Under the pieces are notes generated by a model that was not told where the DNA came from, searched no databases, and worked only from the letters and a program-made list of their open reading frames with translations. From NCBI RefSeq assembly GCF_003410055.1, contig NZ_QUZK01000042.1:62001-126000 (forward strand): a stretch of 64,000 nucleotides of DNA, written 5' to 3'. Source of the DNA: Wenzhouxiangella sediminis (GTDB taxonomy: Bacteria > Pseudomonadota > Gammaproteobacteria > Xanthomonadales > Wenzhouxiangellaceae). Made by a program: the position numbers and the translations under genes. Positions 1 through 64,000 of the stretch are shown here, one piece after another. Positions within the stretch are counted from its first letter, which is position 1; each line of letters begins with the position of its first letter.

Positions 1-1563
1 GAGCCGGGCGTCCAGGCCGATGTGGGTATCCGCGGCACCGGCTTCGAGCAGACCGTGATCCTGCTCGACGGCATGCCGATGGGTGATCCCCAGACCGGTC
101 ATCACAACCTCAACCTGCCCGTTCCGATCGAGCACATCGAGCGCATCGAGGTGGTCAAGGGACCGGGCGCCATGGCCTACGGCGGCAAGGCGACCGGCGG
201 GGTGATCAATATCGTCACGCGGAAGGGCGGAGATACCTCCCTGGCCGCGCAAGCCAGAGTCGGCAGCCACGACACCCGCTCGGGCATGCTGGCCGGCGCC
301 GCCGCCTGGGGGCGCAGCGATCACCGCCTGAGCCTCGATCACCTGCAGACCGACGGTCACCTGCCCGAGCGGCGGGCGGACGCCGAACTCACGCGCGGCC
401 TCTACACCGGCGGGGCGGATTTCGGCCGCACGGACCTGCGCTGGGGCCTGGGCGCCGAAAACCGCGACTTCGGCGCCTGGAAGTTCTACACCGCCGACTA
501 TCCGGACCAGCGCGAGCGCACCCGGACCCGAACCGCCTGGCTGGCCGCCGACACCCGCGCCGGCGAGTGGACGCTGAGCCCGCAGGCCTGGCGGCGCGAG
601 CACGACGACCGGTTCCGGACCATCGTCTTCGGTACCGCCTACATCAATCGCCACGAGACGCGGGTGCAGGGATTGCGCCTGGCCGGACGCCGTTCCTGGG
701 GCGGGGGCGTCACGGCGCTCGGGGTATCGCACGCAAGCGAGCGCATCGACTCCAACGCGCTCGATCGCCACGACCGCGACGAGTCCCAGGCCTGGCTGGT
801 GCACCGCCAGCCCCTGGGCCAGCGCACGGCGCTGGAGGCCGGCCTCACCCTGGTCGACTACAGCGACTACGGCAGCTACGGCCTGCCGAGCATTGCCGTC
901 CGGCACCGCATCGGCGAGCACTGGACGGCTTTCGCTTCGGTGGCGCGATCGGCCCGTGTGCCGTCCTACACCGAACTGTTCCTGCAGACCTCGGGTAATC
1001 TGGGCAACCCGGATCTCGAGCCCGAGCGGTCCGACTACGCCGAAGCGGGCCTGCGTTTTCGCGCCGGTGCGCACCGGCTGAACCTCGCGCTGTTCGAGCG
1101 CCGTACCGATCGGTTGATCGACTGGGCCCGCTCGCCGGGCGAAGTCCAGTGGCAGGCCGACCAGTTCGAGGGGCACCGCAGTCAGGGCGGCGAGGTCGAG
1201 TGGCGGTGGTTTCCCGCTCACCGTTGGCTGGAGCGCGTCGACCTGGCCGCCACCGTGCTCGACACCGAGCTCGACGATCGCGGTCTCGAAATCAAGTACG
1301 CGCTGGATCATGTCGAGCTGGGTCTGACCGGGGGTGCCGTCTGGCGTCTGGCTGAGGCGCTGCGATTGACGACGCGTGCGCGCTACACCGACCGCAGTTC
1401 CGGCGAGTCCGGGACGCTGCTGGACCTGCGGTTGGGCTGGCAACTGTCCGGTGTCGAGCTCTTCGTCGAGGGCAACAACCTGCTCGACGAGCGCCTGGTC
1501 GAGGCGGGCTTCGCGCCGCTACCGGGGCGCTGGCTCTACGCGGGTATTCGGGCCGACTACTGA
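1..1563 (+). CDS. TonB-dependent outer-membrane receptor, 5' end outside window
   Basis: Outer-membrane active transporter of the BtuB/FepA-like type; it would bind a ligand outside the cell and import it using TonB energy. The reading frame is open from base 1, so the signal peptide, TonB box and start of the plug lie upstream of the window; the GTG at 22 is only an internal codon. Visible are the second half of the plug (RIEVVKGPGAMAYGG, then GGVINIVT) and a complete beta-barrel of about 440 residues. Near the C-terminus is EGNNLLDERL, and the last residue is an aromatic Tyr, as expected for barrel insertion. The ligand cannot be read from the sequence. The gene converges on the binding-protein gene and their ends overlap by 7 bp. 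Confidence 0.9.
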   Translation, partial: EPGVQADVGIRGTGFEQTVILLDGMPMGDPQTGHHNLNLPVPIEHIERIEVVKGPGAMAYGGKATGGVINIVTRKGGDTSLAAQARVGSHDTRSGMLAGAAAWGRSDHRLSLDHLQTDGHLPERRADAELTRGLYTGGADFGRTDLRWGLGAENRDFGAWKFYTADYPDQRERTRTRTAWLAADTRAGEWTLSPQAWRREHDDRFRTIVFGTAYINRHETRVQGLRLAGRRSWGGGVTALGVSHASERIDSNALDRHDRDESQAWLVHRQPLGQRTALEAGLTLVDYSDYGSYGLPSIAVRHRIGEHWTAFASVARSARVPSYTELFLQTSGNLGNPDLEPERSDYAEAGLRFRAGAHRLNLALFERRTDRLIDWARSPGEVQWQADQFEGHRSQGGEVEWRWFPAHRWLERVDLAATVLDTELDDRGLEIKYALDHVELGLTGGAVWRLAEALRLTTRARYTDRSSGESGTLLDLRLGWQLSGVELFVEGNNLLDERLVEAGFAPLPGRWLYAGIRADY

Positions 1564-2645
1564 GCGTCGTCCCTCGATCGTTGCAGCCAGTCGTCGAAGC
1601 GTTCGCGGATTCGATCGATGGTGTGCGAGTACCAGTCGATGTCCTTGGCGATGGCGTTGGCGCTGTTGTAGGCGTGGGTCGGAATGTGCGGGCGCATGTC
1701 GATCCCCGCTTCGGGGTGGCGGCGCACCTGCGCTTCGGCGGAGTGCCGGGCCGGCCCGTAGGCCAGCCGCTCGGCCAGTTCGGTCAGCGGGCCGGTGCGC
1801 GTGGCGAAGCGGATGAAGGCCCGCGCGGCCTCCGGCCGGCCGGCGCCGGCCGGGACGACCCAGGTCTGGTACTCCTGGATCTGGCCGTCCCAGATGATTT
1901 CGATGCTGCTTTCGGGGTCCAGGCGCGCGTTGAAGAAGCGGCCGTTGTAGCCCGAGGCCATGACCGCCCGGCCGGACTTGAGCAGGCGAACCGGTTCGTC
2001 CCCGGCTTCCCACCAGATGATCGAATCGCGGATCGCGCCGAGGCGCCGGAAGGCCAGTTCCAGGCCGCGCGGCGTCGACAGCAGGTCGTAGAGCTCCTGT
2101 CGGGGGACGCCGCTGGCCAGCAGCGCCCATTCCATGTTGTCCGCCGGCGTCTTGCGAAGCGCGCGCTTGCCGGGGAAGCTCTCGGTGTCGAACAGGTCGG
2201 CGACGCGATTGGGGCGCTGTCCGGAAAAGGCGCGGGCGTCGTAGGCGATGACCGTGGCGTAGACGGTATGGGTGAGCGCGCAGCGATGGCGGGCACCGCC
2301 GATGAAGTCCCGTTTCGCCGGCGTGCCGTCGCTGCCGGGCGGCAGCGCCAGGTCATCGATCGACTGCAGCCGGTCTGCCGCGCAGGCCGCCAGGGATTCG
2401 CTCATCGCCATGTCGACGAGATCCGGAGGCGGGTCGCGGTCGAGGATGGCGGTGCCGCCGTTGTAGGCGACCGTCTCGACGGGGATGCCGGTTCGCTCGG
2501 TGAAGGGCGCGAACAGGACTTCGCGCTGGACTGCTTCGTAGGCCCCGCCCCAGGTCGCCACCACGAGGGGATCCTTCCCGTCGGCCATCGCCGAGCCGAA
2601 GAACAGGGCCGAGACGAGAATCAGGACGGGCTCAAGCCGTGGCAT
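1557..2645 (-). CDS. Periplasmic ABC-type solute-binding protein, PotD/polyamine-like
   Basis: Predicted extracellular solute-binding protein of family 1, 362 aa, closest in style to spermidine/putrescine-binding proteins. It has an N-terminal signal peptide (hydrophobic LILVSALFFGSAMA ending near residue 21), followed by LVVATWGGAYE, the typical first strand of this family, and IPVETVAYNGG. Late landmarks are EYQTWVVPAGAGRPEAA and a C-terminal helical region. The ATG at 2645 lies inside the 3' end of the upstream ClC gene (14-bp overlap), which suggests translational coupling. No permease or ATPase gene is nearby, so it is either an orphan binding protein or works with a transporter encoded elsewhere. 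Substrate is inferred from family resemblance only. Confidence 0.82.
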   Translation of the reverse strand: MPRLEPVLILVSALFFGSAMADGKDPLVVATWGGAYEAVQREVLFAPFTERTGIPVETVAYNGGTAILDRDPPPDLVDMAMSESLAACAADRLQSIDDLALPPGSDGTPAKRDFIGGARHRCALTHTVYATVIAYDARAFSGQRPNRVADLFDTESFPGKRALRKTPADNMEWALLASGVPRQELYDLLSTPRGLELAFRRLGAIRDSIIWWEAGDEPVRLLKSGRAVMASGYNGRFFNARLDPESSIEIIWDGQIQEYQTWVVPAGAGRPEAARAFIRFATRTGPLTELAERLAYGPARHSAEAQVRRHPEAGIDMRPHIPTHAYNSANAIAKDIDWYSHTIDRIRERFDDWLQRSRDDAQ

Positions 2646-4395
2646 GTTCTTCCTTGCGCATCTGTTCGAGCAACTCCAGGTAGGCGTTGATCAGGTCGGA
2701 CTCGTAGACCGTGCCGACCAGGCGGCCGTCGGCGTCGAGGACGGCCACGCCCTCACCGACGAAGTGTCGCATGGCGTTCATCGCCTCCCAGACGGTTTCG
2801 TCCTCTCGCATGCTAAGAGCGTTGGCGTCGCACCAGCGCTGCGCCGGCTCACGCTCGCCGGCGGCGAACAGTTCGTGCAGGTGCACGGTGCCCGCGTAGT
2901 AGCCGCGCGCATCCACCAGGTAGGCCTCGGACGAGCCGGCCTCGACGATGGCATCGCGTGCCTGACGCACTGTCGCGTCGCTCTCCACGGTGACGTAGTC
3001 CTCGGAAAGAAGTTCGCTGATGGCGTGCGTCCGGAGGATCGCCCGGCTTCTGCCGCCGGAGAGATCGTGCCCGCGCTCGGTCAATTGCCGGTCGAACAGC
3101 GAGCGGCCGAAGTATCGGGATGCGACCAGGTTGGCCAGGGCGACGCTGGCCAGGGCCGCGATGGTCAGCGGGTAGCTGGCGGTCAGCTCGAAGACGATGA
3201 TGACGGTCGTCAGGGGGGCCCCGATAACCGGCGCGGTGACGGCCACCATGCCGCACACCGAATAGACCACCAGGGCCGACAGGTCCAGCCCCAGCAGCGA
3301 CCCGACCAGGCTGCCGAACAGCGCGCCGAACAGGCTGCCGATGACCAGTGCCGGGCTGAACACCCCGCCGGCAAAGCCCATGCCCAGGCACCAGGCCGTG
3401 GCCAGCAGCTTGAGCGTGAGCACCAGCAAGAGCTCCCAGTGGCTGAAAGCGCCCTCGATGAAGGCCAGGCGCAGGGTCTCCGAGCCCATGCCCAGGATAT
3501 CGGGCATCCACAGCGCGGCCAGACCGAGGCCGAGGCCCGCCATTGCCGGGCGCAGCACGGCCGGCACTTTCATCCGACCGGCCAGGCGCGCCATGCGCAA
3601 CAGCGCCGACATGTAGGCGACCGCCACCCCGGCGCTGGCCACGCCCAGGACGACGAAGAGCCCGAACTCCCAGAGATGCGCCACTTCGGCCTCGGCCACC
3701 TGGAACAGCGGCGGCTGGGGCCAGATCAACTGGGCGGTGACGTGGCCGAGCACGGAAGCGAAGGCGACCGGCGCGAAGGCGCGCAGGGCGAAATGACGGA
3801 GCACCACCTCGTGCGCGAAGAGGATGCCGGCGATGGGTGCATGAAATACCGTCGAGATGGCCGCGGCCACGCCGCAGGCGATGGCGATGTTGTCGCTGGT
3901 CGTGCCGGCGCGGAACAGGCGGGCCAGGCCCGATCCCACTGTTCCGCCCATGTGCACCAGCGGGCCGTACTGGCCCACCGAGGCCCCGGAACCCAGCGAG
4001 ACCAGGCTCGACAGCCCGGTGAGAAAGCCCGTACGCAGCGGCAGGCGGCCCTCCCGGGTCTGGACCGCGGCGATCAGGTCGGCCGGGGAATGCGGGCGCC
4101 GGTCCGGGATGAAACGGTGCAGGATGCCGCCGACCAGTCCGCCGGCGGTCGGCACGGCCACGATCGCCAGCGTCACCAGCCAGGCGCGCTCCTCCATCAT
4201 GCGGCTGCGCGGCGAGATCAGCAGCAGGTCGTTGAGCCAGCCGATGGCGGCTACGAAGCCGTTGGCCAGCATGGCCGACACGATGCCGGCCACGGCACCG
4301 AGCAGGACGATGACGGAGACCCGGCGAAGCAGGTCGCCGGGATCGCGTCGAGGGGGAGCCGGTTCGACTGTGTCGTTCACCGGCCCGTGGCTCAA
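2632..4395 (-). CDS. ClC-family anion channel/transporter with C-terminal CBS pair
   Basis: Inner-membrane ClC protein, 587 aa, with the usual multi-helix core (about residues 20-430) followed by two CBS domains (about 455-510 and 520-580) that often sense adenine nucleotides. The second selectivity signature GGVFSPALVIG is present. The signature that normally reads GREGP or GKEGP reads GQYGP at residues 141-145, so the gating/proton glutamate is replaced by Tyr143. The GSGIPE-like anion-binding segment is also not recognisable; that region reads RPHSPADLIAA. In known ClCs, loss of the gating glutamate favours channel-like or uncoupled transport. The protein overlaps its downstream neighbour by 14 bp and its upstream neighbour by 4 bp, which implies one transcript. 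Confidence 0.9.
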   Translation of the reverse strand: MSHGPVNDTVEPAPPRRDPGDLLRRVSVIVLLGAVAGIVSAMLANGFVAAIGWLNDLLLISPRSRMMEERAWLVTLAIVAVPTAGGLVGGILHRFIPDRRPHSPADLIAAVQTREGRLPLRTGFLTGLSSLVSLGSGASVGQYGPLVHMGGTVGSGLARLFRAGTTSDNIAIACGVAAAISTVFHAPIAGILFAHEVVLRHFALRAFAPVAFASVLGHVTAQLIWPQPPLFQVAEAEVAHLWEFGLFVVLGVASAGVAVAYMSALLRMARLAGRMKVPAVLRPAMAGLGLGLAALWMPDILGMGSETLRLAFIEGAFSHWELLLVLTLKLLATAWCLGMGFAGGVFSPALVIGSLFGALFGSLVGSLLGLDLSALVVYSVCGMVAVTAPVIGAPLTTVIIVFELTASYPLTIAALASVALANLVASRYFGRSLFDRQLTERGHDLSGGRSRAILRTHAISELLSEDYVTVESDATVRQARDAIVEAGSSEAYLVDARGYYAGTVHLHELFAAGEREPAQRWCDANALSMREDETVWEAMNAMRHFVGEGVAVLDADGRLVGTVYESDLINAYLELLEQMRKEEHATA

Positions 4396-4964
4396 CGGAC
4401 GACCGGGACGCCGAACAGGATCGGGTGCAGCCAGAACGCGAATGCGGCGTAGAGCAGCAGCCCCCCGACGATCACGATGACATCGTTGGCTTTCGAGCCG
4501 GGCAGCTGCGGAATGGCGCGCTGCGGGCGGTGCTTGAAGGAAATGCGGTCGGCTACCGCCCAGGCCAGGAAGCCGCCGAAGAGCAGCAGGTCGGCCAGGG
4601 TGCCGTTGACCAGAAGGTGGGCCAAGGCCCAGGCCTTCACCGCTGCCAGCATCGGGTGCTTGAGCACCTGCTGGATGCGGCCGGGAAAGTAAGTCGCCAG
4701 CAGTGCGGGGAACACGAAGAGCACCAGCAGCATGGCCAGGTGGCGCATGAAGGCCGGCGGCTGCCAGAGCCAGGTGGGATCCATCCGCGCCTGGCCGTAG
4801 CCGATGACGATCAGTACCAGCCCGGCAATGGCCAGCAGGCTGTAGACACCCTTGAAGGGCATCTCGCCCATCTTCGCGACCATGGCGTCACGCCAGCGCC
4901 AGGAGAAGATGCTGATCGAGTGCGTGCCCAGGAAAAGCACCAGGCCGATGACGAGTAGCGACAT
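4392..4964 (-). CDS. NnrU-family integral membrane protein
   Basis: Predicted inner-membrane protein of 190 aa resembling NnrU, a family found with denitrification genes in some bacteria but widespread and without a settled function. It begins MSLLVIGLVLFLGTHSIS; the HS pair in the first helix, followed by FSWRWRD, is typical. About five to six hydrophobic segments are visible, with RHLAMLLVLFVFPALL and AHLLVNGTLADLLLFGGF among them. A longer frame reaches 5081, but the ATG at 4964 is preceded by a good GGGAG ribosome site and gives the family-like N-terminus. The stop overlaps the ClC start by 4 bp, so the two are probably co-transcribed. No denitrification genes are seen here. Confidence 0.85.
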   Translation of the reverse strand: MSLLVIGLVLFLGTHSISIFSWRWRDAMVAKMGEMPFKGVYSLLAIAGLVLIVIGYGQARMDPTWLWQPPAFMRHLAMLLVLFVFPALLATYFPGRIQQVLKHPMLAAVKAWALAHLLVNGTLADLLLFGGFLAWAVADRISFKHRPQRAIPQLPGSKANDVIVIVGGLLLYAAFAFWLHPILFGVPVVR

Positions 4965-5100
4965 TGCGAATCTCCCTTGGTGGACGGCACACATTGTAAG
5001 GGTGGCGATCGCCCGTGCCACCCGAGGCGGAGAACGGGCAAGCTCCGGACGGGTCGCCGCGGGCGCGAAAGCCCGCTCCACAGGAATTGCCCCGCAGGGC

Positions 5101-5664
5101 TCAGGGGCGCTCGAGAATCCGCCGCCGGATGATTGCCTCTTCTTCGGGCGTGATCAATCCTTCTTCGAGCAGTTCCTGGAGGAAGCGCAGCTGTTCAAGC
5201 TTCCTCGATGCCGGAGTCTCGTCACCGCCCGGACCGGAACCCGATTCCCTCGAGGGCGGAGGGGCTGCGGCATCTGCTGCCAGTCCCCCGGCACGGTCGT
5301 CCCGGCCTTCGCTGTCCGGAGATACCTGCTCCCCGCATTCGAGTTGCAGCGACAGGCCAGTGACGATGTCGCTGTCTCCGGGGCGGATGTTCAGTTCCCG
5401 GCAGCCGGCCTTGCGCAAGGTGACGACGCCATACTGCGCCATGTCCTCCGAGGCGTAGCTGTTGGGGTAGATGTCGCGCTCGTCGAGCGTCAGCGGCGTG
5501 GTGCCGTGGTGTCCGGTGATCGTGATCACCTCGGCGCCTGCCGGGTCGGACTCGACATCGAAGGAGCGGATGCCGGCTCCGTCGATCGCCTCGGCCCGGC
5601 CGCCCGCGAGCAGCAGGGAAAGCGCCAGGAGCGACAGCGCAACGGTCGGCTTCGAAGTGCCCAT
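5101..5664 (-). CDS. Secreted protein with PEGA-like region and SHOCT-like tail
   Basis: Hypothetical exported protein of 187 aa. It has a signal peptide (hydrophobic LSLLALSLLLAGGRAEA). Residues 35-95 have a PEGA-like flavour (VESDPAGAEVITITG, then a cysteine-containing VTLRKAGCRELNI). Residues 110-155 are a low-complexity linker rich in Gly, Pro, Ala, Asp and Glu. The last 33 residues (KLEQLRFLQELLEEGLITPE and onward) match the short SHOCT oligomerisation helix pair. A SHOCT tail on an exported protein probably mediates self-association or membrane-surface binding; function is otherwise unknown. The stop is 136 bp upstream of the NnrU start, and the gene sits 12 bp after the stop of the cytochrome-porin gene in the same orientation, so it may share that FNR-type promoter. 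Confidence 0.7.
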   Translation of the reverse strand: MGTSKPTVALSLLALSLLLAGGRAEAIDGAGIRSFDVESDPAGAEVITITGHHGTTPLTLDERDIYPNSYASEDMAQYGVVTLRKAGCRELNIRPGDSDIVTGLSLQLECGEQVSPDSEGRDDRAGGLAADAAAPPPSRESGSGPGGDETPASRKLEQLRFLQELLEEGLITPEEEAIIRRRILERP

Positions 5665-5676
5665 CGTTCGCCCGGG

Positions 5677-6966
5677 TCAGTAAGCCGCGTCGAAGCCCAG
5701 CAGCAGGTAGTGCTCCTGGTCGAGGTGGCCGGTGTAGTAATTGCCCGATTGCGGATCGTCGTCGAGCAGGTCGACGTTCAGTTCCATGATGCCCTTGAGA
5801 TTCCGCATGAAGTAATACGAGGCGGTGAGGGTCATGCTGTTGATGTCGATGCCCTCGTAGATGGTGTCGGTGTTGGCGAAGTCACCGGCGTCGGCGTAGT
5901 TGTAGAGCGCTGAAAAGGCCCAGCGGTCATTGGGGATGTAGTCGATGCCGGCGAAGCCGCCGTCCCAGGAGTATTCCTCATCGGGTGCGGCGTCGAGGAA
6001 GCCGTCCCACTCGTTCCACAGGTACTGGGCGTACCAGTACCAGCGCCCGCCGATCGAGCCGGACAGGTCGATGCCGGCAACGCGCTTGTCGGTATTCCTG
6101 CCGCTGGTGTCGAGCCCGGCGGGTCCGCCTGCGCCGCGCTGCTTGCCGTCGAGTCCGAACAGGCCGACGGCGACCGGCCCGAGGTCGAATCCGACACGCC
6201 CGAACACCGTCTTGGAATTGTCGCTGTCGAACAGGTTGTCGGGGCGGCTGAAGCCGGGGCTGTTGACGTCGAAGTGGGCGGAGATGCCGTTGCCGTTGAC
6301 AAAGCCCAGCCCGATGTCCAGCGGGCCCACGCCCCGGTCGAACAGCACGCCGCGCTCGTAGGTGATGCCGGCCATGCGATAGGCCATGTAGTCCTGAAAC
6401 GGCAGGCGGACCTCACGCGGGAACATCAGGTCCGAGACCTGGAACTGGCCGAGCATCATGCCGATACCCGAGCCGAAGATGTCGTCGTGGCGGAACCAGG
6501 CGTCCTCGACCACGACTTCGCCATTGCCGCCCTTTTCGCCGAAAATGGCGTAGAAGTAGTAGGTGATGTGCTCGCTCAAGGGTGCGCTGGAGAGCATCTT
6601 GATCAGGTAGGGTGACTGGAAATCGGTATCGGCCTGTAGCTTCTCGCCGGTGATCGGATCGATGTTGCCGCCTTCGCGGGCCTGGAAGTAGCCCTGGGCC
6701 CGGAACGCCAGTGGGGGGTAGTCGGGCAGCTTGAGGCGCTTGTCGCCGGTGTCGGTCGTGCCCGCGTCCCAGTTGTCGAGCTTGAAGTTGTTGCCGGCGA
6801 AGAACTCGCCGAACTGGTTGAGCTTGGGGTAAGCGGCGTGGCAGGCGGCACAGGTCATATCGTACTTGCGCGCAAACTCGGGCATGGCCGACAAGTGGCC
6901 CGAGGCCAGCAGGAGGCAGGCGGCTGCTGCCGCTGCGAGCAAATGGCTGGTGCTCTTGGTTCTCAT
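5677..6966 (-). CDS. Fused monoheme cytochrome c / outer-membrane porin (Cyc2-like)
   Basis: Predicted 429-aa outer-membrane protein with a signal peptide (LLAAAAAACLLLASGHLSA), immediately a single heme c site CAACH (Cys39, Cys42, His43) within MPEFARKYDMTCAACH, then a long beta-barrel-like region ending in FDAAY with a C-terminal aromatic residue. A small N-terminal heme domain followed by a barrel is the architecture of Cyc2, the outer-membrane iron oxidase of acidophilic and neutrophilic iron oxidisers, and of wider porin-cytochrome relatives of unproven role. The motif FAR..x..CxxCH..xPxLNxFG resembles the Cyc2 heme segment, but alternating strands such as YFYAIFGE and LGFVNGNGISAHF show only that the rest is barrel-like. 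The ATG at 6966 was chosen over a frame reaching 7266 because TAAGGAG precedes it and it yields the signal peptide. Iron oxidation itself is inference. Confidence 0.75.
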   Translation of the reverse strand: MRTKSTSHLLAAAAAACLLLASGHLSAMPEFARKYDMTCAACHAAYPKLNQFGEFFAGNNFKLDNWDAGTTDTGDKRLKLPDYPPLAFRAQGYFQAREGGNIDPITGEKLQADTDFQSPYLIKMLSSAPLSEHITYYFYAIFGEKGGNGEVVVEDAWFRHDDIFGSGIGMMLGQFQVSDLMFPREVRLPFQDYMAYRMAGITYERGVLFDRGVGPLDIGLGFVNGNGISAHFDVNSPGFSRPDNLFDSDNSKTVFGRVGFDLGPVAVGLFGLDGKQRGAGGPAGLDTSGRNTDKRVAGIDLSGSIGGRWYWYAQYLWNEWDGFLDAAPDEEYSWDGGFAGIDYIPNDRWAFSALYNYADAGDFANTDTIYEGIDINSMTLTASYYFMRNLKGIMELNVDLLDDDPQSGNYYTGHLDQEHYLLLGFDAAY

Positions 6967-7022
6967 GGTCCGCTCCTTACTGTCGACGATCGGGGCGCGG
7001 CATCGATGCGCCTTGTTCCCCA

Positions 7023-7064
7023 ATCGTATTCCGGAACGTCGGTTCAAGAGTTGATCCGGATCAC
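7023..7064 (-). promoter_or_regulatory. FNR/Anr-type class II promoter of the cytochrome-porin gene
   Basis: On the plus strand, TTGAT-CCGG-ATCAC at 7051-7064 differs by one base from the FNR consensus TTGAT-N4-ATCAA. On the minus strand a -10-like TACGAT lies at 7023-7028. The centre-to-centre distance is 32 bp, which places the FNR site at about -41.5, the standard class II activating position. The predicted mRNA would start near 7016 and carry a leader of about 50 nt to the ATG at 6966. The inference is oxygen-limited activation. Confidence 0.6.
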
Positions 7065-7216
7065 TCAATCGGCAGTTATTCGGCGGAAGATGCATCATGC
7101 GGCCGGGCGGGTCGCGGCTGGAGTCCCGGCGGGCCTGGGCGATATTGATCGTTAGGACTTGCCGGGCCGGGCGAAAAGCCGCGCGTTGTTCGCAATGCCG
7201 CAAGCGATGAGGGAAG

Positions 7217-7262
7217 TGGTCGGGGTGACTGGATTCGAACCAGCGACTCCTGCCTCCCGAAG
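7217..7262 (-). repeat. Left attachment repeat (stranded tRNA-Pro 3' end)
   Basis: These 46 bp are identical to 34620-34665, the 3' part of tRNA-Pro(CGG) including CCA end, T arm, variable loop and the 3' side of the anticodon arm. Identity stops at 7262/34665 and also one base before the CCA end. Since the 5' half of the tRNA is missing here, this is the displaced original 3' end left by site-specific integration, marking the far edge of the island. Confidence 0.93.
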
Positions 7263-7474
7263 CCAAGTGCTATGTAAGTATGTTGAAGTCTACCAGTAGG
7301 CGCTAAGTGCTGTCAAATGGCGTTTTCAGGGGTTCGTCGGCTTGAAACGCGATGTAAATTGAGGCACAGTTGTGCCCAATATGTATAGATTAAAAAGTAT
7401 TTAAATTTTGACTCCTGCCCACGTTTTTTTGCTGATTCCAGGGTATTTCGGGGCAATCAGGTTCCGGAGCCCGC

Positions 7475-9790
7475 GTGTCTGATGCCGTAGCTCGCCTAAT
7501 GGTCCTCATGGGGGCGCCGGACGGCTCTCATCCGGACTGGCCTCAGGTGCGCCGCACCATGTCCCAGATTCTCGGCGATGTCGAGACCATCACGTCCCGG
7601 GTGACGGCCGCCCACTGGGTTGTGGCTCCTCTTAGGCAGATGGAAGCTCCGGCGCCGGCCAGCACCAGCGAGTCCCTTGGCGCCATGCCTAGCCGAGGTT
7701 GCATCACCCACTATCCGGTTTTTGCCGCGTTGGCCACACAGCCGATTGTGCCGCAGGCGGATGCCGCTCGAAAATTGCAGGCGCTGTATCTGGTTTCAAT
7801 TGCGTTGCGTGAGTACCACATCGTCAACGAAGGGTATGGGCCTCCGGTGGGCAGTGCCGAGCTCTCATGCAGGCGAATTGTGCGCGGCCGGTACTCGGAT
7901 GAGCGTATCGGCGCGATCATCCGTCGTTCCTCGAGTCCGATCTCGTTGTGCAATCAACTGGAGAAGCTTCAGCGTTCCAAGCGCCCGCTTTCGGAATTTG
8001 ACTTGAGCTTGGTAAGTGGGCTGTTACCCCTTCTGCGCGACGTTCGGGATGACCGGGACCTCCGCACAAGAAAAGGTGGTGGGCAAAGAAATCGCGAAAT
8101 CGAGACTACTGTCCTGGATGCTGCCGATGATGACCCTACATCCCGAAAGCCAGCGCTGATACTAGAACGTCCGGACGAAGAAACCCGCGCCGAGCTGCAG
8201 GCGGAAGGGCTCCCTACTGAGTACGAAACGACCCGGGAGACCCTCTATGCCGAGATGCCCCCGTCACGCAACGAGAACTTCCCGGCTCGGCAGCTAAGCG
8301 AGCACCAGGCCCAGCAGCGCCTGATTCTGAGGGCTCGCGCGTACAAGACGAACCAGCAGCAAGTTCCCAATCGGCGTGAAATGCTCCACGAGCCGGCGCT
8401 GGCTCCTTTGCTGCACCCTAAGGGCCCTGTGTCGCCACCAAAGGGTTCTGACCTGGACTGGACGCTCGATACACTGCTTGGTTTCATGCTTCTGACGGGG
8501 TGCGAGGAAAAGGATCTGCACCATGTACGGGTCTGGAGCAAGCATTCACAGGTGCCGCGCCAGCCACCGGCGCTGGGGGTGGTACTGGAATATGTGGAGG
8601 AATATGCGGAGTTCATGATGCCTGTTGCACGCTTACCCGACTCCTGGCGACCCAATTCGGAGTATCGACACCATTTCAGACGGCCCGCCAATCGCTTTTA
8701 TCTGAAAATTCCCACCCACCTGCCTATTGGAGAGCGGATTGTGAAGTTGGCCAGTCGGGTTCCCGAAGGCGGCCCGTTATGCGGGGACTCCCTTGGGCCG
8801 GCTGATGAACTGCCCAAGAAGCTGAAGGACCGGGTCTCCAAGCTCAACGATATCCACCACACCCATCTGACGCTCAATCGGATCAGTTTGTTCCTCTGGG
8901 GCGCGATCTACGCGCTCGATGGCGATATGGCCGAAGCGCTGCTGCTCAGCCGCCGTCATCGTCGCTCGAACGATTCGCGGCTCTATTACTACTCGACTCA
9001 GAGCGACCATCTACGAAACCAATATGCGAGAGTTTGGGGCGCCAAATCAAAACGGCCGTCGTCGAACGATAGGCGGCATGCCGTGCTGAAGGTTATAAAT
9101 CCGGACATCGGTTCGGCAGCGGTTCCGTATCGCGACAGCATCAGCGACCTCGTACGGTTAATGAAGGAGCGCATTTCCGTCCTCATGGCGGGGCGCGGGC
9201 GGCGTACAGCCTCTCGCTGGATCGAAATACACAATGCGATGACTGCCTACGTCATACGCCAGATTCAGTGGATGACGGGAATTCGCGCGGTCCGCGACCC
9301 GATCGAGCTGCCGCTGTACGCCGCGCGCTCAGGATTCCTGGGCGTGATCGACAAGGATTCCAACGACGAGTACGGGGCTCGTGTCGTCTGGCTGATTGAG
9401 CCGGTCCAGCAGCAGATTGAAACCTACCTGCAATACGTCGACTCCGCGACGCGCTCTATCTTCGGGGAGGTGAATCGCGAAGCCGCATTCCGCTTCATTG
9501 GAGAGGGGCCGGCGATTCTGCAAGTCAATCAGCGGCGGCTCGAGCAGCACTTGCCCGACTACCCGTTCGCGGCGAACTCCCACCGTCACTATCTGAGAAC
9601 CCGGCTTCGTGAGAAGGAAGTCGATGGCGGGGTTGTCGACGCCTGGATGGGGCATGGGGGCATTGGCGCTGAACCCTACGCCCGGCACAGTGCAATGTCA
9701 CCAATGGTGATGCAGGAGGGGACCGAGGCAGCCCTCAACTCGATTTGGGAAGAACTCGGATGGGAAGTGTTGCCGGGGAGCCAGCATTGA
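7475..9790 (+). CDS. Large divergent tyrosine recombinase (first of coupled pair)
   Basis: Predicted site-specific recombinase, 771 aa, about twice the usual integrase size. The catalytic C-terminal part is recognisable: WMTGIRAVRDP carries the box I arginine, SHRHYLRTRL the box II Arg-His, WMGHGG the conserved Gly-His, and EPYARHS the likely tyrosine nucleophile near residue 730. The first 500 residues match no domain I recognise and are rich in charged residues. The GTG start at 7475 has GGAG seven bases upstream; the next in-frame ATG is 7499. It lies 212 bp from the left attachment repeat and reads into the island. Its stop falls inside the next recombinase gene, so the two are translationally coupled. 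It probably acts with that partner in integration or excision. Confidence 0.72.
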   Translation: MSDAVARLMVLMGAPDGSHPDWPQVRRTMSQILGDVETITSRVTAAHWVVAPLRQMEAPAPASTSESLGAMPSRGCITHYPVFAALATQPIVPQADAARKLQALYLVSIALREYHIVNEGYGPPVGSAELSCRRIVRGRYSDERIGAIIRRSSSPISLCNQLEKLQRSKRPLSEFDLSLVSGLLPLLRDVRDDRDLRTRKGGGQRNREIETTVLDAADDDPTSRKPALILERPDEETRAELQAEGLPTEYETTRETLYAEMPPSRNENFPARQLSEHQAQQRLILRARAYKTNQQQVPNRREMLHEPALAPLLHPKGPVSPPKGSDLDWTLDTLLGFMLLTGCEEKDLHHVRVWSKHSQVPRQPPALGVVLEYVEEYAEFMMPVARLPDSWRPNSEYRHHFRRPANRFYLKIPTHLPIGERIVKLASRVPEGGPLCGDSLGPADELPKKLKDRVSKLNDIHHTHLTLNRISLFLWGAIYALDGDMAEALLLSRRHRRSNDSRLYYYSTQSDHLRNQYARVWGAKSKRPSSNDRRHAVLKVINPDIGSAAVPYRDSISDLVRLMKERISVLMAGRGRRTASRWIEIHNAMTAYVIRQIQWMTGIRAVRDPIELPLYAARSGFLGVIDKDSNDEYGARVVWLIEPVQQQIETYLQYVDSATRSIFGEVNREAAFRFIGEGPAILQVNQRRLEQHLPDYPFAANSHRHYLRTRLREKEVDGGVVDAWMGHGGIGAEPYARHSAMSPMVMQEGTEAALNSIWEELGWEVLPGSQH

Positions 9791-12700
9791 AAAGAAGCTC
9801 TGAAGAGCGCCGGCAGTCGCGTCTACAGGACGAGCAGCGCGCCCTTTCGACAGTAGAGCATTTACTGGGGAAGGTTGCCCCGGGTCTCGTCGCCAAACGG
9901 GCAGGGGCGGGACTGTCGCGAAAGGATTCCGAATCCTTGGTGAAACAAGTCGAGCCGGCCATCGAGCCGCGGCACTGGAAGGCCGCCCGCAAGCACCTGA
10001 GAAAACGTCTTAAGGATCTTGAGGCCGCCACGGGCGGCTCAGTCTGTCTGCCGCCGCCGGCTACCTACATCAAACGCGACAAATCCCCGCTCGCGGGCGA
10101 TGCAATGACCCTGGTCAGTGAGCTGGAAGTGTTGATCGAACGATTCCTGGTCGATGTGAGGGAAAACCTGGATGCGCCCATACATCCGGTGACTATCGAA
10201 CGGAAGCTGACTGAAAAGGAATCCAAGAAGAAGGATAAAAAGAGAGCTAAGGAGCAAAGGAACTCTGAGGAGCAAAAGGAAGCTGAGCGGAAAAAAGCCG
10301 AGAAGCAGAAAGCCAAGAGAGAGCACAACCATCGCTTGCGTACTCTGGGGCGAATTGTATTCTCGGCGATTGTCAACGGCGGTCTCCTGAACCAGAGCCT
10401 CTACCGGAAACTCCTCCCCGAACTCTGTGATGGACTTCACGCGCATAAGGAGCTGGCCTGGGTTTCGTTTCCGCTCGATGACCGTGATCCCGATGACCAT
10501 GACGATGATGACGAGGAGCCAGCCGGGGAGGGCATCGACTTTGATGCGCCGGTCCGGCGCTGGTTTCTGGACCCCGTGACGCTGGGGCTCGTCACTCGCT
10601 GGCATTCCGCATATTCCGGGGATGAGCGGCGCGAAGTCACTGCGCGCACCAAAGTACAGAACGCCCTGGGTCACTATGTGAAGTATCTCAGAACGCTCCC
10701 GATAACAGGTGCGGAACTGCGAACTGCGGCTGTAACCAACCCCAGAGAGCTCTTAAGGGCAGCCACTGCACGAACGTCGCTATATTTGCCCCCCGTGCTG
10801 GTCAATTTCCTCAGATCGACCAGCAGTGGCCAGTCCATGAGCGAGCGAACCTGGTGGCGTTACCAGTTCGATTTGATCGTCGATACGCCCGATCCATTGG
10901 AGGAAGTTTCGGACGCCACAGCCGGTTTGGCGACAACCGAACCCGAAGAGCCCGAGTTCAAGGGCGACAAGGCGGCTTTTTTCCAGCGTCAGGAAGACCT
11001 GATCAAGGTTCTGCACAAAACTCTGGGTGAGCCCGGAAACCTGAAAAAGGCGGACAAGAATGGCCCGGCCGTAAAGCGCATCGAGGCGGTGCTCGAGAAG
11101 CGGGAAGAGGATATGGCGCCCCTGCTGCACGCTTTCTACAGCTGGATCCTCTGGAAGCTGAAGCAACCATCCAAAAAGCAGGGACGCATTCGGTGCTCGT
11201 CCGCTCGCCGGTACACCAGCCGACTCGGCCAGGCGCTGATTGCCCTGGGGGCCGAATTGTCCATGGAAGGCATGGGCCCCGCGGACTGGGAGAGCTTCTA
11301 TGACGAGGTTATCGAAAGCCTCGATTCCGCAATTGATCGAACCAAGGCAATTGGCAACCTGAGAGACTTTCACCGCTTCCTGATGATCACTTTCGATGCT
11401 CCGCCGGCCGCTATAGACGGCGAGGTCGATGCCGCCGCCCGCACCCGTTCTACGCTGATATCGAGGGATGACTACAGGCGGCTGATGCAGGCCCTTTCCG
11501 GGGACGGAAAGCCCGGTCACCAGACGCAAGTGCTGAGGATCATCTCCATGCTGATGTTTCGGGCTGGTCTCAGGCCCAATGAACTGATCGGGCTGGAGTA
11601 TCGCCATATTCAGGGGGCGGCACGCGACCGGCTCAAGCAAGGATTAGCGGAGCCGATCCTCTGTTTGCACGCGACATCCAGCGAAGTCTTGAAAACACCC
11701 TCCGGCGTGCGCCAAATTCCCCTGTCTTGGTTTCTGACGCCCAAAGAAATGGAGGAATTTCAAGCGTTCCTCTACGCCAGGTTGTCCGTATACAGGGACT
11801 CGAACCTGCGGAGCGCCATCATTCTTACGCCCAGCCAGGGCGTCAACACGCGAATATCCTCCAGGGAGTACTTCGGAACGCTAACGGAACTGTTGCGGGA
11901 GATCACGGGTGACCCGGCGGTTGTGGCTTACACACTCCGCCACGGCTGCTTTTCGAAGATCTTCCGCAACGTGCTCGAGCCGCGTCGCAGGCACCAAAAT
12001 CCGTTCTCCAGGAATGGCCTCATGCCACGAGAAGCAATTTACGCCCTGAGTACGCTCGCCGGCCACCTTGACCCGGATATTACGCTGCAGTCCTACGTCC
12101 ACACCCAGGATATCGTGTGCCACCTTCATCTCCGGGAACAACTCAGAAATCTACCGCTAGGATTATGGGCCGCTCTGGAAGGACGAAAGGAAACTTCCCT
12201 GCATCAGCGGCGCGCGAGACACGCGGTCGGCGCTTCGGAAGCCAGCGAAGACGCCGAATTTGACCAGATGCACGATTCGACCAAAAGACTGATCAAGCAA
12301 CTGGATCCAGCTACACCCAAGGCAAGGGCCGGGCACAAGGTGCGCTTGCCAAGGTTCCAGGTTGAAGAGCCGACCTTGTTGGATCTCGATCTGGAGACGA
12401 TTCATGCGCTGCTCTTCTCGCTCCAACGGAACCACACACCGGAAGCCCGAGCGCGTCTCTTCAACTTGCCCGAAGCGCAGATCCAGAACTTCAAGGACAT
12501 GTGCCTCCGTCTGGCCGGCTACCGCACCGAGTCAACGTCGGGCATAAGGAATCTCCGGAACTTGAAGCCTAATATGAAGCCAAAGCGTCTGCCTGACCTT
12601 TACCGTCGCGCCCAACCCGGCGATTTCGGACCCGCACCGCCTCATCACTCGCGAGAGGAGATGGGTGAGGCAAATCGAATCTATCGGCTGCTGGCCCGGC

Positions 12701-13194
12701 GGGCGCGTGAAATGAATCTGGAACATACACGAGTCATCGAGGAGATCATCAAGCCCGTCCGGGATCTCCTTCTGGCACACTCCGGCAGCGAAGCGGTCAT
12801 CAGGGCAGTCAGCACCGATGGGTTCGCAGGTGCAATTCAGACGATCAGGAGTCTCCGGATCCCGCCGGAGCGAATAGAAGTTGAGATCGAGGCGCTCCCG
12901 CGCGTAGACGAACCAACACCAGGGGAGCGGAGTCAGCGGCTCAGAAGGCTAGCCAGAAGCCGAAAATTGCGCGTCAATGAGGCCAGCCACGCGGTCACTC
13001 GCCGGTCTCAGGCCTATCCCGAATTTGGCATCGTAAAAATCCGCGTCCTCGCGCTTGCGGCACTTGGAGTGGGGGAGCTGCGCCGCCCGTCACGGGCAAA
13101 CGTAGCCAACCGTGCAGGTTCTGGATGGCGGGTAGGCTGCTTCTATGGCATTGCGGCTATCTCCGCACTGTTGAAGGAGAAGCGCACTGACTAG
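9745..13194 (+). CDS. Very large tyrosine recombinase (second of coupled pair)
   Basis: Predicted tyrosine recombinase of up to 1149 aa. Residues 150-200 form a Lys/Glu-rich, probably coiled-coil segment. The catalytic core spans about 570-790: box I RAGLRPNELIGL (Arg610), box II YTLRHGCFS (Arg732), LAGHLDPDITLQ, and QSYVHTQD with the expected tyrosine. The histidine usually three residues before the box II arginine is a tyrosine here. About 350 residues follow the core, which is unusual. Start choice is open: TTG at 9745, ATG at 9760, or TTG at 9787, which overlaps the upstream stop and has GGGGAG six bases before it; the last looks best by ribosome site. IS3 remains directly follow. No third small partner gene is visible downstream. 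Confidence 0.7.
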   Translation: MGRTRMGSVAGEPALKRSSEERRQSRLQDEQRALSTVEHLLGKVAPGLVAKRAGAGLSRKDSESLVKQVEPAIEPRHWKAARKHLRKRLKDLEAATGGSVCLPPPATYIKRDKSPLAGDAMTLVSELEVLIERFLVDVRENLDAPIHPVTIERKLTEKESKKKDKKRAKEQRNSEEQKEAERKKAEKQKAKREHNHRLRTLGRIVFSAIVNGGLLNQSLYRKLLPELCDGLHAHKELAWVSFPLDDRDPDDHDDDDEEPAGEGIDFDAPVRRWFLDPVTLGLVTRWHSAYSGDERREVTARTKVQNALGHYVKYLRTLPITGAELRTAAVTNPRELLRAATARTSLYLPPVLVNFLRSTSSGQSMSERTWWRYQFDLIVDTPDPLEEVSDATAGLATTEPEEPEFKGDKAAFFQRQEDLIKVLHKTLGEPGNLKKADKNGPAVKRIEAVLEKREEDMAPLLHAFYSWILWKLKQPSKKQGRIRCSSARRYTSRLGQALIALGAELSMEGMGPADWESFYDEVIESLDSAIDRTKAIGNLRDFHRFLMITFDAPPAAIDGEVDAAARTRSTLISRDDYRRLMQALSGDGKPGHQTQVLRIISMLMFRAGLRPNELIGLEYRHIQGAARDRLKQGLAEPILCLHATSSEVLKTPSGVRQIPLSWFLTPKEMEEFQAFLYARLSVYRDSNLRSAIILTPSQGVNTRISSREYFGTLTELLREITGDPAVVAYTLRHGCFSKIFRNVLEPRRRHQNPFSRNGLMPREAIYALSTLAGHLDPDITLQSYVHTQDIVCHLHLREQLRNLPLGLWAALEGRKETSLHQRRARHAVGASEASEDAEFDQMHDSTKRLIKQLDPATPKARAGHKVRLPRFQVEEPTLLDLDLETIHALLFSLQRNHTPEARARLFNLPEAQIQNFKDMCLRLAGYRTESTSGIRNLRNLKPNMKPKRLPDLYRRAQPGDFGPAPPHHSREEMGEANRIYRLLARRAREMNLEHTRVIEEIIKPVRDLLLAHSGSEAVIRAVSTDGFAGAIQTIRSLRIPPERIEVEIEALPRVDEPTPGERSQRLRRLARSRKLRVNEASHAVTRRSQAYPEFGIVKIRVLALAALGVGELRRPSRANVANRAGSGWRVGCFYGIAAISALLKEKRTD

Positions 13195-13208
13195 CCGCGA
13201 TCAACGAC

Positions 13209-13259
13209 CTAGCGCACTGCCTCGCCATTGAATTCAGCGGTATATCTTTGACTGCTCAT
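13209..13259 (-). pseudogene. IS3-family OrfA N-terminal stub
   Basis: Reading leftward from the ATG at 13259 (strong AGGAGG just upstream) the frame gives MSSQRYTAEFNGEAVR and then stops. This is the well-known start of IS3-family OrfA (MSSQRYTxEFKxEAVxQ). Only 16 codons remain before sequence adjoining the recombinase stop takes over. The stub lies downstream of the OrfB remnant in the same orientation, as in a head-to-tail IS junction. Confidence 0.65.
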
Positions 13260-13316
13260 ATCACTTCCTCCTATGCTCAATCTGGAATTCCCCCGATCCA
13301 TAGACACTCCGGGCCC

Positions 13317-13607
13317 TCACGATGAGGCCCGCTCAAAGGCCTCGGGGCTGATCCCGCCGAGATGGCTGTGCCGGCGGGTTCGATTGTAGAACATCTCGAT
13401 GTAATCGAAGATATCGGCGCGGGCCAGATCCCGTGTCTTGTACACGCGCTTTTTGATCCGCTCTTTCTTCAGGCTACTAAAAAACGGCTCGACAACGGCG
13501 TTGTCCCAGCAGTTGCCCCGCCGGCTCATGCTGGGCTCGAGATCATGCTCCCGACAGAACCGCAGCCAGTCGTCGCTGCCGTACTGAGTGCCTTGATCAG
13601 AGTGCAC
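13317..13607 (-). pseudogene. IS3-family transposase OrfB, C-terminal fragment
   Basis: Last 96 residues of an IS3-family DDE transposase. HSDQGTQY contains the second catalytic Asp, and SMSRRGNCWDNAVVEPFF carries the invariant motif with the catalytic Glu. The C-terminal FYNRTRRHSHLGGISPEAFE is typical. The first catalytic Asp and everything before it are missing: similarity ends abruptly at 13607, where unrelated sequence begins. It cannot be active. Strand and position relative to the OrfA stub suggest remnants of two tandem copies or one rearranged copy. Confidence 0.88.
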
Positions 13608-13718
13608 CTAAAAGGGGTTGCCCGGAGAGTGCCTGCTGTATTCTTGGCTCTTCCCGACTTCGTGTGGGCTGACCGGTTCGGATAGGCTACCGGCTGGCTC
13701 CGATTCGAGCCCAGTTTC

Positions 13719-13861
13719 ATGCGCGACTGCGAGCTCTAGCGCCAGATTCTCGGCATTCAGGCGTCCTGGGATGTATCCGAGGTGAATGCCGACCTGCCGG
13801 GCACCAGCGTGACCGTCCACGTTCGCCACTTCGGCACGGATATGGCTTGCCCGAAGTGCGG
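13719..13861 (+). pseudogene. ISL3-family transposase N-terminal fragment with internal stop
   Basis: Plus-strand translation from the ATG at 13719 gives MRDCEL, a TAG stop, then RQILGIQASWDVSEVNADLP and onward to VRHFGTDMACPKCG. This is the characteristic start of ISL3 transposases (LYxxILGIQxPWxVxxVxLDLxxxxVxV, then a Cys-x2-Cys zinc finger). Similarity ends after the CPKCG, before lspA. It is a dead fragment next to the IS3 debris. Confidence 0.6.
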
Positions 13862-13945
13862 GGTGGGGTCAGGGGAAATGTTCAAATTCTGTTCTCGTTG
13901 CCGCATCCGCTCAAATGGTGGGAAACCTGGCAATGGTGGGGCGCC

Positions 13946-14467
13946 TTATTCAGTATCAATTCGTTCCACTGGCTTCGACGCCCCGTGTGTTGTCCCGCGC
14001 AGTAAGCCCAACGAAATGATAGATAGTACACCGCACACGATCGCGACATCGGCAAGATTGAAGGCTGGCCAATGCCAGGATCGCCAAAAGAAATCAAGAT
14101 AATCGATAACATGGCCGCGGAAGATTCGGTCGACTACATTGCTGGCCGCGCCCCCAAGAACAAGACTGTAGGCGATGCTTTCTCCTCTGGATCGGGTGTC
14201 GTAAATCAGTCTGGTCAGGATGATTGAGACAGCAATTGCGACAGCGGACAGGAAGTAGCGCTGCCAGCCTCCAGCGTTCGCGAGAAGGCCGAATGCTGCG
14301 CCAGTGTTCCATGTGTGCAACCAGCCAAAAAACGGGGTCACTAGGATGGATTCGCCATAAGTCATTGACTGTTGCACCATCCATTTAACAGCTTGGTCGA
14401 ATGATGCCACTACGGCTGATATCAAGAAGGCGATAAACGGGGAAAACTTCGTGTCGTGGCTGAACAT
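13946..14467 (-). CDS. lspA: Lipoprotein signal peptidase II, island copy
   Basis: Inner-membrane aspartic protease that cleaves prolipoprotein signal peptides after lipidation; 173 aa, normal length, four hydrophobic helices. Both catalytic aspartates are visible: GGAASNVVDR (usual GGALGNLIDR) and FNLADVAI. WNTGAAFGLL is another family landmark. It sits 3 bp after the cation diffusion facilitator gene, so both belong to the arsR-led operon. Accessory lspA genes often travel with CDF or P-type metal exporters on resistance elements; the chromosome should have its own lspA elsewhere. The reason for the association is not established. The region beyond the stop runs into the ISL3 fragment. Confidence 0.93.
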   Translation of the reverse strand: MFSHDTKFSPFIAFLISAVVASFDQAVKWMVQQSMTYGESILVTPFFGWLHTWNTGAAFGLLANAGGWQRYFLSAVAIAVSIILTRLIYDTRSRGESIAYSLVLGGAASNVVDRIFRGHVIDYLDFFWRSWHWPAFNLADVAIVCGVLSIISLGLLRGTTHGASKPVERIDTE

Positions 14468-14470
14468 GAA

Positions 14471-15364
14471 CTAGCTCCTTATCGCAAGTATGCGCCTAGC
14501 GCCGTTGAGCACAATGACGCCCGCGATGGATCCAATAACAAGGTCTGGATAGTTCGAGCCGGTCCACGCAACGAGGGCGCCGGCTGATATCACGCCCAAA
14601 TTGATCACCACGTCATTGGCCGAAAATATCCAGCTTGCTTTCATATGCGCTGGTCCTTTTCGATGCTTGAATATCATTAGCAGGCAAATTGTATTGGCAA
14701 TCAGCGCGACGAACGCGATTGCCATCATCACCAGTGATTCGGGCTCACTTCCGAATACAAAGCGTCTTGCCACTTCGGCGAGGACGCCCAAAGCCAAGAT
14801 CAGTTGGAGTATGCCGGCCAAACGCGCTGCCCGTAGCTGCATCATCGCGCTGTGCCCAACCGCAAAGAGCGCAAGTCCATACACCGCCGCATCGGCAAAA
14901 TTGTCCAGGGATTCGCCAATGAGGCCAGTGGATTGGGCGATTAGGCCGGCAGTCATTTCCACCACGAATAGAATTGCGTTGATGCCGAGCAACCAACGCA
15001 AGGTGCCGGATTCCTGTTCTGCAGCGCGCGCCGACGACTCGGTGGCCTCGATGGTCTTGGGATCCGCAGCGACGGTATTCTGAAGCGAGGCGCCCAGCCC
15101 CAAGCTGGCCAGCTTGGCAGTGATCGGTTCCACTTCGCCTTCATGGACGACCGCTAAACAGCGTTCCGACAAATCGAAAGACAGCGTCTCGATCTGATTG
15201 AACCCGTCAAGGGCGAGACGGATCATTCGCTCCTCTGAGGGACAATCCATCTTCGGAACGGAATAGGTGCTGACCCGCTTGTTGTTAGCCCCGGTTCGGA
15301 CCTGAACAGTGTCTGCAGCGTCTGCTGAATCAACGCCGTGGGCGTCCTTATGGGATTCGGTCAT
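14471..15364 (-). CDS. Cation diffusion facilitator with N-terminal metal-binding-like domain
   Basis: Inner-membrane heavy-metal exporter of the CDF family, 297 aa, expected to swap divalent metal for protons. Residues 33-100 form an HMA-like fold segment whose motif is VPKMDCPSEE, with one cysteine instead of the usual CxxC. The transporter part starts near residue 125 (LLGINAILFVVEMTAGLIA) and has SLDNFADA in helix 2 and SANDVVINLG in helix 5, which correspond to the CDF metal-site motifs, with Asn replacing a usual His. There is no C-terminal cytoplasmic domain after helix 6. This short, domain-swapped CDF type commonly neighbours lspA and an ArsR/MerR regulator. Metal specificity (Zn, Cd, Co or Pb) cannot be read. 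Confidence 0.88.
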   Translation of the reverse strand: MTESHKDAHGVDSADAADTVQVRTGANNKRVSTYSVPKMDCPSEERMIRLALDGFNQIETLSFDLSERCLAVVHEGEVEPITAKLASLGLGASLQNTVAADPKTIEATESSARAAEQESGTLRWLLGINAILFVVEMTAGLIAQSTGLIGESLDNFADAAVYGLALFAVGHSAMMQLRAARLAGILQLILALGVLAEVARRFVFGSEPESLVMMAIAFVALIANTICLLMIFKHRKGPAHMKASWIFSANDVVINLGVISAGALVAWTGSNYPDLVIGSIAGVIVLNGARRILAIRS

Positions 15365-15394
15365 GATGTTCTTTGGCCAGGTTCAGTGGATTGA

Positions 15395-15598
15395 TTAGGT
15401 TTCGGAATCAAGTGACTTGGTTTCGGACTGCTGCTCGAACCGGGGTGGTGACACGTTCTTGAGCGTGCCAGCGCAAAAGCCGATCGCCCCGGCTATAGCG
15501 GCTGTTGCGCCGAGCTCACGACCTTCGGAGTGGCTCATGCGGGGTAGCAGTGTGGTCCGCTCGATTTCCGATCCGGTGCAACTCGGGCATGTCATCAT
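15395..15598 (-). CDS. Small membrane protein with CPSC motif
   Basis: Unrecognised 67-aa protein starting MMTCPSCTGSEIERTTLLPR. It has one Cys-x2-Cys pair near the N-terminus, then a hydrophobic stretch GATAAIAGAIGFCAGTL that could cross the membrane once, and a polar tail. The ATG at 15598 shares one base with the TGA stop of arsR, so translation is coupled and the protein belongs to the metal operon. A longer frame reaching 15643 would only overlap arsR. A role in metal sensing or delivery is plausible from position, but nothing more is shown. Confidence 0.6.
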   Translation of the reverse strand: MMTCPSCTGSEIERTTLLPRMSHSEGRELGATAAIAGAIGFCAGTLKNVSPPRFEQQSETKSLDSET

Positions 15599-15996
15599 CA
15601 AGCTTCCGTTTCCAGGCCTTCGGGTTGGGTGCCAACGCGGCAACGCCCGTCTTTACGCAGACGCATGCGTTGCACGAAGCGCATTAGGTCTCTTCTGAAC
15701 TGCTCATCGGGATCTGGCAACGCATTCACCGAAGCCGTTAGCTTGTCCAGATGGGCAGGCTCTTTAACTAGGCGGTGATAGACCCAGCGCCCGTCCTTGT
15801 GCGCGGACAACAGGCCTGCTAGGCGCAAGATTTTCAGATGGCGTGAGAGCTTGTAGGCCGGTTCCTGGAGGCTGTCGACCAGTTCACACAAACAGGCTTC
15901 TTCGTCCGCTGTCGCCAGCAGACGGATAACGCGCAGCCGGGTGTCGTCGGCCAGGGCCTGGAAGAGGGTGGAAGGTTCAATTTGCACCACTTGCAT
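15598..15996 (-). CDS. ArsR/SmtB-family metal- or sulfur-responsive repressor
   Basis: Winged-helix repressor of 132 aa. ALADDTRLRVIRLLA is the family start; EACLCELVDSL holds the CxC pair (ELCVCDL type) that binds As(III)/Sb(III) in ArsR; LSRHLKILRLAGLL is the recognition helix and RWVYHRL the wing. The upstream frame is open to 16956 only because it is antisense to the dioxygenase gene. The ATG at 15996 begins where the predicted transcript starts, so the mRNA may be leaderless. It leads the operon arsR-small protein-CDF-lspA and probably represses both itself and the divergent dioxygenase gene. The inducer could be a metal(loid) or a reactive sulfur species, as in BigR-type regulators beside similar enzymes. 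Confidence 0.85.
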   Translation of the reverse strand: MQVVQIEPSTLFQALADDTRLRVIRLLATADEEACLCELVDSLQEPAYKLSRHLKILRLAGLLSAHKDGRWVYHRLVKEPAHLDKLTASVNALPDPDEQFRRDLMRFVQRMRLRKDGRCRVGTQPEGLETEA

Positions 15997-16031
15997 AGTT
16001 GCACTATAATACAAATAAAGGCCGTCCTCAA
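15982..16031. promoter_or_regulatory. Overlapping face-to-face promoters with shared ArsR operator
   Basis: Rightward promoter: TTGCAC at 15982-15987, 17-bp spacer, perfect TATAAT at 16005-16010, reading toward the dioxygenase gene. Leftward promoter: TTGAGG at 16026-16031 (minus strand), 17-bp spacer, TATAGT at 16003-16008, with the predicted start at about 15996, the A of the arsR ATG. The -10 boxes overlap. Inside them is a perfect inverted repeat ATAGT-TGC-ACTAT at 15995-16007, placed to let one bound dimer block both directions. Confidence 0.68.
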
Positions 16032-16152
16032 CATAAAGGACTGGATGCTGCGATCCTCGAAATAGCCGGGAAAAGGGAGGCAGTTCTTGGCCTGAATCGA
16101 GTGCGGCGCCGTCATTTATGGGTGTTGATGCAATGAGCTGTCGGAGATTTAC

Positions 16153-17016
16153 ATGCTGAAACCAGAAGTCGAGGTATTCCACCACGCCGACACCGGTACG
16201 TTCAGCTACGTTGTCCACGAGCCTGACGGGCGTGCTGCTGCGATCATCGACCCGGTCTTGGACTACGACCCTGCGGCAGCAAGCACCAACACTGAATCGG
16301 CCGACCAAATCGCTGCCTTCGTGAGCGCACGGAAGCTCGACGTGCTTTGGATCCTCGAAACACACGCCCATGCGGACCACGTCACCGCGGCTCCCTATCT
16401 CCAAAAGCGCCTGGGCGGATTGATCGGAATCAGTTCTGGCATCGCCAAGGTACAAGCCAAGTTCCGAGACGAACTGAACCTTGGCGCCGCATTGCCCACC
16501 GACGGCTCGCAATTTGACCGGCTGTTTGACGCCGGCGAGACATTCGACATCGGCACTATGAAGACTCGCGTTATCCCCACGCCCGGACACACCCCTGATA
16601 GCGTGAGCTACCTTGTCGGCGACGCAGTTTTTGTCGGTGATTCGCTGTTCATGCCTGATGCCGGCACCGCCCGCTGTGACTTTCCCGGCGGCGATGCCCG
16701 CCTGCTGTGGCAATCCACGCGCCGGCTGTTCGAGCTGCCCGACGTAACGCGGATGTTTGTATGTCATGACTATGGGCCGGGCGGCCGCGAGGTGCGCTTT
16801 GAAACCACGGTAGGCGAGCAGAAGAATTTCAATATCCATGTCGGCGGTGGCCGTAGCGAGGACGAATTCGTGGCGATGCGTACCAAACGAGATGCGGGGC
16901 TCGGCATGCCAAGGCTGATCCTGCCGGCGATCCAGATCAATATCCGTGCAGGCCATCCACCTGATCCGGAAGACAACGGGGTGTCGTACCTGAAAATTCC
17001 ACTGAACCGGTTATGA
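16153..17016 (+). CDS. Metallo-beta-lactamase-fold persulfide dioxygenase-like enzyme
   Basis: Predicted 287-aa ETHE1/Blh-type enzyme that oxidises glutathione persulfide to sulfite and glutathione in the cytoplasm. The metal-binding motif THAHADH is clear, followed by PTPGHTPDSVSYLVGD, FVGDSLF and VCHDYGPGG, which supply the remaining His and Asp ligands. No rhodanese domain is fused. The ATG at 16153 has GGAG six bases upstream. The gene diverges from arsR and shares its operator; in other bacteria BigR, an ArsR-family repressor, controls the homologous blh gene. This pairing suggests induction by sulfide or persulfide stress, or by metals that generate sulfur species. The MBL family is broad, so a different hydrolase activity is possible but less likely. 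Confidence 0.87.
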   Translation: MLKPEVEVFHHADTGTFSYVVHEPDGRAAAIIDPVLDYDPAAASTNTESADQIAAFVSARKLDVLWILETHAHADHVTAAPYLQKRLGGLIGISSGIAKVQAKFRDELNLGAALPTDGSQFDRLFDAGETFDIGTMKTRVIPTPGHTPDSVSYLVGDAVFVGDSLFMPDAGTARCDFPGGDARLLWQSTRRLFELPDVTRMFVCHDYGPGGREVRFETTVGEQKNFNIHVGGGRSEDEFVAMRTKRDAGLGMPRLILPAIQINIRAGHPPDPEDNGVSYLKIPLNRL

Positions 17017-17310
17017 CCAGCTCTAGAATTGACGTACATTCTTTGCCAGCCTCGGAGTAGGCTAGAAGGATCGATGGCTCTTACTCCTTTAGAGTGGTTG
17101 CATAAGGAAACCGGGGATCCACGGCGCACTTGCAACGACTGTTGAAGCAGAAATCGCGATTCGACTGACTATCAACTCCGCCAGGGCGTACTGGATCGAC
17201 CCCAAGCCGGTTCAGGTGTCGCAAAACTCAGAAGATCTGTCCGCACGGCTGATTGTGCCGGCCACGGGCAGTCGGGAAAAATACACTCGAAGGCTTCGGG
17301 GCCGAATTCA
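17017..17310. other. Gap before dsbD: no confident gene
   Basis: There is no ORF with family features. A 23-codon frame starts at 17073 (MALTPLEWLHKETG, then a stop) and could be a gene remnant. Upstream of it is an inverted repeat AGCCT-N6-AGGCT at 17048-17063 after a TTGACG at 17029-17034; the spacing does not make a normal promoter. The rest appears non-coding. Confidence 0.4.
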
Positions 17311-19608
17311 ATGACGTTACGACTCACGCGCATTATCGCGCTAGCCGCCTGCCTGTGGCCCGCTGTTGTCCTGTCCCAGATCAACCCCGGAGATTTATTG
17401 CCGCTCGAGGAGGCCTTTGTTCTCGAAGCGAGCGCCGAGGGCCGCGATCTGGTGCTGCACTGGGAGATCGCCGACGGCTATTATCTCTACCGCCACGCTT
17501 TCTCGGTTGATTCGGCCGACGAAAGCATGATCTTGGGCCAGCCCGTAATTCCACCGGGCAAAGAAACGGTCGACGAGTTCTTTGGCCAGACCGAAACCTT
17601 CCGCGAATCGGTGACCGTGCGAGTGCCGTTGGAGACGATTCCCGATAGCGGTTGGGTTATCTCGCGCGTTGACTTCCAGGGCTGCGCCGACCTGGGCGTG
17701 TGTTACCCACCTCATCGCAAGACGGTTCGAGTGAAGGTGGCTGCCACCGATGTCGAACGCGAAGGGCGGCCTAACGGCGAGAACATACTGGGCGTGAGCG
17801 CACCCGAGGGCAACGCCCTGAGCGAGCTGCTGGGACACCAGCGCGAAGAAGCCCTTCCGGCCGTGGAAGCTTTCCAGGTCGAGGCGATTGCCGGCGGCCC
17901 CTCGTCCATCTTGGTGCGCGCGACTGCGCGTTCGGGCTATTATCTCTATCGCGAATCATTCGATTTTCGGATCGAAACGGACGATATGCTCGTCGCCGGA
18001 TTCGACTTGCCCCCCGGAGAGGAAAAGACCGACGAGTACTTCGGCCGGACCCGCGTGTTCTTCGGCGAGGTCGAGTTCCCGTTGAGCCTGCAGCGTCACG
18101 ATGACGGTCGTCCTCAAGAGATCACCCTGGTCGCGGAGTTTCAGGGCTGCCTCGAAGATGGCATCTGCTATCCACCGATGGAGCGCAACTTGGTCGTGAG
18201 CCTGCCGGCCGTGCCCGGCGGAACCGCGACGGCGTCAATGGAAGCAGCGGGCTCACGCGTCGAACCAGAACGGTCACACCCGGACATGGCCAAGACCGTT
18301 CCACCGGCTGGCAAGCCGGATGGGCTCGCTCGATTTATCGAGCAACAACCCTTGCCGCTGGCTATGGGCCTGTTCGTGTTGCTGGGGATCGGGCTGGCTT
18401 TTACGCCATGCGTGTTTCCCATGATTCCGATTCTTTCGGGCATCATTGCCGGCGAGGGCGGCGAGATCACGCGTGGCCGTGCATTCGGTCTCTCGTTCAT
18501 TTTCGTTCTCGCCATGTCGCTGACCTATACAGCTGTGGGTGTGATCGCGGCGCTGGCCGGTTACAACCTGCAGGCGGTTTTCCAGAATCCCTGGGTGATC
18601 GGCTCCTTCGCCGCAATTTTCGTTGTGCTGGCTATGGCCATGTTTGGCTTCTACAATCTGCAGATGCCCACCTCGTGGCAGTCGCGCCTGAGCCAGATTA
18701 GTAGTCGCCAGTCCGGCGGCAACTTCATCGGTGCGGGCATCATGGGCTTCCTGTCGGCGCTGATCGTAGGTCCCTGCGTAACCGCCCCACTGATCGGAAT
18801 CCTGATTTTTATATCTCAGACTGGAGACGCCGCGCTGGGCGGCGGCGTGCTGTTTGCACTGAGCATTGGCATGGGCTTACCGTTGCTGGCTATCGGCGTA
18901 GGTCTGGGCCATTGGCTGCCACGTGCTGGGGGCTGGATGGATGCAGTCAAATCGGTTTTCGGTGTTGGACTGCTCGCGCTGGCGATCTGGATGCTTCAGC
19001 GCGTAGTGCCGGGCGCAGTGATTATGTTGCTTTGGGGCGCGCTTAGCATCGGCAGCGGGGTCTACCTGGGCGCGCTTACGCAATTGGATCCCGATCTGGG
19101 CGGCTGGCGTAAAATCCGGCAGGCTCTGGGCGTGATGCTGCTGATTATGGGCACCGCACAGTTCGTTGGCGCGCTTTCGGGCGGAAGGGACTGGATACGC
19201 CCGCTCGATCACCTCATCGATGCCGGTGGCCCTGGCGGCACGGCAGCGATAGAAGCTCCAGTATTTCACAAGGTCGACACGCTTAGCCAGCTTCGCGCGG
19301 CGATCGCGGAATCCGATCGTCCTGTCTTCCTGGACTTCTACGCCGACTGGTGCGTGGATTGTGTGCGGATGGAGCAGCGCACCTTTTCCGACCCGGCTGT
19401 TGCCGACCGCATGGCCGATTTCACGCTGCTCAAAGCCGATATCACTGACTACAATGACGAGCATCAGGCCATGCTCCGGCACTTCGAGCTGATTGGACCG
19501 CCTGCTTATCTGTTCTTCATCGGTGGCGAGGAGCTGCCCCAGTACCGGATGTTCGGATTTCTGGGGCCGGAAGAATTCCTGACCCTGCTCGACGAGGTCA
19601 AAGGTTGA
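17311..19608 (+). CDS. dsbD: Thiol:disulfide interchange protein DsbD with two alpha domains
   Basis: Inner-membrane reductant carrier of 765 aa that moves electrons from cytoplasmic thioredoxin to periplasmic thiol proteins. After a signal peptide there are two tandem DsbD-alpha immunoglobulin-like domains, with paired cysteines in GCADLGVCYPP (Cys125/131) and GCLEDGICYPP (Cys280/286). The central eight-helix part has Cys367 (FTPCVFPMIP) and Cys489 (VGPCVTAPL). The C-terminal thioredoxin domain has CVDC at 681-684. E. coli DsbD has only one alpha domain and about 565 residues, so the first was probably duplicated. Its place beside the dioxygenase and metal genes suggests supply of reducing power to thiols damaged by metals or reactive sulfur. 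Start is the ATG at 17311; its ribosome site is weak. Confidence 0.92.
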   Translation: MTLRLTRIIALAACLWPAVVLSQINPGDLLPLEEAFVLEASAEGRDLVLHWEIADGYYLYRHAFSVDSADESMILGQPVIPPGKETVDEFFGQTETFRESVTVRVPLETIPDSGWVISRVDFQGCADLGVCYPPHRKTVRVKVAATDVEREGRPNGENILGVSAPEGNALSELLGHQREEALPAVEAFQVEAIAGGPSSILVRATARSGYYLYRESFDFRIETDDMLVAGFDLPPGEEKTDEYFGRTRVFFGEVEFPLSLQRHDDGRPQEITLVAEFQGCLEDGICYPPMERNLVVSLPAVPGGTATASMEAAGSRVEPERSHPDMAKTVPPAGKPDGLARFIEQQPLPLAMGLFVLLGIGLAFTPCVFPMIPILSGIIAGEGGEITRGRAFGLSFIFVLAMSLTYTAVGVIAALAGYNLQAVFQNPWVIGSFAAIFVVLAMAMFGFYNLQMPTSWQSRLSQISSRQSGGNFIGAGIMGFLSALIVGPCVTAPLIGILIFISQTGDAALGGGVLFALSIGMGLPLLAIGVGLGHWLPRAGGWMDAVKSVFGVGLLALAIWMLQRVVPGAVIMLLWGALSIGSGVYLGALTQLDPDLGGWRKIRQALGVMLLIMGTAQFVGALSGGRDWIRPLDHLIDAGGPGGTAAIEAPVFHKVDTLSQLRAAIAESDRPVFLDFYADWCVDCVRMEQRTFSDPAVADRMADFTLLKADITDYNDEHQAMLRHFELIGPPAYLFFIGGEELPQYRMFGFLGPEEFLTLLDEVKG

Positions 19609-19832
19609 GGGGGCGGCGGCTTTCGGCCGACGAGGTTTCTCCGAAGCAGACTCGAGCTGCATCCCAATGTCGCCTGCCAATCGGTCTAGGGCGCGCCGTT
19701 TGGTTTGTTCGTAAGGCATTTGGACACTGAACGTATGGTTCACAGCACCTTACTGACCCGCGGATGTGGGGCAACGATGTCTCTCAGGCGTTACTCTGGC
19801 TCGTCTCTCAGCCTCCAGGCAGGACTTATGAA

Positions 19833-20618
19833 ATGGACTTACCTTCCCCAATAACCCTGGGCTTCCTTGGAAGCTTGGCAGCGGGCTCGCTGACCGCGAT
19901 CGGCGCCTTGCCCGTGCTCTTCATGCACATCCCCTCACGAGCCACGCGCGATCTTGCACTTGGCTTCGCGGCGGGCGTGATGCTTGCAGCCTCGTTTTTC
20001 TCGTTGATCATTCCGGCACTCGATGTCGCTGAAAATTGGTTTGAGGGTGGTCCCGCCCCAGCGGCCATTGTCTGCCTTGCGATATTGCTCGGGATGGGTG
20101 CGATCGCCTTGATCAATGAGAAGCTCCCACACGAGCATTTCGACACTGGCCGCGAAGGACCGGATGTGGCTTCTTTGCGGCGTATCTGGTTATTCATTAT
20201 CGCGATTGCAATCCACAACTTTCCCGAAGGACTTGCCGTAGGCGTTGGGTTCGGAGCTGACGGCCTTTCTGGCGGTCTGCCGCTGGCGATCGGTATCGGA
20301 CTGCAGAACGCTCCGGAAGGTCTAGCAGTTGCGGTCTCGCTAGGAGGCGTGGGCTACTCGAAAATACGAGCTTGCTACGTCTCGGCGCTAACCGGGCTCG
20401 TGGAGCCAATTGGCGGGCTTCTCGGCGCGAGTGTCATCACTCTTTCTCAGTCGCTGCTTCCTTGGGGCCTGGCTTTCGCCGCCGGCGCCATGCTTTACGT
20501 CATCAGCCACGAAATCATCCCAGAAACCCACCGATCCGGCCATCAAAACAGGGCAACTCTCGGCCTCGCCATCGGGCTCGTGACCATGATGTTCCTCGAT
20601 GTCTGGTTGGGCGGCTGA
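19833..20618 (+). CDS. ZIP-family metal transporter (ZupT-like)
   Basis: Inner-membrane divalent metal permease, 261 aa from the ATG at 19833 (an AGGCAGGA ribosome-site-like sequence lies upstream; the frame also opens earlier at 19764). Eight hydrophobic helices are expected. Helix 4 has IAIHNFPEGLAVGVGFG and helix 5 GIGLQNAPEGLAVAVSLGG; the first is the canonical HNxPEG metal site, while the usual helix-5 His is Asn here. HEHFDTG in the loop may bind metal. ZIP proteins normally import Zn, Fe or Mn into the cytosol, so it could balance the exporters on this island. It lies 225 bp after dsbD on the same strand. Its last 76 bp are antisense to the end of the next gene. Confidence 0.88.
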   Translation: MDLPSPITLGFLGSLAAGSLTAIGALPVLFMHIPSRATRDLALGFAAGVMLAASFFSLIIPALDVAENWFEGGPAPAAIVCLAILLGMGAIALINEKLPHEHFDTGREGPDVASLRRIWLFIIAIAIHNFPEGLAVGVGFGADGLSGGLPLAIGIGLQNAPEGLAVAVSLGGVGYSKIRACYVSALTGLVEPIGGLLGASVITLSQSLLPWGLAFAAGAMLYVISHEIIPETHRSGHQNRATLGLAIGLVTMMFLDVWLGG

Positions 20619-21838
20619 TTGAGTTGCCCTGGTGAATCCGCTTGAGCGTTCGAGCCGAGCCTTCTTCGGGTCGAGCCTTTCCCGCCGCCCTCCTGGCCGC
20701 CGAATCCGGCAGGTTCGGGAGGCGGCGCCAGCGCAGGTTGATTGGACTCGAAAATGATCCGTGGCGTGAAATTGACATCGAGATCGGCCCAGAGCTCGTC
20801 CAGTGGCCGCTCCTTCGGCGCGCGCGGCAGCGCCATCCGAAACTGGTCCGGCTGCTCGAGCCAGAGGTCGACGAGCACTTGGCCGCAGTAGTAGAGTGCA
20901 GTGGCCGCCCGGTGCGGGTTATTGCTGCGATTGGCCAGTGTGATGCAGTCAAGCATGCAGGCTGACAAGTCAGCATAGGGCTTGCGGCCCTCATTGGGCT
21001 TGCGCCTGCCGATAAAGGCAAATACCCGGTCCCACAGGCCCTGAGAATCCGGGGCCCTGGCGATGCTGACCACAGCGGCAGCCAAGGCGGCCGGGTGCGC
21101 CAGCTCGACCGGCGGGTGCGGTTTGATGAGCCATTCCAGCGCGTCATTCAGGGCCTCATCGGCCAGTGGCGAGCCTTCCAGGCTCGAGGCTCGCTTGGCC
21201 AGGATCAGCACCTTCCTGAGATCGGGCTCATGAATGACCTGGGGCTTGTCCAGCACGACCCAGCGGTCGCGCGTGATCTCCGGCGGCCGAAATCCGGTCA
21301 TCGAGTGGCGTGCGCCTTTCAGGCGGCGTACGGCGGCAATCATCTCCGCTGCATCCGGGGTCGGCGGGAGCTGGAGAGAGTGGTGGTCCGGGTCTTCGTG
21401 GTGCACCCACGCTTTCGCCATGGCCAGTGTCGCCTGGAACAGGAACAGCTGGTAGAACTGGTTACGGGTCAAGCGCCGGTCGTTCTGGTGGCGCTCGATC
21501 AGCTCGCGCAGGAATCCCGGTGCGTCCGAGCCGCGCTCGTCACGGAAGACCTCATTGCGAGCCAGGCGTCGCCAGAGGTCGAGTGTCTCGGGGTAGAGCG
21601 CCAGGCTGATGAGGGCCGCCCCCAGCACGCCGGAGGAGAACCACTTGGGATGAATGTTGAACTCGTCGAGCTGGCGGATCTCGGGCCCGTAGATCCGGAG
21701 TGCCCATTCGCAGTCGACGTACTGCTCGCCTCGCAGGACGTGTCGCGGCAGGCCGCGGACCGCGAAGTCGAGCATGCGCTTGAAGTTGCCGGCCCTGAAC
21801 GCCTTGGAGTGGAAATGGTGCTTGCGATGATCAGTCAT
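20543..21838 (-). CDS. Unknown 431-aa protein in integrase operon
   Basis: Not recognised. The ATG at 21838 follows an excellent GGGAGGA ribosome site, giving MTDHRKHHFHSKAFRAGNFK; the frame extends further upstream only as an overlap with the preceding gene. The protein looks globular and mainly helical (ALISLALYPETLDLWRRLA, NQFYQLFLFQATLAMAKAWV) with no signal peptide, membrane helix or known catalytic motif. The C-terminal 45 residues are Pro/Gly/Gln-rich, and the last 25 are antisense to the ZIP gene, so the original end may have been replaced at an element boundary. It overlaps its upstream neighbour by 8 bp and is the last gene of xis-int-137aa-431aa. It could be mobile-element cargo or a recombination accessory. 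Confidence 0.6.
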   Translation of the reverse strand: MTDHRKHHFHSKAFRAGNFKRMLDFAVRGLPRHVLRGEQYVDCEWALRIYGPEIRQLDEFNIHPKWFSSGVLGAALISLALYPETLDLWRRLARNEVFRDERGSDAPGFLRELIERHQNDRRLTRNQFYQLFLFQATLAMAKAWVHHEDPDHHSLQLPPTPDAAEMIAAVRRLKGARHSMTGFRPPEITRDRWVVLDKPQVIHEPDLRKVLILAKRASSLEGSPLADEALNDALEWLIKPHPPVELAHPAALAAAVVSIARAPDSQGLWDRVFAFIGRRKPNEGRKPYADLSACMLDCITLANRSNNPHRAATALYYCGQVLVDLWLEQPDQFRMALPRAPKERPLDELWADLDVNFTPRIIFESNQPALAPPPEPAGFGGQEGGGKGSTRRRLGSNAQADSPGQLNQPPNQTSRNIMVTSPMARPRVALF

Positions 21839-22244
21839 GGCGGATCCTCCCGGCAATGTCGATGACGTTGTTGGAATGGCTCTGGGGAGCCGGGCGTTGG
21901 GCATGGATGTCGGCGCGCTGGGCCTGCCCACTTTCTAGCGGCCCGAACAGGCGAGTGGCAACGGGACCGGGAACCGGCTGCATCTCGACCATGCCGCCGA
22001 CCAGGCCGGCGTCGAACATCTGCACGAACAGATCACCTTCGATCAGGTTGACCAGGTCCTCGGGGCCCGTGATGCGGTAGCGCTCAATCGCCTCGCGTGC
22101 CCAGGCGACCAGCGCCTCGTGGTTGTCCCGGGTGTCGGGCTGGCCCAGGGCCAGGCACATGGCCTGTCCGGGCCGAATCTGGTAGCGGTGCCAGAGGTAA
22201 TCCGCAAGGGCCTGCGGGCGGAGACGGGGAATGGACTCGTTCAT
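21831..22244 (-). CDS. Unknown 137-aa protein in integrase operon
   Basis: Not recognised. Begins MNESIPRLRPQALADYLWHR and has no signal peptide or membrane segment. The first 80 residues look folded, with helices such as NHEALVAWAREAIERYRI and EDLVNLIEGDLFVQMFDAG, while the last 40 are polar and Gln/Ala/Pro-rich and may be disordered. The ATG shares one base with the integrase stop, and the stop overlaps the next start by 8 bp, so it is co-translated with both. Its position between an integrase and a larger unknown protein suggests a job specific to that nested element. Confidence 0.6.
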   Translation of the reverse strand: MNESIPRLRPQALADYLWHRYQIRPGQAMCLALGQPDTRDNHEALVAWAREAIERYRITGPEDLVNLIEGDLFVQMFDAGLVGGMVEMQPVPGPVATRLFGPLESGQAQRADIHAQRPAPQSHSNNVIDIAGRIRHD

Positions 22245-23494
22245 CAGTCGTCCTCCTTTTTGTTGTTGTCGTTATGGGTGGAAGTGCCGGCCTGGGAGGC
22301 CAGCAGACGCGCCATCGCCGAGCCGTCCTGGCGGGTCAGGTTCGGGACATAGCGCGAATAAGTGGTAAAGAGCATCTGGGTCGTGGTGTGCCCGAGTACG
22401 CGAGCGACCCATTCGGGTGATTCGCCGGCTGCGAGCATCAGCGTCGCGGCCGTGTGGCGGGTCTGGTATGGCCGCCGATAGGTCAGGCCGAGATTGGCAA
22501 GCAGCGGCTTCCAGACCCGGTTGGTGAAGTTGCGATTCTCGATGGGTGCGCCGCGGCGGGTGCAGAAGGCCCACTCGACACCCTTGGGAGCGATCTCTCG
22601 CTGGGCCTCCAGCGCCTCGCGAACGGGCGGGAGCATCGGAATGTCCCGGTTGGAGTCGTAGGTCTTGGAGCCTTCCTGCAGTCGGCCCTGAACCAGGGTC
22701 TCTCGCACCAGGATCAGGTTGTTGGAGAAATCTACGTTGTGCCAGCGCAGGCCGTTGATCTCACCGCTGCGTATGCCGGTGTAGAACCGCACGGCTAGAT
22801 AGTGGCGATAGTCCGGGCGGACCCGTTCCAGAATCCGGTGGACCTCTTCCAGCGAAAACGGGTGGATATCCGGCTTCCTGGAACGCAAAGATTTGATACC
22901 GCGATAGGGCGAGGGGAACTCGTAGCGGTCCGCAGCCTCATCGAGAATCTGGCGCGCGAAGCCCATGACCTTGTTGATCCGGGCGTTGCTCAGCTTCCGG
23001 CCATTCGCGCGGTGACTGCCAGCGATTTTGGCGCGGAAATCCATTAGGTCTGCACGGGTGATCGAGCCCACGCGCCGGTTGCCGAATGCGGGCAGCAGGT
23101 AGCGATTGAGCGTGACGGTGACGGTCTCCCGGTAGCTGGGCCGCCATTCCGGCCCCTTTTCCCGCATCCAGGTCTCCGAGAACTCGCGGAATCGGGGTGT
23201 GCGATCTCTCTCCCGGGCAGGTGCGGTCCAAGCGGGCACTGAGGCGCGATCGGCGGCCCCGCCAGAAGGCCTGACTCCTGAGAACTGCAGGGCGCGAGAG
23301 CTGCCGGGGAAGGTGGCGCCGTAGTCGAAGGTGCCCGCAAGAATTTCGGATTCGATCCGGTCGAGGAGCTTTTGTACCTTGCGCCGGTTGGCGGGCGTGT
23401 TTGCCAACGCCGTTTGCTCCCGGCAGCGCTCGCCCTGGTAGTAGAAATCCAGAAACAGCTTGCCGTTGTCCGAGCGGGCTCGAACCTTACCCAT
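22244..23494 (-). CDS. int: Tyrosine-family phage-type integrase
   Basis: Site-specific recombinase of 416 aa, normal size. The N-terminus (KLFLDFYYQGERCREQTAL) is the arm-site-binding region typical of lambda-like integrases with a DUF3596-type start. The core-binding domain lies near residues 100-200 (FREFSETWMREKG). Catalytic residues are visible in YTGIRSGEINGLRW (box I Arg), RPYQTRHTAATLML (box II Arg-His), VARVLGHTT and FTTYSRYVPN (tyrosine nucleophile). It is preceded by an excisionase-like gene with 8-bp overlap. It is a different type from the two giant recombinases at the island's left end, so it probably belongs to a nested element inserted later. Its own attachment sites were not found. 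Confidence 0.93.
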   Translation of the reverse strand: MGKVRARSDNGKLFLDFYYQGERCREQTALANTPANRRKVQKLLDRIESEILAGTFDYGATFPGSSRALQFSGVRPSGGAADRASVPAWTAPARERDRTPRFREFSETWMREKGPEWRPSYRETVTVTLNRYLLPAFGNRRVGSITRADLMDFRAKIAGSHRANGRKLSNARINKVMGFARQILDEAADRYEFPSPYRGIKSLRSRKPDIHPFSLEEVHRILERVRPDYRHYLAVRFYTGIRSGEINGLRWHNVDFSNNLILVRETLVQGRLQEGSKTYDSNRDIPMLPPVREALEAQREIAPKGVEWAFCTRRGAPIENRNFTNRVWKPLLANLGLTYRRPYQTRHTAATLMLAAGESPEWVARVLGHTTTQMLFTTYSRYVPNLTRQDGSAMARLLASQAGTSTHNDNNKKEDD

Positions 23495-23723
23495 GGCTCA
23501 CGGCCCCGTTCGCCATCGGCACCAGCGGCGCGCTGTCCATCGAGAAGTTGCTCATGTCCTCCTCGATGGCTTCCCAGATGAACAGCAGCTTCCGGCCCCC
23601 GAACGGCCTGATATAGTGAATCCCCTCCAGGAGGACGGAATCCTTGAGGCGGTTTCGGATCGTGCGCGGGTTGTAGTGGATGCGCTCTGCGAGCTGGTCG
23701 GTGGTCAGATAGGTCTTGTCCAT
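23487..23723 (-). CDS. Excisionase-like small DNA-binding protein
   Basis: 78-aa protein beginning MDKTYLTTDQLAERIHYNPR, a winged-helix/MerR-like helix-turn-helix of the kind used by phage excisionases and recombination directionality factors; GIHYIRPFGGRKLLF is the usual wing. The ATG at 23723 has GGAGG in front; an open frame continues upstream to 23819 without a good start. It overlaps the integrase start by 8 bp, as many xis-int pairs do. It would bend DNA at the attachment site and steer the integrase toward excision. A transcriptional role cannot be excluded. Confidence 0.75.
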   Translation of the reverse strand: MDKTYLTTDQLAERIHYNPRTIRNRLKDSVLLEGIHYIRPFGGRKLLFIWEAIEEDMSNFSMDSAPLVPMANGAVSHG

Positions 23724-23752
23724 AATGGCCTCCGTATTCTTTTGGCTCAAAT

Positions 23753-23768
23753 GTTTCATTTTTGAAAC
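23753..23768. promoter_or_regulatory. Palindromic operator between excisionase and HTH regulator
   Basis: Perfect inverted repeat GTTTCA-TTTT-TGAAAC in the 127-bp AT-rich spacer between the divergent excisionase and HTH genes. Its position 30 bp upstream of the excisionase ATG fits a repressor site controlling the excisionase-integrase operon, probably bound by the divergent HTH protein. Confidence 0.5.
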
Positions 23769-23850
23769 GTTCGGGTCAAAATATAACCGATGTTTGCAGG
23801 GTGTCAAGTATTGGTGCAAAATTTTCTTTTTGTGGACGGATGGCCCAAAA

Positions 23851-24081
23851 GTGATACGTTTTAGGCTGAAAGAGCTAATAGCGGAGAAGGAATTTCAGGA
23901 GGGGAGGCGGGTGACCGTGCACGAAATCTCCGAAGCAACCGGAATTGCACGAACCACCTTGTCAAGAATCCTCAATCAGCCAGGATGGAGCACCCGGACC
24001 GAATATCTGGATAGGCTTTGCGCCTATTTCGACTGCCGGATCGAGGAACTGGTGGAATATGTGCCGGATACCAACAAATAG
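23851..24081 (+). CDS. Cro/CI-type HTH regulator
   Basis: 76-aa protein made almost entirely of a helix-turn-helix domain: FRLKELIAEKEFQEGRRVTV, then HEISEATGIARTTLSRIL as the recognition unit and LDRLCAYFDCRIEELVEYVP as the closing helices, the layout of YozG-like XRE repressors. The GTG at 23851 was chosen because it gives the canonical start; the frame upstream encodes a cysteine/aromatic-rich stretch across the AT-rich promoter and is unlikely to be translated. It diverges from the excisionase-integrase operon and probably represses it through the palindrome at 23753. It is followed 67 bp later by the HEPN-like gene on the same strand. Confidence 0.78.
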   Translation: MIRFRLKELIAEKEFQEGRRVTVHEISEATGIARTTLSRILNQPGWSTRTEYLDRLCAYFDCRIEELVEYVPDTNK

Positions 24082-24148
24082 GGCGTCCTTAGCCGGAATC
24101 CTGTTGTTGGCCTGGATTGGGGATTGAGGATTCAAAGCTAGGCGCCAC

Positions 24149-25087
24149 ATGAACTCGACCCACCAGAATTGTGCTGAGGCTTCGTGGGATTTTGGCTTCC
24201 TTAGGTATCCCCACTCCATTCAATTCGAAGGCGGTAGCGTCGAGGTCGGGGAGCAGTACGCTGCGGCATGCGAAGAAATAGATAAGTATCGTCATCGCGA
24301 CGGGAATCTATATCCTCCAATTCAGCGAACCGTTCCGATCGACTGGCAGACCGGAGAGCATGGAGATCCGCTGGAAAACACGGAACGCCCCGCTCGTGTC
24401 TTTCCGCCACCTTTGTCACATGAAATTTTTATTTCGAGTCGAATTGACGACGGCGATATCAGGCGCGGCGATGCCGCTCTCATCGTTCACCTGCTAGCGC
24501 TCCTATTCGATACACGGCTGCAGTTTGATGGCTGGAGGTTTGACGGCAAGGTGCCGATTCCTGATAAAAGCTCAATCCTCTTGCTTCGCGGAGCGCTTGA
24601 AGACTCCCTCAGCGCCATATATCAAAATTGGCGCCTCTGGTCAGAGTCGCACCGAAACTTCTTTGTAAAGATTCTATACATGCACGCGCGTGCCAAAAGC
24701 TGCGAATGGTCATGGTATCGGTTTCTAACGGAATACATGGTTCTGGACGCCATCCATAGATTTTCGGTGCAACGCGGGATACTGAAGAATGAGGTTAAAC
24801 ACAGGGACCGCATAATTCAGATGTGTGAGCAGTTTGAGGTTCCTCAGGATGCCCGCACGATCGAAAGCATCGTTAGTGTAAGAAATGAACTTATTCATGA
24901 GGCAAGCATTGAAGGTGCTCTTCCTGGCACCCGAACTGACGATACGTTTCATTTGAGCAAGTGGCTCGGCCGGCTCAATTCAAGGCTTATTTTCGCTGTC
25001 TCAGGCTACCCGAATGAGTTCGTGCGCTCGGGTTGGTGGTTTTTCGGCTGGCAGCGATTTAATAAAGCCGATCGAAATTGTCGCTGA
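24149..25087 (+). CDS. HEPN-like protein of unknown target
   Basis: 312-aa cytoplasmic protein, not assignable to a named family. Its C-terminal half is helical and contains SIVSVRNELIHEA (Arg245 to His250), a match to the Rx4-6H catalytic motif of HEPN ribonucleases, positioned after a long helix as in Apea/RiboL-PSP-associated HEPN proteins. The N-terminal half (FGFLRYPHSIQFEGG, PPPLSHEIFISSRI) is unfamiliar. The region is visibly richer in A+T than the chromosome, indicating recent acquisition. There is no nucleotidyltransferase-type antitoxin next to it. Its position between an integrase module and a restriction-modification scar fits an anti-phage or stress RNase, but many RNxxxH proteins are not nucleases. 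Confidence 0.5.
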   Translation: MNSTHQNCAEASWDFGFLRYPHSIQFEGGSVEVGEQYAAACEEIDKYRHRDGNLYPPIQRTVPIDWQTGEHGDPLENTERPARVFPPPLSHEIFISSRIDDGDIRRGDAALIVHLLALLFDTRLQFDGWRFDGKVPIPDKSSILLLRGALEDSLSAIYQNWRLWSESHRNFFVKILYMHARAKSCEWSWYRFLTEYMVLDAIHRFSVQRGILKNEVKHRDRIIQMCEQFEVPQDARTIESIVSVRNELIHEASIEGALPGTRTDDTFHLSKWLGRLNSRLIFAVSGYPNEFVRSGWWFFGWQRFNKADRNCR

Positions 25088-25175
25088 GGGCCTTGCGGCC
25101 AAATGCGAAACGGGGAATCTGATCAAAACTAACAGGTGTTTCCGCCCGCTACGCTTGCGTCCAAGTGGCCAACTT

Positions 25176-26105
25176 TCAACCCGCTCGAGTCTGAATGCCT
25201 TCGTGGATGGTTTCGATCTGCTGGAAAACAGCTTCTACGACATCTTCCTTGCCAGTGAATAGCTCATCTGGGCCGGCGTGGTGAAGACGGGTAAAAGGAG
25301 GTTCGTAGAGCGCCTCCGGAGGCATTACACCGCGGGCGGTGAGTTGGTCGACGATCATCTCAACGAAGCGGATCTGGTCTGGGCTGAGGCTGCGGTCGTT
25401 CAGGAACTCGGCGAATGCTTCCTGGGCTGCAGATCGGTCCATACCGACCAGGCTTCTGACGAACCAAGCCAGTGAAGGGGCGCCGTTTCGTTCGAGCAGG
25501 TCGTTGAGCAAGCGGGGCCCGTCTTCGTCTCCGATCTCGCTCAACGTCTGTTCCAGTCCCTCTAAGTCTGTTTCGGTAAGCGGCTGGTTGGTGCGCAGGC
25601 GGTGGATGACCAGGTGGTCCTGGTGATTTTTTAGGTATTCGCGCACTTTCTTCTCGTACTGCGCCCCGGTCATCTTGGGCATGGGGACAACATCCTCGTC
25701 CCGGATGTCGCGGACCTCGTCCTGGAAGTTGGTGTAGATGACGGTGCGTTCCTTGCGCTCGAGTAGCCGCACCAGGCCGCGCAGACGCAAGCGTAGGTCT
25801 TCGAGCAGCTCCAGGTTCGTGCCTTCCCACCACTGGGCTTCCTGAACGGCCGCGCGCAGCCCGAGCTGCTCCTTGACGGCAGGCACGTTGGACTTCTCTT
25901 CCAGCAGGCCGGCCAGCTCGACGACGCGCTTTCTGTGACGCTCGAAGTCGCCGGTGTCAGCTTCGATCAGCGCCAATTGCAGGCGTAGGGCTGTCAGGTC
26001 GAACAGGCGCGATTCGATATCGTCGTTGGGTTGCTCGCTGGGCAGTCCGGCCACCTCGTCGTGCAGTACTTGCCGGTCGGTGTCGCTGATCCGCTGCCAG
26101 GCGAT
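25176..26105 (-). pseudogene. hsdR: Type I restriction enzyme HsdR, C-terminal remnant
   Basis: About 310 codons matching the C-terminal helical region of EcoEI-type HsdR: LRLQLALIEADTGDFERHRK, RTVIYTNFQDEVRDI, and the terminal PPEALYEPPFTRLHHAGPDE. The DEAD-box motor and the nuclease domain are absent. The fragment is joined near 26105 to the 5' end of hsdM in another frame, so the 3' part of hsdM, all of hsdS and the 5' part of hsdR have been deleted in one event. It has no start of its own and cannot restrict DNA. Confidence 0.82.
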
Positions 26106-26395
26106 TTCATGAACGGAAAGACCTCGTCGCGCACGACTTCGAACAGCCGCTCCGGCGCCATTTCGCGGAAATGCGACCAGCGCAGAAGCTGCTGGTCCTC
26201 CCCGAAAAGGCGCTCCCGGGAGTATTTTCCAGTGCGGCGGGCCTTGTTTTCCTCGCGCTTCTCGATCTCGTCCAGGCGCTTGATGAACAGCAGATAGGTG
26301 AGCTGCTCGACCACCGACAGGGGGTTGGAAATCCCCCCGGCCCACATCGTGTCCCAGATCTTGTCGACCTTCGATTTGATTTCGCCGGTAATCAT
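26106..26395 (-). pseudogene. hsdM: Type I modification enzyme HsdM, N-terminal remnant
   Basis: The first 97 codons of HsdM: MITGEIKSKVDKIWDTMWAG, then QLTYLLFIKRLDE, the classic N-terminal helical domain, ending at EVFPFMK. The methyltransferase domain (NPPF, SAM motif) is missing. The ATG at 26395 keeps its AGGAG ribosome site. Beyond the junction the hsdM frame stops at 25994 after a short nonsense tail. If expressed, it would be a 133-aa truncated protein without catalytic ability. Confidence 0.85.
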
Positions 26396-26599
26396 TTCTG
26401 CTCCTGGCCTTGTTCCCCCGAGGTTGGGACATGATTCTAGCGGCTATGCCCGGACAGGAAACAGGGGATCGGGGAGAGGAGGGTGCCGGGCACAGTTGGG
26501 CAGGAGTCGAATCCCGCCCGTGGCCTTACCTCGCTGGGGTTCTCGGTGGACGGCGGGGCGCGTCCTACAAATCGCCGTGCGCCGCCCAAAGGTGGTCAG

Positions 26600-27630
26600 C
26601 TAGGGGGGAGAGGGCCCTGGAATCAACTTGCCCGGCACCCACTTCAGATAAGCCACCGTGCCGAACAGCTCGACGAGCGACTGGAAGACGACGACCACCA
26701 CCGCGGCCTGCCAAGGCTCGGGCAGCGCCAGGGCGATGGGCAGCACCACAAAGGAATTGCGGGTACCGAAGCTGAAGGCCAGGGTTCTGGCCGAACGCGC
26801 TGGGAGCTGGAACGCGCCGCCGAGGGCCTTGCCCAGGAACGCGGCGAAGACCAGGTAGGCGATGAAGATCAAAAGCACCTGCAGCATGACCGCGGAAAGC
26901 CCGGCCACCGTGTTCACCTGCGAAACGGCGACAACGAAGACAACCAGTGCCAGCAGCGGCGTGGGCAGCACGCCCAGGCCCTGAATCCACCGCCTGGCCT
27001 TCGGGCTGCGCTCGGCCAGGCGCTCGGTCACCCACGCCAGGGCCAGAGGCGCGAGAATCAGCCCTGCAAAGGCGCCGAGCAGGTCGGTGCTGATGGCGGC
27101 CTGAAGCCACTCCGCGCCCAGGAAGAGCCCGAGATAGACGGGCAGGACCAGCAATTGCGTGAGCAAAAGCAGGGGTGCCGCGGCAACGGCCCTTCCGGCA
27201 TCGCCCTTGCCCAGCTGGGTGAAGCTGATGAACCAGTCGGTGCAGGGGGCGAGCAGCACCAGCAGCACACCGGCCTGCACGACTGGCGAGACGGGCAGCA
27301 GCGCCATCATCCCGCCCAGGACCAGGGGAATGACCAGGAAATTGAGAGCAGCAGGGCCGCCAGGAAACGCCAGTCCTTGAAGCCCTGACCGATACGCGTC
27401 AGGGGAACCTGGGTAAAGGTGGCGTAGAGTAGCCCCCCAAGCAGCGGCCATAGGGCGACTTCGAGTCGTGACGTGACGTTCGGCAGGCCCAGCCCGATGG
27501 CCAGGCCCGCCAGGATCGCAATCAGCAAGATCCAGCATTGTTGGCGTTCCATCCAGTCGCGCAAGGGCAAGGATCCTTCCCGGGTTTCCAGTGACAAGCG
27601 TCTGGCATCGTAAGCCTTTTGGGTACCCAC
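26600..27630 (-). pseudogene. Arsenite permease, ACR3/bile-acid-symporter superfamily, frameshifted
   Basis: Inner-membrane transporter of the arsenite efflux type split into two frames. The first part (GTG 27630, or ATG 27552 giving MERQQCWILLIAILAGLAIG) runs to FLAALLL; the second resumes as LNFLVIPLVLGGMMALLP and continues through APCTDWFISFTQLGKGD and AFSFGTRNSFVVLPIALALP, both ACR3-like signatures. The break is at the GAGAG run 27344-27348, where two extra bases (a duplicated dinucleotide) would explain the shift. Joined, it would be about 340 aa with ten helices, a full-length protein. It may be a real recent mutation or a sequencing error. It diverges from the metal efflux operon and has no ArsR gene directly attached. 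Confidence 0.8.
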
Positions 27631-27732
27631 ATACTGCTAGCGTGCAGAGTTGTTCAGAGGTTCCTTAAGCAGTGCGGCTGCAGGGCCGGGCTGTTTTTAA
27701 TCCGCCGATTCTTTCATGTTAACCTCAGTGCC

Positions 27733-28047
27733 ATGCAGCAAGCGATCTGCAAAATAGTGGCTTTAAGCATCCTTCTTGCCGGACTCGGCTGGAGTATGGA
27801 CGGCCACGCGGTGTCCGCCGAATCCCATGAGGAACCGCCGAGCCTGATCAAGCACGGCGATCAGCCGGGTGGTCAGCAGGGCGGTGAGTTCTGTGATCAC
27901 CACTGCCACGCCGGATCGCATCTGGTGGCCGTTCCCGTCCTGCACGGCTTGCTGCACCCGCAGAAGCGTACGGCCTCGCTGGCAGACGCGCTCCGGCTTC
28001 CGACTTCCAACGGTCGAGACTCCCCCTTCAGACCCCCTATTTCCTGA
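27733..28047 (+). CDS. CzcI-like small periplasmic His/Cys protein
   Basis: 104-aa exported protein at the head of the metal efflux operon. The signal peptide is MQQAICKIVALSILLAGLGW; the mature part has HEEPPSLIKHGDQ, a candidate metal site CDHHCHAGSH, and ends FRPPIS. Small histidine-rich secreted proteins in this position (CzcI type) modulate Czc/Cus-type systems or bind metal. The ATG at 27733 begins the signal peptide; the frame opens further upstream but overlaps the divergent permease start. It ends 86 bp before the outer-membrane component gene. Assignment rests on position and composition, so it is tentative. Confidence 0.62.
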   Translation: MQQAICKIVALSILLAGLGWSMDGHAVSAESHEEPPSLIKHGDQPGGQQGGEFCDHHCHAGSHLVAVPVLHGLLHPQKRTASLADALRLPTSNGRDSPFRPPIS

Positions 28048-28133
28048 GTTCCGTACCAAGCACCGTGCGATGGCGGCCCGATCCCGGTCGTCGTTGATCG
28101 CAACCGTACGCTGAACGAAAGGAAATCGTATCC

Positions 28134-29486
28134 ATGCAATCTGCGAATCGTGCCCGCATGAGCGGGCGTGCGGCAGTGGCTGCAATGACTGTAGCCATTG
28201 CCCTGATGGTGCCGCTGTGGGTGGCGGCCCAATCCGGGCAATCTTCTCCGGAAGGCACACTGACCCTCGACGAGGCCGTTGCCACGGCCATGCAGAACAA
28301 TCTCGAGCTGCACGCCGCCCGGCAGGAAATCCTGACCGCGCGCGCCCGGCTCGAACACGCCAGTCGCTGGGCGCCCTCTAATCCCCAGATCTCGGTTAGG
28401 CAGCGCCGGCGCGACCCGCCCGGACCGGGCGGGACCAGCACCGACTTCGGCGTCGAGCTCTCCCAGGAACTGTGGATCGGCGGCCAGCGTGGCCTCAATC
28501 GAAGCGGCCGCCAGTCGGAGGTCGAGAGCGCTCGGGCGATGATCCAGTTCCTCGAGCTGACGGTCGCGGCGCGAACCCGCCGGGCCTTTCTCGACCTGAT
28601 CGTGGCGCGTGAGTCGGTTGAAACGGCGCAACGCGCCGTGGCCGTCACCGAAGAGATCCAGCAGTCAACGCGGTCACGCAAGGAGGCGGGCGAGGCCACG
28701 CGTATCGAGGTCAACTCCGCCGCCATCGGCGTCGGCCGCGCAAGATCGGCCCTGGCCGAGGCGCAGGCCAACGCGAACGAGGCGCGGGCGCGCCTGCGCG
28801 AGCTGATGGCCGACCAGGTGCCGGAATACATCGAGCTCTCGGGCGACTTCAATCTGCGGGCACTGGACCTGCCACCTCGGAGTGAGCTGCTCAATCGGGT
28901 CGTGGGCCATCGTGGCGACCTGGCCGCGGCAGCCGCCGATATCGCGGCGGCGGAAAGCGATCTCGCACTGTCGAAGCGCCAGTTGATCCCGAACCTGACG
29001 GTTTTCGGGTTCTACGAACAGGAGGAAGAAGAGGACATCACGGGCGTGGGCGTGTCCATGCCGCTGCCGGTGCTGCATCGCTACGGCGGTGAGCGCAAGG
29101 AGGCGCAAGCGGATCTGAGAAAGGCCCAGATCGAGCGTGACACCCTGCTGCTGGAAGTCCGTATCGGTCTCGACCGGGCCATCGAGGACTACCGGGTTGC
29201 CAAATCGAGAATCGAAGCCGTCTCCGAACAGGTGCTGGCGTCGGCCGAAGACAACGTGCGGCTGACCTACGAGGCCTTCCGCGCGGGTGAAGTCGGCATT
29301 ACGGCCGTCTCCTCGGCGCAGGAAGCCCTGCTGCAGGCGCGCCGTGCCTATCTGGAGGCCCGCCGCGCCTTCATTCGGGCGGCCACCGATCTCGAGCGCA
29401 CCAGCGGCGGCCTGCTCGTCGTCCACGGCCGCCCGGCCGAAGCGGAAACGAGCCGGGAAGACGAAATCAACGAGAAGGAATCCTGA
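28134..29486 (+). CDS. czcC: Outer-membrane efflux protein, TolC/CzcC family
   Basis: 450-aa outer-membrane channel of a three-part heavy-metal RND exporter. It has a signal peptide (AAVAAMTVAIALMVPLWVAA), followed by LTLDEAVATAMQNNLELHAA, the standard start of a TolC repeat, and a second repeat beginning near RGDLAAAAADIAAAESDLAL. Long coiled-coil helices and short barrel strands are expected. The stop is 2 bp before the membrane-fusion gene, so the operon is tight. Confidence 0.92.
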   Translation: MQSANRARMSGRAAVAAMTVAIALMVPLWVAAQSGQSSPEGTLTLDEAVATAMQNNLELHAARQEILTARARLEHASRWAPSNPQISVRQRRRDPPGPGGTSTDFGVELSQELWIGGQRGLNRSGRQSEVESARAMIQFLELTVAARTRRAFLDLIVARESVETAQRAVAVTEEIQQSTRSRKEAGEATRIEVNSAAIGVGRARSALAEAQANANEARARLRELMADQVPEYIELSGDFNLRALDLPPRSELLNRVVGHRGDLAAAAADIAAAESDLALSKRQLIPNLTVFGFYEQEEEEDITGVGVSMPLPVLHRYGGERKEAQADLRKAQIERDTLLLEVRIGLDRAIEDYRVAKSRIEAVSEQVLASAEDNVRLTYEAFRAGEVGITAVSSAQEALLQARRAYLEARRAFIRAATDLERTSGGLLVVHGRPAEAETSREDEINEKES

Positions 29487-29488
29487 TC

Positions 29489-30766
29489 ATGCGACCACTG
29501 AAGATGCTTTTGGGCCTGTTGCTCGTCGCCGCGTTGAGCGGTTGCGGCGACAGCGAAACGGGCCGGGAAGACGAACACCAGTCCCACGATGCGCCGGCTG
29601 CCGAAAGCCACGAGGGGCACGGTGATGAGACCGAAGCCCATGAAGACGAAGAATCGGGGCACGAAGACGAAGCGGCACACGGCGAGGACGAACGGTCCCG
29701 CAATCTCGAACTCACCGCTGCCCAGCAGCGTCGACTGTCGATCCAGGTTGAGGAAGCGACATCGGGATCCGCGAGCGACGCGGTTTCTGCGCCCGCCACC
29801 CTGACCTATGACAAGGATCGAATTGCGCGGGTCGGGCCGCGCCTGGACGCCAAAGTCGTGCGTGTCATTGCCGATCTCGGCGATCGTGTCGAAGCCGGCG
29901 ACCCGCTGGTCGAACTCGACAGCGTGGCGCTGGGCAAGGCCAAGGCGCGGCACCTGACCACGCTCGCGCGTCTCGAGACAGTTCGTGCCCAGTACGAGCG
30001 CGAGCGCGAACTCAATGAGAAGGACATCACCAGCGACGCCGAGCTTCAGGAGGCGCGCGCGCTCCTCGCCGAGGCCCGGGCCGAGCACGATGCGGCCGAC
30101 GAGGAGCTCAGGCTCTACGGCCTGTCGCCGGAGGAAATCGACTCGGTCCAGCCCGATGCCGACGTGCCGCTGTCTCGCTATGTCCTGACCAGCCCCATCG
30201 ACGGAGCCGTTCAGCACCGTGACGTCGTGCCCGGTCAGACCGTCGGCGCCAATGAAACGCCGGTGACGATCGTGGACACCTCGACCATGTGGCTGATGAT
30301 CGAAGCCAGCGAATCCGATGCCGGGGCGCTCCGCCCGGGTCAGCCTGTGGATCTGACGGTACGCAGCCTGCCCGCAACACGCTTCGAAGGCGAGCTGGAC
30401 TGGGTTTCCAGCAGCCTGGATCGAGCATCCCGCACGCTCACCGCACGCGCCGCAATCGCCAACCCGGATGGCTTGCTGCGCGACGGCATGTTCGGCACCG
30501 CCCGCATCGAGGTCGGCGAAGCCGCCAACCGCACGCTGGTGCCGCTCGATGCGGTGCAGGAGCTCGAAGGCGAAGACATCGTTTTCGTGCCCGGCGACAA
30601 GTCCGGCCACTTTCGAGCCGTTTCCGTCTCCGTCGGTGCCGAGAACGACCGTGTCGTCGAGATCCTCGAAGGCCTTGCACCCGGTGACCCGGTCGTGGTT
30701 TCCGGCGCCTTCGATCTGAAGTCCGCGCTGACCGCTGCCACCCGCAGCGCCGCCCACTCGCACTAG
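29489..30766 (+). CDS. czcB: Membrane-fusion (adaptor) lipoprotein, CzcB family, His/Glu-rich N-terminus
   Basis: 425-aa periplasmic adaptor linking the inner-membrane pump to the outer channel. LLLVAALSGCG is a lipobox with Cys at about residue 18. Residues 28-70 are extremely rich in His, Glu and Asp (HEGHGDETEAHEDEESGHED), a likely metal-binding segment that may pass ions to the pump. The rest is standard: barrel-sandwich part (RVGPRLDAKVVRVIADLGD), an alpha hairpin near residues 150-200, and a beta-barrel/membrane-proximal part ending at VVSGAFDLKSALT. It lies between the channel and pump genes with 2- and 9-bp gaps. Confidence 0.93.
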   Translation: MRPLKMLLGLLLVAALSGCGDSETGREDEHQSHDAPAAESHEGHGDETEAHEDEESGHEDEAAHGEDERSRNLELTAAQQRRLSIQVEEATSGSASDAVSAPATLTYDKDRIARVGPRLDAKVVRVIADLGDRVEAGDPLVELDSVALGKAKARHLTTLARLETVRAQYERERELNEKDITSDAELQEARALLAEARAEHDAADEELRLYGLSPEEIDSVQPDADVPLSRYVLTSPIDGAVQHRDVVPGQTVGANETPVTIVDTSTMWLMIEASESDAGALRPGQPVDLTVRSLPATRFEGELDWVSSSLDRASRTLTARAAIANPDGLLRDGMFGTARIEVGEAANRTLVPLDAVQELEGEDIVFVPGDKSGHFRAVSVSVGAENDRVVEILEGLAPGDPVVVSGAFDLKSALTAATRSAAHSH

Positions 30767-30775
30767 GAGCGTTTC

Positions 30776-33700
30776 ATGATCGATGCAATGACTCGAACGG
30801 CGCTGTCCAACCGCCTGCTGGTGCTGGTGTTCGCCGCGGCGGTGCTGATCGCCGGGATCTTCGCCTTTCGCAGTGTCCCGATCGATTCCTTTCCGGACGT
30901 CACGCCCACGATGGTGCAGGTCTTTACCGCCAGCCCCGGCTTGTCGCCGGAGGACGTCGAAACCCAGATCAGCTATCCGGTGTCGATTGCGATGTACGGC
31001 CTGCCTGGCCTCGAGCGCGTCCAGAGCACGTCCATCTTTGGCCTGTCGCGCGTCAATATCTACTTCGAGGACGGCACGGATATCTACTTCGCCCGCCGGC
31101 TGGTCAACGAGCGGCTGGCCCAGGCGCGCCAGGAGATTCCCGAAGGCATGGGCAATCCGCAGCTCGGGCCGCTGACCACCGGCCTGGGGCGCGTATTCAT
31201 GTACACCGTCGAGAACGTCGACGGGGCCGACTACACCCCCACCGAACTGCGCGAGGCGCAGGACTGGATCGTCAAGCCCCAGCTCCGCACGGTTCCGGGC
31301 GTGACGGGTGTTCTCTCGATCGGCGGTTTCGAAAAGCAGTACCAGGTCAATCTTGACCCCAAGGCACTGGCGGCGCGCAACCTGACCGTGGGCGACATTC
31401 GCGCCGCGTTGGCCGCCAACAATCGAAACGTCGGTGCCTCCTTCATCCAGCGCAGCGGCGAGGAGTACATCGTGCGCGGCTATGGCTGGATCGATTCCGG
31501 CGAGAAGGGACTCGACGATCTGCGCAACATCATGGTCAGCGAAGCGCAGGGCACGCCCGTTTATCTCGGCGACATCGCCGAGATCGAATTCGGGCCGGCC
31601 ATTCGTCGCGGCACCCTGATGAAAAACGGCGAAGAGGGCGTGGGCGGCTTTGTCCTCAAGCTGATCGGAACCAACACCCAGGATCTGTTGACGGCCATCG
31701 AGGCCAAGGTTGCGACCATCAACGACGCCTTGCCGGAGGGTATGCGGCTGGAACCCTACTACTCGCAGGCCGACCTGGTCGGCAAGGCCGTCGGCACGGT
31801 CGAGAAGGCCTTGCTGGAAGCGGCCGTGCTGGTCCTCGCCCTGCTATGGCTGTTCCTGGGCAATGTGCGATCGACCCTGATCGTGATCATCAGCCTGCCC
31901 TTGTCGGCGCTGGTGGCCTTCATCGCCATGCGATACGTCGGCATGTCGGCCAACCTGATGAGCCTGGGCGGACTGGCCATCGGGATCGGCATGATGGTGG
32001 ATGGCTCCGTGGTGATGATCGAAAACATCTTCCGACACATGGAGGAGCGGCAAGACGAAGATGTGACGCTACAAAGGCTTGTGGGCGAGGCCGCCCGCGA
32101 AGTCGCCAAGCCGATCGCCTTCGCCATTGCCATCATCATCATCGTCTTTCTGCCGCTGTTCACGCTCGAGGGCGTGGAAGGCAAGATGTTCTCGCCGATG
32201 GCCTACACCATCAGCTTTGCGCTGGCCGGGTCATTGATCGTCGCGCTGGTCCTGGTTCCGGTGCTGACCACGCTGTTGTTCAAGAAGGACAGCGTGCACG
32301 GCGAGCCTCGCCTGGTCGGCTGGCTGAGAAAGGGCTATCGACCGCTCCTCGATGCGGTGGTGGCGTATCCAAAGCGCACCGTGGCCGCCGCCCTGGTGCT
32401 GTTCGCCGGCGGACTGGCCCTGTTCCCCATGCTGGGCACGGAGTTCGTCCCCACCCTGCGGGAAGGTACGTTCCTGGTGCGATCGACCCTGCCGCCCGGC
32501 GCCAATCTGGATACCGCCAACGAGTATGCCGGGCGGGTCGCCGACGTGATGCGCGAGTACCCGGAAGTCACCGGCGTCTATGCCCGCGTCGGCCGGGCCG
32601 AAGTCGGCGGCGATCCGGAGCCGGTCAACGTCGTCGCCTCACTTGTTGCACTCAAGCCGCTCGATGAGTGGAAGAGCGGCCGCGACTACGAGGAGCTGCA
32701 GACCGCCATGGCCGAGCGCCTGTCCGATGAGGTGCCGGGCCTGGCCAACAATTTCTCGCAGCCGATCCAGCTTCGTACCGACGAGCTGCTGTCGGGGATC
32801 ATGGCTGAGGTCGTCATCAGCATCTATGGCGAGGACCTCGACGAACTGGCGCGCATCGGCGAGGAAGTAACCGCCATCGCCCGCGAGGTGCCTGGTTCGG
32901 CCGACGTGCGCATGCAGCAACAGGGCGGCAAGCCCCAGATCGTTGTCCGGCCCGACCGTCAGGCGCTGGCGCGCCACGGTATCTCCCTCGACGAGGTCCT
33001 GGGCGTGGTCGAGACCGGCATCGGCGGGGCAAAGGCCGGGCAGGTCTTCGAAGGCATCCGCCGCTTCGACATCTTCGTGCGCATGGAAGAGCCGGCGCGG
33101 ACCAGCGTCGACGATATTCGCAGCCTCAACTTCCGCACTTCCGCCGGGGCGCTCATCCCGCTGTCGCAGATCGCCGATATCGAGGTCTACCGCGGGCCGA
33201 AGAAGATCTCGCGCTCCAAGGCGAGTCGCCGACTGTTCGTGCAGCTCAACGTGCGCGGCCGCGACATGGGCAGCGTGGTCAGCGATATCCGGCAGCGCAT
33301 CGCCGAGGAGGTGGAAATGCCGGCCGGATACTTCGTCGAGTACGGCGGCCAGTTCGAGAATCAGGAGCGTGCCATGGCCCGGCTCTACGTGGTCGTGCCC
33401 ATTACGCTCGGCCTGATCTTCCTGCTGCTGTTCATGGCCTTTTCCAGCGTGCGCTACGCGGCGTTGATCTTTCTCAACGTACCTTTCGCGGTTACCGGCG
33501 GCCTGTTTTCGCTGTGGATTTCCGGGCAATACCTGTCGGTTCCCGGCGCGGTCGGGTTCATCGCCGTATTCGGCGTGGCCGTGCTCAACGGCGTGGTCAT
33601 GGTGTCCTACATCAATGAACTGCGCGAGCGTGGTCGCTCGCTGGAAGAAGCCGTGCGCCTGGGTGCCGAGCGGCGCCTTAGGCCCGTGCTCATGACCGCC

Positions 33701-33883
33701 TCTGTCGCCATTCTGGGCCTCATCCCGCTGCTACTGGCCAACGGCATCGGCGCCAATGTGCAACGCCCGCTGGCCACGGTGGTCGTCGGCGGCCTGGTCA
33801 CCTCCACGGCGCTGACGCTACTGGTGCTGCCCGCGGTCTATCGCTGGTTCGCCGAACCGCGCAGCGAAGTCGACTTCAGCTGA
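30776..33883 (+). CDS. czcA: Heavy-metal efflux RND pump, CzcA/CusA family
   Basis: 1035-aa inner-membrane proton/metal antiporter. FRSVPIDSFPDVTPTMVQVF is the HME-family start; twelve helices and two large periplasmic loops are expected. The helix-4 proton relay reads AIGIGMMVDGSVVMIEN, with Asp409 and Glu416 present, but the first Asp of the CzcA motif DFGxxxDGAVxxxEN is Gly403. The Met triad of copper/silver pumps (CusA) is not evident (FVPTLREGTFLV). This suggests divalent-ion export (Zn, Cd, Co, Ni or similar) but not a firm substrate. The gene is followed 15 bp later by the PII-like gene. Confidence 0.94.
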   Translation: MIDAMTRTALSNRLLVLVFAAAVLIAGIFAFRSVPIDSFPDVTPTMVQVFTASPGLSPEDVETQISYPVSIAMYGLPGLERVQSTSIFGLSRVNIYFEDGTDIYFARRLVNERLAQARQEIPEGMGNPQLGPLTTGLGRVFMYTVENVDGADYTPTELREAQDWIVKPQLRTVPGVTGVLSIGGFEKQYQVNLDPKALAARNLTVGDIRAALAANNRNVGASFIQRSGEEYIVRGYGWIDSGEKGLDDLRNIMVSEAQGTPVYLGDIAEIEFGPAIRRGTLMKNGEEGVGGFVLKLIGTNTQDLLTAIEAKVATINDALPEGMRLEPYYSQADLVGKAVGTVEKALLEAAVLVLALLWLFLGNVRSTLIVIISLPLSALVAFIAMRYVGMSANLMSLGGLAIGIGMMVDGSVVMIENIFRHMEERQDEDVTLQRLVGEAAREVAKPIAFAIAIIIIVFLPLFTLEGVEGKMFSPMAYTISFALAGSLIVALVLVPVLTTLLFKKDSVHGEPRLVGWLRKGYRPLLDAVVAYPKRTVAAALVLFAGGLALFPMLGTEFVPTLREGTFLVRSTLPPGANLDTANEYAGRVADVMREYPEVTGVYARVGRAEVGGDPEPVNVVASLVALKPLDEWKSGRDYEELQTAMAERLSDEVPGLANNFSQPIQLRTDELLSGIMAEVVISIYGEDLDELARIGEEVTAIAREVPGSADVRMQQQGGKPQIVVRPDRQALARHGISLDEVLGVVETGIGGAKAGQVFEGIRRFDIFVRMEEPARTSVDDIRSLNFRTSAGALIPLSQIADIEVYRGPKKISRSKASRRLFVQLNVRGRDMGSVVSDIRQRIAEEVEMPAGYFVEYGGQFENQERAMARLYVVVPITLGLIFLLLFMAFSSVRYAALIFLNVPFAVTGGLFSLWISGQYLSVPGAVGFIAVFGVAVLNGVVMVSYINELRERGRSLEEAVRLGAERRLRPVLMTASVAILGLIPLLLANGIGANVQRPLATVVVGGLVTSTALTLLVLPAVYRWFAEPRSEVDFS

Positions 33884-33898
33884 AGGAGAGATGCAACC

Positions 33899-34216
33899 AT
33901 GTTCGAAATCAAAGCCTACATCCGACCTGCACTGCTCGACCGAGTCATCGATGCGTTGGGTCAGATGGGCGGGCATCACGGTATTGCCGTGGTGCCCGTC
34001 CAGGAGTATGGCCATGCGGCCGACGACGGCGACGGGCTCGTCAGGGCCGAGATGATCAAGCTCGAAGTCAACGCCGAAGCCGATCGCGTCGACGCGATCG
34101 TCGAGCTGATCCTGTCTGATGCAAGAAGCTGGGAGGGTCATGTTGGCGATGGCATCGTCACGGTCAGTGAGTTGCGGTCGGCCCGAAAAATCGAGGACGG
34201 TAAGGAAATCGATTAG
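33899..34216 (+). CDS. PII-like signalling protein of the metal-efflux-associated group
   Basis: 105-aa GlnB-like ferredoxin-fold protein. The N-terminus MFEIKAYIRPALLDRVIDAL is the PII start; KLEVNAEADRVDAIVELIL and GHVGDGIVTVSEL match the second half. The T-loop tyrosine of GlnB is absent and the loop is short (VPVQEYGHAADDGDG). Known surveys describe a PII subgroup (PII-NG) encoded beside Cus/Czc-type pumps, which fits this position 15 bp after the pump gene. It could sense nucleotides or metal and modulate the pump or its expression; no partner has been proved here. Confidence 0.8.
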   Translation: MFEIKAYIRPALLDRVIDALGQMGGHHGIAVVPVQEYGHAADDGDGLVRAEMIKLEVNAEADRVDAIVELILSDARSWEGHVGDGIVTVSELRSARKIEDGKEID

Positions 34217-34575
34217 CCATTCGCCGAGACAATCATCGGCTGCTTCACAGGTCTCGATTCCCTCACTGCCGGAAAAAGTGCTGCGCTTCAGCAGTGCGAG
34301 TTGGCGCAGGAAGATTGCCGAGATGAGGGGTAAAACGAGTGGTTTGTCCCATCCGCCTGTTCGTTCCGGACAGACCAGCCAATATTTCATGGGCGGCCCG
34401 ACTCCGGGCACGGCCGGGCAGGTGTCGAATTCGCCCCGTTGCTGTCACGAGCCGGGCACGATTTGGGCACAGAATGGGCACAAGATCGATCCGGCGCTGC
34501 AGGAAGAGGGATCCCGGTCGGCCGGGGAGGGCGCCAGGAGTTCAGGGGCTTAGGCTGTATCTTTATGATCCGGAA
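34217..34575. other. Right-end spacer of the island
   Basis: There is no confident gene. Frames over this stretch look random. One rightward frame ends with HEPGTIWAQNGHKIDPALQE and a stop at 34553, which resembles the non-conserved tail of some phage-type integrases next to a tRNA target, so a truncated integrase end may lie here; this is weak. The segment runs from the PII-like stop to the tRNA terminator. Confidence 0.35.
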
Positions 34576-34604
34576 CGAAAAACGCCGGCTCGAGGGCCGG
34601 CGTT
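34576..34604 (-). terminator. Terminator of tRNA-Pro
   Basis: Leftward transcript forms a 9-bp stem AACGCCGGC with GCCGGCGTT and a six-base loop, then a run of five T (A-run 34578-34582 on the plus strand partly in the stem). It lies 16 bp beyond the CCA end of the tRNA. Confidence 0.8.
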
Positions 34605-34619
34605 CTTGCGGGATTCGGC

Positions 34620-34665
34620 TGGTCGGGGTGACTGGATTCGAACCAGCGACTCCTGCCTCCCGAAG
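34620..34665 (-). repeat. Right attachment repeat inside tRNA-Pro
   Basis: Identical over 46 bp to 7217-7262, same orientation. It covers the CCA end through the 3' part of the anticodon loop (plus-strand end CCGAAG). Crossing over between the two copies would excise a circle of 27,403 bp and leave one intact tRNA gene. Confidence 0.93.
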
Positions 34666-34696
34666 ACAGTGCTCTACCAGGCTGAGCTACACCCCG
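34620..34696 (-). tRNA. tRNA-Pro, anticodon CGG
   Basis: 77-nt cloverleaf on the minus strand. The acceptor stem CGGGGTG pairs with CACCCCG; the D arm is GCTCAGCCTGGTAGAGC; the anticodon stem CTGTC/GGCAG holds loop TTCGGGA with anticodon CGG; the T arm GCTGG-TTCGAAT-CCAGT and an encoded CCA (34620-34622) complete it. All conserved positions are present. Its 3' 46 bp are the attachment core of the island and were supplied by the element. The gene has its own promoter and terminator. Confidence 0.95.
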
Positions 34697-34708
34697 ACGA
34701 AGCCGGCC

Positions 34709-34737
34709 ATTCTAGTCGAACGCGTTCGGGGAGGCAA
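34709..34737 (-). promoter_or_regulatory. Promoter of tRNA-Pro
   Basis: On the minus strand TTGCCT (34732-34737), a 17-bp spacer and TAGAAT (34709-34714) form a good sigma-70 promoter whose start point would lie a few bases before the tRNA 5' end at 34696. Confidence 0.72.
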
Positions 34738-35088
34738 GGCTCGGAGGCAAAAATCGGCGCCAGCGGCGGCCGGCTCTCGAAACCACGCTGATTTCGGCGT
34801 ATAGTCAGCGGCGAAATGCCTGTCGCACTCCTGCCTTGAGGGAGGTGGGGGTGGATGCAGGCCGCAATTCGAGGGGATGGTCGTGATGCGCAGAATCAAG
34901 CTCCCGCCCGGAACCGGGTTAATTCCGTTTTGCGGTTGTCGCGGTGTTGCGCAAAAGTTAAAATGTTGTAATCCCGCTGTCACCGAGGGTTTCTAGAATG
35001 CCACGCACTCGTCAAGGCAACGAGCTGCGGGCCATTCCCTGAATGTGGTTCGGTTCCTTGTATATATGTCACCCAACGGAGTAGTTGC
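34738..35088. other. Intergenic region before TonB receptor
   Basis: No gene seen. It probably holds the promoter of the receptor gene: TTGCGC (34947-34952), a 16-bp spacer and TAATCC (34969-34974) is one candidate; an AT-rich TATATATG near 35061 is another. GGAG at 35078 serves as the ribosome site for the ATG at 35089. Confidence 0.4.
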
Positions 35089-38000
35089 ATGAAACTTGTA
35101 GACTTTTCGCGTCTTTCGCGCGTCTGGTCGGCGTTCATGGTGCTCGGCATGCTGGCGCTCGTCAGCCTGCCGGCGGCTGATGCCAACGCCCAGGCCACGT
35201 CCGCCGATCTTCGCGGTCGCGTTATCGCCCAGGACGGCAGCGCCGTGTCCGGCGCCAACGTCCTGATTCTCCACGTGCCCTCCGGCACCGTCTCCGAAGC
35301 GGTCACCGGCGAGACCGGCGGCTTCTTCCGCGGCGGTCTCCGAGTCGGCGGTCCTTACCAGATCACCGTGACGGCCGAAGGATACGAAGCCGCCCAGGAA
35401 GGCGATATCTTCCTCGAGCCGGGCTCGCAGGATCCCCTGGTGTTCTCGCTGGGCGAGGCAGACCGCGACCTGGGCACCATCCAGGTGACCGGCACCGCCA
35501 TTTCCGCGGCGACCGAGCTTAACAACGGCGTGGGCTCGACCTTCAGTGCCCGCGACATTCAGAACCAGCCCGCGGCCGACCGCGACGTGATCGCCACCAT
35601 GGCGCGCGACCCGCTGGTGCAGACCGAGGAAGTCGGCATCATGTCCGTGGCCGGCGTCAACCCGCGCTTCAACGCCTTTGCCATCGACGGTTCGCTGCAG
35701 CAGGACGATTTCGGCCTGTCCGACGGCACCTACGCCACGACGCGCTCGCCGATCAACCTCGACGCCATCGAGTCGGCCACGCTGGTCGCCTCCGACTACT
35801 CCGTGACCTCCAGCGGCTTCACCGGTGGCCTGGTCAACGTCGTGACCAAGTCGGGCACGAACGAATTCGACGGCTCGCTGTACTACGCCTATCAAGACGA
35901 CGGGATGATCGGCACCGACTACGACGGCGGCGAATACGATCCCGGTGATTTCGAAGAGAAGGAATACGGCTTCACCCTCGGCGGCCCGATCGTCAAGGAC
36001 AAGCTGTTCTTCTTCGTCTCCTATGACGAGTACGAGAACGCCTCCCCGGCCGATTTCTCCAACTCCGACCGCTTCAACGGCGTCGATCCGCAGTTCTTCA
36101 ACGCGATTCGCCAGATCATTCAGAACAACTACGGCTTCGATCCGGGCGGACGCCCGCAGGTTGTCAACGTGCCGCAGACTTCCGAGCGCACGCTGGCCAA
36201 GCTCGACTGGAACATCAACAACGATCATCGCCTGTCTCTGACCTACCAGAAGTCCGAAGAGAACGACGTCAGCGTCGATTCGACCGCGCTTGAATCGGCC
36301 TGGTACGACATTCCCCTGTCGATCGAAGCGACCACCGCTGAGCTGTTCTCTGACTGGACCTACAACTTCTCGACCAATCTGCGCGTCAACTACACCGAAA
36401 AGGTGCGCGGCCAGAACTGCCGCGCGGGCTCGCAGTACGGCCAGATCTCGCTGGACTTCTTCGATCTCGACGGCATCGCCGGCAGCCCGCTCGAGGGCCT
36501 GCTGACCGAAGGTGGTGACTTCATCGCCGGTTGCGACAACTTCCGTCACGCCAACGCCTTCGACGACGAGCGCCTGCAGGTCTTCGCCTCCGGCGAGTAC
36601 TTCATGGGCGATCACCTGATCACCTTCGGTACGGAGTACCAGCAGTACGACCTGTTCAACGCCTTCATTCCGTTCTCGAACGGCGACTTCCAGTTCGACA
36701 GCTACGACGACCTGGTCAACGGCACCGCCGACGTGTTCTACAGCAACGTGTCCTCCAACAACGCCCAGCAGGGCGCCTCGCAGTGGGGCTACGACCACTG
36801 GGCCCTGTTCGTGCAGGACACCTGGTCGATCACGCCGGACTTCGAGCTGAGCTACGGCCTGCGCTACGAGCGTTTCGACCAGAGCGATGCGCCTGAATTC
36901 AGCCAGGCTGTCTACGACGAGTACGGCGTCGATACCAGCAACAACATCGACGGCAACGACCTGATCATGCCGCGCATCGGCTTCTTCTGGCGGCCGTGGA
37001 ACCGCGCCAGCATCAGCGGCGGCTTCGGCCTGTTCGCCGGCGGCGATCCCAAGGTCTGGACCTCCAACGCCTTCCAGCAGGCCACCTTCGGCGCCTTCGC
37101 TTCCGACGTTCAGAACGTCGATATTACCCAGGTGCCGCAGGAGCTGCTCGACCAGGTGGCCACCGGAACGGCGACGCCGATCGACTATATCGGTGAAGAC
37201 TTCGACACGCCGTCCGACTGGAAGGCCTCGCTGCGCTTCGAGCAGGCGTTCGACTTCCAGATCGGTGGCCTGGACCTGGGCGACGACTACCGCTTTACCG
37301 CCCAGTACCTCTACACCGAGGCCCGCGACGGTTTCATCTGGGAGAACGTGGCCCATACCAACGAAGCCGCGCTGCCGCTGGGCACCGCCCCGGACGGCCG
37401 TCCGATCTACGCCGATCTGGAAGACCTGGGCATTCCGAACCTGACGCGCCTGACCAACAGCAGCGGTTCGAACAGCAGCGTGCTGTCGCTTAGCCTGGCC
37501 AAGTACTTCGACAGCGGCGTGAACTTCAACTTCAGCTACGCCTACCAGGACACCGAGATCGTCTCCGAGGGCACGTCCTCGCGCGGCATCTCGAACTGGC
37601 GTTCGATCTTCGCGGTCGACAAGAACGACCCGACGCCGCGGCTGTCGCCCTGGAACATCGAGCACTCGTTCAAGCTGAACCTTGGCTACGAGCGCGCTTT
37701 CTTCGGTAGCTACGCGACTCGCGTGGACCTGTTCGGTCGCGTGTTCAAGGGCGACGTCTTCAGCACCTCCTACGACGTCGATCCGGACAACACCCTGTTC
37801 GGCCGTGCCGGCCTGGGTGAGGCCCCTTACGACAACATCCCGCTCTATATCCCGGACCTCAACGGTGATCCGCGCGTGGTCTACGGCTCGGGCTTCAACA
37901 TGGACGAGTTCGCCGAATACGTCCGCAACAACGGCATTCCCACCGGTCAGATTCACGAGCCGTACTCGTCGACCTCCAACGACTGGAACAACATCTGGGA

Positions 38001-38370
38001 TCTGCGCTTCCAGCAGGAGATCCCGAGCATTCCGGGCCTGGATCGCTTCGTCGGCGAGAACCGCTTCAAGGTCATTCTCGATATCGAGAACTTCCTGAAC
38101 CTGCTCAACGACGACTGGGGTCGCTACACCAACGGGCCGTTCTTCGGACAGGCCGCCGTCATGGACGCCGACCTGGTTTCGGCTGCCGACGTGGCCGCCA
38201 ACGGCATCGACGGCGCCACGGCGCTGACCGGCGACCAGCCGCGTCAGGTCTGCCAGGCCGCCAGCGACTGCCTGTACCGCTACAACGAGTTCGACGGTGA
38301 TCCCACCGCGTTTACCGATCGCCAGCGTTCGGTTTACGAAATCCGCCTGACCCTGCGCTATGATTTCTGA
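35089..38370 (+). CDS. TonB-dependent receptor with carboxypeptidase-regulatory-like domain (Oar type)
   Basis: 1093-aa outer-membrane receptor. It has a signal peptide (LGMLALVSLPAADANA), then a beta-sandwich carboxypeptidase-regulatory-like domain (DLRGRVIAQDGSAVSGANVL to about residue 120), a plug domain (STFSARDIQNQPAADRDVIA; GGLVNVVTKSGTNEF) and a very long barrel ending EIRLTLRYDF with terminal Phe. In Xanthomonadales and relatives such Oar-like receptors are numerous and linked to uptake of large organic substrates or to adhesion; this ligand is unknown. Strong third-position GC bias gives a 987-codon antisense open frame that is not a gene. The gene is followed by a double-hairpin terminator. 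Confidence 0.92.
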   Translation: MKLVDFSRLSRVWSAFMVLGMLALVSLPAADANAQATSADLRGRVIAQDGSAVSGANVLILHVPSGTVSEAVTGETGGFFRGGLRVGGPYQITVTAEGYEAAQEGDIFLEPGSQDPLVFSLGEADRDLGTIQVTGTAISAATELNNGVGSTFSARDIQNQPAADRDVIATMARDPLVQTEEVGIMSVAGVNPRFNAFAIDGSLQQDDFGLSDGTYATTRSPINLDAIESATLVASDYSVTSSGFTGGLVNVVTKSGTNEFDGSLYYAYQDDGMIGTDYDGGEYDPGDFEEKEYGFTLGGPIVKDKLFFFVSYDEYENASPADFSNSDRFNGVDPQFFNAIRQIIQNNYGFDPGGRPQVVNVPQTSERTLAKLDWNINNDHRLSLTYQKSEENDVSVDSTALESAWYDIPLSIEATTAELFSDWTYNFSTNLRVNYTEKVRGQNCRAGSQYGQISLDFFDLDGIAGSPLEGLLTEGGDFIAGCDNFRHANAFDDERLQVFASGEYFMGDHLITFGTEYQQYDLFNAFIPFSNGDFQFDSYDDLVNGTADVFYSNVSSNNAQQGASQWGYDHWALFVQDTWSITPDFELSYGLRYERFDQSDAPEFSQAVYDEYGVDTSNNIDGNDLIMPRIGFFWRPWNRASISGGFGLFAGGDPKVWTSNAFQQATFGAFASDVQNVDITQVPQELLDQVATGTATPIDYIGEDFDTPSDWKASLRFEQAFDFQIGGLDLGDDYRFTAQYLYTEARDGFIWENVAHTNEAALPLGTAPDGRPIYADLEDLGIPNLTRLTNSSGSNSSVLSLSLAKYFDSGVNFNFSYAYQDTEIVSEGTSSRGISNWRSIFAVDKNDPTPRLSPWNIEHSFKLNLGYERAFFGSYATRVDLFGRVFKGDVFSTSYDVDPDNTLFGRAGLGEAPYDNIPLYIPDLNGDPRVVYGSGFNMDEFAEYVRNNGIPTGQIHEPYSSTSNDWNNIWDLRFQQEIPSIPGLDRFVGENRFKVILDIENFLNLLNDDWGRYTNGPFFGQAAVMDADLVSAADVAANGIDGATALTGDQPRQVCQAASDCLYRYNEFDGDPTAFTDRQRSVYEIRLTLRYDF

Positions 38371-38390
38371 CCAGCCGGCGTAATCAGGAG

Positions 38391-38450
38391 GAGAGCCCGG
38401 CTGCGGCCGGGTTCTCGAAGGAAACGGCCAGCCTTCGTGCTGGCCGTTTC
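38391..38450 (+). terminator. Double-hairpin terminator after TonB receptor
   Basis: Two consecutive perfect hairpins: GAGAGCCCGGC with GCCGGGTTCTC around a TGCG loop (38391-38416), then GAAACGGCCAGC with GCTGGCCGTTTC around CTTCGT (38421-38450, 12 bp). The second ends in a T-rich TTTCCGTTTC. It separates the receptor from ppnN. Confidence 0.78.
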
Positions 38451-38467
38451 CGTTTCAGGCCGCCATA

Positions 38468-39898
38468 ATGAACGGTTTGCACAAGCCACGAGAAACGATG
38501 AACGAATTCGCAACGCACAAGAACGAAGAGCTACGGGATACTGTTTCGACCAGCGTCTATCCGGCGCGCAGCCTGAAGGTGTTGTCGCGCGCGGAAGTCG
38601 CGCGCCTGTCGGACGCCACCGAAGAGGTGGGCGGCTTGCTTCGTCAGGTGGCGCTCGCGGTTCTGACCTCGGGTGAGCAGGGCGACGATGCCGAGAAGAT
38701 GCTCGAGACCTACAAGGATTTCCGCATCGAGGTGCACCAGGTCACCCGCGGTATGCGCATCGACCTGGAGAACGCGCCGGGCTGCGCCTTCGTCGACGGC
38801 GAGATGATCCGCGGCATCCGCGAACTGCTTTCGGCCGTCGTGCGCGACATCGTCTACTTTCACACCGAGATCCATCCCAGCCCGTATTTCGACCTCGACA
38901 GCTCGGAGGGGATCACCAACACCGTTTTCGAGATCCTGCGCAACGCCAAGCTGCTCGACACCGACGTCGATCCGCGCATGATCGTGTGCTGGGGCGGGCA
39001 TTCGATCAGCAGCGAGGAGTACGACTACACCAAGGAAACCGGCTACCAGCTGGGCCTGCGCGGCATGGATATCTGCACCGGCTGCGGGCCCGGCGCCATG
39101 AAAGGGCCGATGAAGGGCGCGACCATCGCCCACGCCAAGCAGCGCACGCTGCCCGGTCGCTACGTCGGCATTTCCGAGCCCGGCATCATCGCCGCCGAGT
39201 CGCCCAATCCGATCGTCAACGACCTGGTGATCATGCCCGACATCGAGAAGCGCCTCGAAGGCTTCGTCCGTCTCGGGCACGGCATTCTCGTATTCCCGGG
39301 CGGCGTGGGCACGGCCGAGGAAATCCTCTACCTGCTCGGCGTGCTGCTCAACCCGGACAATGCCGACATGCCGTTCCCGCTGGTGTTCACCGGGCCGGAG
39401 TCGGCGCGCGATTACTTCGAGGAAATCGATCGCTTCGTGGGCCTGACCCTCGGCGAGGCCGCCCGCGAGCGCTACCGCATCATCATCGACAACCCGGTTG
39501 CCGTGGCCCGCCACATGGCCGAAGGTATGCAGAAAGTCCGCCAGTGGCGCGTGGATACCAACGACGCCTTCTATTTCAACTGGAAGCTCACCACCGACGT
39601 CGGCTTCCAGGAGCCGTTCGAAGTCACCCACGAGAGCATGGCGAGCCTGGATATCTCGCCCGAATTGCCGGTGCACGAACTGGCCGCCAATCTGCGCCGT
39701 CTGTTCTCGGGCATCGTCACCGGCAACGTCAAGCCCAACGGCCTGCGCGCCATCCGCGAGCACGGCCCCTTCGAGATCAAGGGCGAGCCCGCCATCCTGG
39801 CCGCGCTCGACGACCTGCTCAAGCGCTTCGTCGCCCAGCACCGCATGAAACTGCCCGGCGGCAAGCCGTACGAACCATGCTATCGCATCGTAAGCTGA
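38468..39898 (+). CDS. ppnN: Pyrimidine/purine nucleotide 5'-monophosphate nucleosidase PpnN (LOG family)
   Basis: 476-aa cytoplasmic enzyme that hydrolyses nucleoside monophosphates to base and ribose 5-phosphate; in E. coli it is activated by (p)ppGpp. The N-terminal region (SRAEVARLSDATEEVGGLLR) and FVDGEMIRGIRELLSAVVRD match PpnN. The Rossmann/LOG core has CWGGHSISSEEYDY, CTGCGPGAMKGPMKG, and the catalytic FPGGVGTAEE. Length fits E. coli PpnN (454 aa). The ATG at 38468 or the second ATG at 38498 could be the start; neither has a strong ribosome site. It stands alone between the terminator and the repeat region. Confidence 0.92.
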   Translation: MNGLHKPRETMNEFATHKNEELRDTVSTSVYPARSLKVLSRAEVARLSDATEEVGGLLRQVALAVLTSGEQGDDAEKMLETYKDFRIEVHQVTRGMRIDLENAPGCAFVDGEMIRGIRELLSAVVRDIVYFHTEIHPSPYFDLDSSEGITNTVFEILRNAKLLDTDVDPRMIVCWGGHSISSEEYDYTKETGYQLGLRGMDICTGCGPGAMKGPMKGATIAHAKQRTLPGRYVGISEPGIIAAESPNPIVNDLVIMPDIEKRLEGFVRLGHGILVFPGGVGTAEEILYLLGVLLNPDNADMPFPLVFTGPESARDYFEEIDRFVGLTLGEAARERYRIIIDNPVAVARHMAEGMQKVRQWRVDTNDAFYFNWKLTTDVGFQEPFEVTHESMASLDISPELPVHELAANLRRLFSGIVTGNVKPNGLRAIREHGPFEIKGEPAILAALDDLLKRFVAQHRMKLPGGKPYEPCYRIVS

Positions 39899-40203
39899 CA
39901 CCTCGCTGAGGAGCGGGCGAGGTCGGCCTGCCCGTTGCCGTGTTTCCCGTCGTTAGCTAGTTGGCTGGTTCGCAAGTTGGCTGGTTCGGCAACTTGTCGT
40001 CGTTGCTGGGCGGCTGCGCCGCGCAAGTTCTGGTGGATCCTCCGTCGGTCTGCACGCTGATTTGACAGCTCGCCAGCCACCCAGCCACCCAGCCACCCAG
40101 CCAACCAGCCAACCAGCCAACCAGCCAACCAGCCAACCAGCCCGGCGCCAACCCCCTGAAACTGCTTGACACTCCGCGGTGCGAGGGCTATGGTGGCGCG
40201 AAG
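39899..40203. other. Repeat-bearing spacer between ppnN and the dcw cluster
   Basis: No gene. It contains two inverted copies of the repeat unit (TTGGCTGG at 39961-39968 and 39977-39984) and the tandem array at 40073-40140. Minus-strand frames here encode monotonous Gly/Trp/Leu strings that simply reflect the repeat. The inverted copies could pair with the tandem array to form a long stem-loop in the transcript. Confidence 0.6.
40073..40140. repeat. 8-bp tandem repeat (CCAGCCAC/CCAGCCAA)
   Basis: Eight full units plus a half unit in perfect tandem: three CCAGCCAC then five CCAGCCAA then CCAG. The step from one variant to the other suggests expansion by slipped replication. It lies 64 bp before the first MraZ box. 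There are no spacers, so it is not a CRISPR array. Confidence 0.95.
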
Positions 40204-40228
40204 TGGGAAATTGTGGGAATAAGTGGTT
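40204..40228 (+). promoter_or_regulatory. MraZ box (three TGGG-type repeats)
   Basis: TGGGA (40204), TGGGA (40214) and TGGTT (40224), each 10 bp apart, i.e. TGGGN separated by 5 bp, the known MraZ operator arrangement. They lie 26 bp before the mraZ start codon and would let MraZ autoregulate the dcw operon. The third copy is one base off consensus. Confidence 0.82.
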
Positions 40229-40253
40229 CCTGAGTGGAAGTGAGTGCTGAGCC

Positions 40254-40706
40254 GTGTTTTTTGGTGAAACCGCCATCAATCTCGACGCCAAGGGCCGCAT
40301 GGCGGTCCCGACGCGTTATCGCGAGGATCTCGAGGCGGACTGCGAGAACCGGCTGGTGCTCACCTACTCGGCATTCGACGCCGGCTGCCTTTGGCTCTAT
40401 CCGCACCCCGAGTGGGAGAGGATCCGTGACGAAGTAATGGGTCTGTCGACTTTCAATCCCAGCCACCGCAGCCTGCAGCGTCGGCTGGTGGGCTCCGCGA
40501 CCCAGCTCGAGCTCGACTCCAATTCCCGAATTCTGTTGCCGGTCACCCTCAGGCAGGTGGCCGGTCTGGACAAGCGCGTGGTCTTCATGGGCATGGGCCA
40601 GCGCTTTGAAATCTGGAACGAGGACATCCTCAATCAACGCCGCGCCGCCGAGGAACGAGAGATCCAGGAGCAGGCGTCGGCAGAAATGGCGCAACTGGTC
40701 CTTTAG
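40254..40706 (+). CDS. mraZ: Transcriptional regulator MraZ
   Basis: 150-aa DNA-binding protein of the AbrB-like double-MraZ fold, forming rings that repress the dcw operon. The first repeat begins FFGETAINLDAKGRMAVPTR and the second has LELDSNSRILLPVTLR; both carry the conserved D-x-K/N-x-R-x-x-x-P pattern. It starts at GTG 40254, giving the family N-terminus MFFGE. Its stop is 3 bp before rsmH. The MraZ box upstream supports autoregulation. Confidence 0.96.
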   Translation: MFFGETAINLDAKGRMAVPTRYREDLEADCENRLVLTYSAFDAGCLWLYPHPEWERIRDEVMGLSTFNPSHRSLQRRLVGSATQLELDSNSRILLPVTLRQVAGLDKRVVFMGMGQRFEIWNEDILNQRRAAEEREIQEQASAEMAQLVL

Positions 40707-40709
40707 GTC

Positions 40710-41654
40710 ATGGCCAGGGACCACGAACATGTACCGGTGCTGCACGGGCCGGCACTGGATGCGTTGAGGATTCGTGCCGATGGCGTCTACGTCGATGGCA
40801 CATACGGTCGGGGAGGGCACAGCGCGGCCATGCTGGCCCGCCTCGGCGAGGAAGGGCGACTGGTGGTAACGGACCGTGATCCACAGGCGATTGCCGATGC
40901 CCGCGCGAAATATGCCGAGGACGGGCGGGTGACGATTCGCCGCGCGAATTTCGCCGAGATCGGCGCGATCATCGACGAACTCGGGCTGACCGGCCGGGTC
41001 GACGGCCTGCTGCTCGACGTCGGCGTGTCCTCACCCCAGCTCGACGACCCCCAACGCGGCTTCAGCTTCCAGCACGACGGTCCGCTGGACATGCGCATGG
41101 ATCCGGAGTCCGGAGAATCCGTGGCCGACTGGCTGGCGCGCGCCGCGGAATCGGACATTGCCCGCGTCATCAAGGAATACGGCGAAGAGCGCTTCGGTAA
41201 ACGCATCGCCCGCGCCATCGTCAAGGCCCGCGAGGAGGCGCCCATCGAACGGACCGCGCAGCTGGCCGCGATCGTCAGCGAAGCCGTGCCCGGCCCGCCG
41301 TCGCCCCGGCATCCGGCCACCCGGACCTTCCAGGCCCTGCGCATCTTCATCAACGACGAACTCGGCGCCCTCGAAGAAGCCCTCGACGACGGCATCGACC
41401 TGCTCGCGCCCGGCGGGCGATTCGTGGTCATCAGCTTCCACTCCCTCGAGGATCGTCTGGTCAAGCGGCGTTTCGCGAAGGCCGCCAAGCCGCCGCCTGC
41501 AAGCCGTCGGCTTCCCGCCGTGGAGACCTTCGTGCCGCGCCTGAAGCTCATCGGCGGCATGGTCCAGGCCTCTGAGGAGGAAATCGCGGACAACCCGCGC
41601 GCCCGCAGCGCGCGCATGCGTGTGGCCGAAAAGACGGCCGGGGAGGCGACATGA
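40710..41654 (+). CDS. rsmH: 16S rRNA (cytosine1402-N4)-methyltransferase RsmH
   Basis: 314-aa SAM-dependent methyltransferase acting on C1402 of 16S rRNA. HVPVLHGPALDAL is the family N-terminus; YVDGTYGRGGHSAAML is the SAM-binding loop; LLLDVGVSSPQLDDPQRGFS and DMRMDP are signature motifs; TFQALRIFINDELGALEEAL and VISFHSLEDRLVKRRF complete the family pattern. Its end overlaps ftsL by 4 bp. Confidence 0.97.
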   Translation: MARDHEHVPVLHGPALDALRIRADGVYVDGTYGRGGHSAAMLARLGEEGRLVVTDRDPQAIADARAKYAEDGRVTIRRANFAEIGAIIDELGLTGRVDGLLLDVGVSSPQLDDPQRGFSFQHDGPLDMRMDPESGESVADWLARAAESDIARVIKEYGEERFGKRIARAIVKAREEAPIERTAQLAAIVSEAVPGPPSPRHPATRTFQALRIFINDELGALEEALDDGIDLLAPGGRFVVISFHSLEDRLVKRRFAKAAKPPPASRRLPAVETFVPRLKLIGGMVQASEEEIADNPRARSARMRVAEKTAGEAT

Positions 41655-41917
41655 TTCGCTGGCTGCTCCTGCTGGTCCTCACTGCCGCCGTGCTCGCCAG
41701 CGCCATCGGCGTGGTCGTGTTGCGCCACGAATCGCGCCAGCTCTTTGTTGCCCTCCAGGAAGCCGAGGCCGAGCGTGACGCGGCCCGCGTCGAGTGGAGC
41801 CGCCTGCAGCTTGAGCAGGCCTGGCTGGGCGATGCCGGCCGGGTCGAGCGCCAGGCGCGCGAGCAGCTGGGCATGAAATCACCCGAAGATGTCCGAATCC
41901 TGGTGACTTCGCCATGA
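41651..41917 (+). CDS. ftsL: Cell division protein FtsL
   Basis: 88-aa bitopic divisome protein that forms a complex with FtsB and FtsQ. It has one membrane helix (LLLLVLTAAVLASAIGVVVL) near the N-terminus and a coiled-coil leucine-zipper-like periplasmic part (LFVALQEAEAERDAARVEWS), ending with the conserved QAREQLGMKSP. Size and place between rsmH and ftsI are standard; ATGA-type overlaps on both sides. Confidence 0.93.
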   Translation: MIRWLLLLVLTAAVLASAIGVVVLRHESRQLFVALQEAEAERDAARVEWSRLQLEQAWLGDAGRVERQAREQLGMKSPEDVRILVTSP

Positions 41918-43611
41918 CCGAGACCAGCGGCAATCGCGCCACGATGCGCGTCTGGATCACCGCCGGCCTGATGTTGCTGGCGGCCGTGACCGTGGTCGCG
42001 CGCGCGGTCAACCTGCAGGTCATGGAAACCGAATTCCTGCAGAGCCAGGGCGAAGCCCGCTACCTGCGCGAGGTGTCCATTCCCACGGTTCGCGGCAGCA
42101 TCCTCGATCGCAACGGCGAACCCCTGGCCGTCTCCACGCCGGTGGAATCGGTCTGGGCGCACCCCGGCGAGCTGCTTCAGGCAGCCGACCACATCCCGAT
42201 GCTCGCCGGCCTGCTCGAGGCGGATGCCGAGGACATGGAGCGCCGGCTGACGCAGCGCGCCAATCGCGAGTTCGTCTGGCTGCGCCGGCAGATCAATCCG
42301 GACCTGGCCGAGCGGATCCGGGAGCTCGAGATTCCCGGTGTGTTCCTGCAGCGCGAGTACCGCCGGTTCTACCCCACCGGCGAGGTCAGCGCGCAGGTCC
42401 TGGGCTTTACCAACATCGACGATGTCGGCCAGGAGGGTCTCGAGCTCGCCTACAACGACTGGCTGCAGGGCCAGCCCGGCGCCAAGCGCGTGATCAAGGA
42501 CCGCTTCGGCCGCGTCGTCCAGAACGTCGAGCTGATCCGCGAGGCCAGCCCCGGCCGCGACCTGCAGCTGACCATCGACCGGCGGCTTCAGTACCTGGCT
42601 TTCCGGGACCTCAAGGCCACCGTGATGGAGTACGGTGCCCGCTCGGGCTCGGTCGTGGTGCTCGACGTCGACTCCGGCGAAATCCTCGCCATGGTCAACT
42701 ACCCCTCCTACAACCCCAATGCCAACACGCGCATTCCCTCCGACGGCCTGCGCAACCGGGCGTTGACGGACGTGCTCGAGCCGGGCTCCGTCATGAAGCC
42801 CTTCGCCGTGGCCGCGGCGATGGAAGCGGGCATCGCGCATCGCGACATGGTGCTCGACACCTCGCCCGGCGTGCTTCACGTATCGGGCCATGACATTCGC
42901 GACGTGCGCGACTACGGCGAACTCACGGTCGAGCAGGTCCTGACCAAGTCTTCCAACGTCGGCGTGGTGCAGCTGGCGCTGTCCATGGATGCGCGCCACC
43001 TGTGGAGCATGTACTCGCGGTTCGGTTTCGGTTCGGTCTCCGGCACCGGTTTCCCGGGCGAGTCGGCCGGGGTACTGCGCGACTACGAACGCTGGCGCAA
43101 GCTCGAACAGGCCACGCTCGCCTACGGTTACGGCCTGTCGGTCACGCCCCTGCAGCTGGCCCGCGCGATGGCCGCGATCGCCGATGAAGGACGCCTGCGT
43201 CAGCCGACCTTCATCGCCGATGCGAACAACCCGCCGCATTCGGTTCTCGACCCCAACCTGGCCAACCAGCTGGCGGGCATGCTCGAAACGGTTACCGGGC
43301 CGGAAGGCACGGGGCAGGGCGCCCGAGTCGAGGGTTACCGGGTGGCCGGCAAGACCGGCACCTCGCGCAAGGCCACGGCCGGCGGCTACGGCGACCGATA
43401 CGTCGCCAGCTTTGCCGGTTTCGCCCCGGTTTCCGATCCCGAGCTCGTCGCCGCTGTGGTGATCAACGATCCCTCCGGCGAGGCGTACTACGGCGGCCAG
43501 GTCGCCGCGCCGCTGTTTTCCGACGTGATGGCCGCCGGGCTGCGTTTGTTCAACGTGCCGCCCGACGACCCGGGCATGCTGCTGGCGCGAGTGGAGGGGT
43601 CCCATGACTGA
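41914..43611 (+). CDS. ftsI: Septal peptidoglycan transpeptidase FtsI (PBP3)
   Basis: 565-aa membrane-anchored class B penicillin-binding protein that cross-links septal peptidoglycan. It has an N-terminal membrane helix (VWITAGLMLLAAVTVVARAV), a pedestal domain with RGSILDRNGEPLAVS, and a transpeptidase domain with SxxK in EPGSVMKPF (catalytic Ser), SSNVGVVQLAL (SxN) and VAGKTGTSRKA (KTGT). All three active-site motifs are intact. It overlaps murE by 8 bp. Confidence 0.96.
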   Translation: MTETSGNRATMRVWITAGLMLLAAVTVVARAVNLQVMETEFLQSQGEARYLREVSIPTVRGSILDRNGEPLAVSTPVESVWAHPGELLQAADHIPMLAGLLEADAEDMERRLTQRANREFVWLRRQINPDLAERIRELEIPGVFLQREYRRFYPTGEVSAQVLGFTNIDDVGQEGLELAYNDWLQGQPGAKRVIKDRFGRVVQNVELIREASPGRDLQLTIDRRLQYLAFRDLKATVMEYGARSGSVVVLDVDSGEILAMVNYPSYNPNANTRIPSDGLRNRALTDVLEPGSVMKPFAVAAAMEAGIAHRDMVLDTSPGVLHVSGHDIRDVRDYGELTVEQVLTKSSNVGVVQLALSMDARHLWSMYSRFGFGSVSGTGFPGESAGVLRDYERWRKLEQATLAYGYGLSVTPLQLARAMAAIADEGRLRQPTFIADANNPPHSVLDPNLANQLAGMLETVTGPEGTGQGARVEGYRVAGKTGTSRKATAGGYGDRYVASFAGFAPVSDPELVAAVVINDPSGEAYYGGQVAAPLFSDVMAAGLRLFNVPPDDPGMLLARVEGSHD

Positions 43612-45067
43612 ACGTGGGCTCACCATGCAAGCGCTCTTCGACGGAATGGTCGAACTGTCGGCCGGAGACTGGCCGCAAGCGACCGGGCTAAGCCTGGATT
43701 CCCGACTCGTTCGCCCCGGCGATGTGTTCGTGGCGCTGTCCGGCGCCAACGGGCACGGCATGCGCTTCGTCTACCAGGCGCGCGACCGCGGCGCCGTGGC
43801 GGTCGTCCATGACGGGCGCTTGACTCCGCCCGAAGATCTCGGGCTGCCCGAACTGGCGGTTCCGGACATCGCCGACCGGCTGCCGACCCTGGCTCGCCGT
43901 TTCTGGGGAGAGGCCGTCGACGGCCTGGACCTGGTGGCCGTGACCGGCACGAACGGCAAGAGCTCGATTGCCTGGCTGCTCGCGCAGGCGCTCGGCGGTG
44001 CGATGGTCGGGACGCTGGGCTGGGGGCGGCCCGGGCACCACCAGTCGGGCTCGCTGACCACACCGGACATATTCAGCGTCTACCGCCACCTGGCCGATCT
44101 GGCCGGGCAGGGCGTCGGCAGCGTCGTGCTCGAGGCCTCGTCCCATGCGCTGGAGCAGGGGCGGCTCGCCGGGCTGGCGTTCAGCAGCACGATCTTCACC
44201 ACGCTCGGGCACGACCATCTCGACTATCACGACGATCGCGCGGCATACGGCGCCGCGAAGGCCAGGCTGTTCACCGAGTTCCGCAGCGACCGTCATCTGA
44301 TCAACCTCGACGACGATTTCGGGGCCGAGCTGGCCGCACGGCTGTCCGCGAGTGGCCGCCTGGTGGGCTACTCGCTGGCCGGTCATCCAAAGGCAGGTGC
44401 GAGAGCGACGCTGCTGGGCGCGGACATGAGCGGTCTGCGCGCCGAATTCGAACTGCCCTGCGGGCGCTTCGAGGCGCGCTCGAAGCTGATCGGGCGAATC
44501 AACCTCTGGAATCTGCTGATCGTGGCGGCCGAGCTCGCCGAACGCGGCAGGGATCCGCAATCCATCACCGAGACGCTGGCCGCGCTGCAGCCCGTTCCCG
44601 GGCGCATGGAGCCCATCGGCCGCGAGGGCGCGCCCCTGGCGATCATCGACTACGCGCACACCCCCGACGCGCTCGAGAACGCCCTGACCAGCGCGCGCGA
44701 ACTCAGTGACGGGACGCTGTGGTGCGTGTTCGGATGCGGCGGCGACCGCGATCGTGAAAAAAGGCCGCGCATGGGTCGCGTCGCCGAGCGACTGGCCGAC
44801 CGTATCGTGCTCACCGACGACAACCCGCGCGGCGAGGACGGGCTGGCCATCATTCGTGCGATCCAGGCGGGCATGGAAAAGCCGCAGCGCTCGATCGTCA
44901 TCCGCGACCGAGCCCGTGCGATTGCCCACGCGCTGAGCGGCGGCGAGCCGGGCGATATCGTCCTGGTGGCCGGCAAGGGTCACGAGACCGACCAGGTCAT
45001 CGGCGACGAGCGTCTGCCCTGCGACGACCACGTCAGCGTCCGCGAAGCGCTGGGGGTGGCGGCATGA
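43604..45067 (+). CDS. murE: UDP-MurNAc-tripeptide synthetase MurE (meso-DAP adding)
   Basis: 487-aa cytoplasmic ligase that adds the third residue to the peptidoglycan stem. The ATP-loop is VTGTNGKSSIAW (Ser in place of the usual second Thr). SLTTPDIFSVYRHLADL is the UMAG-binding region, and DDNPRGEDG contains DNPR, the motif that selects meso-diaminopimelate over lysine. The first ATG at 43604 overlaps ftsI by 8 bp; a second ATG at 43625 would trim seven residues and lose only weakly conserved ones. It overlaps murF by 4 bp. Confidence 0.96.
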   Translation: MTERGLTMQALFDGMVELSAGDWPQATGLSLDSRLVRPGDVFVALSGANGHGMRFVYQARDRGAVAVVHDGRLTPPEDLGLPELAVPDIADRLPTLARRFWGEAVDGLDLVAVTGTNGKSSIAWLLAQALGGAMVGTLGWGRPGHHQSGSLTTPDIFSVYRHLADLAGQGVGSVVLEASSHALEQGRLAGLAFSSTIFTTLGHDHLDYHDDRAAYGAAKARLFTEFRSDRHLINLDDDFGAELAARLSASGRLVGYSLAGHPKAGARATLLGADMSGLRAEFELPCGRFEARSKLIGRINLWNLLIVAAELAERGRDPQSITETLAALQPVPGRMEPIGREGAPLAIIDYAHTPDALENALTSARELSDGTLWCVFGCGGDRDREKRPRMGRVAERLADRIVLTDDNPRGEDGLAIIRAIQAGMEKPQRSIVIRDRARAIAHALSGGEPGDIVLVAGKGHETDQVIGDERLPCDDHVSVREALGVAA

Positions 45068-46407
45068 TGCGTTTCAGCCTTTCGCGGATGGCGGAAGCGA
45101 CCGGCGGTCGCATGGTCGGCGACGATGTCGAGGTTCTCGGCATGATCCACGATGCGCGCCGCGTGCAGCCCGGCAACGTTTTCTGCGCCTTGCCCGGAGA
45201 GCGCCACGACGGCCACGAATTCCTGGAACAGGCCCGGGGCAATGGCGCCGCGGCGGCGCTGGTTGCCCGCGAAGTCGACGATGTCCTGCCGCAGCTGGTG
45301 GTCGAGGACGTGCGCGAGGCCATGGGCCGCCTCGCACGGGCCTGGCGCGACACGCTTGATGTGGCCGTCGTCGGCATCACCGGCAGCAACGGCAAGACCA
45401 CGGTCAAGGAAATGACCGCGGCGATCCTGTCCACGCAGGGCGCGACGCTGGCCACCGAGGGCAACTACAACAACGAACTCGGCGTGCCCCTGACCCTGGC
45501 CCGGCTGGATGCTTCGCATCGTTTCGCCGTCATCGAGATGGGCTGCAATCGCCCCGGCGACATCGCCTATCTGGCCGGGATCGCCCGCCCGGACGTCGGC
45601 GTCGTGACCAACGCAGGTCCCGCCCATCTCGAGCGCCTCGGCAGCGTCGAGGGCGTGGCCCGGACGAAGGGCGAGATGTTCTCCGGCCTGCCGGACGAGG
45701 GCACGGCAGTGATCAACGCCGACGACGACTACGCGCCGATGTGGCGAGAGATGGCCGGCGACCGTCGCATCATCAGCTTCGGAATGACGGGCTCGGCCAA
45801 CGTCTCGGGCGTGCTGGCCAGCGGGCTCGGCCACATCAATACGCCCGCCGGCGATTTCGAGTTCGCGCCCGTGCTACCGGGGCGCCACAACTTCTACAAC
45901 GCGCTGGCCGCCACCGCCGCTGCCGTCGCGCTCGAGGTGCCGCTCGACGACATCGCCGACGCCCTGGCGCGGATGAAGAGCCTGCCCGGGCGCCTGCAGT
46001 TTCGTCGTCATCCCGACGGCTGGCAGATCCTCGACGATACCTACAACGCCAACCCCGCCTCGCTGTATGCGGCCCTGCAGGTCATGTCCGAGATGGGCGG
46101 GGATGCGCACTGGCTGGTCCTGGGCGACATGGGCGAGCTCGGTCCCGACGGCGAGCGCCTGCACGCCGAGATGGGCCAGGCGGCCCGCGACCTCGGCGTG
46201 AGCCGCCTGTTCACCATCGGCGAGCTGGCGCGCGCCAGCTCCGATGCCTTCGACGGCGACGCCCGTCACTTCGCCAGCCGACAGGCCCTGATCGACACGT
46301 TGGCCGCCGAGCTGCATGCCGGCGTGACCTGCCTGGTCAAGGGATCGCGCTCGATGGGCATGGAGCGCGTGGTCGCCGGCGTCATGGGGGAGAAGCAAAC
46401 ATGCTGA
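45064..46407 (+). CDS. murF: UDP-MurNAc-tripeptide:D-Ala-D-Ala ligase MurF
   Basis: 447-aa ligase that attaches D-Ala-D-Ala. It has an N-terminal UDP-binding domain (DSRRVQPG equivalent reads [17 protein letters not shown]), ATP loop [30 protein letters not shown], and [17 protein letters not shown] in the C-terminal domain, all family landmarks. Overlaps: 4 bp with murE, 7 bp with mraY. Confidence 0.96.
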
Positions 46408-47477
46408 CCTGGTTGCTCGATCACGTGCTCATGGCCGACGTTGCGCTGTTCGGCTACATCACCTTCCGGACGGTAATGGCCGCCCTGACGGCGATGATCG
46501 TCTCGCTGATCGTCGGCCCGCTGTTCATCCGCCACATGACCGAGCGCCAGATCGGCCAGCCGATCCGCGAGTTGGGCCCCGAGTCGCACCTGACCAAGGC
46601 CGGAACGCCGACCATGGGCGGGACGCTGATCCTGATCGCGCTGATGATCTCGACCCTGCTGTGGGCGGACCTTGCCAACCGCTACGTGTGGACGGTCCTT
46701 TTCGTGACCGCGGCCTTCGGCGCCATCGGCTTCGTCGACGACTGGCGCAAGCTCAAGTACAAGAACAGCGAGGGCCTTTCGGCGCGCTGGAAATACGGCT
46801 TGCAGTCACTGGCCGCGCTGATCGTGGCGGTGTTCCTCTACCAGACCGCCGACGTGCCGGCCAACACCCAGCTCTTCTTCCCCTTCTTCAAGGACATCGC
46901 CCTGCCGCTGGGCCTGGGCTTCGTGGTGCTGACCTATTTCGTGGTGGTCGGTTCGTCCAACGCGGTCAACCTGACCGACGGGCTCGACGGCCTGGCCATC
47001 ATGCCGGCGGTCTTCGTGGCGGCGGGGTTGGGCATCTTCGCTTACGCCACCGGCCACACCGTCTTTGCCGGCTACCTCGCCATGCCCTACATCCCCGGCG
47101 TGGGCGAGCTGGCCATCTTCTGCGCGGCCCTGGCCGGCGGAGGCCTGGGTTTCCTGTGGTTCAACACCTACCCGGCGCAGGTGTTCATGGGTGACGTGGG
47201 CGCCCTGGCCGTCGGTGCCGCTCTGGGCGTGGTGGCCGTCGCCGTCCGCCAGGAAATCGTGTTCATGGTGATGGCCGGCATATTCGTCATCGAAACCCTC
47301 TCGGTCATCCTGCAGGTGGCCTCCTACAAGCTGACCGGGCGCCGCATTTTCCGCATGGCGCCGATCCACCACCACTTCGAACTCAAGGGCTGGCCGGAGC
47401 CGAAGGTGATCGTGCGTTTCTGGATCATCTCCGTGATGCTGGTGCTCGCCGGCCTCGCCACGATGAAGATCAGGTGA
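46401..47477 (+). CDS. mraY: Phospho-MurNAc-pentapeptide transferase MraY
   Basis: 358-aa membrane enzyme that makes lipid I. About ten helices. FVDDWRK carries the catalytic Asp pair and [10 protein letters not shown] another essential Asp. [12 protein letters not shown] marks the start of the conserved core, and [12 protein letters not shown] is the C-terminal signature. The ATG at 46401 gives the expected N-terminus; a longer open frame comes from overlap with murF. The usual next gene, murD, is missing; the stop directly overlaps ftsW. Confidence 0.96.
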
Positions 47478-48664
47478 CCGCCATGGCACAGGTGAGACAG
47501 GCCTATCGCGCAAGAGACGCCGCACCCTCGGCGGGGCTGGACCAGGTCGTGATCCTGGCCACGCTCGGCCTGCTGGTGATCGGCGTCGTCATGGTGGCGT
47601 CGACCTCGATCGCGGTCGCCGAGGGCTATGCCGTGTCGGTGTGGCATTTCCTCGCCAAGCACCTGGTCTACATCGGCCTGGGCGTCGCCCTGGCCGCGTC
47701 GCTGAGTTTCATCGGTACCAAGCAGATGCAGTGGCTCGCGCCGATCGCCTTTCCGCTTTCTGTGCTCGTGTTGCTGCTGCCCTTCGTCCCGGGCCTGGGT
47801 CATGAGGTCAACGGTTCGACGCGCTGGATCGACCTGGGGGTGGCCAAGTTCCAGGTGGTCGAGGCGGTCAAGCTGTTGATGATCGTGTTCGTCGCCGGCT
47901 ATCTGGCCAAGCGGCCGCAACTGGGCCGCGCGAGATTCCTCGAGACCCTCAAGCCCCTGCTGCTGGTGGGATTGCTCGCCGGTATCCTGCTCAAGCAGCC
48001 CGACATGGGCTCGGCGGTGGTGCTCGGTGCCATCGTCGGCGGCATGATCTGGCTTGCCGGGGCGGCCTGGAAGCACCTGTTCGTGCTGGGGCTGAGCAGT
48101 CTGCCCCTGCTGACATTCGCCGCGCTCGAGCCCTACCGCCTGCAGCGCGTGATGACCTTCGTCGATCCCTGGGCCGACCCCTTCAACAGCGGCTTCCAGC
48201 TCACCCAGGCCCTGATCGCCGTCGGTCGCGGCCAGGTGGACGGCGTCGGACTGGGCGCCAGCGTGCAGAAGCTCTATTACCTGCCCGAGGCGCACACCGA
48301 TTTCATCTTCGCCGTGTTGGCCGAGGAACTCGGCCTGCTGGGCATCGTCTTCGTGCTCGTGCTGTTTTCCCTGCTGGTCGGCCGGATCTTCCTGATCGGC
48401 GTTCAGGCGCATCGCCAGGAACGGCCGTTTTCGGCCTTCATGGTCTGGGGTATCGGCCTGTGGATCGGCATGCAGGCCCTGGTGAGTATGGGCGTCAACC
48501 TGGGCATGTTGCCGACCAAGGGCCTCACCCTGCCGCTCATTTCAGCCGGCGGCAGCAGCCTGATCATGACCCTGCTGGCCATCGGCGTCGTGTTGCGCGT
48601 GCAGTGGGAACTGAGCATGGAGGCGCGCCAGCAACCGCGTCGACGAAGGAGCTGGCAGGTATGA
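47474..48664 (+). CDS. ftsW: Septal peptidoglycan polymerase FtsW
   Basis: 396-aa SEDS-family glycosyltransferase working with FtsI. Ten-helix core with [20 protein letters not shown] and the SEDS signatures [20 protein letters not shown] and [18 protein letters not shown]. Two starts are possible: GTG 47474 overlapping the mraY stop, or ATG 47483 preceded at 5 bp by AGGTGA; the ATG is favoured by its ribosome site. It overlaps murG by 4 bp (ATGA). Confidence 0.95.
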
Positions 48665-49722
48665 GGCGGCTGCGCGTCATGATCATGGCCGCCGGAACCG
48701 GCGGACACATCTTTCCCGGCCTGGCCGTTGCTTCGGTGCTGCGCCAGCGCGGGGCGACGGTGAGCTGGCTGGGTACGCCCACGGGCCTGGAGAACCGGCT
48801 CGTCCCGGCTGCCGACATCGAACTCGACTGCATCACCATATCCGGCTTGCGCGGGAGAGGGCTCCTGGGCTGGCTGGCCGCGCCCTGGCGCGTGCTCAGG
48901 GCGGTGAGCCAGGCCAGGAAGCTGATTCGCGAGCATCGCCCGGACTGCGTGCTCAGCATGGGCGGCTATGTCGCGGGTCCCGGCGGGCTCGCGGCACGCC
49001 TGTCCGGCGTGCCCCTGGTCATCCACGAGCAAAACGCCGTCGCCGGACTGACCAACCGCTGGCTTCGTCCGATCGCCCGCCGGGTCATGACCGGATTTCC
49101 CCGCACCCTGGCCGGCGGCGAACATGTCGGCAATCCGGTGCGCGCCGACATCGCCGCGATTCCCGAACCCGACCGCCGCTTCGAGGGGCGCCAGGGGCCC
49201 CTGCGCCTGTTGGTCATCGGCGGCAGCCTGGGCGCGCGCGCCTTCGCCGACGCGGTGCCGGAAGCGATCGCGCGCCTGCCTGAATCGAGACGGCCGCGTG
49301 TCCTCCACCAGGCCGGACGCCAGCTGGATGCGACGCAGGCCGCCTACCAGCGCGCCGGCGTCGAGGGCGAGGTGGTGGACTTCATCGACGACATGGCCGC
49401 CGCCTGGGCCGAAGCCGATGTGGCCGTCTGCCGCGCGGGCGCCCTGACGGTGGCCGAACTGGCCGCCGCGGGCCTGGCGGCCGTACTCGTGCCGTTTCCC
49501 CACGCCGTGGACGATCACCAGTTCGCCAATGCGCGCTACCTGTCCGACGGCAACGCGGCATGGCTGGTTCGAGAGGCCGACTTCGACGCAAGATGGCTGG
49601 CCGAGCACCTGACCGCCATGTCGCGTCCGCAGCTGCTCGCCATGGCCCGGAGCGCTCGCGCCCTGGCCCGTGACGGCGCGGCCCAGGCCGTGGCCGACGC
49701 CTGCATGGAGGTGGCGGCATGA
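48661..49722 (+). CDS. murG: Lipid II synthase MurG
   Basis: 353-aa membrane-associated GT-B glycosyltransferase that adds GlcNAc to lipid I. MIMAAGTGGHIFPGLAVA is the first glycine-rich motif; VLSMGGYVAGPGGLAA and IHEQNAVAGLTNRWL follow; VIGGSLGARAFADAVP is the second G-loop; VPFPHAVDDHQFANA is the nucleotide-sugar site. The ATG at 48661 overlaps the ftsW stop and gives the canonical start; a frame reaching back to 48460 is antisense-like overlap with ftsW. It overlaps murC by 4 bp. Confidence 0.96.
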   Translation: MRRLRVMIMAAGTGGHIFPGLAVASVLRQRGATVSWLGTPTGLENRLVPAADIELDCITISGLRGRGLLGWLAAPWRVLRAVSQARKLIREHRPDCVLSMGGYVAGPGGLAARLSGVPLVIHEQNAVAGLTNRWLRPIARRVMTGFPRTLAGGEHVGNPVRADIAAIPEPDRRFEGRQGPLRLLVIGGSLGARAFADAVPEAIARLPESRRPRVLHQAGRQLDATQAAYQRAGVEGEVVDFIDDMAAAWAEADVAVCRAGALTVAELAAAGLAAVLVPFPHAVDDHQFANARYLSDGNAAWLVREADFDARWLAEHLTAMSRPQLLAMARSARALARDGAAQAVADACMEVAA

Positions 49723-51146
49723 TCGAGCGCACGCAGACGCCCAACCTGATGCACCGAACCCGCTGCATCCATCTGGTGGGCATCGGCGGCGCCGGCATGT
49801 GCGGCATCGCCGAGGTGCTGCTCAACCTCGGGTTCGAGGTGACCGGCTCGGACCTGCAGGCCTCGACGACCGTTTCGCGCCTGCAGGAGCAGGGTGCCGA
49901 AATCCGCATCGGCCACGCCACGGAGAATCTCGGCGACGCCGACGTTGTCGTGGTGTCGGGTGCGGTTCCCGAGGACAATCCGGAGGTGATCGCCGCGCGC
50001 GAACGCCGCATTCCGGTCATCGCGCGCGCCGAAATGCTGGGCGAGCTGATGCGGTTCCGCCAGGGCATCGCCGTGGCCGGTACCCACGGCAAGACCACGA
50101 CCACTTCGCTGGTGGCGACCCTGCTGGCCGAGGGCGGCCTGGATCCGACTTTCATCGTCGGCGGCCTGGTCAATGCCTTCGGTACGGGCGCCCGCCTCGG
50201 CGAAGGGCGATATATCGTCGCCGAAGCCGACGAGTCCGACGGCTCCTTCCTCAAGCTGCAGCCGGTGATCTCGGTGATCACCAACATCGACCGCGATCAT
50301 CTCGACGCCTACCAGGGCAGCTTCGACCAGCTGCAGCGCGCCTTCCTGGAATTCCTGCATCACCTGCCGTTCTTCGGCGTTGCAGTGCTGTGCATCGACG
50401 ATGCCCACGTGGCCGAACTCATCCCGGATGTCGGGCGGGCGGTCGTGACCTACGGGCTCGACGAGCAGGCCGACGTTCGCGCCACCAACCTGCGGCAGGA
50501 AGGGCGGCGAATGCACTTCGATCTCTGCCTGCCGGGCGAGGAACGGCCGCGCGCCGTCAGCCTTGCCCAGCCGGGCCGTCACAACGTGCTCAACGCCCTG
50601 GGAGCAGCGGCCGTGGCCAGCGAGATCGGCATCCCGGCCGACGCGATCGTGCGCGGGTTGGCGGGCTTCGGCGGTATCGGCCGACGCTTCGCCGAGATCG
50701 GTCCGCTCGACGTCGCCGGCAACGCGGTGCTGGCATTCGAGGACTATGGTCACCACCCGACCGAACTCGAGGCCGTCGTCCAGGCCGCCCGCGAGGGCTG
50801 GCCCGACCGCCGCCTGGTGCTCTTCTTCCAGCCGCATCGTTACACGCGAACGCGCGACCAGTTCGACGATTTTGCCCGCGTCCTGGCCGACGCCGATGCG
50901 CTGATCCTCGCCGACATCTATCCCGCCGGCGAGAAGCCGCTGTCCGGCATCGATTCCGACGCCCTCGCCAAGGCCGTCGGTCGCCGACGCGAATTGCCGC
51001 TGCGGCGTATCGGCGCCGTTGACGAGGTCGTCGAGATCCTGCCCGAGCTGGTCGGTGATGGCGACTTGCTGCTTGTGATGGGCGCCGGCGACGTCGGGCG
51101 CCTGGGTGCCCTCCTGAAAAAGCGCTACGCAGGGGAGGCGGCATGA
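49719..51146 (+). CDS. murC: UDP-MurNAc:L-alanine ligase MurC
   Basis: 475-aa cytoplasmic ligase adding the first amino acid. HLVGIGGAGMCGIAEVLLNL is the UDP-sugar motif, AVAGTHGKTTTTSLVA the ATP loop, EADESDGSF the conserved acidic motif, and ALEDYGHHPTE reads FEDYGHHPTE here, the family hallmark. FFQPHRYTRT is in the C-terminal domain. Overlaps of 4 bp at each side. Confidence 0.96.
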   Translation: MIERTQTPNLMHRTRCIHLVGIGGAGMCGIAEVLLNLGFEVTGSDLQASTTVSRLQEQGAEIRIGHATENLGDADVVVVSGAVPEDNPEVIAARERRIPVIARAEMLGELMRFRQGIAVAGTHGKTTTTSLVATLLAEGGLDPTFIVGGLVNAFGTGARLGEGRYIVAEADESDGSFLKLQPVISVITNIDRDHLDAYQGSFDQLQRAFLEFLHHLPFFGVAVLCIDDAHVAELIPDVGRAVVTYGLDEQADVRATNLRQEGRRMHFDLCLPGEERPRAVSLAQPGRHNVLNALGAAAVASEIGIPADAIVRGLAGFGGIGRRFAEIGPLDVAGNAVLAFEDYGHHPTELEAVVQAAREGWPDRRLVLFFQPHRYTRTRDQFDDFARVLADADALILADIYPAGEKPLSGIDSDALAKAVGRRRELPLRRIGAVDEVVEILPELVGDGDLLLVMGAGDVGRLGALLKKRYAGEAA

Positions 51147-52072
51147 CTTTCGGTGATCCGCGCAGGTTCGGCCAGGTCGCCCTCGTCGTGGGCGGAGACA
51201 GCGGCGAGCGGGAAGTTTCCCTGAAGGGTGGGCGCGCCGTGGCCGCCGCCATGGAGGCGCTCGGCATCCAGTTCAGCGTCGTCGACGGGCCACGCCGCCT
51301 GCTCGAGCACGTCGCCGCCGGTCACTACGACCGGGTGTTCAACCTCCTTCACGGCCGCGGCGGAGAAGACGGCACGCTCCAGGGCGCGCTGAGTATCTAC
51401 GGCGTGCCGGTGACGGGTTCCGGCGTGCTGGCATCGGCGCTGACGATGGACAAGCTCCAGAGCAAGCGTGTTTTTCGCGCCTGCGGTCTGCCGACGCCCG
51501 AATGGGCCGTGGCGCACGAGGTGAGCGATTTCGAGAGCATCCTGAAGTCGATGGCGCCGCCGCTGTTCGTCAAGCCCGCACGCGAGGGCTCGAGCCTGGG
51601 CATGAGCCGTGTGACCCGCGCTGAAGATCTCGAACCGGCGCTGGCCAAGGCGCTCGCGCGCGACGAGACGGTCCTGGTCGAGCGAATGATCCAGGGTCGG
51701 GAGTACACCGCGGCGGTCCTGGGCGATCGCGTCCTGCCGCTGATCCGTCTCGAGACGCCCCGGGAGTTCTATGACTACGAGGCGAAATACGAGTCGGGCG
51801 ACACGCAGTACCGCTGCCCCTGCGGCCTGGACGAAGGCACCGAAGCGAACCTGGCCGGGCTCTGCCTGGAGGCCTTCCGGGTACTGGGCGCATCTGGTTG
51901 GGGCCGCGTGGACCTGATGGTGGACGAAGACGGGCAGCCCTGGCTGCTGGAGGTGAACACGACGCCGGGCATGACCGATCACTCGCTGATGCCCATGGCC
52001 GCGAAGGCGGCCGGAATCGAATTCGAGGAACTGGTATGGCGGATTCTGGAAACCAGCCTGAACGCGCAATAA
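51143..52072 (+). CDS. ddl: D-alanine:D-alanine ligase
   Basis: 309-aa ATP-grasp enzyme. VVGGDSGEREVSLKGGRAV is the first substrate motif, NLLHGRGGEDGTLQG the second, FVKPAREGSSLGMSRV the ATP loop, and LLEVNTTPGMTDHSLMPMA the metal-binding C-terminal motif. The DdlB-type place between murC and ftsQ fits. The ftsQ start lies 37 bp inside its 3' end. Confidence 0.96.
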   Translation: MTFGDPRRFGQVALVVGGDSGEREVSLKGGRAVAAAMEALGIQFSVVDGPRRLLEHVAAGHYDRVFNLLHGRGGEDGTLQGALSIYGVPVTGSGVLASALTMDKLQSKRVFRACGLPTPEWAVAHEVSDFESILKSMAPPLFVKPAREGSSLGMSRVTRAEDLEPALAKALARDETVLVERMIQGREYTAAVLGDRVLPLIRLETPREFYDYEAKYESGDTQYRCPCGLDEGTEANLAGLCLEAFRVLGASGWGRVDLMVDEDGQPWLLEVNTTPGMTDHSLMPMAAKAAGIEFEELVWRILETSLNAQ

Positions 52073-52830
52073 GGCCGGCCTGGCTGGCCACCGCGGTCCT
52101 CGGCGGCGCCTTGCTGCTGCTGGCGCTGTGGTTGCGCTCGGGCCTGATCGGCGGCGAGCAGTGGCCGATTCGTTGGCTCGACGTCGCCGGCGACCTCAAG
52201 CGCACGAGCGCCAGCCAGGTGCGCGGCGCCGTCGCCGACGAAGCCTCGCGCGGCTTCTTCGCCGCCGACCTCCAGAGCGTGCGCGAACGCGTCGAGGCGC
52301 TGCCCTGGGTGGCGAGCGCGGAGGTCAGCCGTGAATGGCCCGACGCCCTGCTCATCGACATCACCGAGCACCGCCCGGTGGCGCGCTGGAACGAAGATCG
52401 CCTGTTCAGCGACCGCGGCGAGGTCTTCAGCGTGAGCGGAAGCGAAGGCATGCAGGGGCTGGCGAGGCTGCGGGGGCCGGAGTCAAGAGGCAGCGACGTG
52501 CTCGAGCGCTGGCAGGCCGTCAGGCGCCGGCTCGGCAGCGTCGGGCGCGACGTGGTCGAGCTCGCCGTCGACGAGCGAGGCGCCTGGCGCGTCGTGCTCG
52601 ACAACGACGTCACGCTGGTGCTCGGCCGCGAGCAGGTCGACAGGCGGCTCGACCGCTATATCGGCGCGCAGGCGGCGCTCAGCGACCTCGATCGGCCCAT
52701 TCGCCTGATCGACATGCGCTACACCAACGGTCTGGCCGTGCGCTGGGCCGATACCGGGAGCGCGGACAACAACGACGAAACGACAACGACAACCACAACG
52801 ACAACGGGAGAGCGAGCGAGTCATGGCTAA
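52036..52830 (+). CDS. ftsQ: Cell division protein FtsQ
   Basis: 264-aa bitopic divisome protein. It has a membrane helix at residues 17-33 (WLATAVLGGALLLLALWL), then a POTRA domain (WLDVAGDLKRTSASQVRGAV) and a beta domain with WVASAEVSREWPDALLIDIT. The start ATG at 52036 yields the short cytoplasmic tail before the helix; a longer frame from 51898 is overlap with ddl. The C-terminus ends in an unusual run of nine threonines encoded by an ACAACG-type microsatellite just before the ftsA start, which it overlaps by 8 bp. Confidence 0.93.
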   Translation: MADSGNQPERAIRPAWLATAVLGGALLLLALWLRSGLIGGEQWPIRWLDVAGDLKRTSASQVRGAVADEASRGFFAADLQSVRERVEALPWVASAEVSREWPDALLIDITEHRPVARWNEDRLFSDRGEVFSVSGSEGMQGLARLRGPESRGSDVLERWQAVRRRLGSVGRDVVELAVDERGAWRVVLDNDVTLVLGREQVDRRLDRYIGAQAALSDLDRPIRLIDMRYTNGLAVRWADTGSADNNDETTTTTTTTTGERASHG

Positions 52831-54052
52831 ACGACCGGACAAGTCACTGGTCGTCGGACTGGATATCGGCACCAGCAAGATCGTCGCCATCGTCGGCGAG
52901 GTCCAGCCGGACGGACAGGTCGAGGTGGTCAGCCTGGGATCGCATCCCTCGCGCGGTCTCAAGCGCGGCGTGGTGGTCGACATCGAGTCGACCGAACAGT
53001 CGATCCAGCGCGCCATCGAGGAAGCCGAACTGATGGCGGACTGCCAGATCCATTCGGTGTTCGCGGGCATCGCGGGCAGCCACATCAGCTCGCTGAACTC
53101 GCACGGTGCCGTGGCGATTCGCGACAAGGAGGTCACCGACGGAGACGTCGAGCGCGTGCTCGAGTCTGCCCGCGCGGTCGCCATTCCGGCCGATCAGCGC
53201 ATTCTGCACGTGCTCCCACAGGAATACGTCATCGACTCGACCGATGGCATCCGCCAGCCGGTGGGGATGTCGGGCGTGCGTCTGGAAGCGCGCGTTCACC
53301 TGGTGACCGCGGCGGTGAGTGCCGTCCAGAACGTGACCAAGTGCGTGGCGCGATGCGGCCTGCAGGTCGACGACCTGATCCTGCAGCAGCTCGCTTCCAG
53401 CTACGCGGTGCTCAGCGAAGACGAAAAGGATCTCGGCATCGCCCTGGTCGACATCGGAGCCGGAACCACGGACATCGCGGTGTTCACCGAGGGCGCCATC
53501 CGCTATACCGCCTGCATCCCGATCGCCGGCGACCTGGTCACCAACGACATCGCCGTGGCCCTGCGCACGCCGACGGTGCACGCCGAGGAGATCAAGATCA
53601 AGTACGCCTGCGCGCTCGAACAGATGGCGAGTTCCGACGAGACCATCCAGGTGCCCAGCGTGGGCGACCGGCCGCCGAGACGGCTCGAGCGCCAGACGCT
53701 CGCACAGGTGGTCGAGGCGCGCTACCGCGAGCTCTTCCACCACGTTCACAAGCAGCTGCGCCAGTCCGGCTTCGAGTCGCGAATCCCGGCCGGCCTGGTG
53801 CTGACCGGCGGCGGCTCGAAGATGGAAGGCGTGGTCGAGCTGGCCGAGGAAATCCTGCACATGCCGGTGCGCCTGGGCGCGCCGCAGCATGTCACCGGCC
53901 TTTCCGAGGTCGTCAACAACCAGATTCATTCGACTGGCGTGGGTCTGCTGATCTACGGCAGCCGTATGGAAGGGCCGCGTCGCACCGGACTGGCGCGCGG
54001 CGGAGAAAGTCTCTGGAACCGGATCAAGAACTGGTTCCAGGGGGAATTCTGA
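52823..54052 (+). CDS. ftsA: Cell division protein FtsA
   Basis: 409-aa actin-like protein that tethers FtsZ to the membrane. VVGLDIGTSKIVAIVGEV is phosphate-1, LVDIGAGTTDIAVFTEG is phosphate-2, GLVLTGGGSKMEGVVELA is the adenosine motif, and the end LWNRIKNWFQGEF is the amphipathic membrane-targeting helix. GGAG at about 52808 acts as ribosome site. Full length for the family. Confidence 0.97.
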   Translation: MAKRPDKSLVVGLDIGTSKIVAIVGEVQPDGQVEVVSLGSHPSRGLKRGVVVDIESTEQSIQRAIEEAELMADCQIHSVFAGIAGSHISSLNSHGAVAIRDKEVTDGDVERVLESARAVAIPADQRILHVLPQEYVIDSTDGIRQPVGMSGVRLEARVHLVTAAVSAVQNVTKCVARCGLQVDDLILQQLASSYAVLSEDEKDLGIALVDIGAGTTDIAVFTEGAIRYTACIPIAGDLVTNDIAVALRTPTVHAEEIKIKYACALEQMASSDETIQVPSVGDRPPRRLERQTLAQVVEARYRELFHHVHKQLRQSGFESRIPAGLVLTGGGSKMEGVVELAEEILHMPVRLGAPQHVTGLSEVVNNQIHSTGVGLLIYGSRMEGPRRTGLARGGESLWNRIKNWFQGEF

Positions 54053-54224
54053 AATGGGGCCGCGAGGCGCCACGAGTGTTTGCCCGAACTCGATGTACCT
54101 CGGGCAAGGCATGGGAGCGGCACAAAGCGTCCGGCAAGAAGACGCGTGCCGCCATCCCTATAAATGAGTAATCCGGACAAGCCGGACTGTTGATCGTTAA
54201 TGGCGAGCGAAAGGAGAAACCGAC

Positions 54225-55397
54225 ATGCCTTTTGAACTGATCGAAAACTACACACCCGGAGCGACCATCAAGGTCGTCGGGATCGGCGGAGGCGGCGGCA
54301 ACGCCGTCAACCAGATGGTCGAGTCGGCCATCGAGGGCGTGGAGTTCATCTGCGTCAACACCGACTCGCAGGCGCTGCGCAACTTCTCGGGCAAGACCAC
54401 GCTGCAGATCGGCTCTGGCGTGACCAAGGGCCTGGGTGCCGGCGCGAACCCCGAGGTCGGCCGCCAGTCGGCGCTGGAGGATCGCGACCGCATCAGCGAG
54501 ATGCTGGAAGGTTGCGACATGGTCTTCATAACCGCCGGCATGGGCGGCGGCACCGGTACGGGAGCCGCGCCCGTGGTTGCGCAGACGGCCAAGGAAATGG
54601 GCATCCTCACGGTGGCCGTGGTGACCAAGCCCTTCCCCTTCGAGGGCCAGCGCCGCAGCGCCGTGGCACAGCAGGGAATCGACGAGCTGTCCCATCACGT
54701 CGATTCCCTGATCACGATTCCCAACGGCAAGCTGCTCAGCGTGCTGGGTTCGGAGATCACCCTGCTCGATGCCTTCAAATCGGCCAACCAGGTGCTTTCC
54801 GGCGCCGTGCAGGGCATCGCCGAGCTGATCACCCGCCCGGGCCTGATCAACGTCGACTTTGCCGACGTGCGCACGGTGATGAGCGAGATGGGCATGGCCA
54901 TGATGGGTGCCGGCACCGCCAAGGGCGAGGACCGTGCCCTGATGGCTGCGCAGTCGGCCATCGGCTCGCCGCTACTCGAAGACGTCGACCTCAACGGTGC
55001 CTGCGGCATCCTGGTCAACGTCACCGCCGGCATGAACCTGAGCATGAAGGAGTTCGAGGAAGTGGGCACCACGGTCGCCGACCTGGCCAGCGAGGATGCC
55101 ACCGTGGTCATCGGCACCGTTATCGACCCGGACATGAACGACGAACTGCGCGTCACCGTGGTCGCAACGGGCCTGGGGTCGCAGCGCCCAAAGCGCGAGG
55201 AGCGGCCGATGAAGGTCGTCCGCACCGGTACCGATAACCGCCCGGCCTTCCGAGCCACCGAGGAGGAGGAAGCGCCTGCTCACAACATGCAGGGCAGCGA
55301 AAAGGCCGAGACCGGCGAAAGCCGGAAACTCTTCGGCGAACAGAAGGAAATGGACTACCTGGATATTCCGGCCTTCCTGCGCAACCAGGCCGACTGA
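54225..55397 (+). CDS. ftsZ: Cell division GTPase FtsZ
   Basis: 390-aa tubulin-like GTPase that builds the Z ring. KVVGIGGGGGNAVNQMV begins the nucleotide fold, GMGGGTGTGAAPVVA is the tubulin signature, and LDIPAFLRNQAD is the C-terminal peptide that binds FtsA and ZipA. AAGGAG lies 9 bp before the ATG. The 172-bp gap after ftsA may contain its own promoter. It is followed by a strong hairpin. Confidence 0.97.
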   Translation: MPFELIENYTPGATIKVVGIGGGGGNAVNQMVESAIEGVEFICVNTDSQALRNFSGKTTLQIGSGVTKGLGAGANPEVGRQSALEDRDRISEMLEGCDMVFITAGMGGGTGTGAAPVVAQTAKEMGILTVAVVTKPFPFEGQRRSAVAQQGIDELSHHVDSLITIPNGKLLSVLGSEITLLDAFKSANQVLSGAVQGIAELITRPGLINVDFADVRTVMSEMGMAMMGAGTAKGEDRALMAAQSAIGSPLLEDVDLNGACGILVNVTAGMNLSMKEFEEVGTTVADLASEDATVVIGTVIDPDMNDELRVTVVATGLGSQRPKREERPMKVVRTGTDNRPAFRATEEEEAPAHNMQGSEKAETGESRKLFGEQKEMDYLDIPAFLRNQAD

Positions 55398-55445
55398 AGC
55401 GCAATCGGGGGGGGCACTTCAGCCGAATGCGGTAGTCGGAATACG

Positions 55446-55498
55446 AACCGCCGGCAGGGGCTTTCGACTCGCCACGAAAGCCCCGCCGGCCGGTTTGT
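55446..55498 (+). terminator. Terminator after ftsZ
   Basis: GCCGGC-A-GGGGCTTTCG pairs with CGAAAGCCCC-GCCGGC around an eight-base loop (one bulged A), followed by GGTTTGTG. It ends the long dcw transcript. Confidence 0.7.
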
Positions 55499-55563
55499 GA
55501 CGAAAAAACGACCCGGAGTGTGGTTTTTGGGCAACAGATGTGGCGCTTTTCACGAAAAATTGC

Positions 55564-55592
55564 TTTTTTACTACAAGGGCCTGTGCTATGCT
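55564..55592 (+). promoter_or_regulatory. Candidate lpxC promoter (extended -10)
   Basis: TTTTTA (55564-55569), a 17-bp spacer, and TGC-TATGCT (extended -10, 55587-55592). It would give a leader of about 25 nt to the GTG at 55624. It is weak at -35, so tentative. Confidence 0.35.
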
Positions 55593-55623
55593 CCGCGGCG
55601 TCAACCAGCAATCGGTCAACGCA

Positions 55624-56538
55624 GTGATCCGACAAAGAACTCTCAAAAACGTCATTCGCGCCACCGGCGTGGGCCTCCACACCGGCGAGAAGGTGCTGAT
55701 GACGCTTCGACCGGCGCCGGCCAACTGCGGCATCGTTTTCCGTCGTGTCGACCTCGATCCCATCGCCGAAATCAAGGCCGAACCGCACCTGGTGCGCGAC
55801 ACCGCGCTGTCGACCACCCTGGTAAACGACGCCGGCGTGCGCGTTGCCACGATCGAACACCTGATGTCGGCACTGGCCGGCCTGGGCATCGACAATCTCT
55901 ACGTCGACCTGAGCGCCGCCGAAGTGCCGATCATGGACGGAAGCGCCGGGCCTTTCGCCTTCCTGATTCAGTCTGCGGGCATTGCCGAGCAGAACGCGCC
56001 CAAGCGCTTCATCCGGCTGAAGAAGACGGTCGAAGTGCGCGACGAGGACCGTTGGGCCCGCTTCGAGCCGCATGAAGGCTTCCGCGTGAACTTCACCATC
56101 GAATTCGACCATCCGGTCATTCGCTCGCATTCGTGCAAGGCCGACGTCGAATTCTCGACCACCTCCTATCTCAAGGAAGTGGCCCGCGCGCGTACCTTCG
56201 GGTTCATGCGCGACATCGAATACCTGCGCCAGCGCAACCTGGTGCTGGGCGGCAGCCTGGACAACGCCGTCGTGCTCGACGACTACCGCGTGCTCAACGA
56301 GAACGGTCTCCGCTACGAGGACGAATTCGTCAAGCACAAGGTGCTCGACGCCATCGGCGATCTCTACCTGCTCAATCGCAACCCCATCGGCGCCTTCTTC
56401 GGGCACAAATCGGGTCACGAGCTCAACAACCAGCTGGTTCGCCAGGTCCTGGCCGACCAGGAGGCCTGGGAAGAGGTCACATTCGAGGACGATCGTCCGG
56501 CGCCGATCTCTTACGTTCAGCCGGCACAGGCGGTTTGA
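55624..56538 (+). CDS. lpxC: UDP-3-O-acyl-N-acetylglucosamine deacetylase LpxC
   Basis: 304-aa zinc enzyme for the committed step of lipid A synthesis. [20 protein letters not shown] matches the family start, so the GTG at 55624 is the likely initiator, though an ATG at 55588 (AAGGG eight bases before) remains possible. [15 protein letters not shown] carries one zinc His, [12 protein letters not shown] carries the other zinc His and Asp, and [10 protein letters not shown] has the catalytic His. It is intact and of normal length. It ends 27 bp before a terminator hairpin. Confidence 0.95.
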
Positions 56539-56564
56539 GCGGGCGGCAAATATTCTGACGAAGG

Positions 56565-56588
56565 CGGGCGCTCAGGCGCCCGTTTCTC
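56565..56588 (+). terminator. Terminator after lpxC
   Basis: CGGGCGC-TCAG-GCGCCCG stem-loop (7 bp) followed by TTTCTC, 27 bp after the lpxC stop. Next to it, before the convergent DUF721 gene, the 7-bp unit TTTCAGG is repeated three times (about 56604-56624). Confidence 0.75.
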
Positions 56589-56624
56589 GTTCGGGCTCCT
56601 GCTTTCAGGTTTCAGGTTTCAGGT

Positions 56625-56939
56625 TCAACCGAGCCGCGGTACCACGATCACGCGCGTGCCCTCGAGCCGATCGTCGAGCTGCCGGTTGGCTTCGCGCAGC
56701 AGATCGTCGGCCATCAGGCGGGCACGGCTGGCCCAGGCCGGGCTGGTGGCGGCCAGCACCAGGGTCTTGCCCTCGATACAGGCCACGCCGATGTTCTCGC
56801 GCATGCTGCCGGGCAGGACCTGGCGCAGTTCGGCGTCGAGCTGGTCCAGCGCGCGGGCCGTGGCCAGCAGTCGACTGAGGCCCTCGTGACCCTGTGAGAC
56901 GTCGGAAATCTCGCGTTCTTTACGGTCCTGCCTGGCCAT
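56625..56939 (-). CDS. DciA-like DUF721 protein (probable helicase loader)
   Basis: 104-aa protein of the DUF721 family; in other bacteria DciA members load the DnaB helicase. GHEGLSRLLATARALDQLDA, LPGSMRENIGVACIEGKTLV and SPAWASRARLMADDLLREAN follow the family pattern of a KH-like domain. The ATG at 56939 (MARQDRKEREIS) fits; a longer frame to 57011 adds nothing recognisable. It sits where E. coli has secM, on the opposite strand; the position next to secA is common for this family. Confidence 0.8.
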   Translation of the reverse strand: MARQDRKEREISDVSQGHEGLSRLLATARALDQLDAELRQVLPGSMRENIGVACIEGKTLVLAATSPAWASRARLMADDLLREANRQLDDRLEGTRVIVVPRLG

Positions 56940-57080
56940 CGGCCCACTTCCGCGCGGTGAAGCCTGCAGTTTAACGCCCGAGCGGGCTACAATGGCAGGC
57001 TGTGCTTGCACCCGCGCGGTGCCGGCCCCAACTAAAGACAGTCCCTGAAAAACACTTCATATCAAGTCAACGGACGATCC

Positions 57081-59804
57081 ATGCTCAAATCCCTGATCAC
57101 CAAGGTGGTGGGCAGCCGCAACGACCGGCTCATCAAGGCCCTCTACAAGGATGTCGAGGCGATCAACGCCCTCGAGCCGGAATTCCAGAAGCTCAGCGAC
57201 GCGGAACTCAAGGCCAAGACGTCGGAATTCCGCCGAAGGCACGGCGAAGGCGAGAGTCTCGACGACTTGCTGCCGGAAGCATTCGCGGCCGCGCGCGAAG
57301 CATCCGTGCGAACGCTGGGCATGCGCCACTTCGACGTCCAGTTGATCGGGGGCATGGTGCTGCATCAGGGCAAGATCGCCGAAATGAAGACCGGCGAGGG
57401 CAAGACCCTGGTGGCTACCCTGGCGGTCTACCTCAATGCCATTCCCGACCAGGGCGTTCACGTCGTGACGGTCAACGACTACCTGGCCCGCCGTGACGCC
57501 GAGTGGATGAAGCCGATCTACTCGGCCCTGGACCTGACCGTCGGCGTCTCCGTTCCCGGTATGAGCCCGGACGACAAGCGCGAGGCCTACAACGCGGACG
57601 TCACTTACGGGACCAACAACGAATTCGGTTTCGACTACCTGCGCGACAACATGGCCTTCTCGCTCGAGCAGCGCGTCCAGCGCGGCCGGCATTTCGCCAT
57701 CGTCGACGAAGTCGACTCCATCCTGATCGACGAAGCGCGCACCCCGCTGATCATTTCCGGGCCGACCGACGAAGGGCCGGACATCTACGTGAAGATGAAC
57801 CGCATCGTCCCCCAACTGCAGCCGCAGGAGGAAGAGGACGGTCCCGGGGATTTCACGATCGACGAGAAGACCAAACAGGTCTATCTCACCGAAGAGGGCA
57901 TGGCGAAGGTCGAGGATCTCCTGGCCGAGGCCGGCATGATCGAGTCCGGCGCGAGCCTCTACGATTCGGCCAACCTGAGCCTCATGCACACCCTCAACGC
58001 GGCTCTGCGCGCACACCACCTGTTCCACAAGGATACCGACTACATCGTTCGCGACGGTGAGGTGATCATCGTCGACGAGTTCACCGGCCGCACCCTGCAG
58101 GGGCGCCGGTGGTCGGAGGGCCTGCATCAGGCTGTCGAGGCCAAGGAGGGTGTGCCCATCCAGCGCGAGAACCAGACGCTGGCCTCGATTACCTTCCAGA
58201 ATTTCTTCCGGCTCTACGACAAGCTCTCGGGCATGACCGGCACCGCCGACACCGAAGCCTACGAGCTGCAGTCGATCTATGGCCTGGAAGTGGTGGTCAT
58301 TCCCACGCACAAGCCGATGATCCGAAAGGACAATGCCGACCTGGTCTTCCTGACCAAACAGGAAAAGTTCGACGCGATCGTTGACGACATCAAGGAGCGG
58401 GTGGCTGCCGGCCAACCTGTGCTCGTGGGCACGACCTCGATCGAGAACTCCGAACTGATTTCCCGCGAGCTCAAGAAAGCCGCCATTGATCACGAGGTGC
58501 TCAATGCCAAGCAGCATGAGCGGGAGGCGCACATCATCGAGCAGGCCGGCCGTCCCGGGAACGTGACGATTGCCACGAACATGGCCGGCCGAGGCACGGA
58601 TATCGTCCTTGGCGGCAACCTCGAGGCCGAATTGCGCGACCTCGGCGAGGACGCTGGCGAAGAAGCCCGACGCAAGGTCAAGGAAGACTGGCAGAAGCGC
58701 CACGACGAGGTCATCGAGGCTGGCGGCCTCCACATCATCGGTACCGAGCGCCATGAGTCCCGTCGAATCGACAACCAGTTGCGCGGGCGTTCCGGCCGCC
58801 AGGGCGACCCGGGCTCGAGCCGATTCTATCTGGCGCTGGAGGATCCGCTGATGCGCATCTTCGCGTCCGACCGCATGAGCGGGATGATGCAGAAGCTGGG
58901 CATGCGCGACGGCGAGTCGATCGAGCATCCCTGGGTCAACCGCGCCATCGAGAACGCCCAGCGCAAGGTCGAAGCGCACAACTTCGACATGCGCAAGCAC
59001 CTGCTGGAATACGACGATGTCGCCAACGACCAGCGCCGCGTCATCTATTCCCAGCGCAACGAGTTGATGGAAGCCGACGACATCAAGGACACGATCGACT
59101 CGATCCGCGAGGAAGTGTTCGACAACCTGATCAGCCAGTTCGTGCCGCCGGGCTCCATCGACGAGATGTGGGACACCGAAGGCCTCGAACGCGCCCTGGA
59201 GGGTGAGTTCGGGATCGAGGTGCCCATCCAGCGTTGGCTCGAGGAAGACGACGACCTGGCCGAGGAAGGTCTGCGCCGCAAGGTCATGGAGGCCGTCGAG
59301 GCGCATTACCGGGCCAAGGAAGAGATGGTCGGCTCCTCGGTGATGCGGCAGTTCGAGAAGGCCCTGATGCTGTCGATTCTCGACCAGCAGTGGAAGGAAC
59401 ACCTCGCCAGCATGGACTACCTGCGCCGCAGCGTGGGCCTGCGAAGCTTCGCCCAGAAGAAGCCGCAGCAGGAATACAAGCGCGAAGGCTTCGAGATGTT
59501 CACCGAAATGCTCGACAACATGAAGCACGAGGTGATGAAGGGTCTGGCGCGGGTTCGCGTGAGAAGCGAGGACGATGTCGAGGCCGTCGACCAGCAACGC
59601 CGGCGCGAGGCCCCGATGCAGTTCCAGCACGCCGAAGCACAGTCGGCTACCGGCGGCGCTGCACCCGCGGGCGGCCAGGGCGGCGCCCAGGGCGACGCCA
59701 AGCCGGACCCCTTCGTGCGGGAAGGTCGCAAGGTGGGGCGCAACGAACCCTGTCCCTGCGGTTCGGGCAAGAAGTACAAGCAGTGCCACGGTCGCCTGTC
59801 CTGA
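57081..59804 (+). CDS. secA: Protein translocase ATPase SecA
   Basis: 907-aa motor of the Sec export pathway. Walker [21 protein letters not shown], Walker B in [26 protein letters not shown], and [14 protein letters not shown] define the DEAD-like motor; the preprotein cross-linking and helical wing domains follow. The C-terminal zinc motif [17 protein letters not shown] (SEC-C, binds SecB) is intact. Length matches E. coli SecA (901). The gap after the DciA-like gene holds its promoter; no SecM-like arrest peptide is seen. Confidence 0.98.
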
Positions 59805-59814
59805 GAGGCCGTGG

Positions 59815-60789
59815 GTGGCCGGTGAGACGCCCGACTCTGGCGAGCTGATCGAAGTCGTCGCGGGGATCGTTCGCGACGACCGGGGCCGCATCCTCCTGGC
59901 CGAGCGGCCCGCGGGCAAGCACCTAGCCGGCACCTGGGAATTTCCCGGCGGCAAGCGCGAGCCCGGTGAAACGGGGCTGCAGGCGCTCGCCCGCGAGATG
60001 GCCGAAGAGCTGGCGATCTCCGTGGGTTCCGCCCGGCCCTGGCTGGCGTTGACGCACGACTACCCCGAACTCACGGTTCGTCTGCAGCTCTACGCCGTGG
60101 ACGAATGGAGCGGCGAGCCCGAGGGGCAGGAGGGCCAGGCGCTGCAGTGGGTTGGCGAAAGCGACATGGCCCTGCTGCCCATGCCGGCGGCCGACCGACC
60201 CATCGTGCGGGCCTTTTCCCTCGACCCCCGCTACGCCATCACGCCCGATTCCGCCGCCCCGGGCGGTCCCGAAGAACTCCTGAGATGGACCCGGGACTGC
60301 CTGGATCGCGGTATCCGGCTGTTCCAGTTGCGGGCCACGTCCCTCGACCCTGCCGACCTGCGCAGCCTGGCCCGGGAATTCGGTCGGCTGATGGTCGAAT
60401 CGGGCGCGCGCTGGTTGCTCGACGGTGATCCGGAGCTGGCGGTCCAGAGCGGCGCCGACGGCGTGCAACTGCCGGGCGAACGGCTGGACGAACTCTCCGG
60501 GCGGCCACTGGGTGGCGACTTCCTGGTCGCGGCATCGTGCCGGAATTCGGCGGAGCTTGCGCGGGCGGGGGAGCTGGCCCTGGACTTCGTCACGCTCCGG
60601 CCCGGTAGCGCCGCCTGCGGTCACCAGGGTCCACTGCCTTTCGATTGGGAGGAGTTCGCCCGCCTGTGTCGATGCTCTCCCCTGCCGGTGTTCGCCCTCG
60701 GCGGATTGCTTCCCGGTGACCTCGAGCGTGTGCGCGAACGCGGCGGATTCGGGGTGGCGGGGACGCACGGATTCGGGGCGGGGCCATGA
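59815..60789 (+). CDS. Nudix (MutT-like) hydrolase fused to a ThiE-like domain
   Basis: 324-aa protein. Residues 10-135 are a Nudix domain: GTWEFPGGKREPGETGLQAL then AREMAEELAI gives the Nudix box with Ala where the last Gly is usual; by analogy it hydrolyses 8-oxo-dGTP. Residues 150-320 are a TIM-barrel related to thiamine-phosphate synthase (GIRLFQLRATSLDPADLRSL, SGADGVQLPGERL), but the catalytic Lys and phosphate-binding GPIFPT-like motif are altered (TLRPGSAACGHQG), so that domain may be inactive. The fusion is known in several gammaproteobacteria downstream of secA. The GTG at 59815 is the best start; it overlaps the next gene by 4 bp. Confidence 0.88.
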   Translation: MAGETPDSGELIEVVAGIVRDDRGRILLAERPAGKHLAGTWEFPGGKREPGETGLQALAREMAEELAISVGSARPWLALTHDYPELTVRLQLYAVDEWSGEPEGQEGQALQWVGESDMALLPMPAADRPIVRAFSLDPRYAITPDSAAPGGPEELLRWTRDCLDRGIRLFQLRATSLDPADLRSLAREFGRLMVESGARWLLDGDPELAVQSGADGVQLPGERLDELSGRPLGGDFLVAASCRNSAELARAGELALDFVTLRPGSAACGHQGPLPFDWEEFARLCRCSPLPVFALGGLLPGDLERVRERGGFGVAGTHGFGAGP

Positions 60790-61487
60790 GCATCGAGAGC
60801 GTCCGCCTGCCCATCCGTTCACGCTCGACGCCTGCTCGCGGCGAGGCCGACGTGTGGCTCGCCCGCCTGAGCGACATGCCGCTCGACGCCGGGCCGCGAG
60901 GCGGGAACCGGCGCGAACGCATCCTGCGCCAGAGGGTGCAGCAGCAGTTCTTCCTGCGCCTGTTGCTCGCGGCCTACCTCGGCTGCCCGGGCAAGTCCGT
61001 GGAGCTGGATCGCAGCGAGCGCGGAAAACCCATGCTTTCGGGCGTTCATGCAGACAGCGCCCTGCAATTCAACGTCTCGCACTCGGGTGACTGGCTGGCG
61101 GTGGCGGTGGCCGTGGGGGTCGCCGTGGGTATCGATCTCGAAGTCGAGCGGCGGCTGCCGCGCGCCCCCTTGCTCGCCCGGCGCTTCCTCTCGCCCGAAG
61201 AGGCCGAATGGATCGTCGGCCTCGATGAGCCGTTCCGCTCGCGCCAGTTCCTCAAGCAGTGGACGGCGCGCGAATCCCTGGTCAAGGCCAGGGGCTGCGG
61301 CCTGGCCGGCTGCCTCGGCGAGATCGCGCTGGACTGGCAGCCGCCCGCCATCCGACGGCTTCCGACGGACTGGGAAGGCGCGGGCGCAATGTCGCTGGCG
61401 AACCTGGCGCTTCCGGACGGCCTCGTCGGTCATCTCGCGACCTGCGAGGGTCCCGTGCGTCCCATGATCCGGCGAATCACGACCTGA
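60786..61487 (+). CDS. 4'-phosphopantetheinyl transferase, Sfp superfamily
   Basis: 233-aa enzyme that converts apo- to holo-carrier proteins using CoA. Motifs: ERGKPML, LQFNVSHSGDWLAVAV, GIDLEVERR (Mg site) and FLKQWTARESLVKARGCGL. The size and two-half layout match the Sfp/HetI group rather than AcpS. It overlaps the Nudix gene (ATGA), so it is co-transcribed. The carrier substrate is not evident; no polyketide or peptide synthase is in the window. Confidence 0.9.
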   Translation: MSIESVRLPIRSRSTPARGEADVWLARLSDMPLDAGPRGGNRRERILRQRVQQQFFLRLLLAAYLGCPGKSVELDRSERGKPMLSGVHADSALQFNVSHSGDWLAVAVAVGVAVGIDLEVERRLPRAPLLARRFLSPEEAEWIVGLDEPFRSRQFLKQWTARESLVKARGCGLAGCLGEIALDWQPPAIRRLPTDWEGAGAMSLANLALPDGLVGHLATCEGPVRPMIRRITT

Positions 61488-61546
61488 GCGCGGGCCGCAG
61501 GCGGCTGCAGGCATAATCGAACAACTCATCGCCAAGGAATTCGAGC

Positions 61547-62290
61547 ATGTTTCTCCAACGCGCGACCTGGCCGGAAGTCGAGTCCTACCTCGAGCGATCG
61601 ACCGGCATCGTCGTTCCCATCGGTTCGACGGAGCAGCACGGGCCGACGGGCCTGATCGGCACCGACGCCATCTGCCCGGAAACCATCGCCGCCGGCATGG
61701 CGGAGGCGGGCATCCTGGTCGGGCCGACCCTGAGCATCGGCATGGCCCAGCACCACCTGGGGTTTCCGGGCTCGATCACGCTGCGGCCGTCCACGCTCAT
61801 GGCCCTGGTGGGCGACGTGGTGACCTCCCTGTCCGTGCACGGGTTCACGCATTTCTATTTCCTCAACGGGCACGGCGGCAACATCGCCACGGTGAACGCG
61901 GCCTTTGCCGAGATCTGGGCCCAGGCCAGCCTCGCACAGCGCTCGTCCGATCTGCGCATGAAAATGGGCAACTGGTTCGCCGGCCAGCGCGTCCGGGCGC
62001 TGGCGCGTGAGCTCTACGGCGATGCCGACGGCAGCCACGCCACGCCTTCGGAGATTGCTTTGACCTGGCATGCCTACCCCGATCTGGCGCGGGACGAAGC
62101 GCTCGATCCAGTTCGTCCACCCGACGGACCGATCCGCGATGCCGCCGACTACCGCAAGCACTTTCCCGACGGCCGCATCGGCTCCGAGCCTCACCGGGCC
62201 AAACCCGAACACGGCAAACGGTTCTACGAAGCCGGCCTGGCCGACGCGCTCGAAGACTACCGCCGCTTTGCAGGTGCCGACTCCAGGTAA
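61547..62290 (+). CDS. Creatininase-family amidohydrolase
   Basis: 247-aa metal-dependent amidohydrolase. GSTEQHGPTGLIGTDAI has the conserved Glu/His ligands, HHLGFPGSITL and FLNGHGGNIATVNAAF follow, and DADGSHATPSEIAL carries another conserved segment; these define the creatininase/MftE-like family, whose members open lactams or cleave peptides. Real substrate is unknown. AAGGAA before the ATG serves as ribosome site. It stands alone before the CRP-like site. Confidence 0.88.
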   Translation: MFLQRATWPEVESYLERSTGIVVPIGSTEQHGPTGLIGTDAICPETIAAGMAEAGILVGPTLSIGMAQHHLGFPGSITLRPSTLMALVGDVVTSLSVHGFTHFYFLNGHGGNIATVNAAFAEIWAQASLAQRSSDLRMKMGNWFAGQRVRALARELYGDADGSHATPSEIALTWHAYPDLARDEALDPVRPPDGPIRDAADYRKHFPDGRIGSEPHRAKPEHGKRFYEAGLADALEDYRRFAGADSR

Positions 62291-62325
62291 TCGAGGGGGC
62301 GGGGGGGGTTGAAAAGCGATATTTT

Positions 62326-62341
62326 TGTGATATAAATCACA
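62326..62341. promoter_or_regulatory. CRP-type operator upstream of pgaA
   Basis: TGTGA-TATAAA-TCACA, a perfect palindrome matching the CRP half-sites with the right 6-bp spacing, 68 bp before the pgaA start codon and preceded by a T-run. This implies cAMP-CRP (or Vfr/Clp-type) control of biofilm polysaccharide export. A clear -10 downstream was not found. Confidence 0.65.
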
Positions 62342-62409
62342 CTTCCTGGTGGCCTCGCTTCTGACAGCGTGTGTAAGCCGCCGGGACCAGGAACAAAAAG
62401 GGGTTTCCT

Positions 62410-64000
62410 TTGTTAATCGATTTCGTTTCCGGTTTGGTCCGGAGTCGGACCGTTGTTGCCGGCATCCTGTTGTTGACCCTGTTCGCGACCTCGGCGACGG
62501 CGCAGGGCGACAGCTCGCCTCGTGCGCTGGGGGATCGGGCCGCGGAGAAGATCCGTGCCGCTGCCGCCGCCGATCGCATTCCCGAGCGAAATGCCCTGAT
62601 TGATGAGGCGCTTGCGCTGCTCGATCGGGCAATGGCGCATCCCGAGGCCGATGCGCAGTCGCTGCAACGAAGCCGTTACGACCGCTTGCTGGCCTTGCGA
62701 ACGCGCGAATCCATGGAGGAAGCCGTTTCCGCCTGGGAGTCGTTGGAGGCCGATGGCCTGGAGCCGCCCGTCTACGTCACGGTCGCCGCGGCGGATGCCT
62801 ACCTGTACCTGCGCTGCCCCGAACAGGCCGAGGCGCTGTATGAACGCGTGCTCGAGCGCCAGCCCGGGCGTCTCGAGACCCTGCAGTCCCTGTTCTGGGC
62901 CCGGCTCGAGCAGGAGGACTTCTCCGGTGCCCTGGCGACGATCGATTCGCTGGTCGAACATCCGGAAGTCGCCTCAGGCTCACGCCTGCACCGCGATGGG
63001 CGTATTACCGCAGCAATGGGTCGGGGATACGCCAATCGCCTCGAGGAGGCGATCGTCCGACTCGAGGCGCTTGCCGCCGATCATCCCAAAAGCGGGGCGG
63101 CCACTCGCTCGCTGGCTACCATTTATCGATGGCGGGGGTGGAGCCGGCGTGCCCTCGAGCTGATAGAGCCCTTGCTGGCCCAAACGACGGAGAGCACCGA
63201 TCTGCGGCTGTTGCATGCCGCGCTGCTGCGGGACCTGGGGCGCTACCGCGAGGCGGGCCGAATACTGGAGTCGCTCTACGAGACGCATCCGCAAGATCGC
63301 CACGTGCAGCGGGGCTGGGCCGACTGGCGAACCCGGGATCGATGGTCTTACTGGTCGCACGGTGAGTACGGAGAGAGTGATGGTGTGCGCGAGTTCGGCA
63401 GCCGTGATCGCGCCTGGCGCATGCGGCTGTCGGCGCCCTGGGTCGGAAGCTACCTGCAGCCCTACCTGCGCAGCGAATACAGCCACGCCACCTTTCCCGA
63501 GGGCGAAGCCGAATACGACCGCATCGGCCTGGGGCTGGACTACCGGCGCGCGGGTCATCGCGTGAATCTCGAATTCCATCGCAATCGCCGCGGCGCGGAT
63601 GAAGCCGGCCTCACCGCGGCCTGGGACTGGCAGCTCGATGACCAATGGAGCCTGGCGACTCGCTATGAGAGTTTTTCCACGGATGTCCCGTTGCGTGCCC
63701 GCGGCCAGGGTCTCGACGGCTGGAAAACCGAGGCGGCTGTTCGCTGGCAGGCGCACGAGTCGTTGAACCTGCGCCTGGGCGTTTCGCGCCTGGCCATCTC
63801 CGACGGTAACGAACGCGACGCCGTGCTGGTCTCACTGGGACATCGTCCTCATGTCTCGGCCCACCACACGACCGACGGCACGCTGGATCTTTATGCCGCC
63901 CGGGCCAGCCAGACCGGCGGTCCGTACTACAACCCGGAAGAGGATGCGTCGCTGGCCTACGTGATCCAGCACGACTGGCTCACCTGGCGTCGCTACGAGC
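62410..64000 (+). CDS. pgaA: Poly-N-acetylglucosamine export porin PgaA, 3' end outside window
   Basis: Open frame of 530 codons running off the window. The TTG at 62410 after an AGGGG ribosome site is the likely start, giving LLIDFVSGLVRSRTVVAGIL, then a signal peptide ending ATSATAQ. Residues 35-300 are TPR-like helical repeats (LYERVLERQPGRLETLQSLF, ILESLYETHPQDRHVQRGWA). From about 310 an outer-membrane barrel begins (SYWSHGEYGESDGV), with GGPYYNPEEDASLAYVIQHD, the family signature. PgaA exports the biofilm polymer PNAG, helped by PgaB, PgaC and PgaD, which should follow downstream. Confidence 0.85.
   Translation, partial: MLIDFVSGLVRSRTVVAGILLLTLFATSATAQGDSSPRALGDRAAEKIRAAAAADRIPERNALIDEALALLDRAMAHPEADAQSLQRSRYDRLLALRTRESMEEAVSAWESLEADGLEPPVYVTVAAADAYLYLRCPEQAEALYERVLERQPGRLETLQSLFWARLEQEDFSGALATIDSLVEHPEVASGSRLHRDGRITAAMGRGYANRLEEAIVRLEALAADHPKSGAATRSLATIYRWRGWSRRALELIEPLLAQTTESTDLRLLHAALLRDLGRYREAGRILESLYETHPQDRHVQRGWADWRTRDRWSYWSHGEYGESDGVREFGSRDRAWRMRLSAPWVGSYLQPYLRSEYSHATFPEGEAEYDRIGLGLDYRRAGHRVNLEFHRNRRGADEAGLTAAWDWQLDDQWSLATRYESFSTDVPLRARGQGLDGWKTEAAVRWQAHESLNLRLGVSRLAISDGNERDAVLVSLGHRPHVSAHHTTDGTLDLYAARASQTGGPYYNPEEDASLAYVIQHDWLTWRRYE

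Follow-up and report, generated by a model that had tools for sequence, protein, structure and literature searches.

What do two exact fragments of a tRNA gene, standing far apart in a bacterial chromosome, tell us about the DNA between them: is it a single mobile element, and which of the recombinases that it encodes put it there? The question is raised by a 27.4-kb block in Wenzhouxiangella sediminis, whose features are listed in Table 1 by their coordinates in the window, i.e. the whole 64-kb stretch of DNA that was analysed. The block is a tRNA-integrated genomic island of composite structure, and in what we regard as the probable reading it arose from site-specific integrations, one after another, into a single tRNA-Pro(CGG), with the tyrosine recombinase INT as integrase and a pair of large recombinase-like proteins, P1 and P2, as its partner.

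Ends, target and contents of the island

The perfect 46-bp direct repeat reported in the preliminary description, with copies 27,403 bp apart, was exact on recheck, and a chance origin of such a match within 64 kb is ruled out. Its right copy makes up the tRNA-Pro(CGG) from the anticodon loop to the 3' end; the right end of the island thus completes the intact tRNA, just as had been proposed. The repeat has many further matches, in the same genome and in relatives (80-100% identity), and since many of these align over the full length of a tRNA they look like tRNA genes (partly checked). Relatives with an island-free site, which had been predicted, do exist. In one of them (G010, contig C14) an intact tRNA-Pro(CGG) leads into sequence homologous to the left flank of the window (as far as position 6911, 82% identity), the other flank extending only about 90 bp before the contig ends; in another (G024, contig C20) the tRNA and both flanks lie on one 494-kb contig, in which window positions 4949-7216 have no match.

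The GC content is 51-61% in most 1-kb intervals between 7 and 26 kb, the exceptions being those at 21-23 kb (64-66%), and 65-71% in the left flank (1-7 kb), while that of the right part of the island (26-34 kb, 63-67%) is not distinct from the right flank (61-65%). The classification as a tRNA-integrated island follows from the repeats that complete the tRNA 3' end, the island-free relatives and an open tyrosine integrase gene (INT, 416 aa); no relaxase or conjugation family of Pfam was found in the 20 island ORFs scanned, so that the island is not classed as an ICE or IME. The cargo agrees with the metal export, persulfide oxidation and thiol reduction described earlier (CzcCBA, CDF, ZIP, a Blh-like dioxygenase and DsbD). 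Within the ORF that contains an ArsR/SmtB-type regulator, the real gene is probably only the lower part. Absent from the preliminary description were the two large recombinase-like genes, P1 and P2, that fill the left 6 kb of the island.

Table 1. Features of the island and its target, in window coordinates
Feature	Position	Strand	Remarks
Left attachment core, stranded 46-bp copy of the tRNA-Pro(CGG) 3' part	7217-7262		exact repeat
Left arm-like pair, GGCACA and inverted TTGTGCCC, between core and P1	7363-7379		putative function
P1, 771 aa, tyrosine-recombinase-like	7475-9790	+	R604, K627, R704, H727 kept
P2, 1149 aa, overlaps P1	9745-13194	+	R610, K650, R732-H733, H774, Y784
C-terminal remnant of IS3-family transposase	13317-13607	-	
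lspA-like signal peptidase II, cargo	13946-14467	-	
Cation diffusion facilitator (CDF), cargo	14471-15364	-	
ORF with ArsR/SmtB-type regulator in residues 325-400	15598-16956	-	
MBL-fold protein, matches dioxygenase half of Blh	16153-17016	+	NF040641, below cut-off
DsbD thiol:disulfide interchange protein	17311-19608	+	
ZIP-family metal transporter	19764-20618	+	ZupT model, below cut-off
Z462, no assigned function, after INT	20543-21931	-	
Z137, no assigned function, overlaps INT end	21831-22244	-	
INT, 416-aa tyrosine integrase with PF12167 (DUF3596) arm-binding domain	22244-23494	-	PF12167 E 8.7e-25
o110, small gene upstream of INT	23487-23819	-	weak excisionase/regulator match
o312, no assigned function, present in G027 too	24149-25087	+	
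C-terminal remnant of type I restriction HsdR	25176-26432	-	EcoEI_R_C
Stretch replacing the internal att core of G027 (A/B junction)	26521-27711		holds SBF-family ORF 26600-27538
czcCBA-type heavy-metal RND efflux genes, three ORFs, cargo of element B	28134-33883	+	
Conserved right end of elements, terminator-like hairpin adjoining tRNA	34297-34619		
Arm array, three direct GGGCAC[A/G]-type sites, 11-bp spacing	34454-34483	+	
Right attachment core, within tRNA gene	34620-34665		exact repeat
Intact tRNA-Pro(CGG)	34620-34696	-	sole tRNA gene found in the 64-kb window

Two elements in tandem

The same island occupies the same tRNA in a congener whose genome is in one contig (G027). Its island blocks are 93.6-97.9% identical to those of the window, far above the 72-80% of the aligned flank blocks, which points to a recent transfer between the species. 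Such a block might also have been moved by homologous recombination across the tRNA locus, without the recombinases, given that the locus is identical in both species and that the genes from lspA to zip (window 13946-20618) are 99.5-100% identical. However, beyond the cores no high-identity tract was found (those needed could be further out, or short): on the right the next aligned block starts 0.8 kb past the tRNA, at 72%, whereas on the left nothing aligns for 2.2 kb in the window or 4.3 kb in G027, and the left cores differ. We therefore consider this route improbable. Identity to G027 also varies from gene to gene (INT 89%, with 929 of 1251 nt compared; P1 94.7%; P2 98.0%; czc 95.8-98.7%), which makes the island a mosaic, and the near-identical cargo beside an INT of 89% points to recent exchange inside it.

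The outer ends, described before as precise, are indeed clear, but the idea of one element between them finds no support, since G027 has a third, internal att core (56055-56100 of the joined stretch) besides the left and the tRNA-side ones. This core splits the island into two elements in tandem, namely element A (51 kb), which contains the recombinases and cargo, and element B (7.1 kb, 56055-63171 of the joined stretch), which carries czcCBA and has no integrase; no matches to P1, P2 or INT were found in the latter. Both elements have similar right ends (88% identity over 263 bp, ahead of the internal core and beside the tRNA, respectively). In G009, a draft genome (75% complete) to whose junctions mixed populations may contribute, the chromosomal left flank, 99% identical to that of the window, is followed by a core and directly by the left end of B, and the right end of another element is also followed by a core and the same left end of about 100 bp (that of B in G027). 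Being joined to two contexts, the left end of B is independent. If the island were instead a single element integrated once, in line with the mere two cores of the window, the extra core of G027 would have to be a later duplication of a tRNA fragment; yet ahead of it stands a complete element right end, arms and terminator included, and behind it the very left end that in G009 is also found joined to the chromosomal flank, and so this is very improbable indeed.

According to the composite reading, element A (in the window from 7217 to about 26.5 kb) would have brought the recombination module together with the metal and sulfur cargo, and B would be a non-autonomous element having its core and right end in common with A. 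It is only in G027 that B can be called a CIME, with both att sites kept and neither integrase nor transfer gene. In the window its left att is lost: positions 26521-27711, which match nothing in G027, stand where the internal core would be. This loss would have fused A and B, so that by these cores they could leave only as a whole. A single excision product stated to the base, as given previously, has to be abandoned, both because any position within the identical 46 bp may be the crossover point and because tandem elements can give more than one product.

Several other observations concern these two genomes. The left core of G027 (C1, at about 1070752) resembles the 3' end of another tRNA-Pro, including a terminator of its own, as though the tRNA-Pro had once been completed by an element with the core of another isoacceptor. 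The G027 island also contains three copies (>99.9% identity) of a 2.3-kb element, one of which splits INT. Elsewhere in that genome (C1:732266 and 733660) an 83-bp exact direct repeat, with copies 1.4 kb apart, includes the 3' part of a tRNA-Val(CAC), possibly marking a mini-element in another tRNA. Contig C122 of G009 ends in the same kind of right end and carries LpxR, a thioesterase, an HlyD/ABC exporter and an EamA transporter.

INT, its putative arm sites and the P1-P2 pair

INT has a complete set of catalytic residues. The DUF3596 arm-binding domain is, in the available portion of PMC8138268, that of the IntBPP-1 subgroup of tyrosine recombinases, and by domain and catalytic residues INT is, as far as its sequence tells, of the IntBPP-1 type. 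It is the likeliest integrase of the island, although it lies 11 kb from the right core instead of adjoining it, which counts against it. The small gene o110 accompanies INT in 11 of 14 stretches that hold INT and may encode its directionality factor; Z462 occurs with INT in G009, in G022 and at a second locus of G027, with a weaker match in G017.

With up to three mismatches allowed, seven of 43 family genomes contain the arm array, at 11 sites in total, of which two, in G022, overlap; a control with the pattern reversed matched in none of the 43. All 11 arrays lie 70-171 bp from a gene or fragment of tRNA-Pro, -Val, -Met or -Arg. In G028 a tRNA-Arg is followed by a stranded tRNA half, the arm array, and pieces of o110 and INT that are 66-86% identical to INT (one 59-aa piece, 37%); the tRNA half and array are repeated 3.2 kb on, again with an INT piece after them. 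This one decayed locus links the INT family to the arms. A triple array at 10-12 bp spacing was absent within up to 3 kb upstream of o110 at the 11 other INT loci, those of the window and of G027 included, G028 being the sole positive of the 12 scanned. The same G028 region (C257, 98-3650; L156) shows two stranded tRNA-Arg 5' halves with the same element end after each, i.e. the duplicated side of the tRNA is there the 5' and not the 3' one.

The large pair is of a different kind. P2 has a complete tyrosine recombinase core, whose R, K, R, H, H and Y are conserved in 17-18 of the 17-18 sequences with a residue at the position (one Arg in 17 of 18), and it matches integrases weakly in Pfam (E 2.1e-4, below cut-off) and PHROGs (E 1.4e-11). 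P1 has no family in four libraries, and neither protein has one in NCBIfam or PADLOC or above the Pfam cut-off; P1 resembles tyrosine recombinases weakly (hhalign E 9e-4, probability 23%), and its fold model, from two sequences, has a mean pLDDT of 31.9, too low to be of use. Relatives of P1 nevertheless keep the R (20/20), K (19/20), second R (20/20) and G-H (20/20). A Tyr at H+10 is present in 17/17 P2 and 20/20 INT sequences and in 0/20 of P1. Judging from this alignment P1 has probably lost its nucleophile, a loss that falls short of proof because seven of the 20 relatives, the window's P1 included (nearest Tyr at H+8), have a Tyr at H+8 to H+12. Both ORFs are open in the window and in G027, and dN/dS against G027 is 0.06-0.31 for P1, P2, INT and o110.

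Could P1-P2 be the island's own integrase, and INT a nested passenger? P1 begins about 210 bp inside the left core, which is the usual position of an integrase gene, the pair adjoins the core with both frames open in the two species, and P1 lies near a tRNA elsewhere too, 414 bp from a tRNA-Met in G348 and about 630 bp from a tRNA-Val in G406. Against this, in most other P1-P2 stretches that were read, no tRNA and no long repeat lies near P1 (direct repeats within 1.5 kb of P1 at six other loci are 17 bp in G352 and 14-15 bp or none in the rest), and no known arm-binding domain was found in P1 or P2, though the ends carry arm-type repeats. On balance this arrangement seems rather unlikely to us. 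With INT as integrase, INT and its putative directionality factor o110 would cut in the anticodon-loop core, using the GGGCAC arms near 34454-34483 and 7363-7379, would insert A and could act on B in trans; as every insertion replaces the tRNA 3' part, the tRNA would stay intact. P1-P2 would be INT's partner in recombination, P2 being catalytic and P1 a structural or DNA-binding subunit.

Partnership can be examined through the company that these genes keep. P1 and/or P2 were found at 21 loci (E < 1e-20), or 20 distinct ones, since window and G027 hold the same element, and when five whose contigs end within about 1.5 kb downstream of the genes were set aside (G406, G472, G485, G645 and G678), 15 were informative. 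A strong INT (E 1.6e-77 or better) was present within the stretch read at 11 of these 15 (window/G027, Aeromonas, G186, G270, G298, G348, G352, G421, G451, G508 and G640), weak matches at two (A. johnsonii, E 6.5e-9, and a UViG, E 4.8e-7), and none at the remaining two (Vibrio, about 30 kb downstream read, and G068, about 7 kb). Since the INT profile was made from five sequences that include those of the window, G270 and Aeromonas, these three match by construction; they had been found earlier by tblastn, at 48-49% identity. INT is convergent with P1-P2 in nine of the 11 loci, up to 36 kb away (G298), and codirectional, with a shorter N-terminus, in two (G348 and G352).

Across 368 other genomes of the class, P1 was detected in 10 (E 1e-10), INT in 16 (E 1e-60) and both in six (Fisher p = 4.6e-7, a value that is only indicative because the genomes are related, and in which the weak P1 match of G539 was kept). 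The two occur together in the stretch read in four of the six, and on different contigs in G485 and G539. INT was without P1 in 10 of its 16 genomes, and P1-P2 was absent from the stretch read at seven INT loci (G009, the second G027 locus, G083, G017, G022, G049 and pALWED3.4). Other searches for the pair yielded little: peptide patterns for P2 had no hits in genome contigs, a P2 alignment recovered one relative from viral contigs, where P1 is also present, a P1 alignment recovered none from them, and 50,697 phage records contained no match to P2. Two matches were dropped, that of G080 to P2 being a TamB protein and that of G017:C36 a different protein of 1795 aa. An ORF of 1795 aa (L099, 337-5724) has a trace of similarity to P2 and no Pfam family; at similar matches in six other genomes the frames, from stop to stop, span 1809-1921 aa.

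In the open literature, none of the matches listed was a description of P1-P2 together with INT. We tentatively raise the possibility, without as yet preferring it, that the three form an undescribed mobility system, class-wide and present also in Vibrio, Aeromonas and Acinetobacter, in which a P1 that is probably nucleophile-less, a giant active P2 and the phage-type arm-binding INT would act together, usually as two convergent units. The island itself is ordinary; it is this association of three recombinases that is worth following up. The recombinase pair P1-P2 is as yet unnamed and recurs in the company of one kind of arm-binding integrase, and P1, which keeps most of an active site without the expected nucleophile, is well suited to studying the role of such partners. 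More generally, an island with perfect outer repeats can be two fused elements, and outer repeats alone can misstate the mobile unit.

Comparison with known systems

Like P1-P2, the Gamma-Mobile-Trio has a pair of overlapping genes of recombinase type and, again as in the trio, P1 has a gene of about 200 aa beside it in Vibrio, Aeromonas and Acinetobacter. No NCBIfam model, the GmtY one included (NF040693, recomb_GmtY), matched P1 or P2 up to E 0.1. When profiles of P1, P2 and INT were compared with the Gmt trio of G508, in which GmtZ and GmtX were taken by position as neighbours of GmtY, the best result was a trace between P2 and GmtY (E 8.8e-4, about 35 residues). The profile of NF040692 (recomb_assoc), a family that we take to be GmtX, had no matches in the genomes and none in the controls, and so has no bearing on the question. 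On the profile comparison the trio was rejected as a home for P1-P2.

Strand-biased circularizing elements have, in the accessible part of their description, the gene order intA-tfp-intB-srap, Tfp having a recombinase fold without the catalytic motif (PMC10214605). They thus share with P1-P2 a non-catalytic recombinase-fold protein beside active ones, while the gene order differs. Profiles of P1, P2 and INT gave no credible match to the pAQU1 proteins that we equated with IntA, Tfp and IntB (genes chosen by order, size and the neighbouring blaGMA-1, following the same part of PMC10214605), and these elements were rejected too.

GInts carry ginABCD, i.e. three tyrosine-recombinase-like proteins at one end, of which GinC is without catalytic residues; as far as the consulted sections of PMC5385486 go, these genes are organized as a single operon, and the repeats of the islands, located in protein genes, are imperfect and 10-17 nt long. 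In our island, by contrast, the three genes do not form one operon at one end: INT lies separately, 9 kb away from P2 and convergent with it, and the target gene encodes a tRNA, which sets the island apart by description. Groups of several tyrosine recombinases in one module, one of them defective, are thus already known, from GInts (PMC5385486) and strand-biased elements (PMC10214605), going by the same portions of these papers.

INT resembles the IntBPP-1 subgroup, as far as PMC8138268 was available, in its DUF3596/PF12167 domain and complete catalytic set, and differs in residing in a metal-resistance island, being kept with o110 and occurring in several loci with P1-P2. Finally, tandem integrative elements with CIMEs form by accretion, according to the part of PMC5704250 available to us. 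From the tandems described there the island differs in having no relaxase or conjugation family (20 ORFs scanned) and, in the window, in having lost the internal att, while it is like them in that several elements sit in one tRNA 3' end, with an internal att and with one partner that has no integrase.

Follow-up and report, generated by a model that had tools for sequence, protein, structure and literature searches.

Several described systems couple more than one tyrosine recombinase (YR). RIT elements carry three YR genes (ritABC), whose products all have a possible catalytic motif, while the Tn554 family encodes TnpA, TnpB, and TnpC, a set in which one YR is abnormally long, a second is coupled to it, and the remaining protein is a small accessory factor (PMC3414803). 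GInts have three consecutive YR genes followed by a small gene for an HLH protein (ginABCD); GinC is without the first Arg, the flanking repeats are imperfect and 10 to 17 nt long, and tRNA targets are not mentioned in the paper's text (PMC5385486). SEs are strand-biased circularizing integrative elements, found mainly in Gammaproteobacteria, with an intA-tfp-intB operon encoding two RHRY enzymes, together with srap, and with 13- to 19-bp imperfect inverted ends and 6-bp footprints (PMC10214605).

Here, we compare these systems with a genomic island of Wenzhouxiangella sediminis located in a 64,000-nucleotide stretch of DNA (the window, to which all coordinates refer). A small gene, C, two large genes, A and B, and an ordinary integrase gene, INT, apparently make up a recurring kit that moves genomic islands, in many cases to tRNA genes, and for which we found no published name. 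The island in the window is a 27-kb imported block bounded by a perfect 46-bp direct repeat of the tRNA-Pro 3' end (7217 to 7262 and 34620 to 34665). The right-hand copy forms part of the integration target, an intact tRNA-Pro(cgg) gene on the minus strand (34620 to 34696), and the tRNA-distal copy, also on the minus strand, starts at the anticodon loop (tRNA nucleotide 32). In the congener G757, the sequence homologous to the left flank of the window lies directly against an intact tRNA-Pro gene. With a 3'-end direct repeat and an intact tRNA at one end, the block is a tRNA-targeted genomic island; together with G757 and independent islands of the same plan, the repeat supports the initial annotation in placing coupled recombinase genes, as a module, at the edge of an island bounded by tRNA sequence. 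The segment next to the tRNA-proximal copy (34404 to 34619) probably represents the att site's right arm, since the same segment precedes another att copy in the congeners G756 and G811. The island consists of two tandem islands that have fused, with loss of the internal att.

Gene A (7475 to 9790, plus strand; 771 aa, GTG start) begins 213 bp inward of the tRNA-distal repeat copy. Gene B (9745 to 13194, plus strand; 1149 aa) has a TTG start, with the next ATG five codons on, and overlaps A by 46 nt, confirming that two large plus-strand open reading frames (ORFs) overlap here. Because A-B pairs are kept in about 40 loci and both genes are under purifying selection relative to the sister species (dN/dS of 0.31 for A and 0.20 for B), chance ORFs are excluded, and the two ORFs are real and coupled.

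Judged by its residues and modeled fold, B is a catalytically complete tyrosine recombinase. Its catalytic set is R610, K650, R732, H774, and Y784, and the R, K, R, H, and Y are present in all 54 members of the B family. The box II His is replaced by Tyr729 (Y729xxR732), as had been noticed at the outset, and Tyr occupies this place in 2 of the 54 relatives. B matches the Pfam Phage_integrase model weakly (E = 2e-4, below the cut-off), but PDB searches with its family profile find XerA, Tn1549 Int, and Cre, and the AF2 model of B resembles XerA (E = 1e-5, prob 1.00). The long N-terminal region includes a Lys/Glu helix, and the predicted Lys/Glu region and long tail were both recovered, as a Lys/Glu-rich stretch at about residues 150 to 195 and a C-terminal extension of roughly 320 residues.

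Protein A, by comparison, returned no significant match in Pfam or NCBIfam. A fold search with a model of A placed YRs in all of the top five positions, including Cre, archaeal Xer, and Brujita Int, at weak scores (prob 0.5 to 0.9, E = 0.05 to 0.6), and hhalign aligned the C-terminal domain of A with those of INT (E = 6.5e-6) and B (E = 8e-5). These matches point to a YR-like protein with a tyrosine-recombinase fold. A keeps Arg604, Lys627, His705-x-x-Arg708, and Gly726-His727, and His738 occupies the position of the catalytic Tyr. Across the A family, the Arg (48/48), Lys (48/48), and His (47/47) are invariant, and Tyr occurs at the catalytic position in 14 of 46 proteins; Y735 is likewise not conserved. 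The claim that both proteins retain Arg, Arg-His, Gly-His, and Tyr landmarks is thus right for B and for most of A but wrong for the Tyr of A, given His738 and the lack of conservation, and the idea that both proteins are catalytically complete is ruled out for A, which by alignment is without the catalytic tyrosine. Since 14 A proteins do have Tyr at this site, some lineages may have an active A. As a separate observation, secondary structure suggests a tandem, degenerate second YR domain at residues 320 to 540, with Tyr505 invariant (48/48) and a weak hhalign match (14%, E = 0.002).

All complete loci have A followed by an adjacent or overlapping B, and at least six encode the two as a single polypeptide of 1.3 to 1.9 kaa. 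Identities of A and B co-vary across 46 loci (r = 0.96, or 0.89 without close pairs; 0/2000 permutations). Directly upstream of A, homologues usually have the small gene C (11 loci by profile, others by position). The corresponding site in the window is the left arm between att and A (7263 to 7474); a C ORF was sought there and in the sister species G811 and found in neither, and C has been lost in both. Because C and INT recur in relatives, the two-component type proposed in the initial annotation is rejected. The outcome that it had named as refuting this type, a described trio whose third gene is merely lost here, was largely borne out with regard to the missing gene, although no named trio was found to which the module belongs. 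A was found in 14 of 369 sampled gammaproteobacterial genomes, and the trio is also present in Alphaproteobacteria and on plasmids, there with no INT within reach; viral contigs scanned with both proteins yielded no relatives.

The same island encodes a canonical integrase that was absent from the initial annotation. INT (22244 to 23494, minus strand; 416 aa) is convergent with A-B and has an Arm-DNA-bind_2, Phage_int_SAM_3, and Phage_integrase architecture; it belongs to the Arm-DNA-bind_2 class, with scores of 87 and 67 bits for PF12167 and Phage_integrase, above the curated cut-off. A 110-aa ORF (23487 to 23819, minus strand) overlaps the INT start by 8 nt, has no Pfam match, looks helix-turn-helix-like by eye, and is a candidate excisionase or regulator. 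In gammaproteobacteria, INT is a recurrent statistical partner of the A-B module: it occurs in 10 of 14 genomes with A versus 2 of the 355 without A (P = 6e-15), is encoded downstream of B in 14 of 15 loci (convergent in 12 of those), co-diverges with the module (r = 0.79), and neighbors an A-B fusion in two loci (L040 and L184). The stronger proposition that INT occurs only with A-B fits 10 of 12 gammaproteobacterial INT genomes and was rejected, as most betaproteobacterial INT loci in a scan of named genomes are without A-B.

Association with tRNA genes extends to relatives. In 12 to 13 of 60 loci, a tRNA 3' fragment oriented antiparallel to A lies next to the start of A or C; strict T-arm matches numbered 14 against 1.06 expected (P ~ 1e-11). 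The module is therefore not always beside a tRNA-derived repeat, as the initial annotation had asked, and the majority of A-B loci have no such fragment, although the frequency is far above the roughly one locus expected. Complete islands were delimited in Aeromonas caviae (tRNA-Asp, 55-bp direct repeat, 46.4 kb), G593 (tRNA-Gly, 47 bp, 66.4 kb), and G461 (tRNA-Arg, 37 bp, 60.6 kb), and G679 has an adjacent tRNA-Val repeat. In all five islands, counting that of the window, the tRNA repeat begins at tRNA nucleotides 29 to 32, in the anticodon loop. Aeromonas and two other genera share the plan seen in the window, with C-A-B at the tRNA-distal end. Defense-type cargo such as type I restriction-modification is also seen. 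The insertion boundary of a BREX-like island in Vreelandella is obscured by insertion sequences.

We lean slightly toward a reading in which A and B are subunits of one heteromeric YR machine that moves the island together with C and INT. B would break and rejoin DNA, carrying out strand exchange, and would form a complex with A. A, which has the recombinase fold and keeps most of the residues that activate the phosphate but in most cases lacks the nucleophile, would most likely bind DNA and act as an architectural partner, occupying recombinase positions within the synapse. With C, a presumed accessory protein lost here, and INT, A-B would join the circular island to its chromosomal site, which in the window would be the anticodon loop of tRNA-Pro(cgg), leaving the intact tRNA at one end and the 46-bp 3' fragment at the other. 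INT may assist in or share the tRNA reaction. Counting against this reading are the lack of a tRNA fragment at most A-B loci, the trios on plasmids with no INT within reach, the missing C and fused tandem structure of the window's island, and the A proteins that do have Tyr.

Alternatively, INT alone might integrate the island at the tRNA, with A-B(-C) having another role at the distal end, such as copy-out circularization, directionality control, or the movement of a nested trio element. Islands with a lone Arm-DNA-bind_2 integrase have an enzyme of the same INT family (about 50% identical) and likewise target tRNA 3' ends, but they have no A-B-C within reach, and their INT lies directly downstream of the tRNA. 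Since 29 of about 50 such A-B-free loci are beside tRNA-Arg or tRNA-Met, INT, itself a canonical integrase, may carry out the tRNA reaction unaided; the distal att of these islands was not found within the stretches examined. In G593, too, an INT remnant lies ~300 bp from tRNA-Gly and C-A-B is 60 kb off at the other end. However, this adjacency is mostly lost where A-B is present (1 of about 21 to 23 loci; P ~ 1e-5), a conclusion that is the same whether the set with A-B is taken as 26, including about 4 loci whose sole flag was a weak match or the INT ORF itself, or as 22. Furthermore, G009 has A-B beside a tRNA without INT, and the islands of the window, A. caviae, and G461 have INT far away from the tRNA and A or C next to the att copy. 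We consider integration by INT alone unlikely.

The trio could also be a divergent member of a named one (Gamma-Mobile-Trio [GMT], SE, or GInt) whose third gene was lost here. SEs and GInts are similar in make-up, each having a small protein, an incomplete YR-fold protein, and a large active YR (PMC10214605, PMC5385486). As in SEs, an ordinary YR, a large active YR, a catalytically deficient YR-fold protein, and a small accessory protein occur together, with the operon at the element end; as in GInts, an operon with several YRs, one of them incomplete, and a small protein sits at one end of a site-specific cargo island. Papers citing Mahata et al. (2024) describe GMT islands as bearing a named trio in gammaproteobacterial islands rich in defense cargo, recalling the hosts and type I restriction-modification cargo seen here. 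Compared with the published description of SEs, however, the order here is C-A-B, only B is a complete enzyme, INT usually lies outside the operon on the other strand, A-B fusions occur, and the trio extends to Alphaproteobacteria, where SE proteins were not found. Compared with the description of GInts, gene order and number differ, and GinC lacks the first Arg, whereas A keeps that Arg and lacks the Tyr. The short, imperfect repeats of both systems also differ from the perfect 37- to 55-bp tRNA direct repeats of the five islands. RIT elements share adjacent, overlapping recombinase genes, but the operon here has two such genes, one without the conserved Tyr. Judged by their descriptions, SE, GInt, and RIT elements are analogous systems whose gene content does not fit. 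The Tn554 family is comparable in make-up, but in the module both members of the coupled pair are giant, the second of them usually has no Tyr, the small gene precedes the pair, and an integrase is associated as a fourth component. No NCBIfam, Pfam, or PHROG model covers A or C beyond generic integrase models, A, B, and C from many loci matched only such generic models in NCBIfam and Pfam, and RefSeq labels all three only as hypothetical protein or integrase; no GMT-named NCBIfam model matched ~28 A, B, and C proteins, although the library may contain no such model. Membership in a named trio therefore seems improbable to us.

That the module here is a dead remnant, with A-B persisting by linkage only, would fit the absence of C in the window and G811, the fused tandem island with its lost internal att, and the interruption of the G811 INT gene by an insertion sequence, but it is very doubtful given that A and B are full length and under purifying selection in both species.

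Returning to the heteromeric machine, we tentatively suggest, at somewhat less than even confidence, a class outside published descriptions, defined by a C-A-B operon, an obligate A-B pair that is sometimes a 1.8-kaa double recombinase, a dedicated and co-inherited tRNA integrase, a marked tRNA-distal end, and a crossover in the anticodon loop. A widespread, apparently unnamed system would thereby be added to the few multi-recombinase systems described as moving islands. Two questions arise: why a synapse would include a subunit with Arg, Lys, and His but no tyrosine, and how the same island makes use of both a canonical tRNA integrase and a giant heteromeric recombinase. The A-B complex is tractable owing to co-divergence and to the fusions found in nature. 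Because annotation pipelines label A and C "hypothetical," island ends, among them those of defense and metal-resistance islands, are being missed, and the A, B, and C genes are useful markers.

Two recombinase-type genes, A and B, lie at one end of the tRNA-bounded island, both on the plus strand and at the places where the initial annotation had described them: A at 7475-9790 (771 aa) and B at 9745-13194 (1149 aa), with 46 nt shared. Pfam searches returned nothing significant for A and a sub-threshold Phage_integrase match for B, and NCBIfam searches gave no match for either, while PHROGs group B with phage integrases. Directly 3′ of B is what appears by eye to be an IS3-family transposase fragment (13317-13607).

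Arg610, Lys650, Arg732, His774, and Tyr784 of B are invariant among 54 B relatives. The reported replacement of the box II His by Tyr in B is real, but besides the window it occurs in a single relative, and the box II Arg stays intact. In A, Arg604 and Lys627 are invariant (48 relatives) and His727 is kept in 47/47, with box II retaining H in 35/47 and R in 31/47. A catalytic Tyr had also been claimed for A; the position is instead His738 in the window, and relatives carry Phe (16), Tyr (14), His (7), or other residues (9). Given this variability, A has, judging by its relatives, a recombinase fold but no conserved nucleophile.

Both predicted folds resemble a tyrosine recombinase core, as had been proposed. 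The B family profile matched solved structures including XerA, Tn1549 Int, and Cre, and an AF2 model of B matched XerA, Tn1549 Int, VchIntIA, and Cre at probability 1.00. The model of A is confident from about residue 326 onward, not before; a PDB fold search with it put tyrosine recombinases in all five top places, at weak E-values. A tyrosine-recombinase fold in A is further supported by profile-profile alignments of its C-terminal domain to the cores of INT, a canonical 416-aa integrase in the same island (E 6.5e-6), and of B (E 8e-5). Tyr505 of A is invariant in 48/48 relatives. The secondary structure of A residues 320-540 (window 8432-9094) resembles a second, degenerate recombinase domain, which profile comparison supports weakly. 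At two loci (L019 and L020), about residues 790-895 of B, in the tail that follows its core, weakly match the N-terminal part of IS3 transposases in NCBIfam, which hints at a helix-turn-helix there.

B directly follows A in ~40 homologous loci, and the two form a single polypeptide in L038 (1825 aa), L040 (1767 aa), L044 (1762 aa), L090 (1862 aa), L091 (1941 aa), and L184 (1797 aa). Pairwise identities of A and B covary (r=0.96), and dN/dS between the window genome and its sister species, G811, indicates purifying selection on both (A, 0.31; B, 0.20). Adjacency, fusions, covariation, and selection together provide strong comparative evidence, not a demonstration, of a physical A-B complex. Each fusion of 1.76 to 1.94 kaa contains both A-type and B-type cores, and INT adjoins the fusion in L040 and L184.

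The 3′ part of tRNA-Pro(cgg) forms a 46-bp perfect direct repeat at 7217-7262 and 34620-34665, the latter within the intact tRNA gene. Since the homologue of the left flank in the congener G757 is directly abutted by an intact tRNA-Pro, the segment between is an insertion. In G811, A and B (96.5% DNA identity to the window) follow an att copy in which the tRNA part is identical at 39/46 positions; the differences stop at the anticodon loop, after which the left arm is almost unchanged, a pattern that places the probable crossover in or near CCTGCCTCCCGAAG, in the anticodon loop region. The first G811 island ends at a second att copy (46/46; contig 1, ~1122054-1122099); before this copy stands the right-end segment known from window 34405-34619, and after it comes a second island with czc metal-resistance genes. 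Because att is retained between the two islands there, the 27.4-kb window island is best read as two tandem islands (A-B-INT and czc metal resistance), with the internal att lost within 26521-27703. Type I restriction genes survive as a fused remnant in window 25176-26432 (PADLOC match to the HsdR C terminus); hsd-like genes appear intact in G811.

A T-arm scan of the 2.5 kb upstream of A at 60 loci gave 14 strict matches against 1.06 expected (P~1e-11). Nearly all of these run antiparallel to A; the loci are not fully independent, L083 and L184 having the same sequence. In islands whose far end was recovered, the partner, where found, is an intact tRNA gene encoded on the opposite strand from A. 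Repeats involve tRNA-Asp in Aeromonas caviae (55 bp; 46.4-kb island), tRNA-Gly in G593 (47 bp; 66.4 kb), tRNA-Arg in G461 (37 bp; 60.6 kb), and tRNA-Val in G679, directly beside the gene; with the window, 5/5 start at tRNA nt 29-32, in the anticodon loop. Since no tRNA fragment was found in those 2.5 kb at the remaining loci, all plasmid loci included, predicted tRNA targeting is frequent without being universal, contrary to an invariable association with such repeats. Cargo of the L079 island (G593:C2, ~66 kb) and of L081/L205 resembles large defence arrays, with BREX-like BrxL and PglZ (by eye) and type I RM.

A two-component type lacking a third small gene had been suggested; relatives instead have gene C (~140-215 aa) immediately 5′ of A, at 11 loci by profile and at others by position (e.g., L045, L048, L081, L160, and L163), and a fourth gene, INT. 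In the window and G811, the 212-bp stretch from att to A contains no C gene. INT (22244-23494; Arm-DNA-bind_2 and Phage_integrase domains) lies downstream of B in 14/15 loci with INT, convergently in 12 of those 14, and its divergence tracks that of A and B (r=0.79). Among 369 gammaproteobacterial genomes, A occurs in 14, INT in 12, and both in 10 (P=6e-15). A gene of 281-320 aa separates INT and B at L015:7118-7963, whose product has an HD domain (Pfam), and at L160:11370-12332; INT of G811 is interrupted by an element that by eye resembles IS66. The partnership is not exclusive, since 22 of 80 INT loci in named genomes, nearly all gammaproteobacterial, have A or B within reach. In A-B-free islands, INT evidently serves the tRNA site, directly downstream of tRNA-Arg or tRNA-Met, and it lies just downstream of a tRNA at 29 of ~50 loci without A-B versus 1 of ~21-23 with A-B. 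These observations speak for the main alternative, which we consider rather unlikely, in which INT alone serves the tRNA site and A-B does something else, such as copy-out circularization like that of SEs (strand-biased circularizing integrative elements). We lean slightly toward a mechanism in which B would carry out strand exchange at the island left end with A as its obligate noncatalytic partner, C would be accessory, and INT would share or assist the reaction.

SEs and GInts (ginABCD elements) likewise pair an ordinary recombinase with a large active one and add a small helper and a recombinase-fold protein whose catalytic residues are incomplete (PMC10214605, PMC5385486). The A-B system differs, however, in gene order, in the kind of catalytic defect, in its tRNA targets, and in the length of its repeats, so that, compared by published descriptions, it lacks the operon features by which SE, GInt, and RIT (ritABC) elements are defined.
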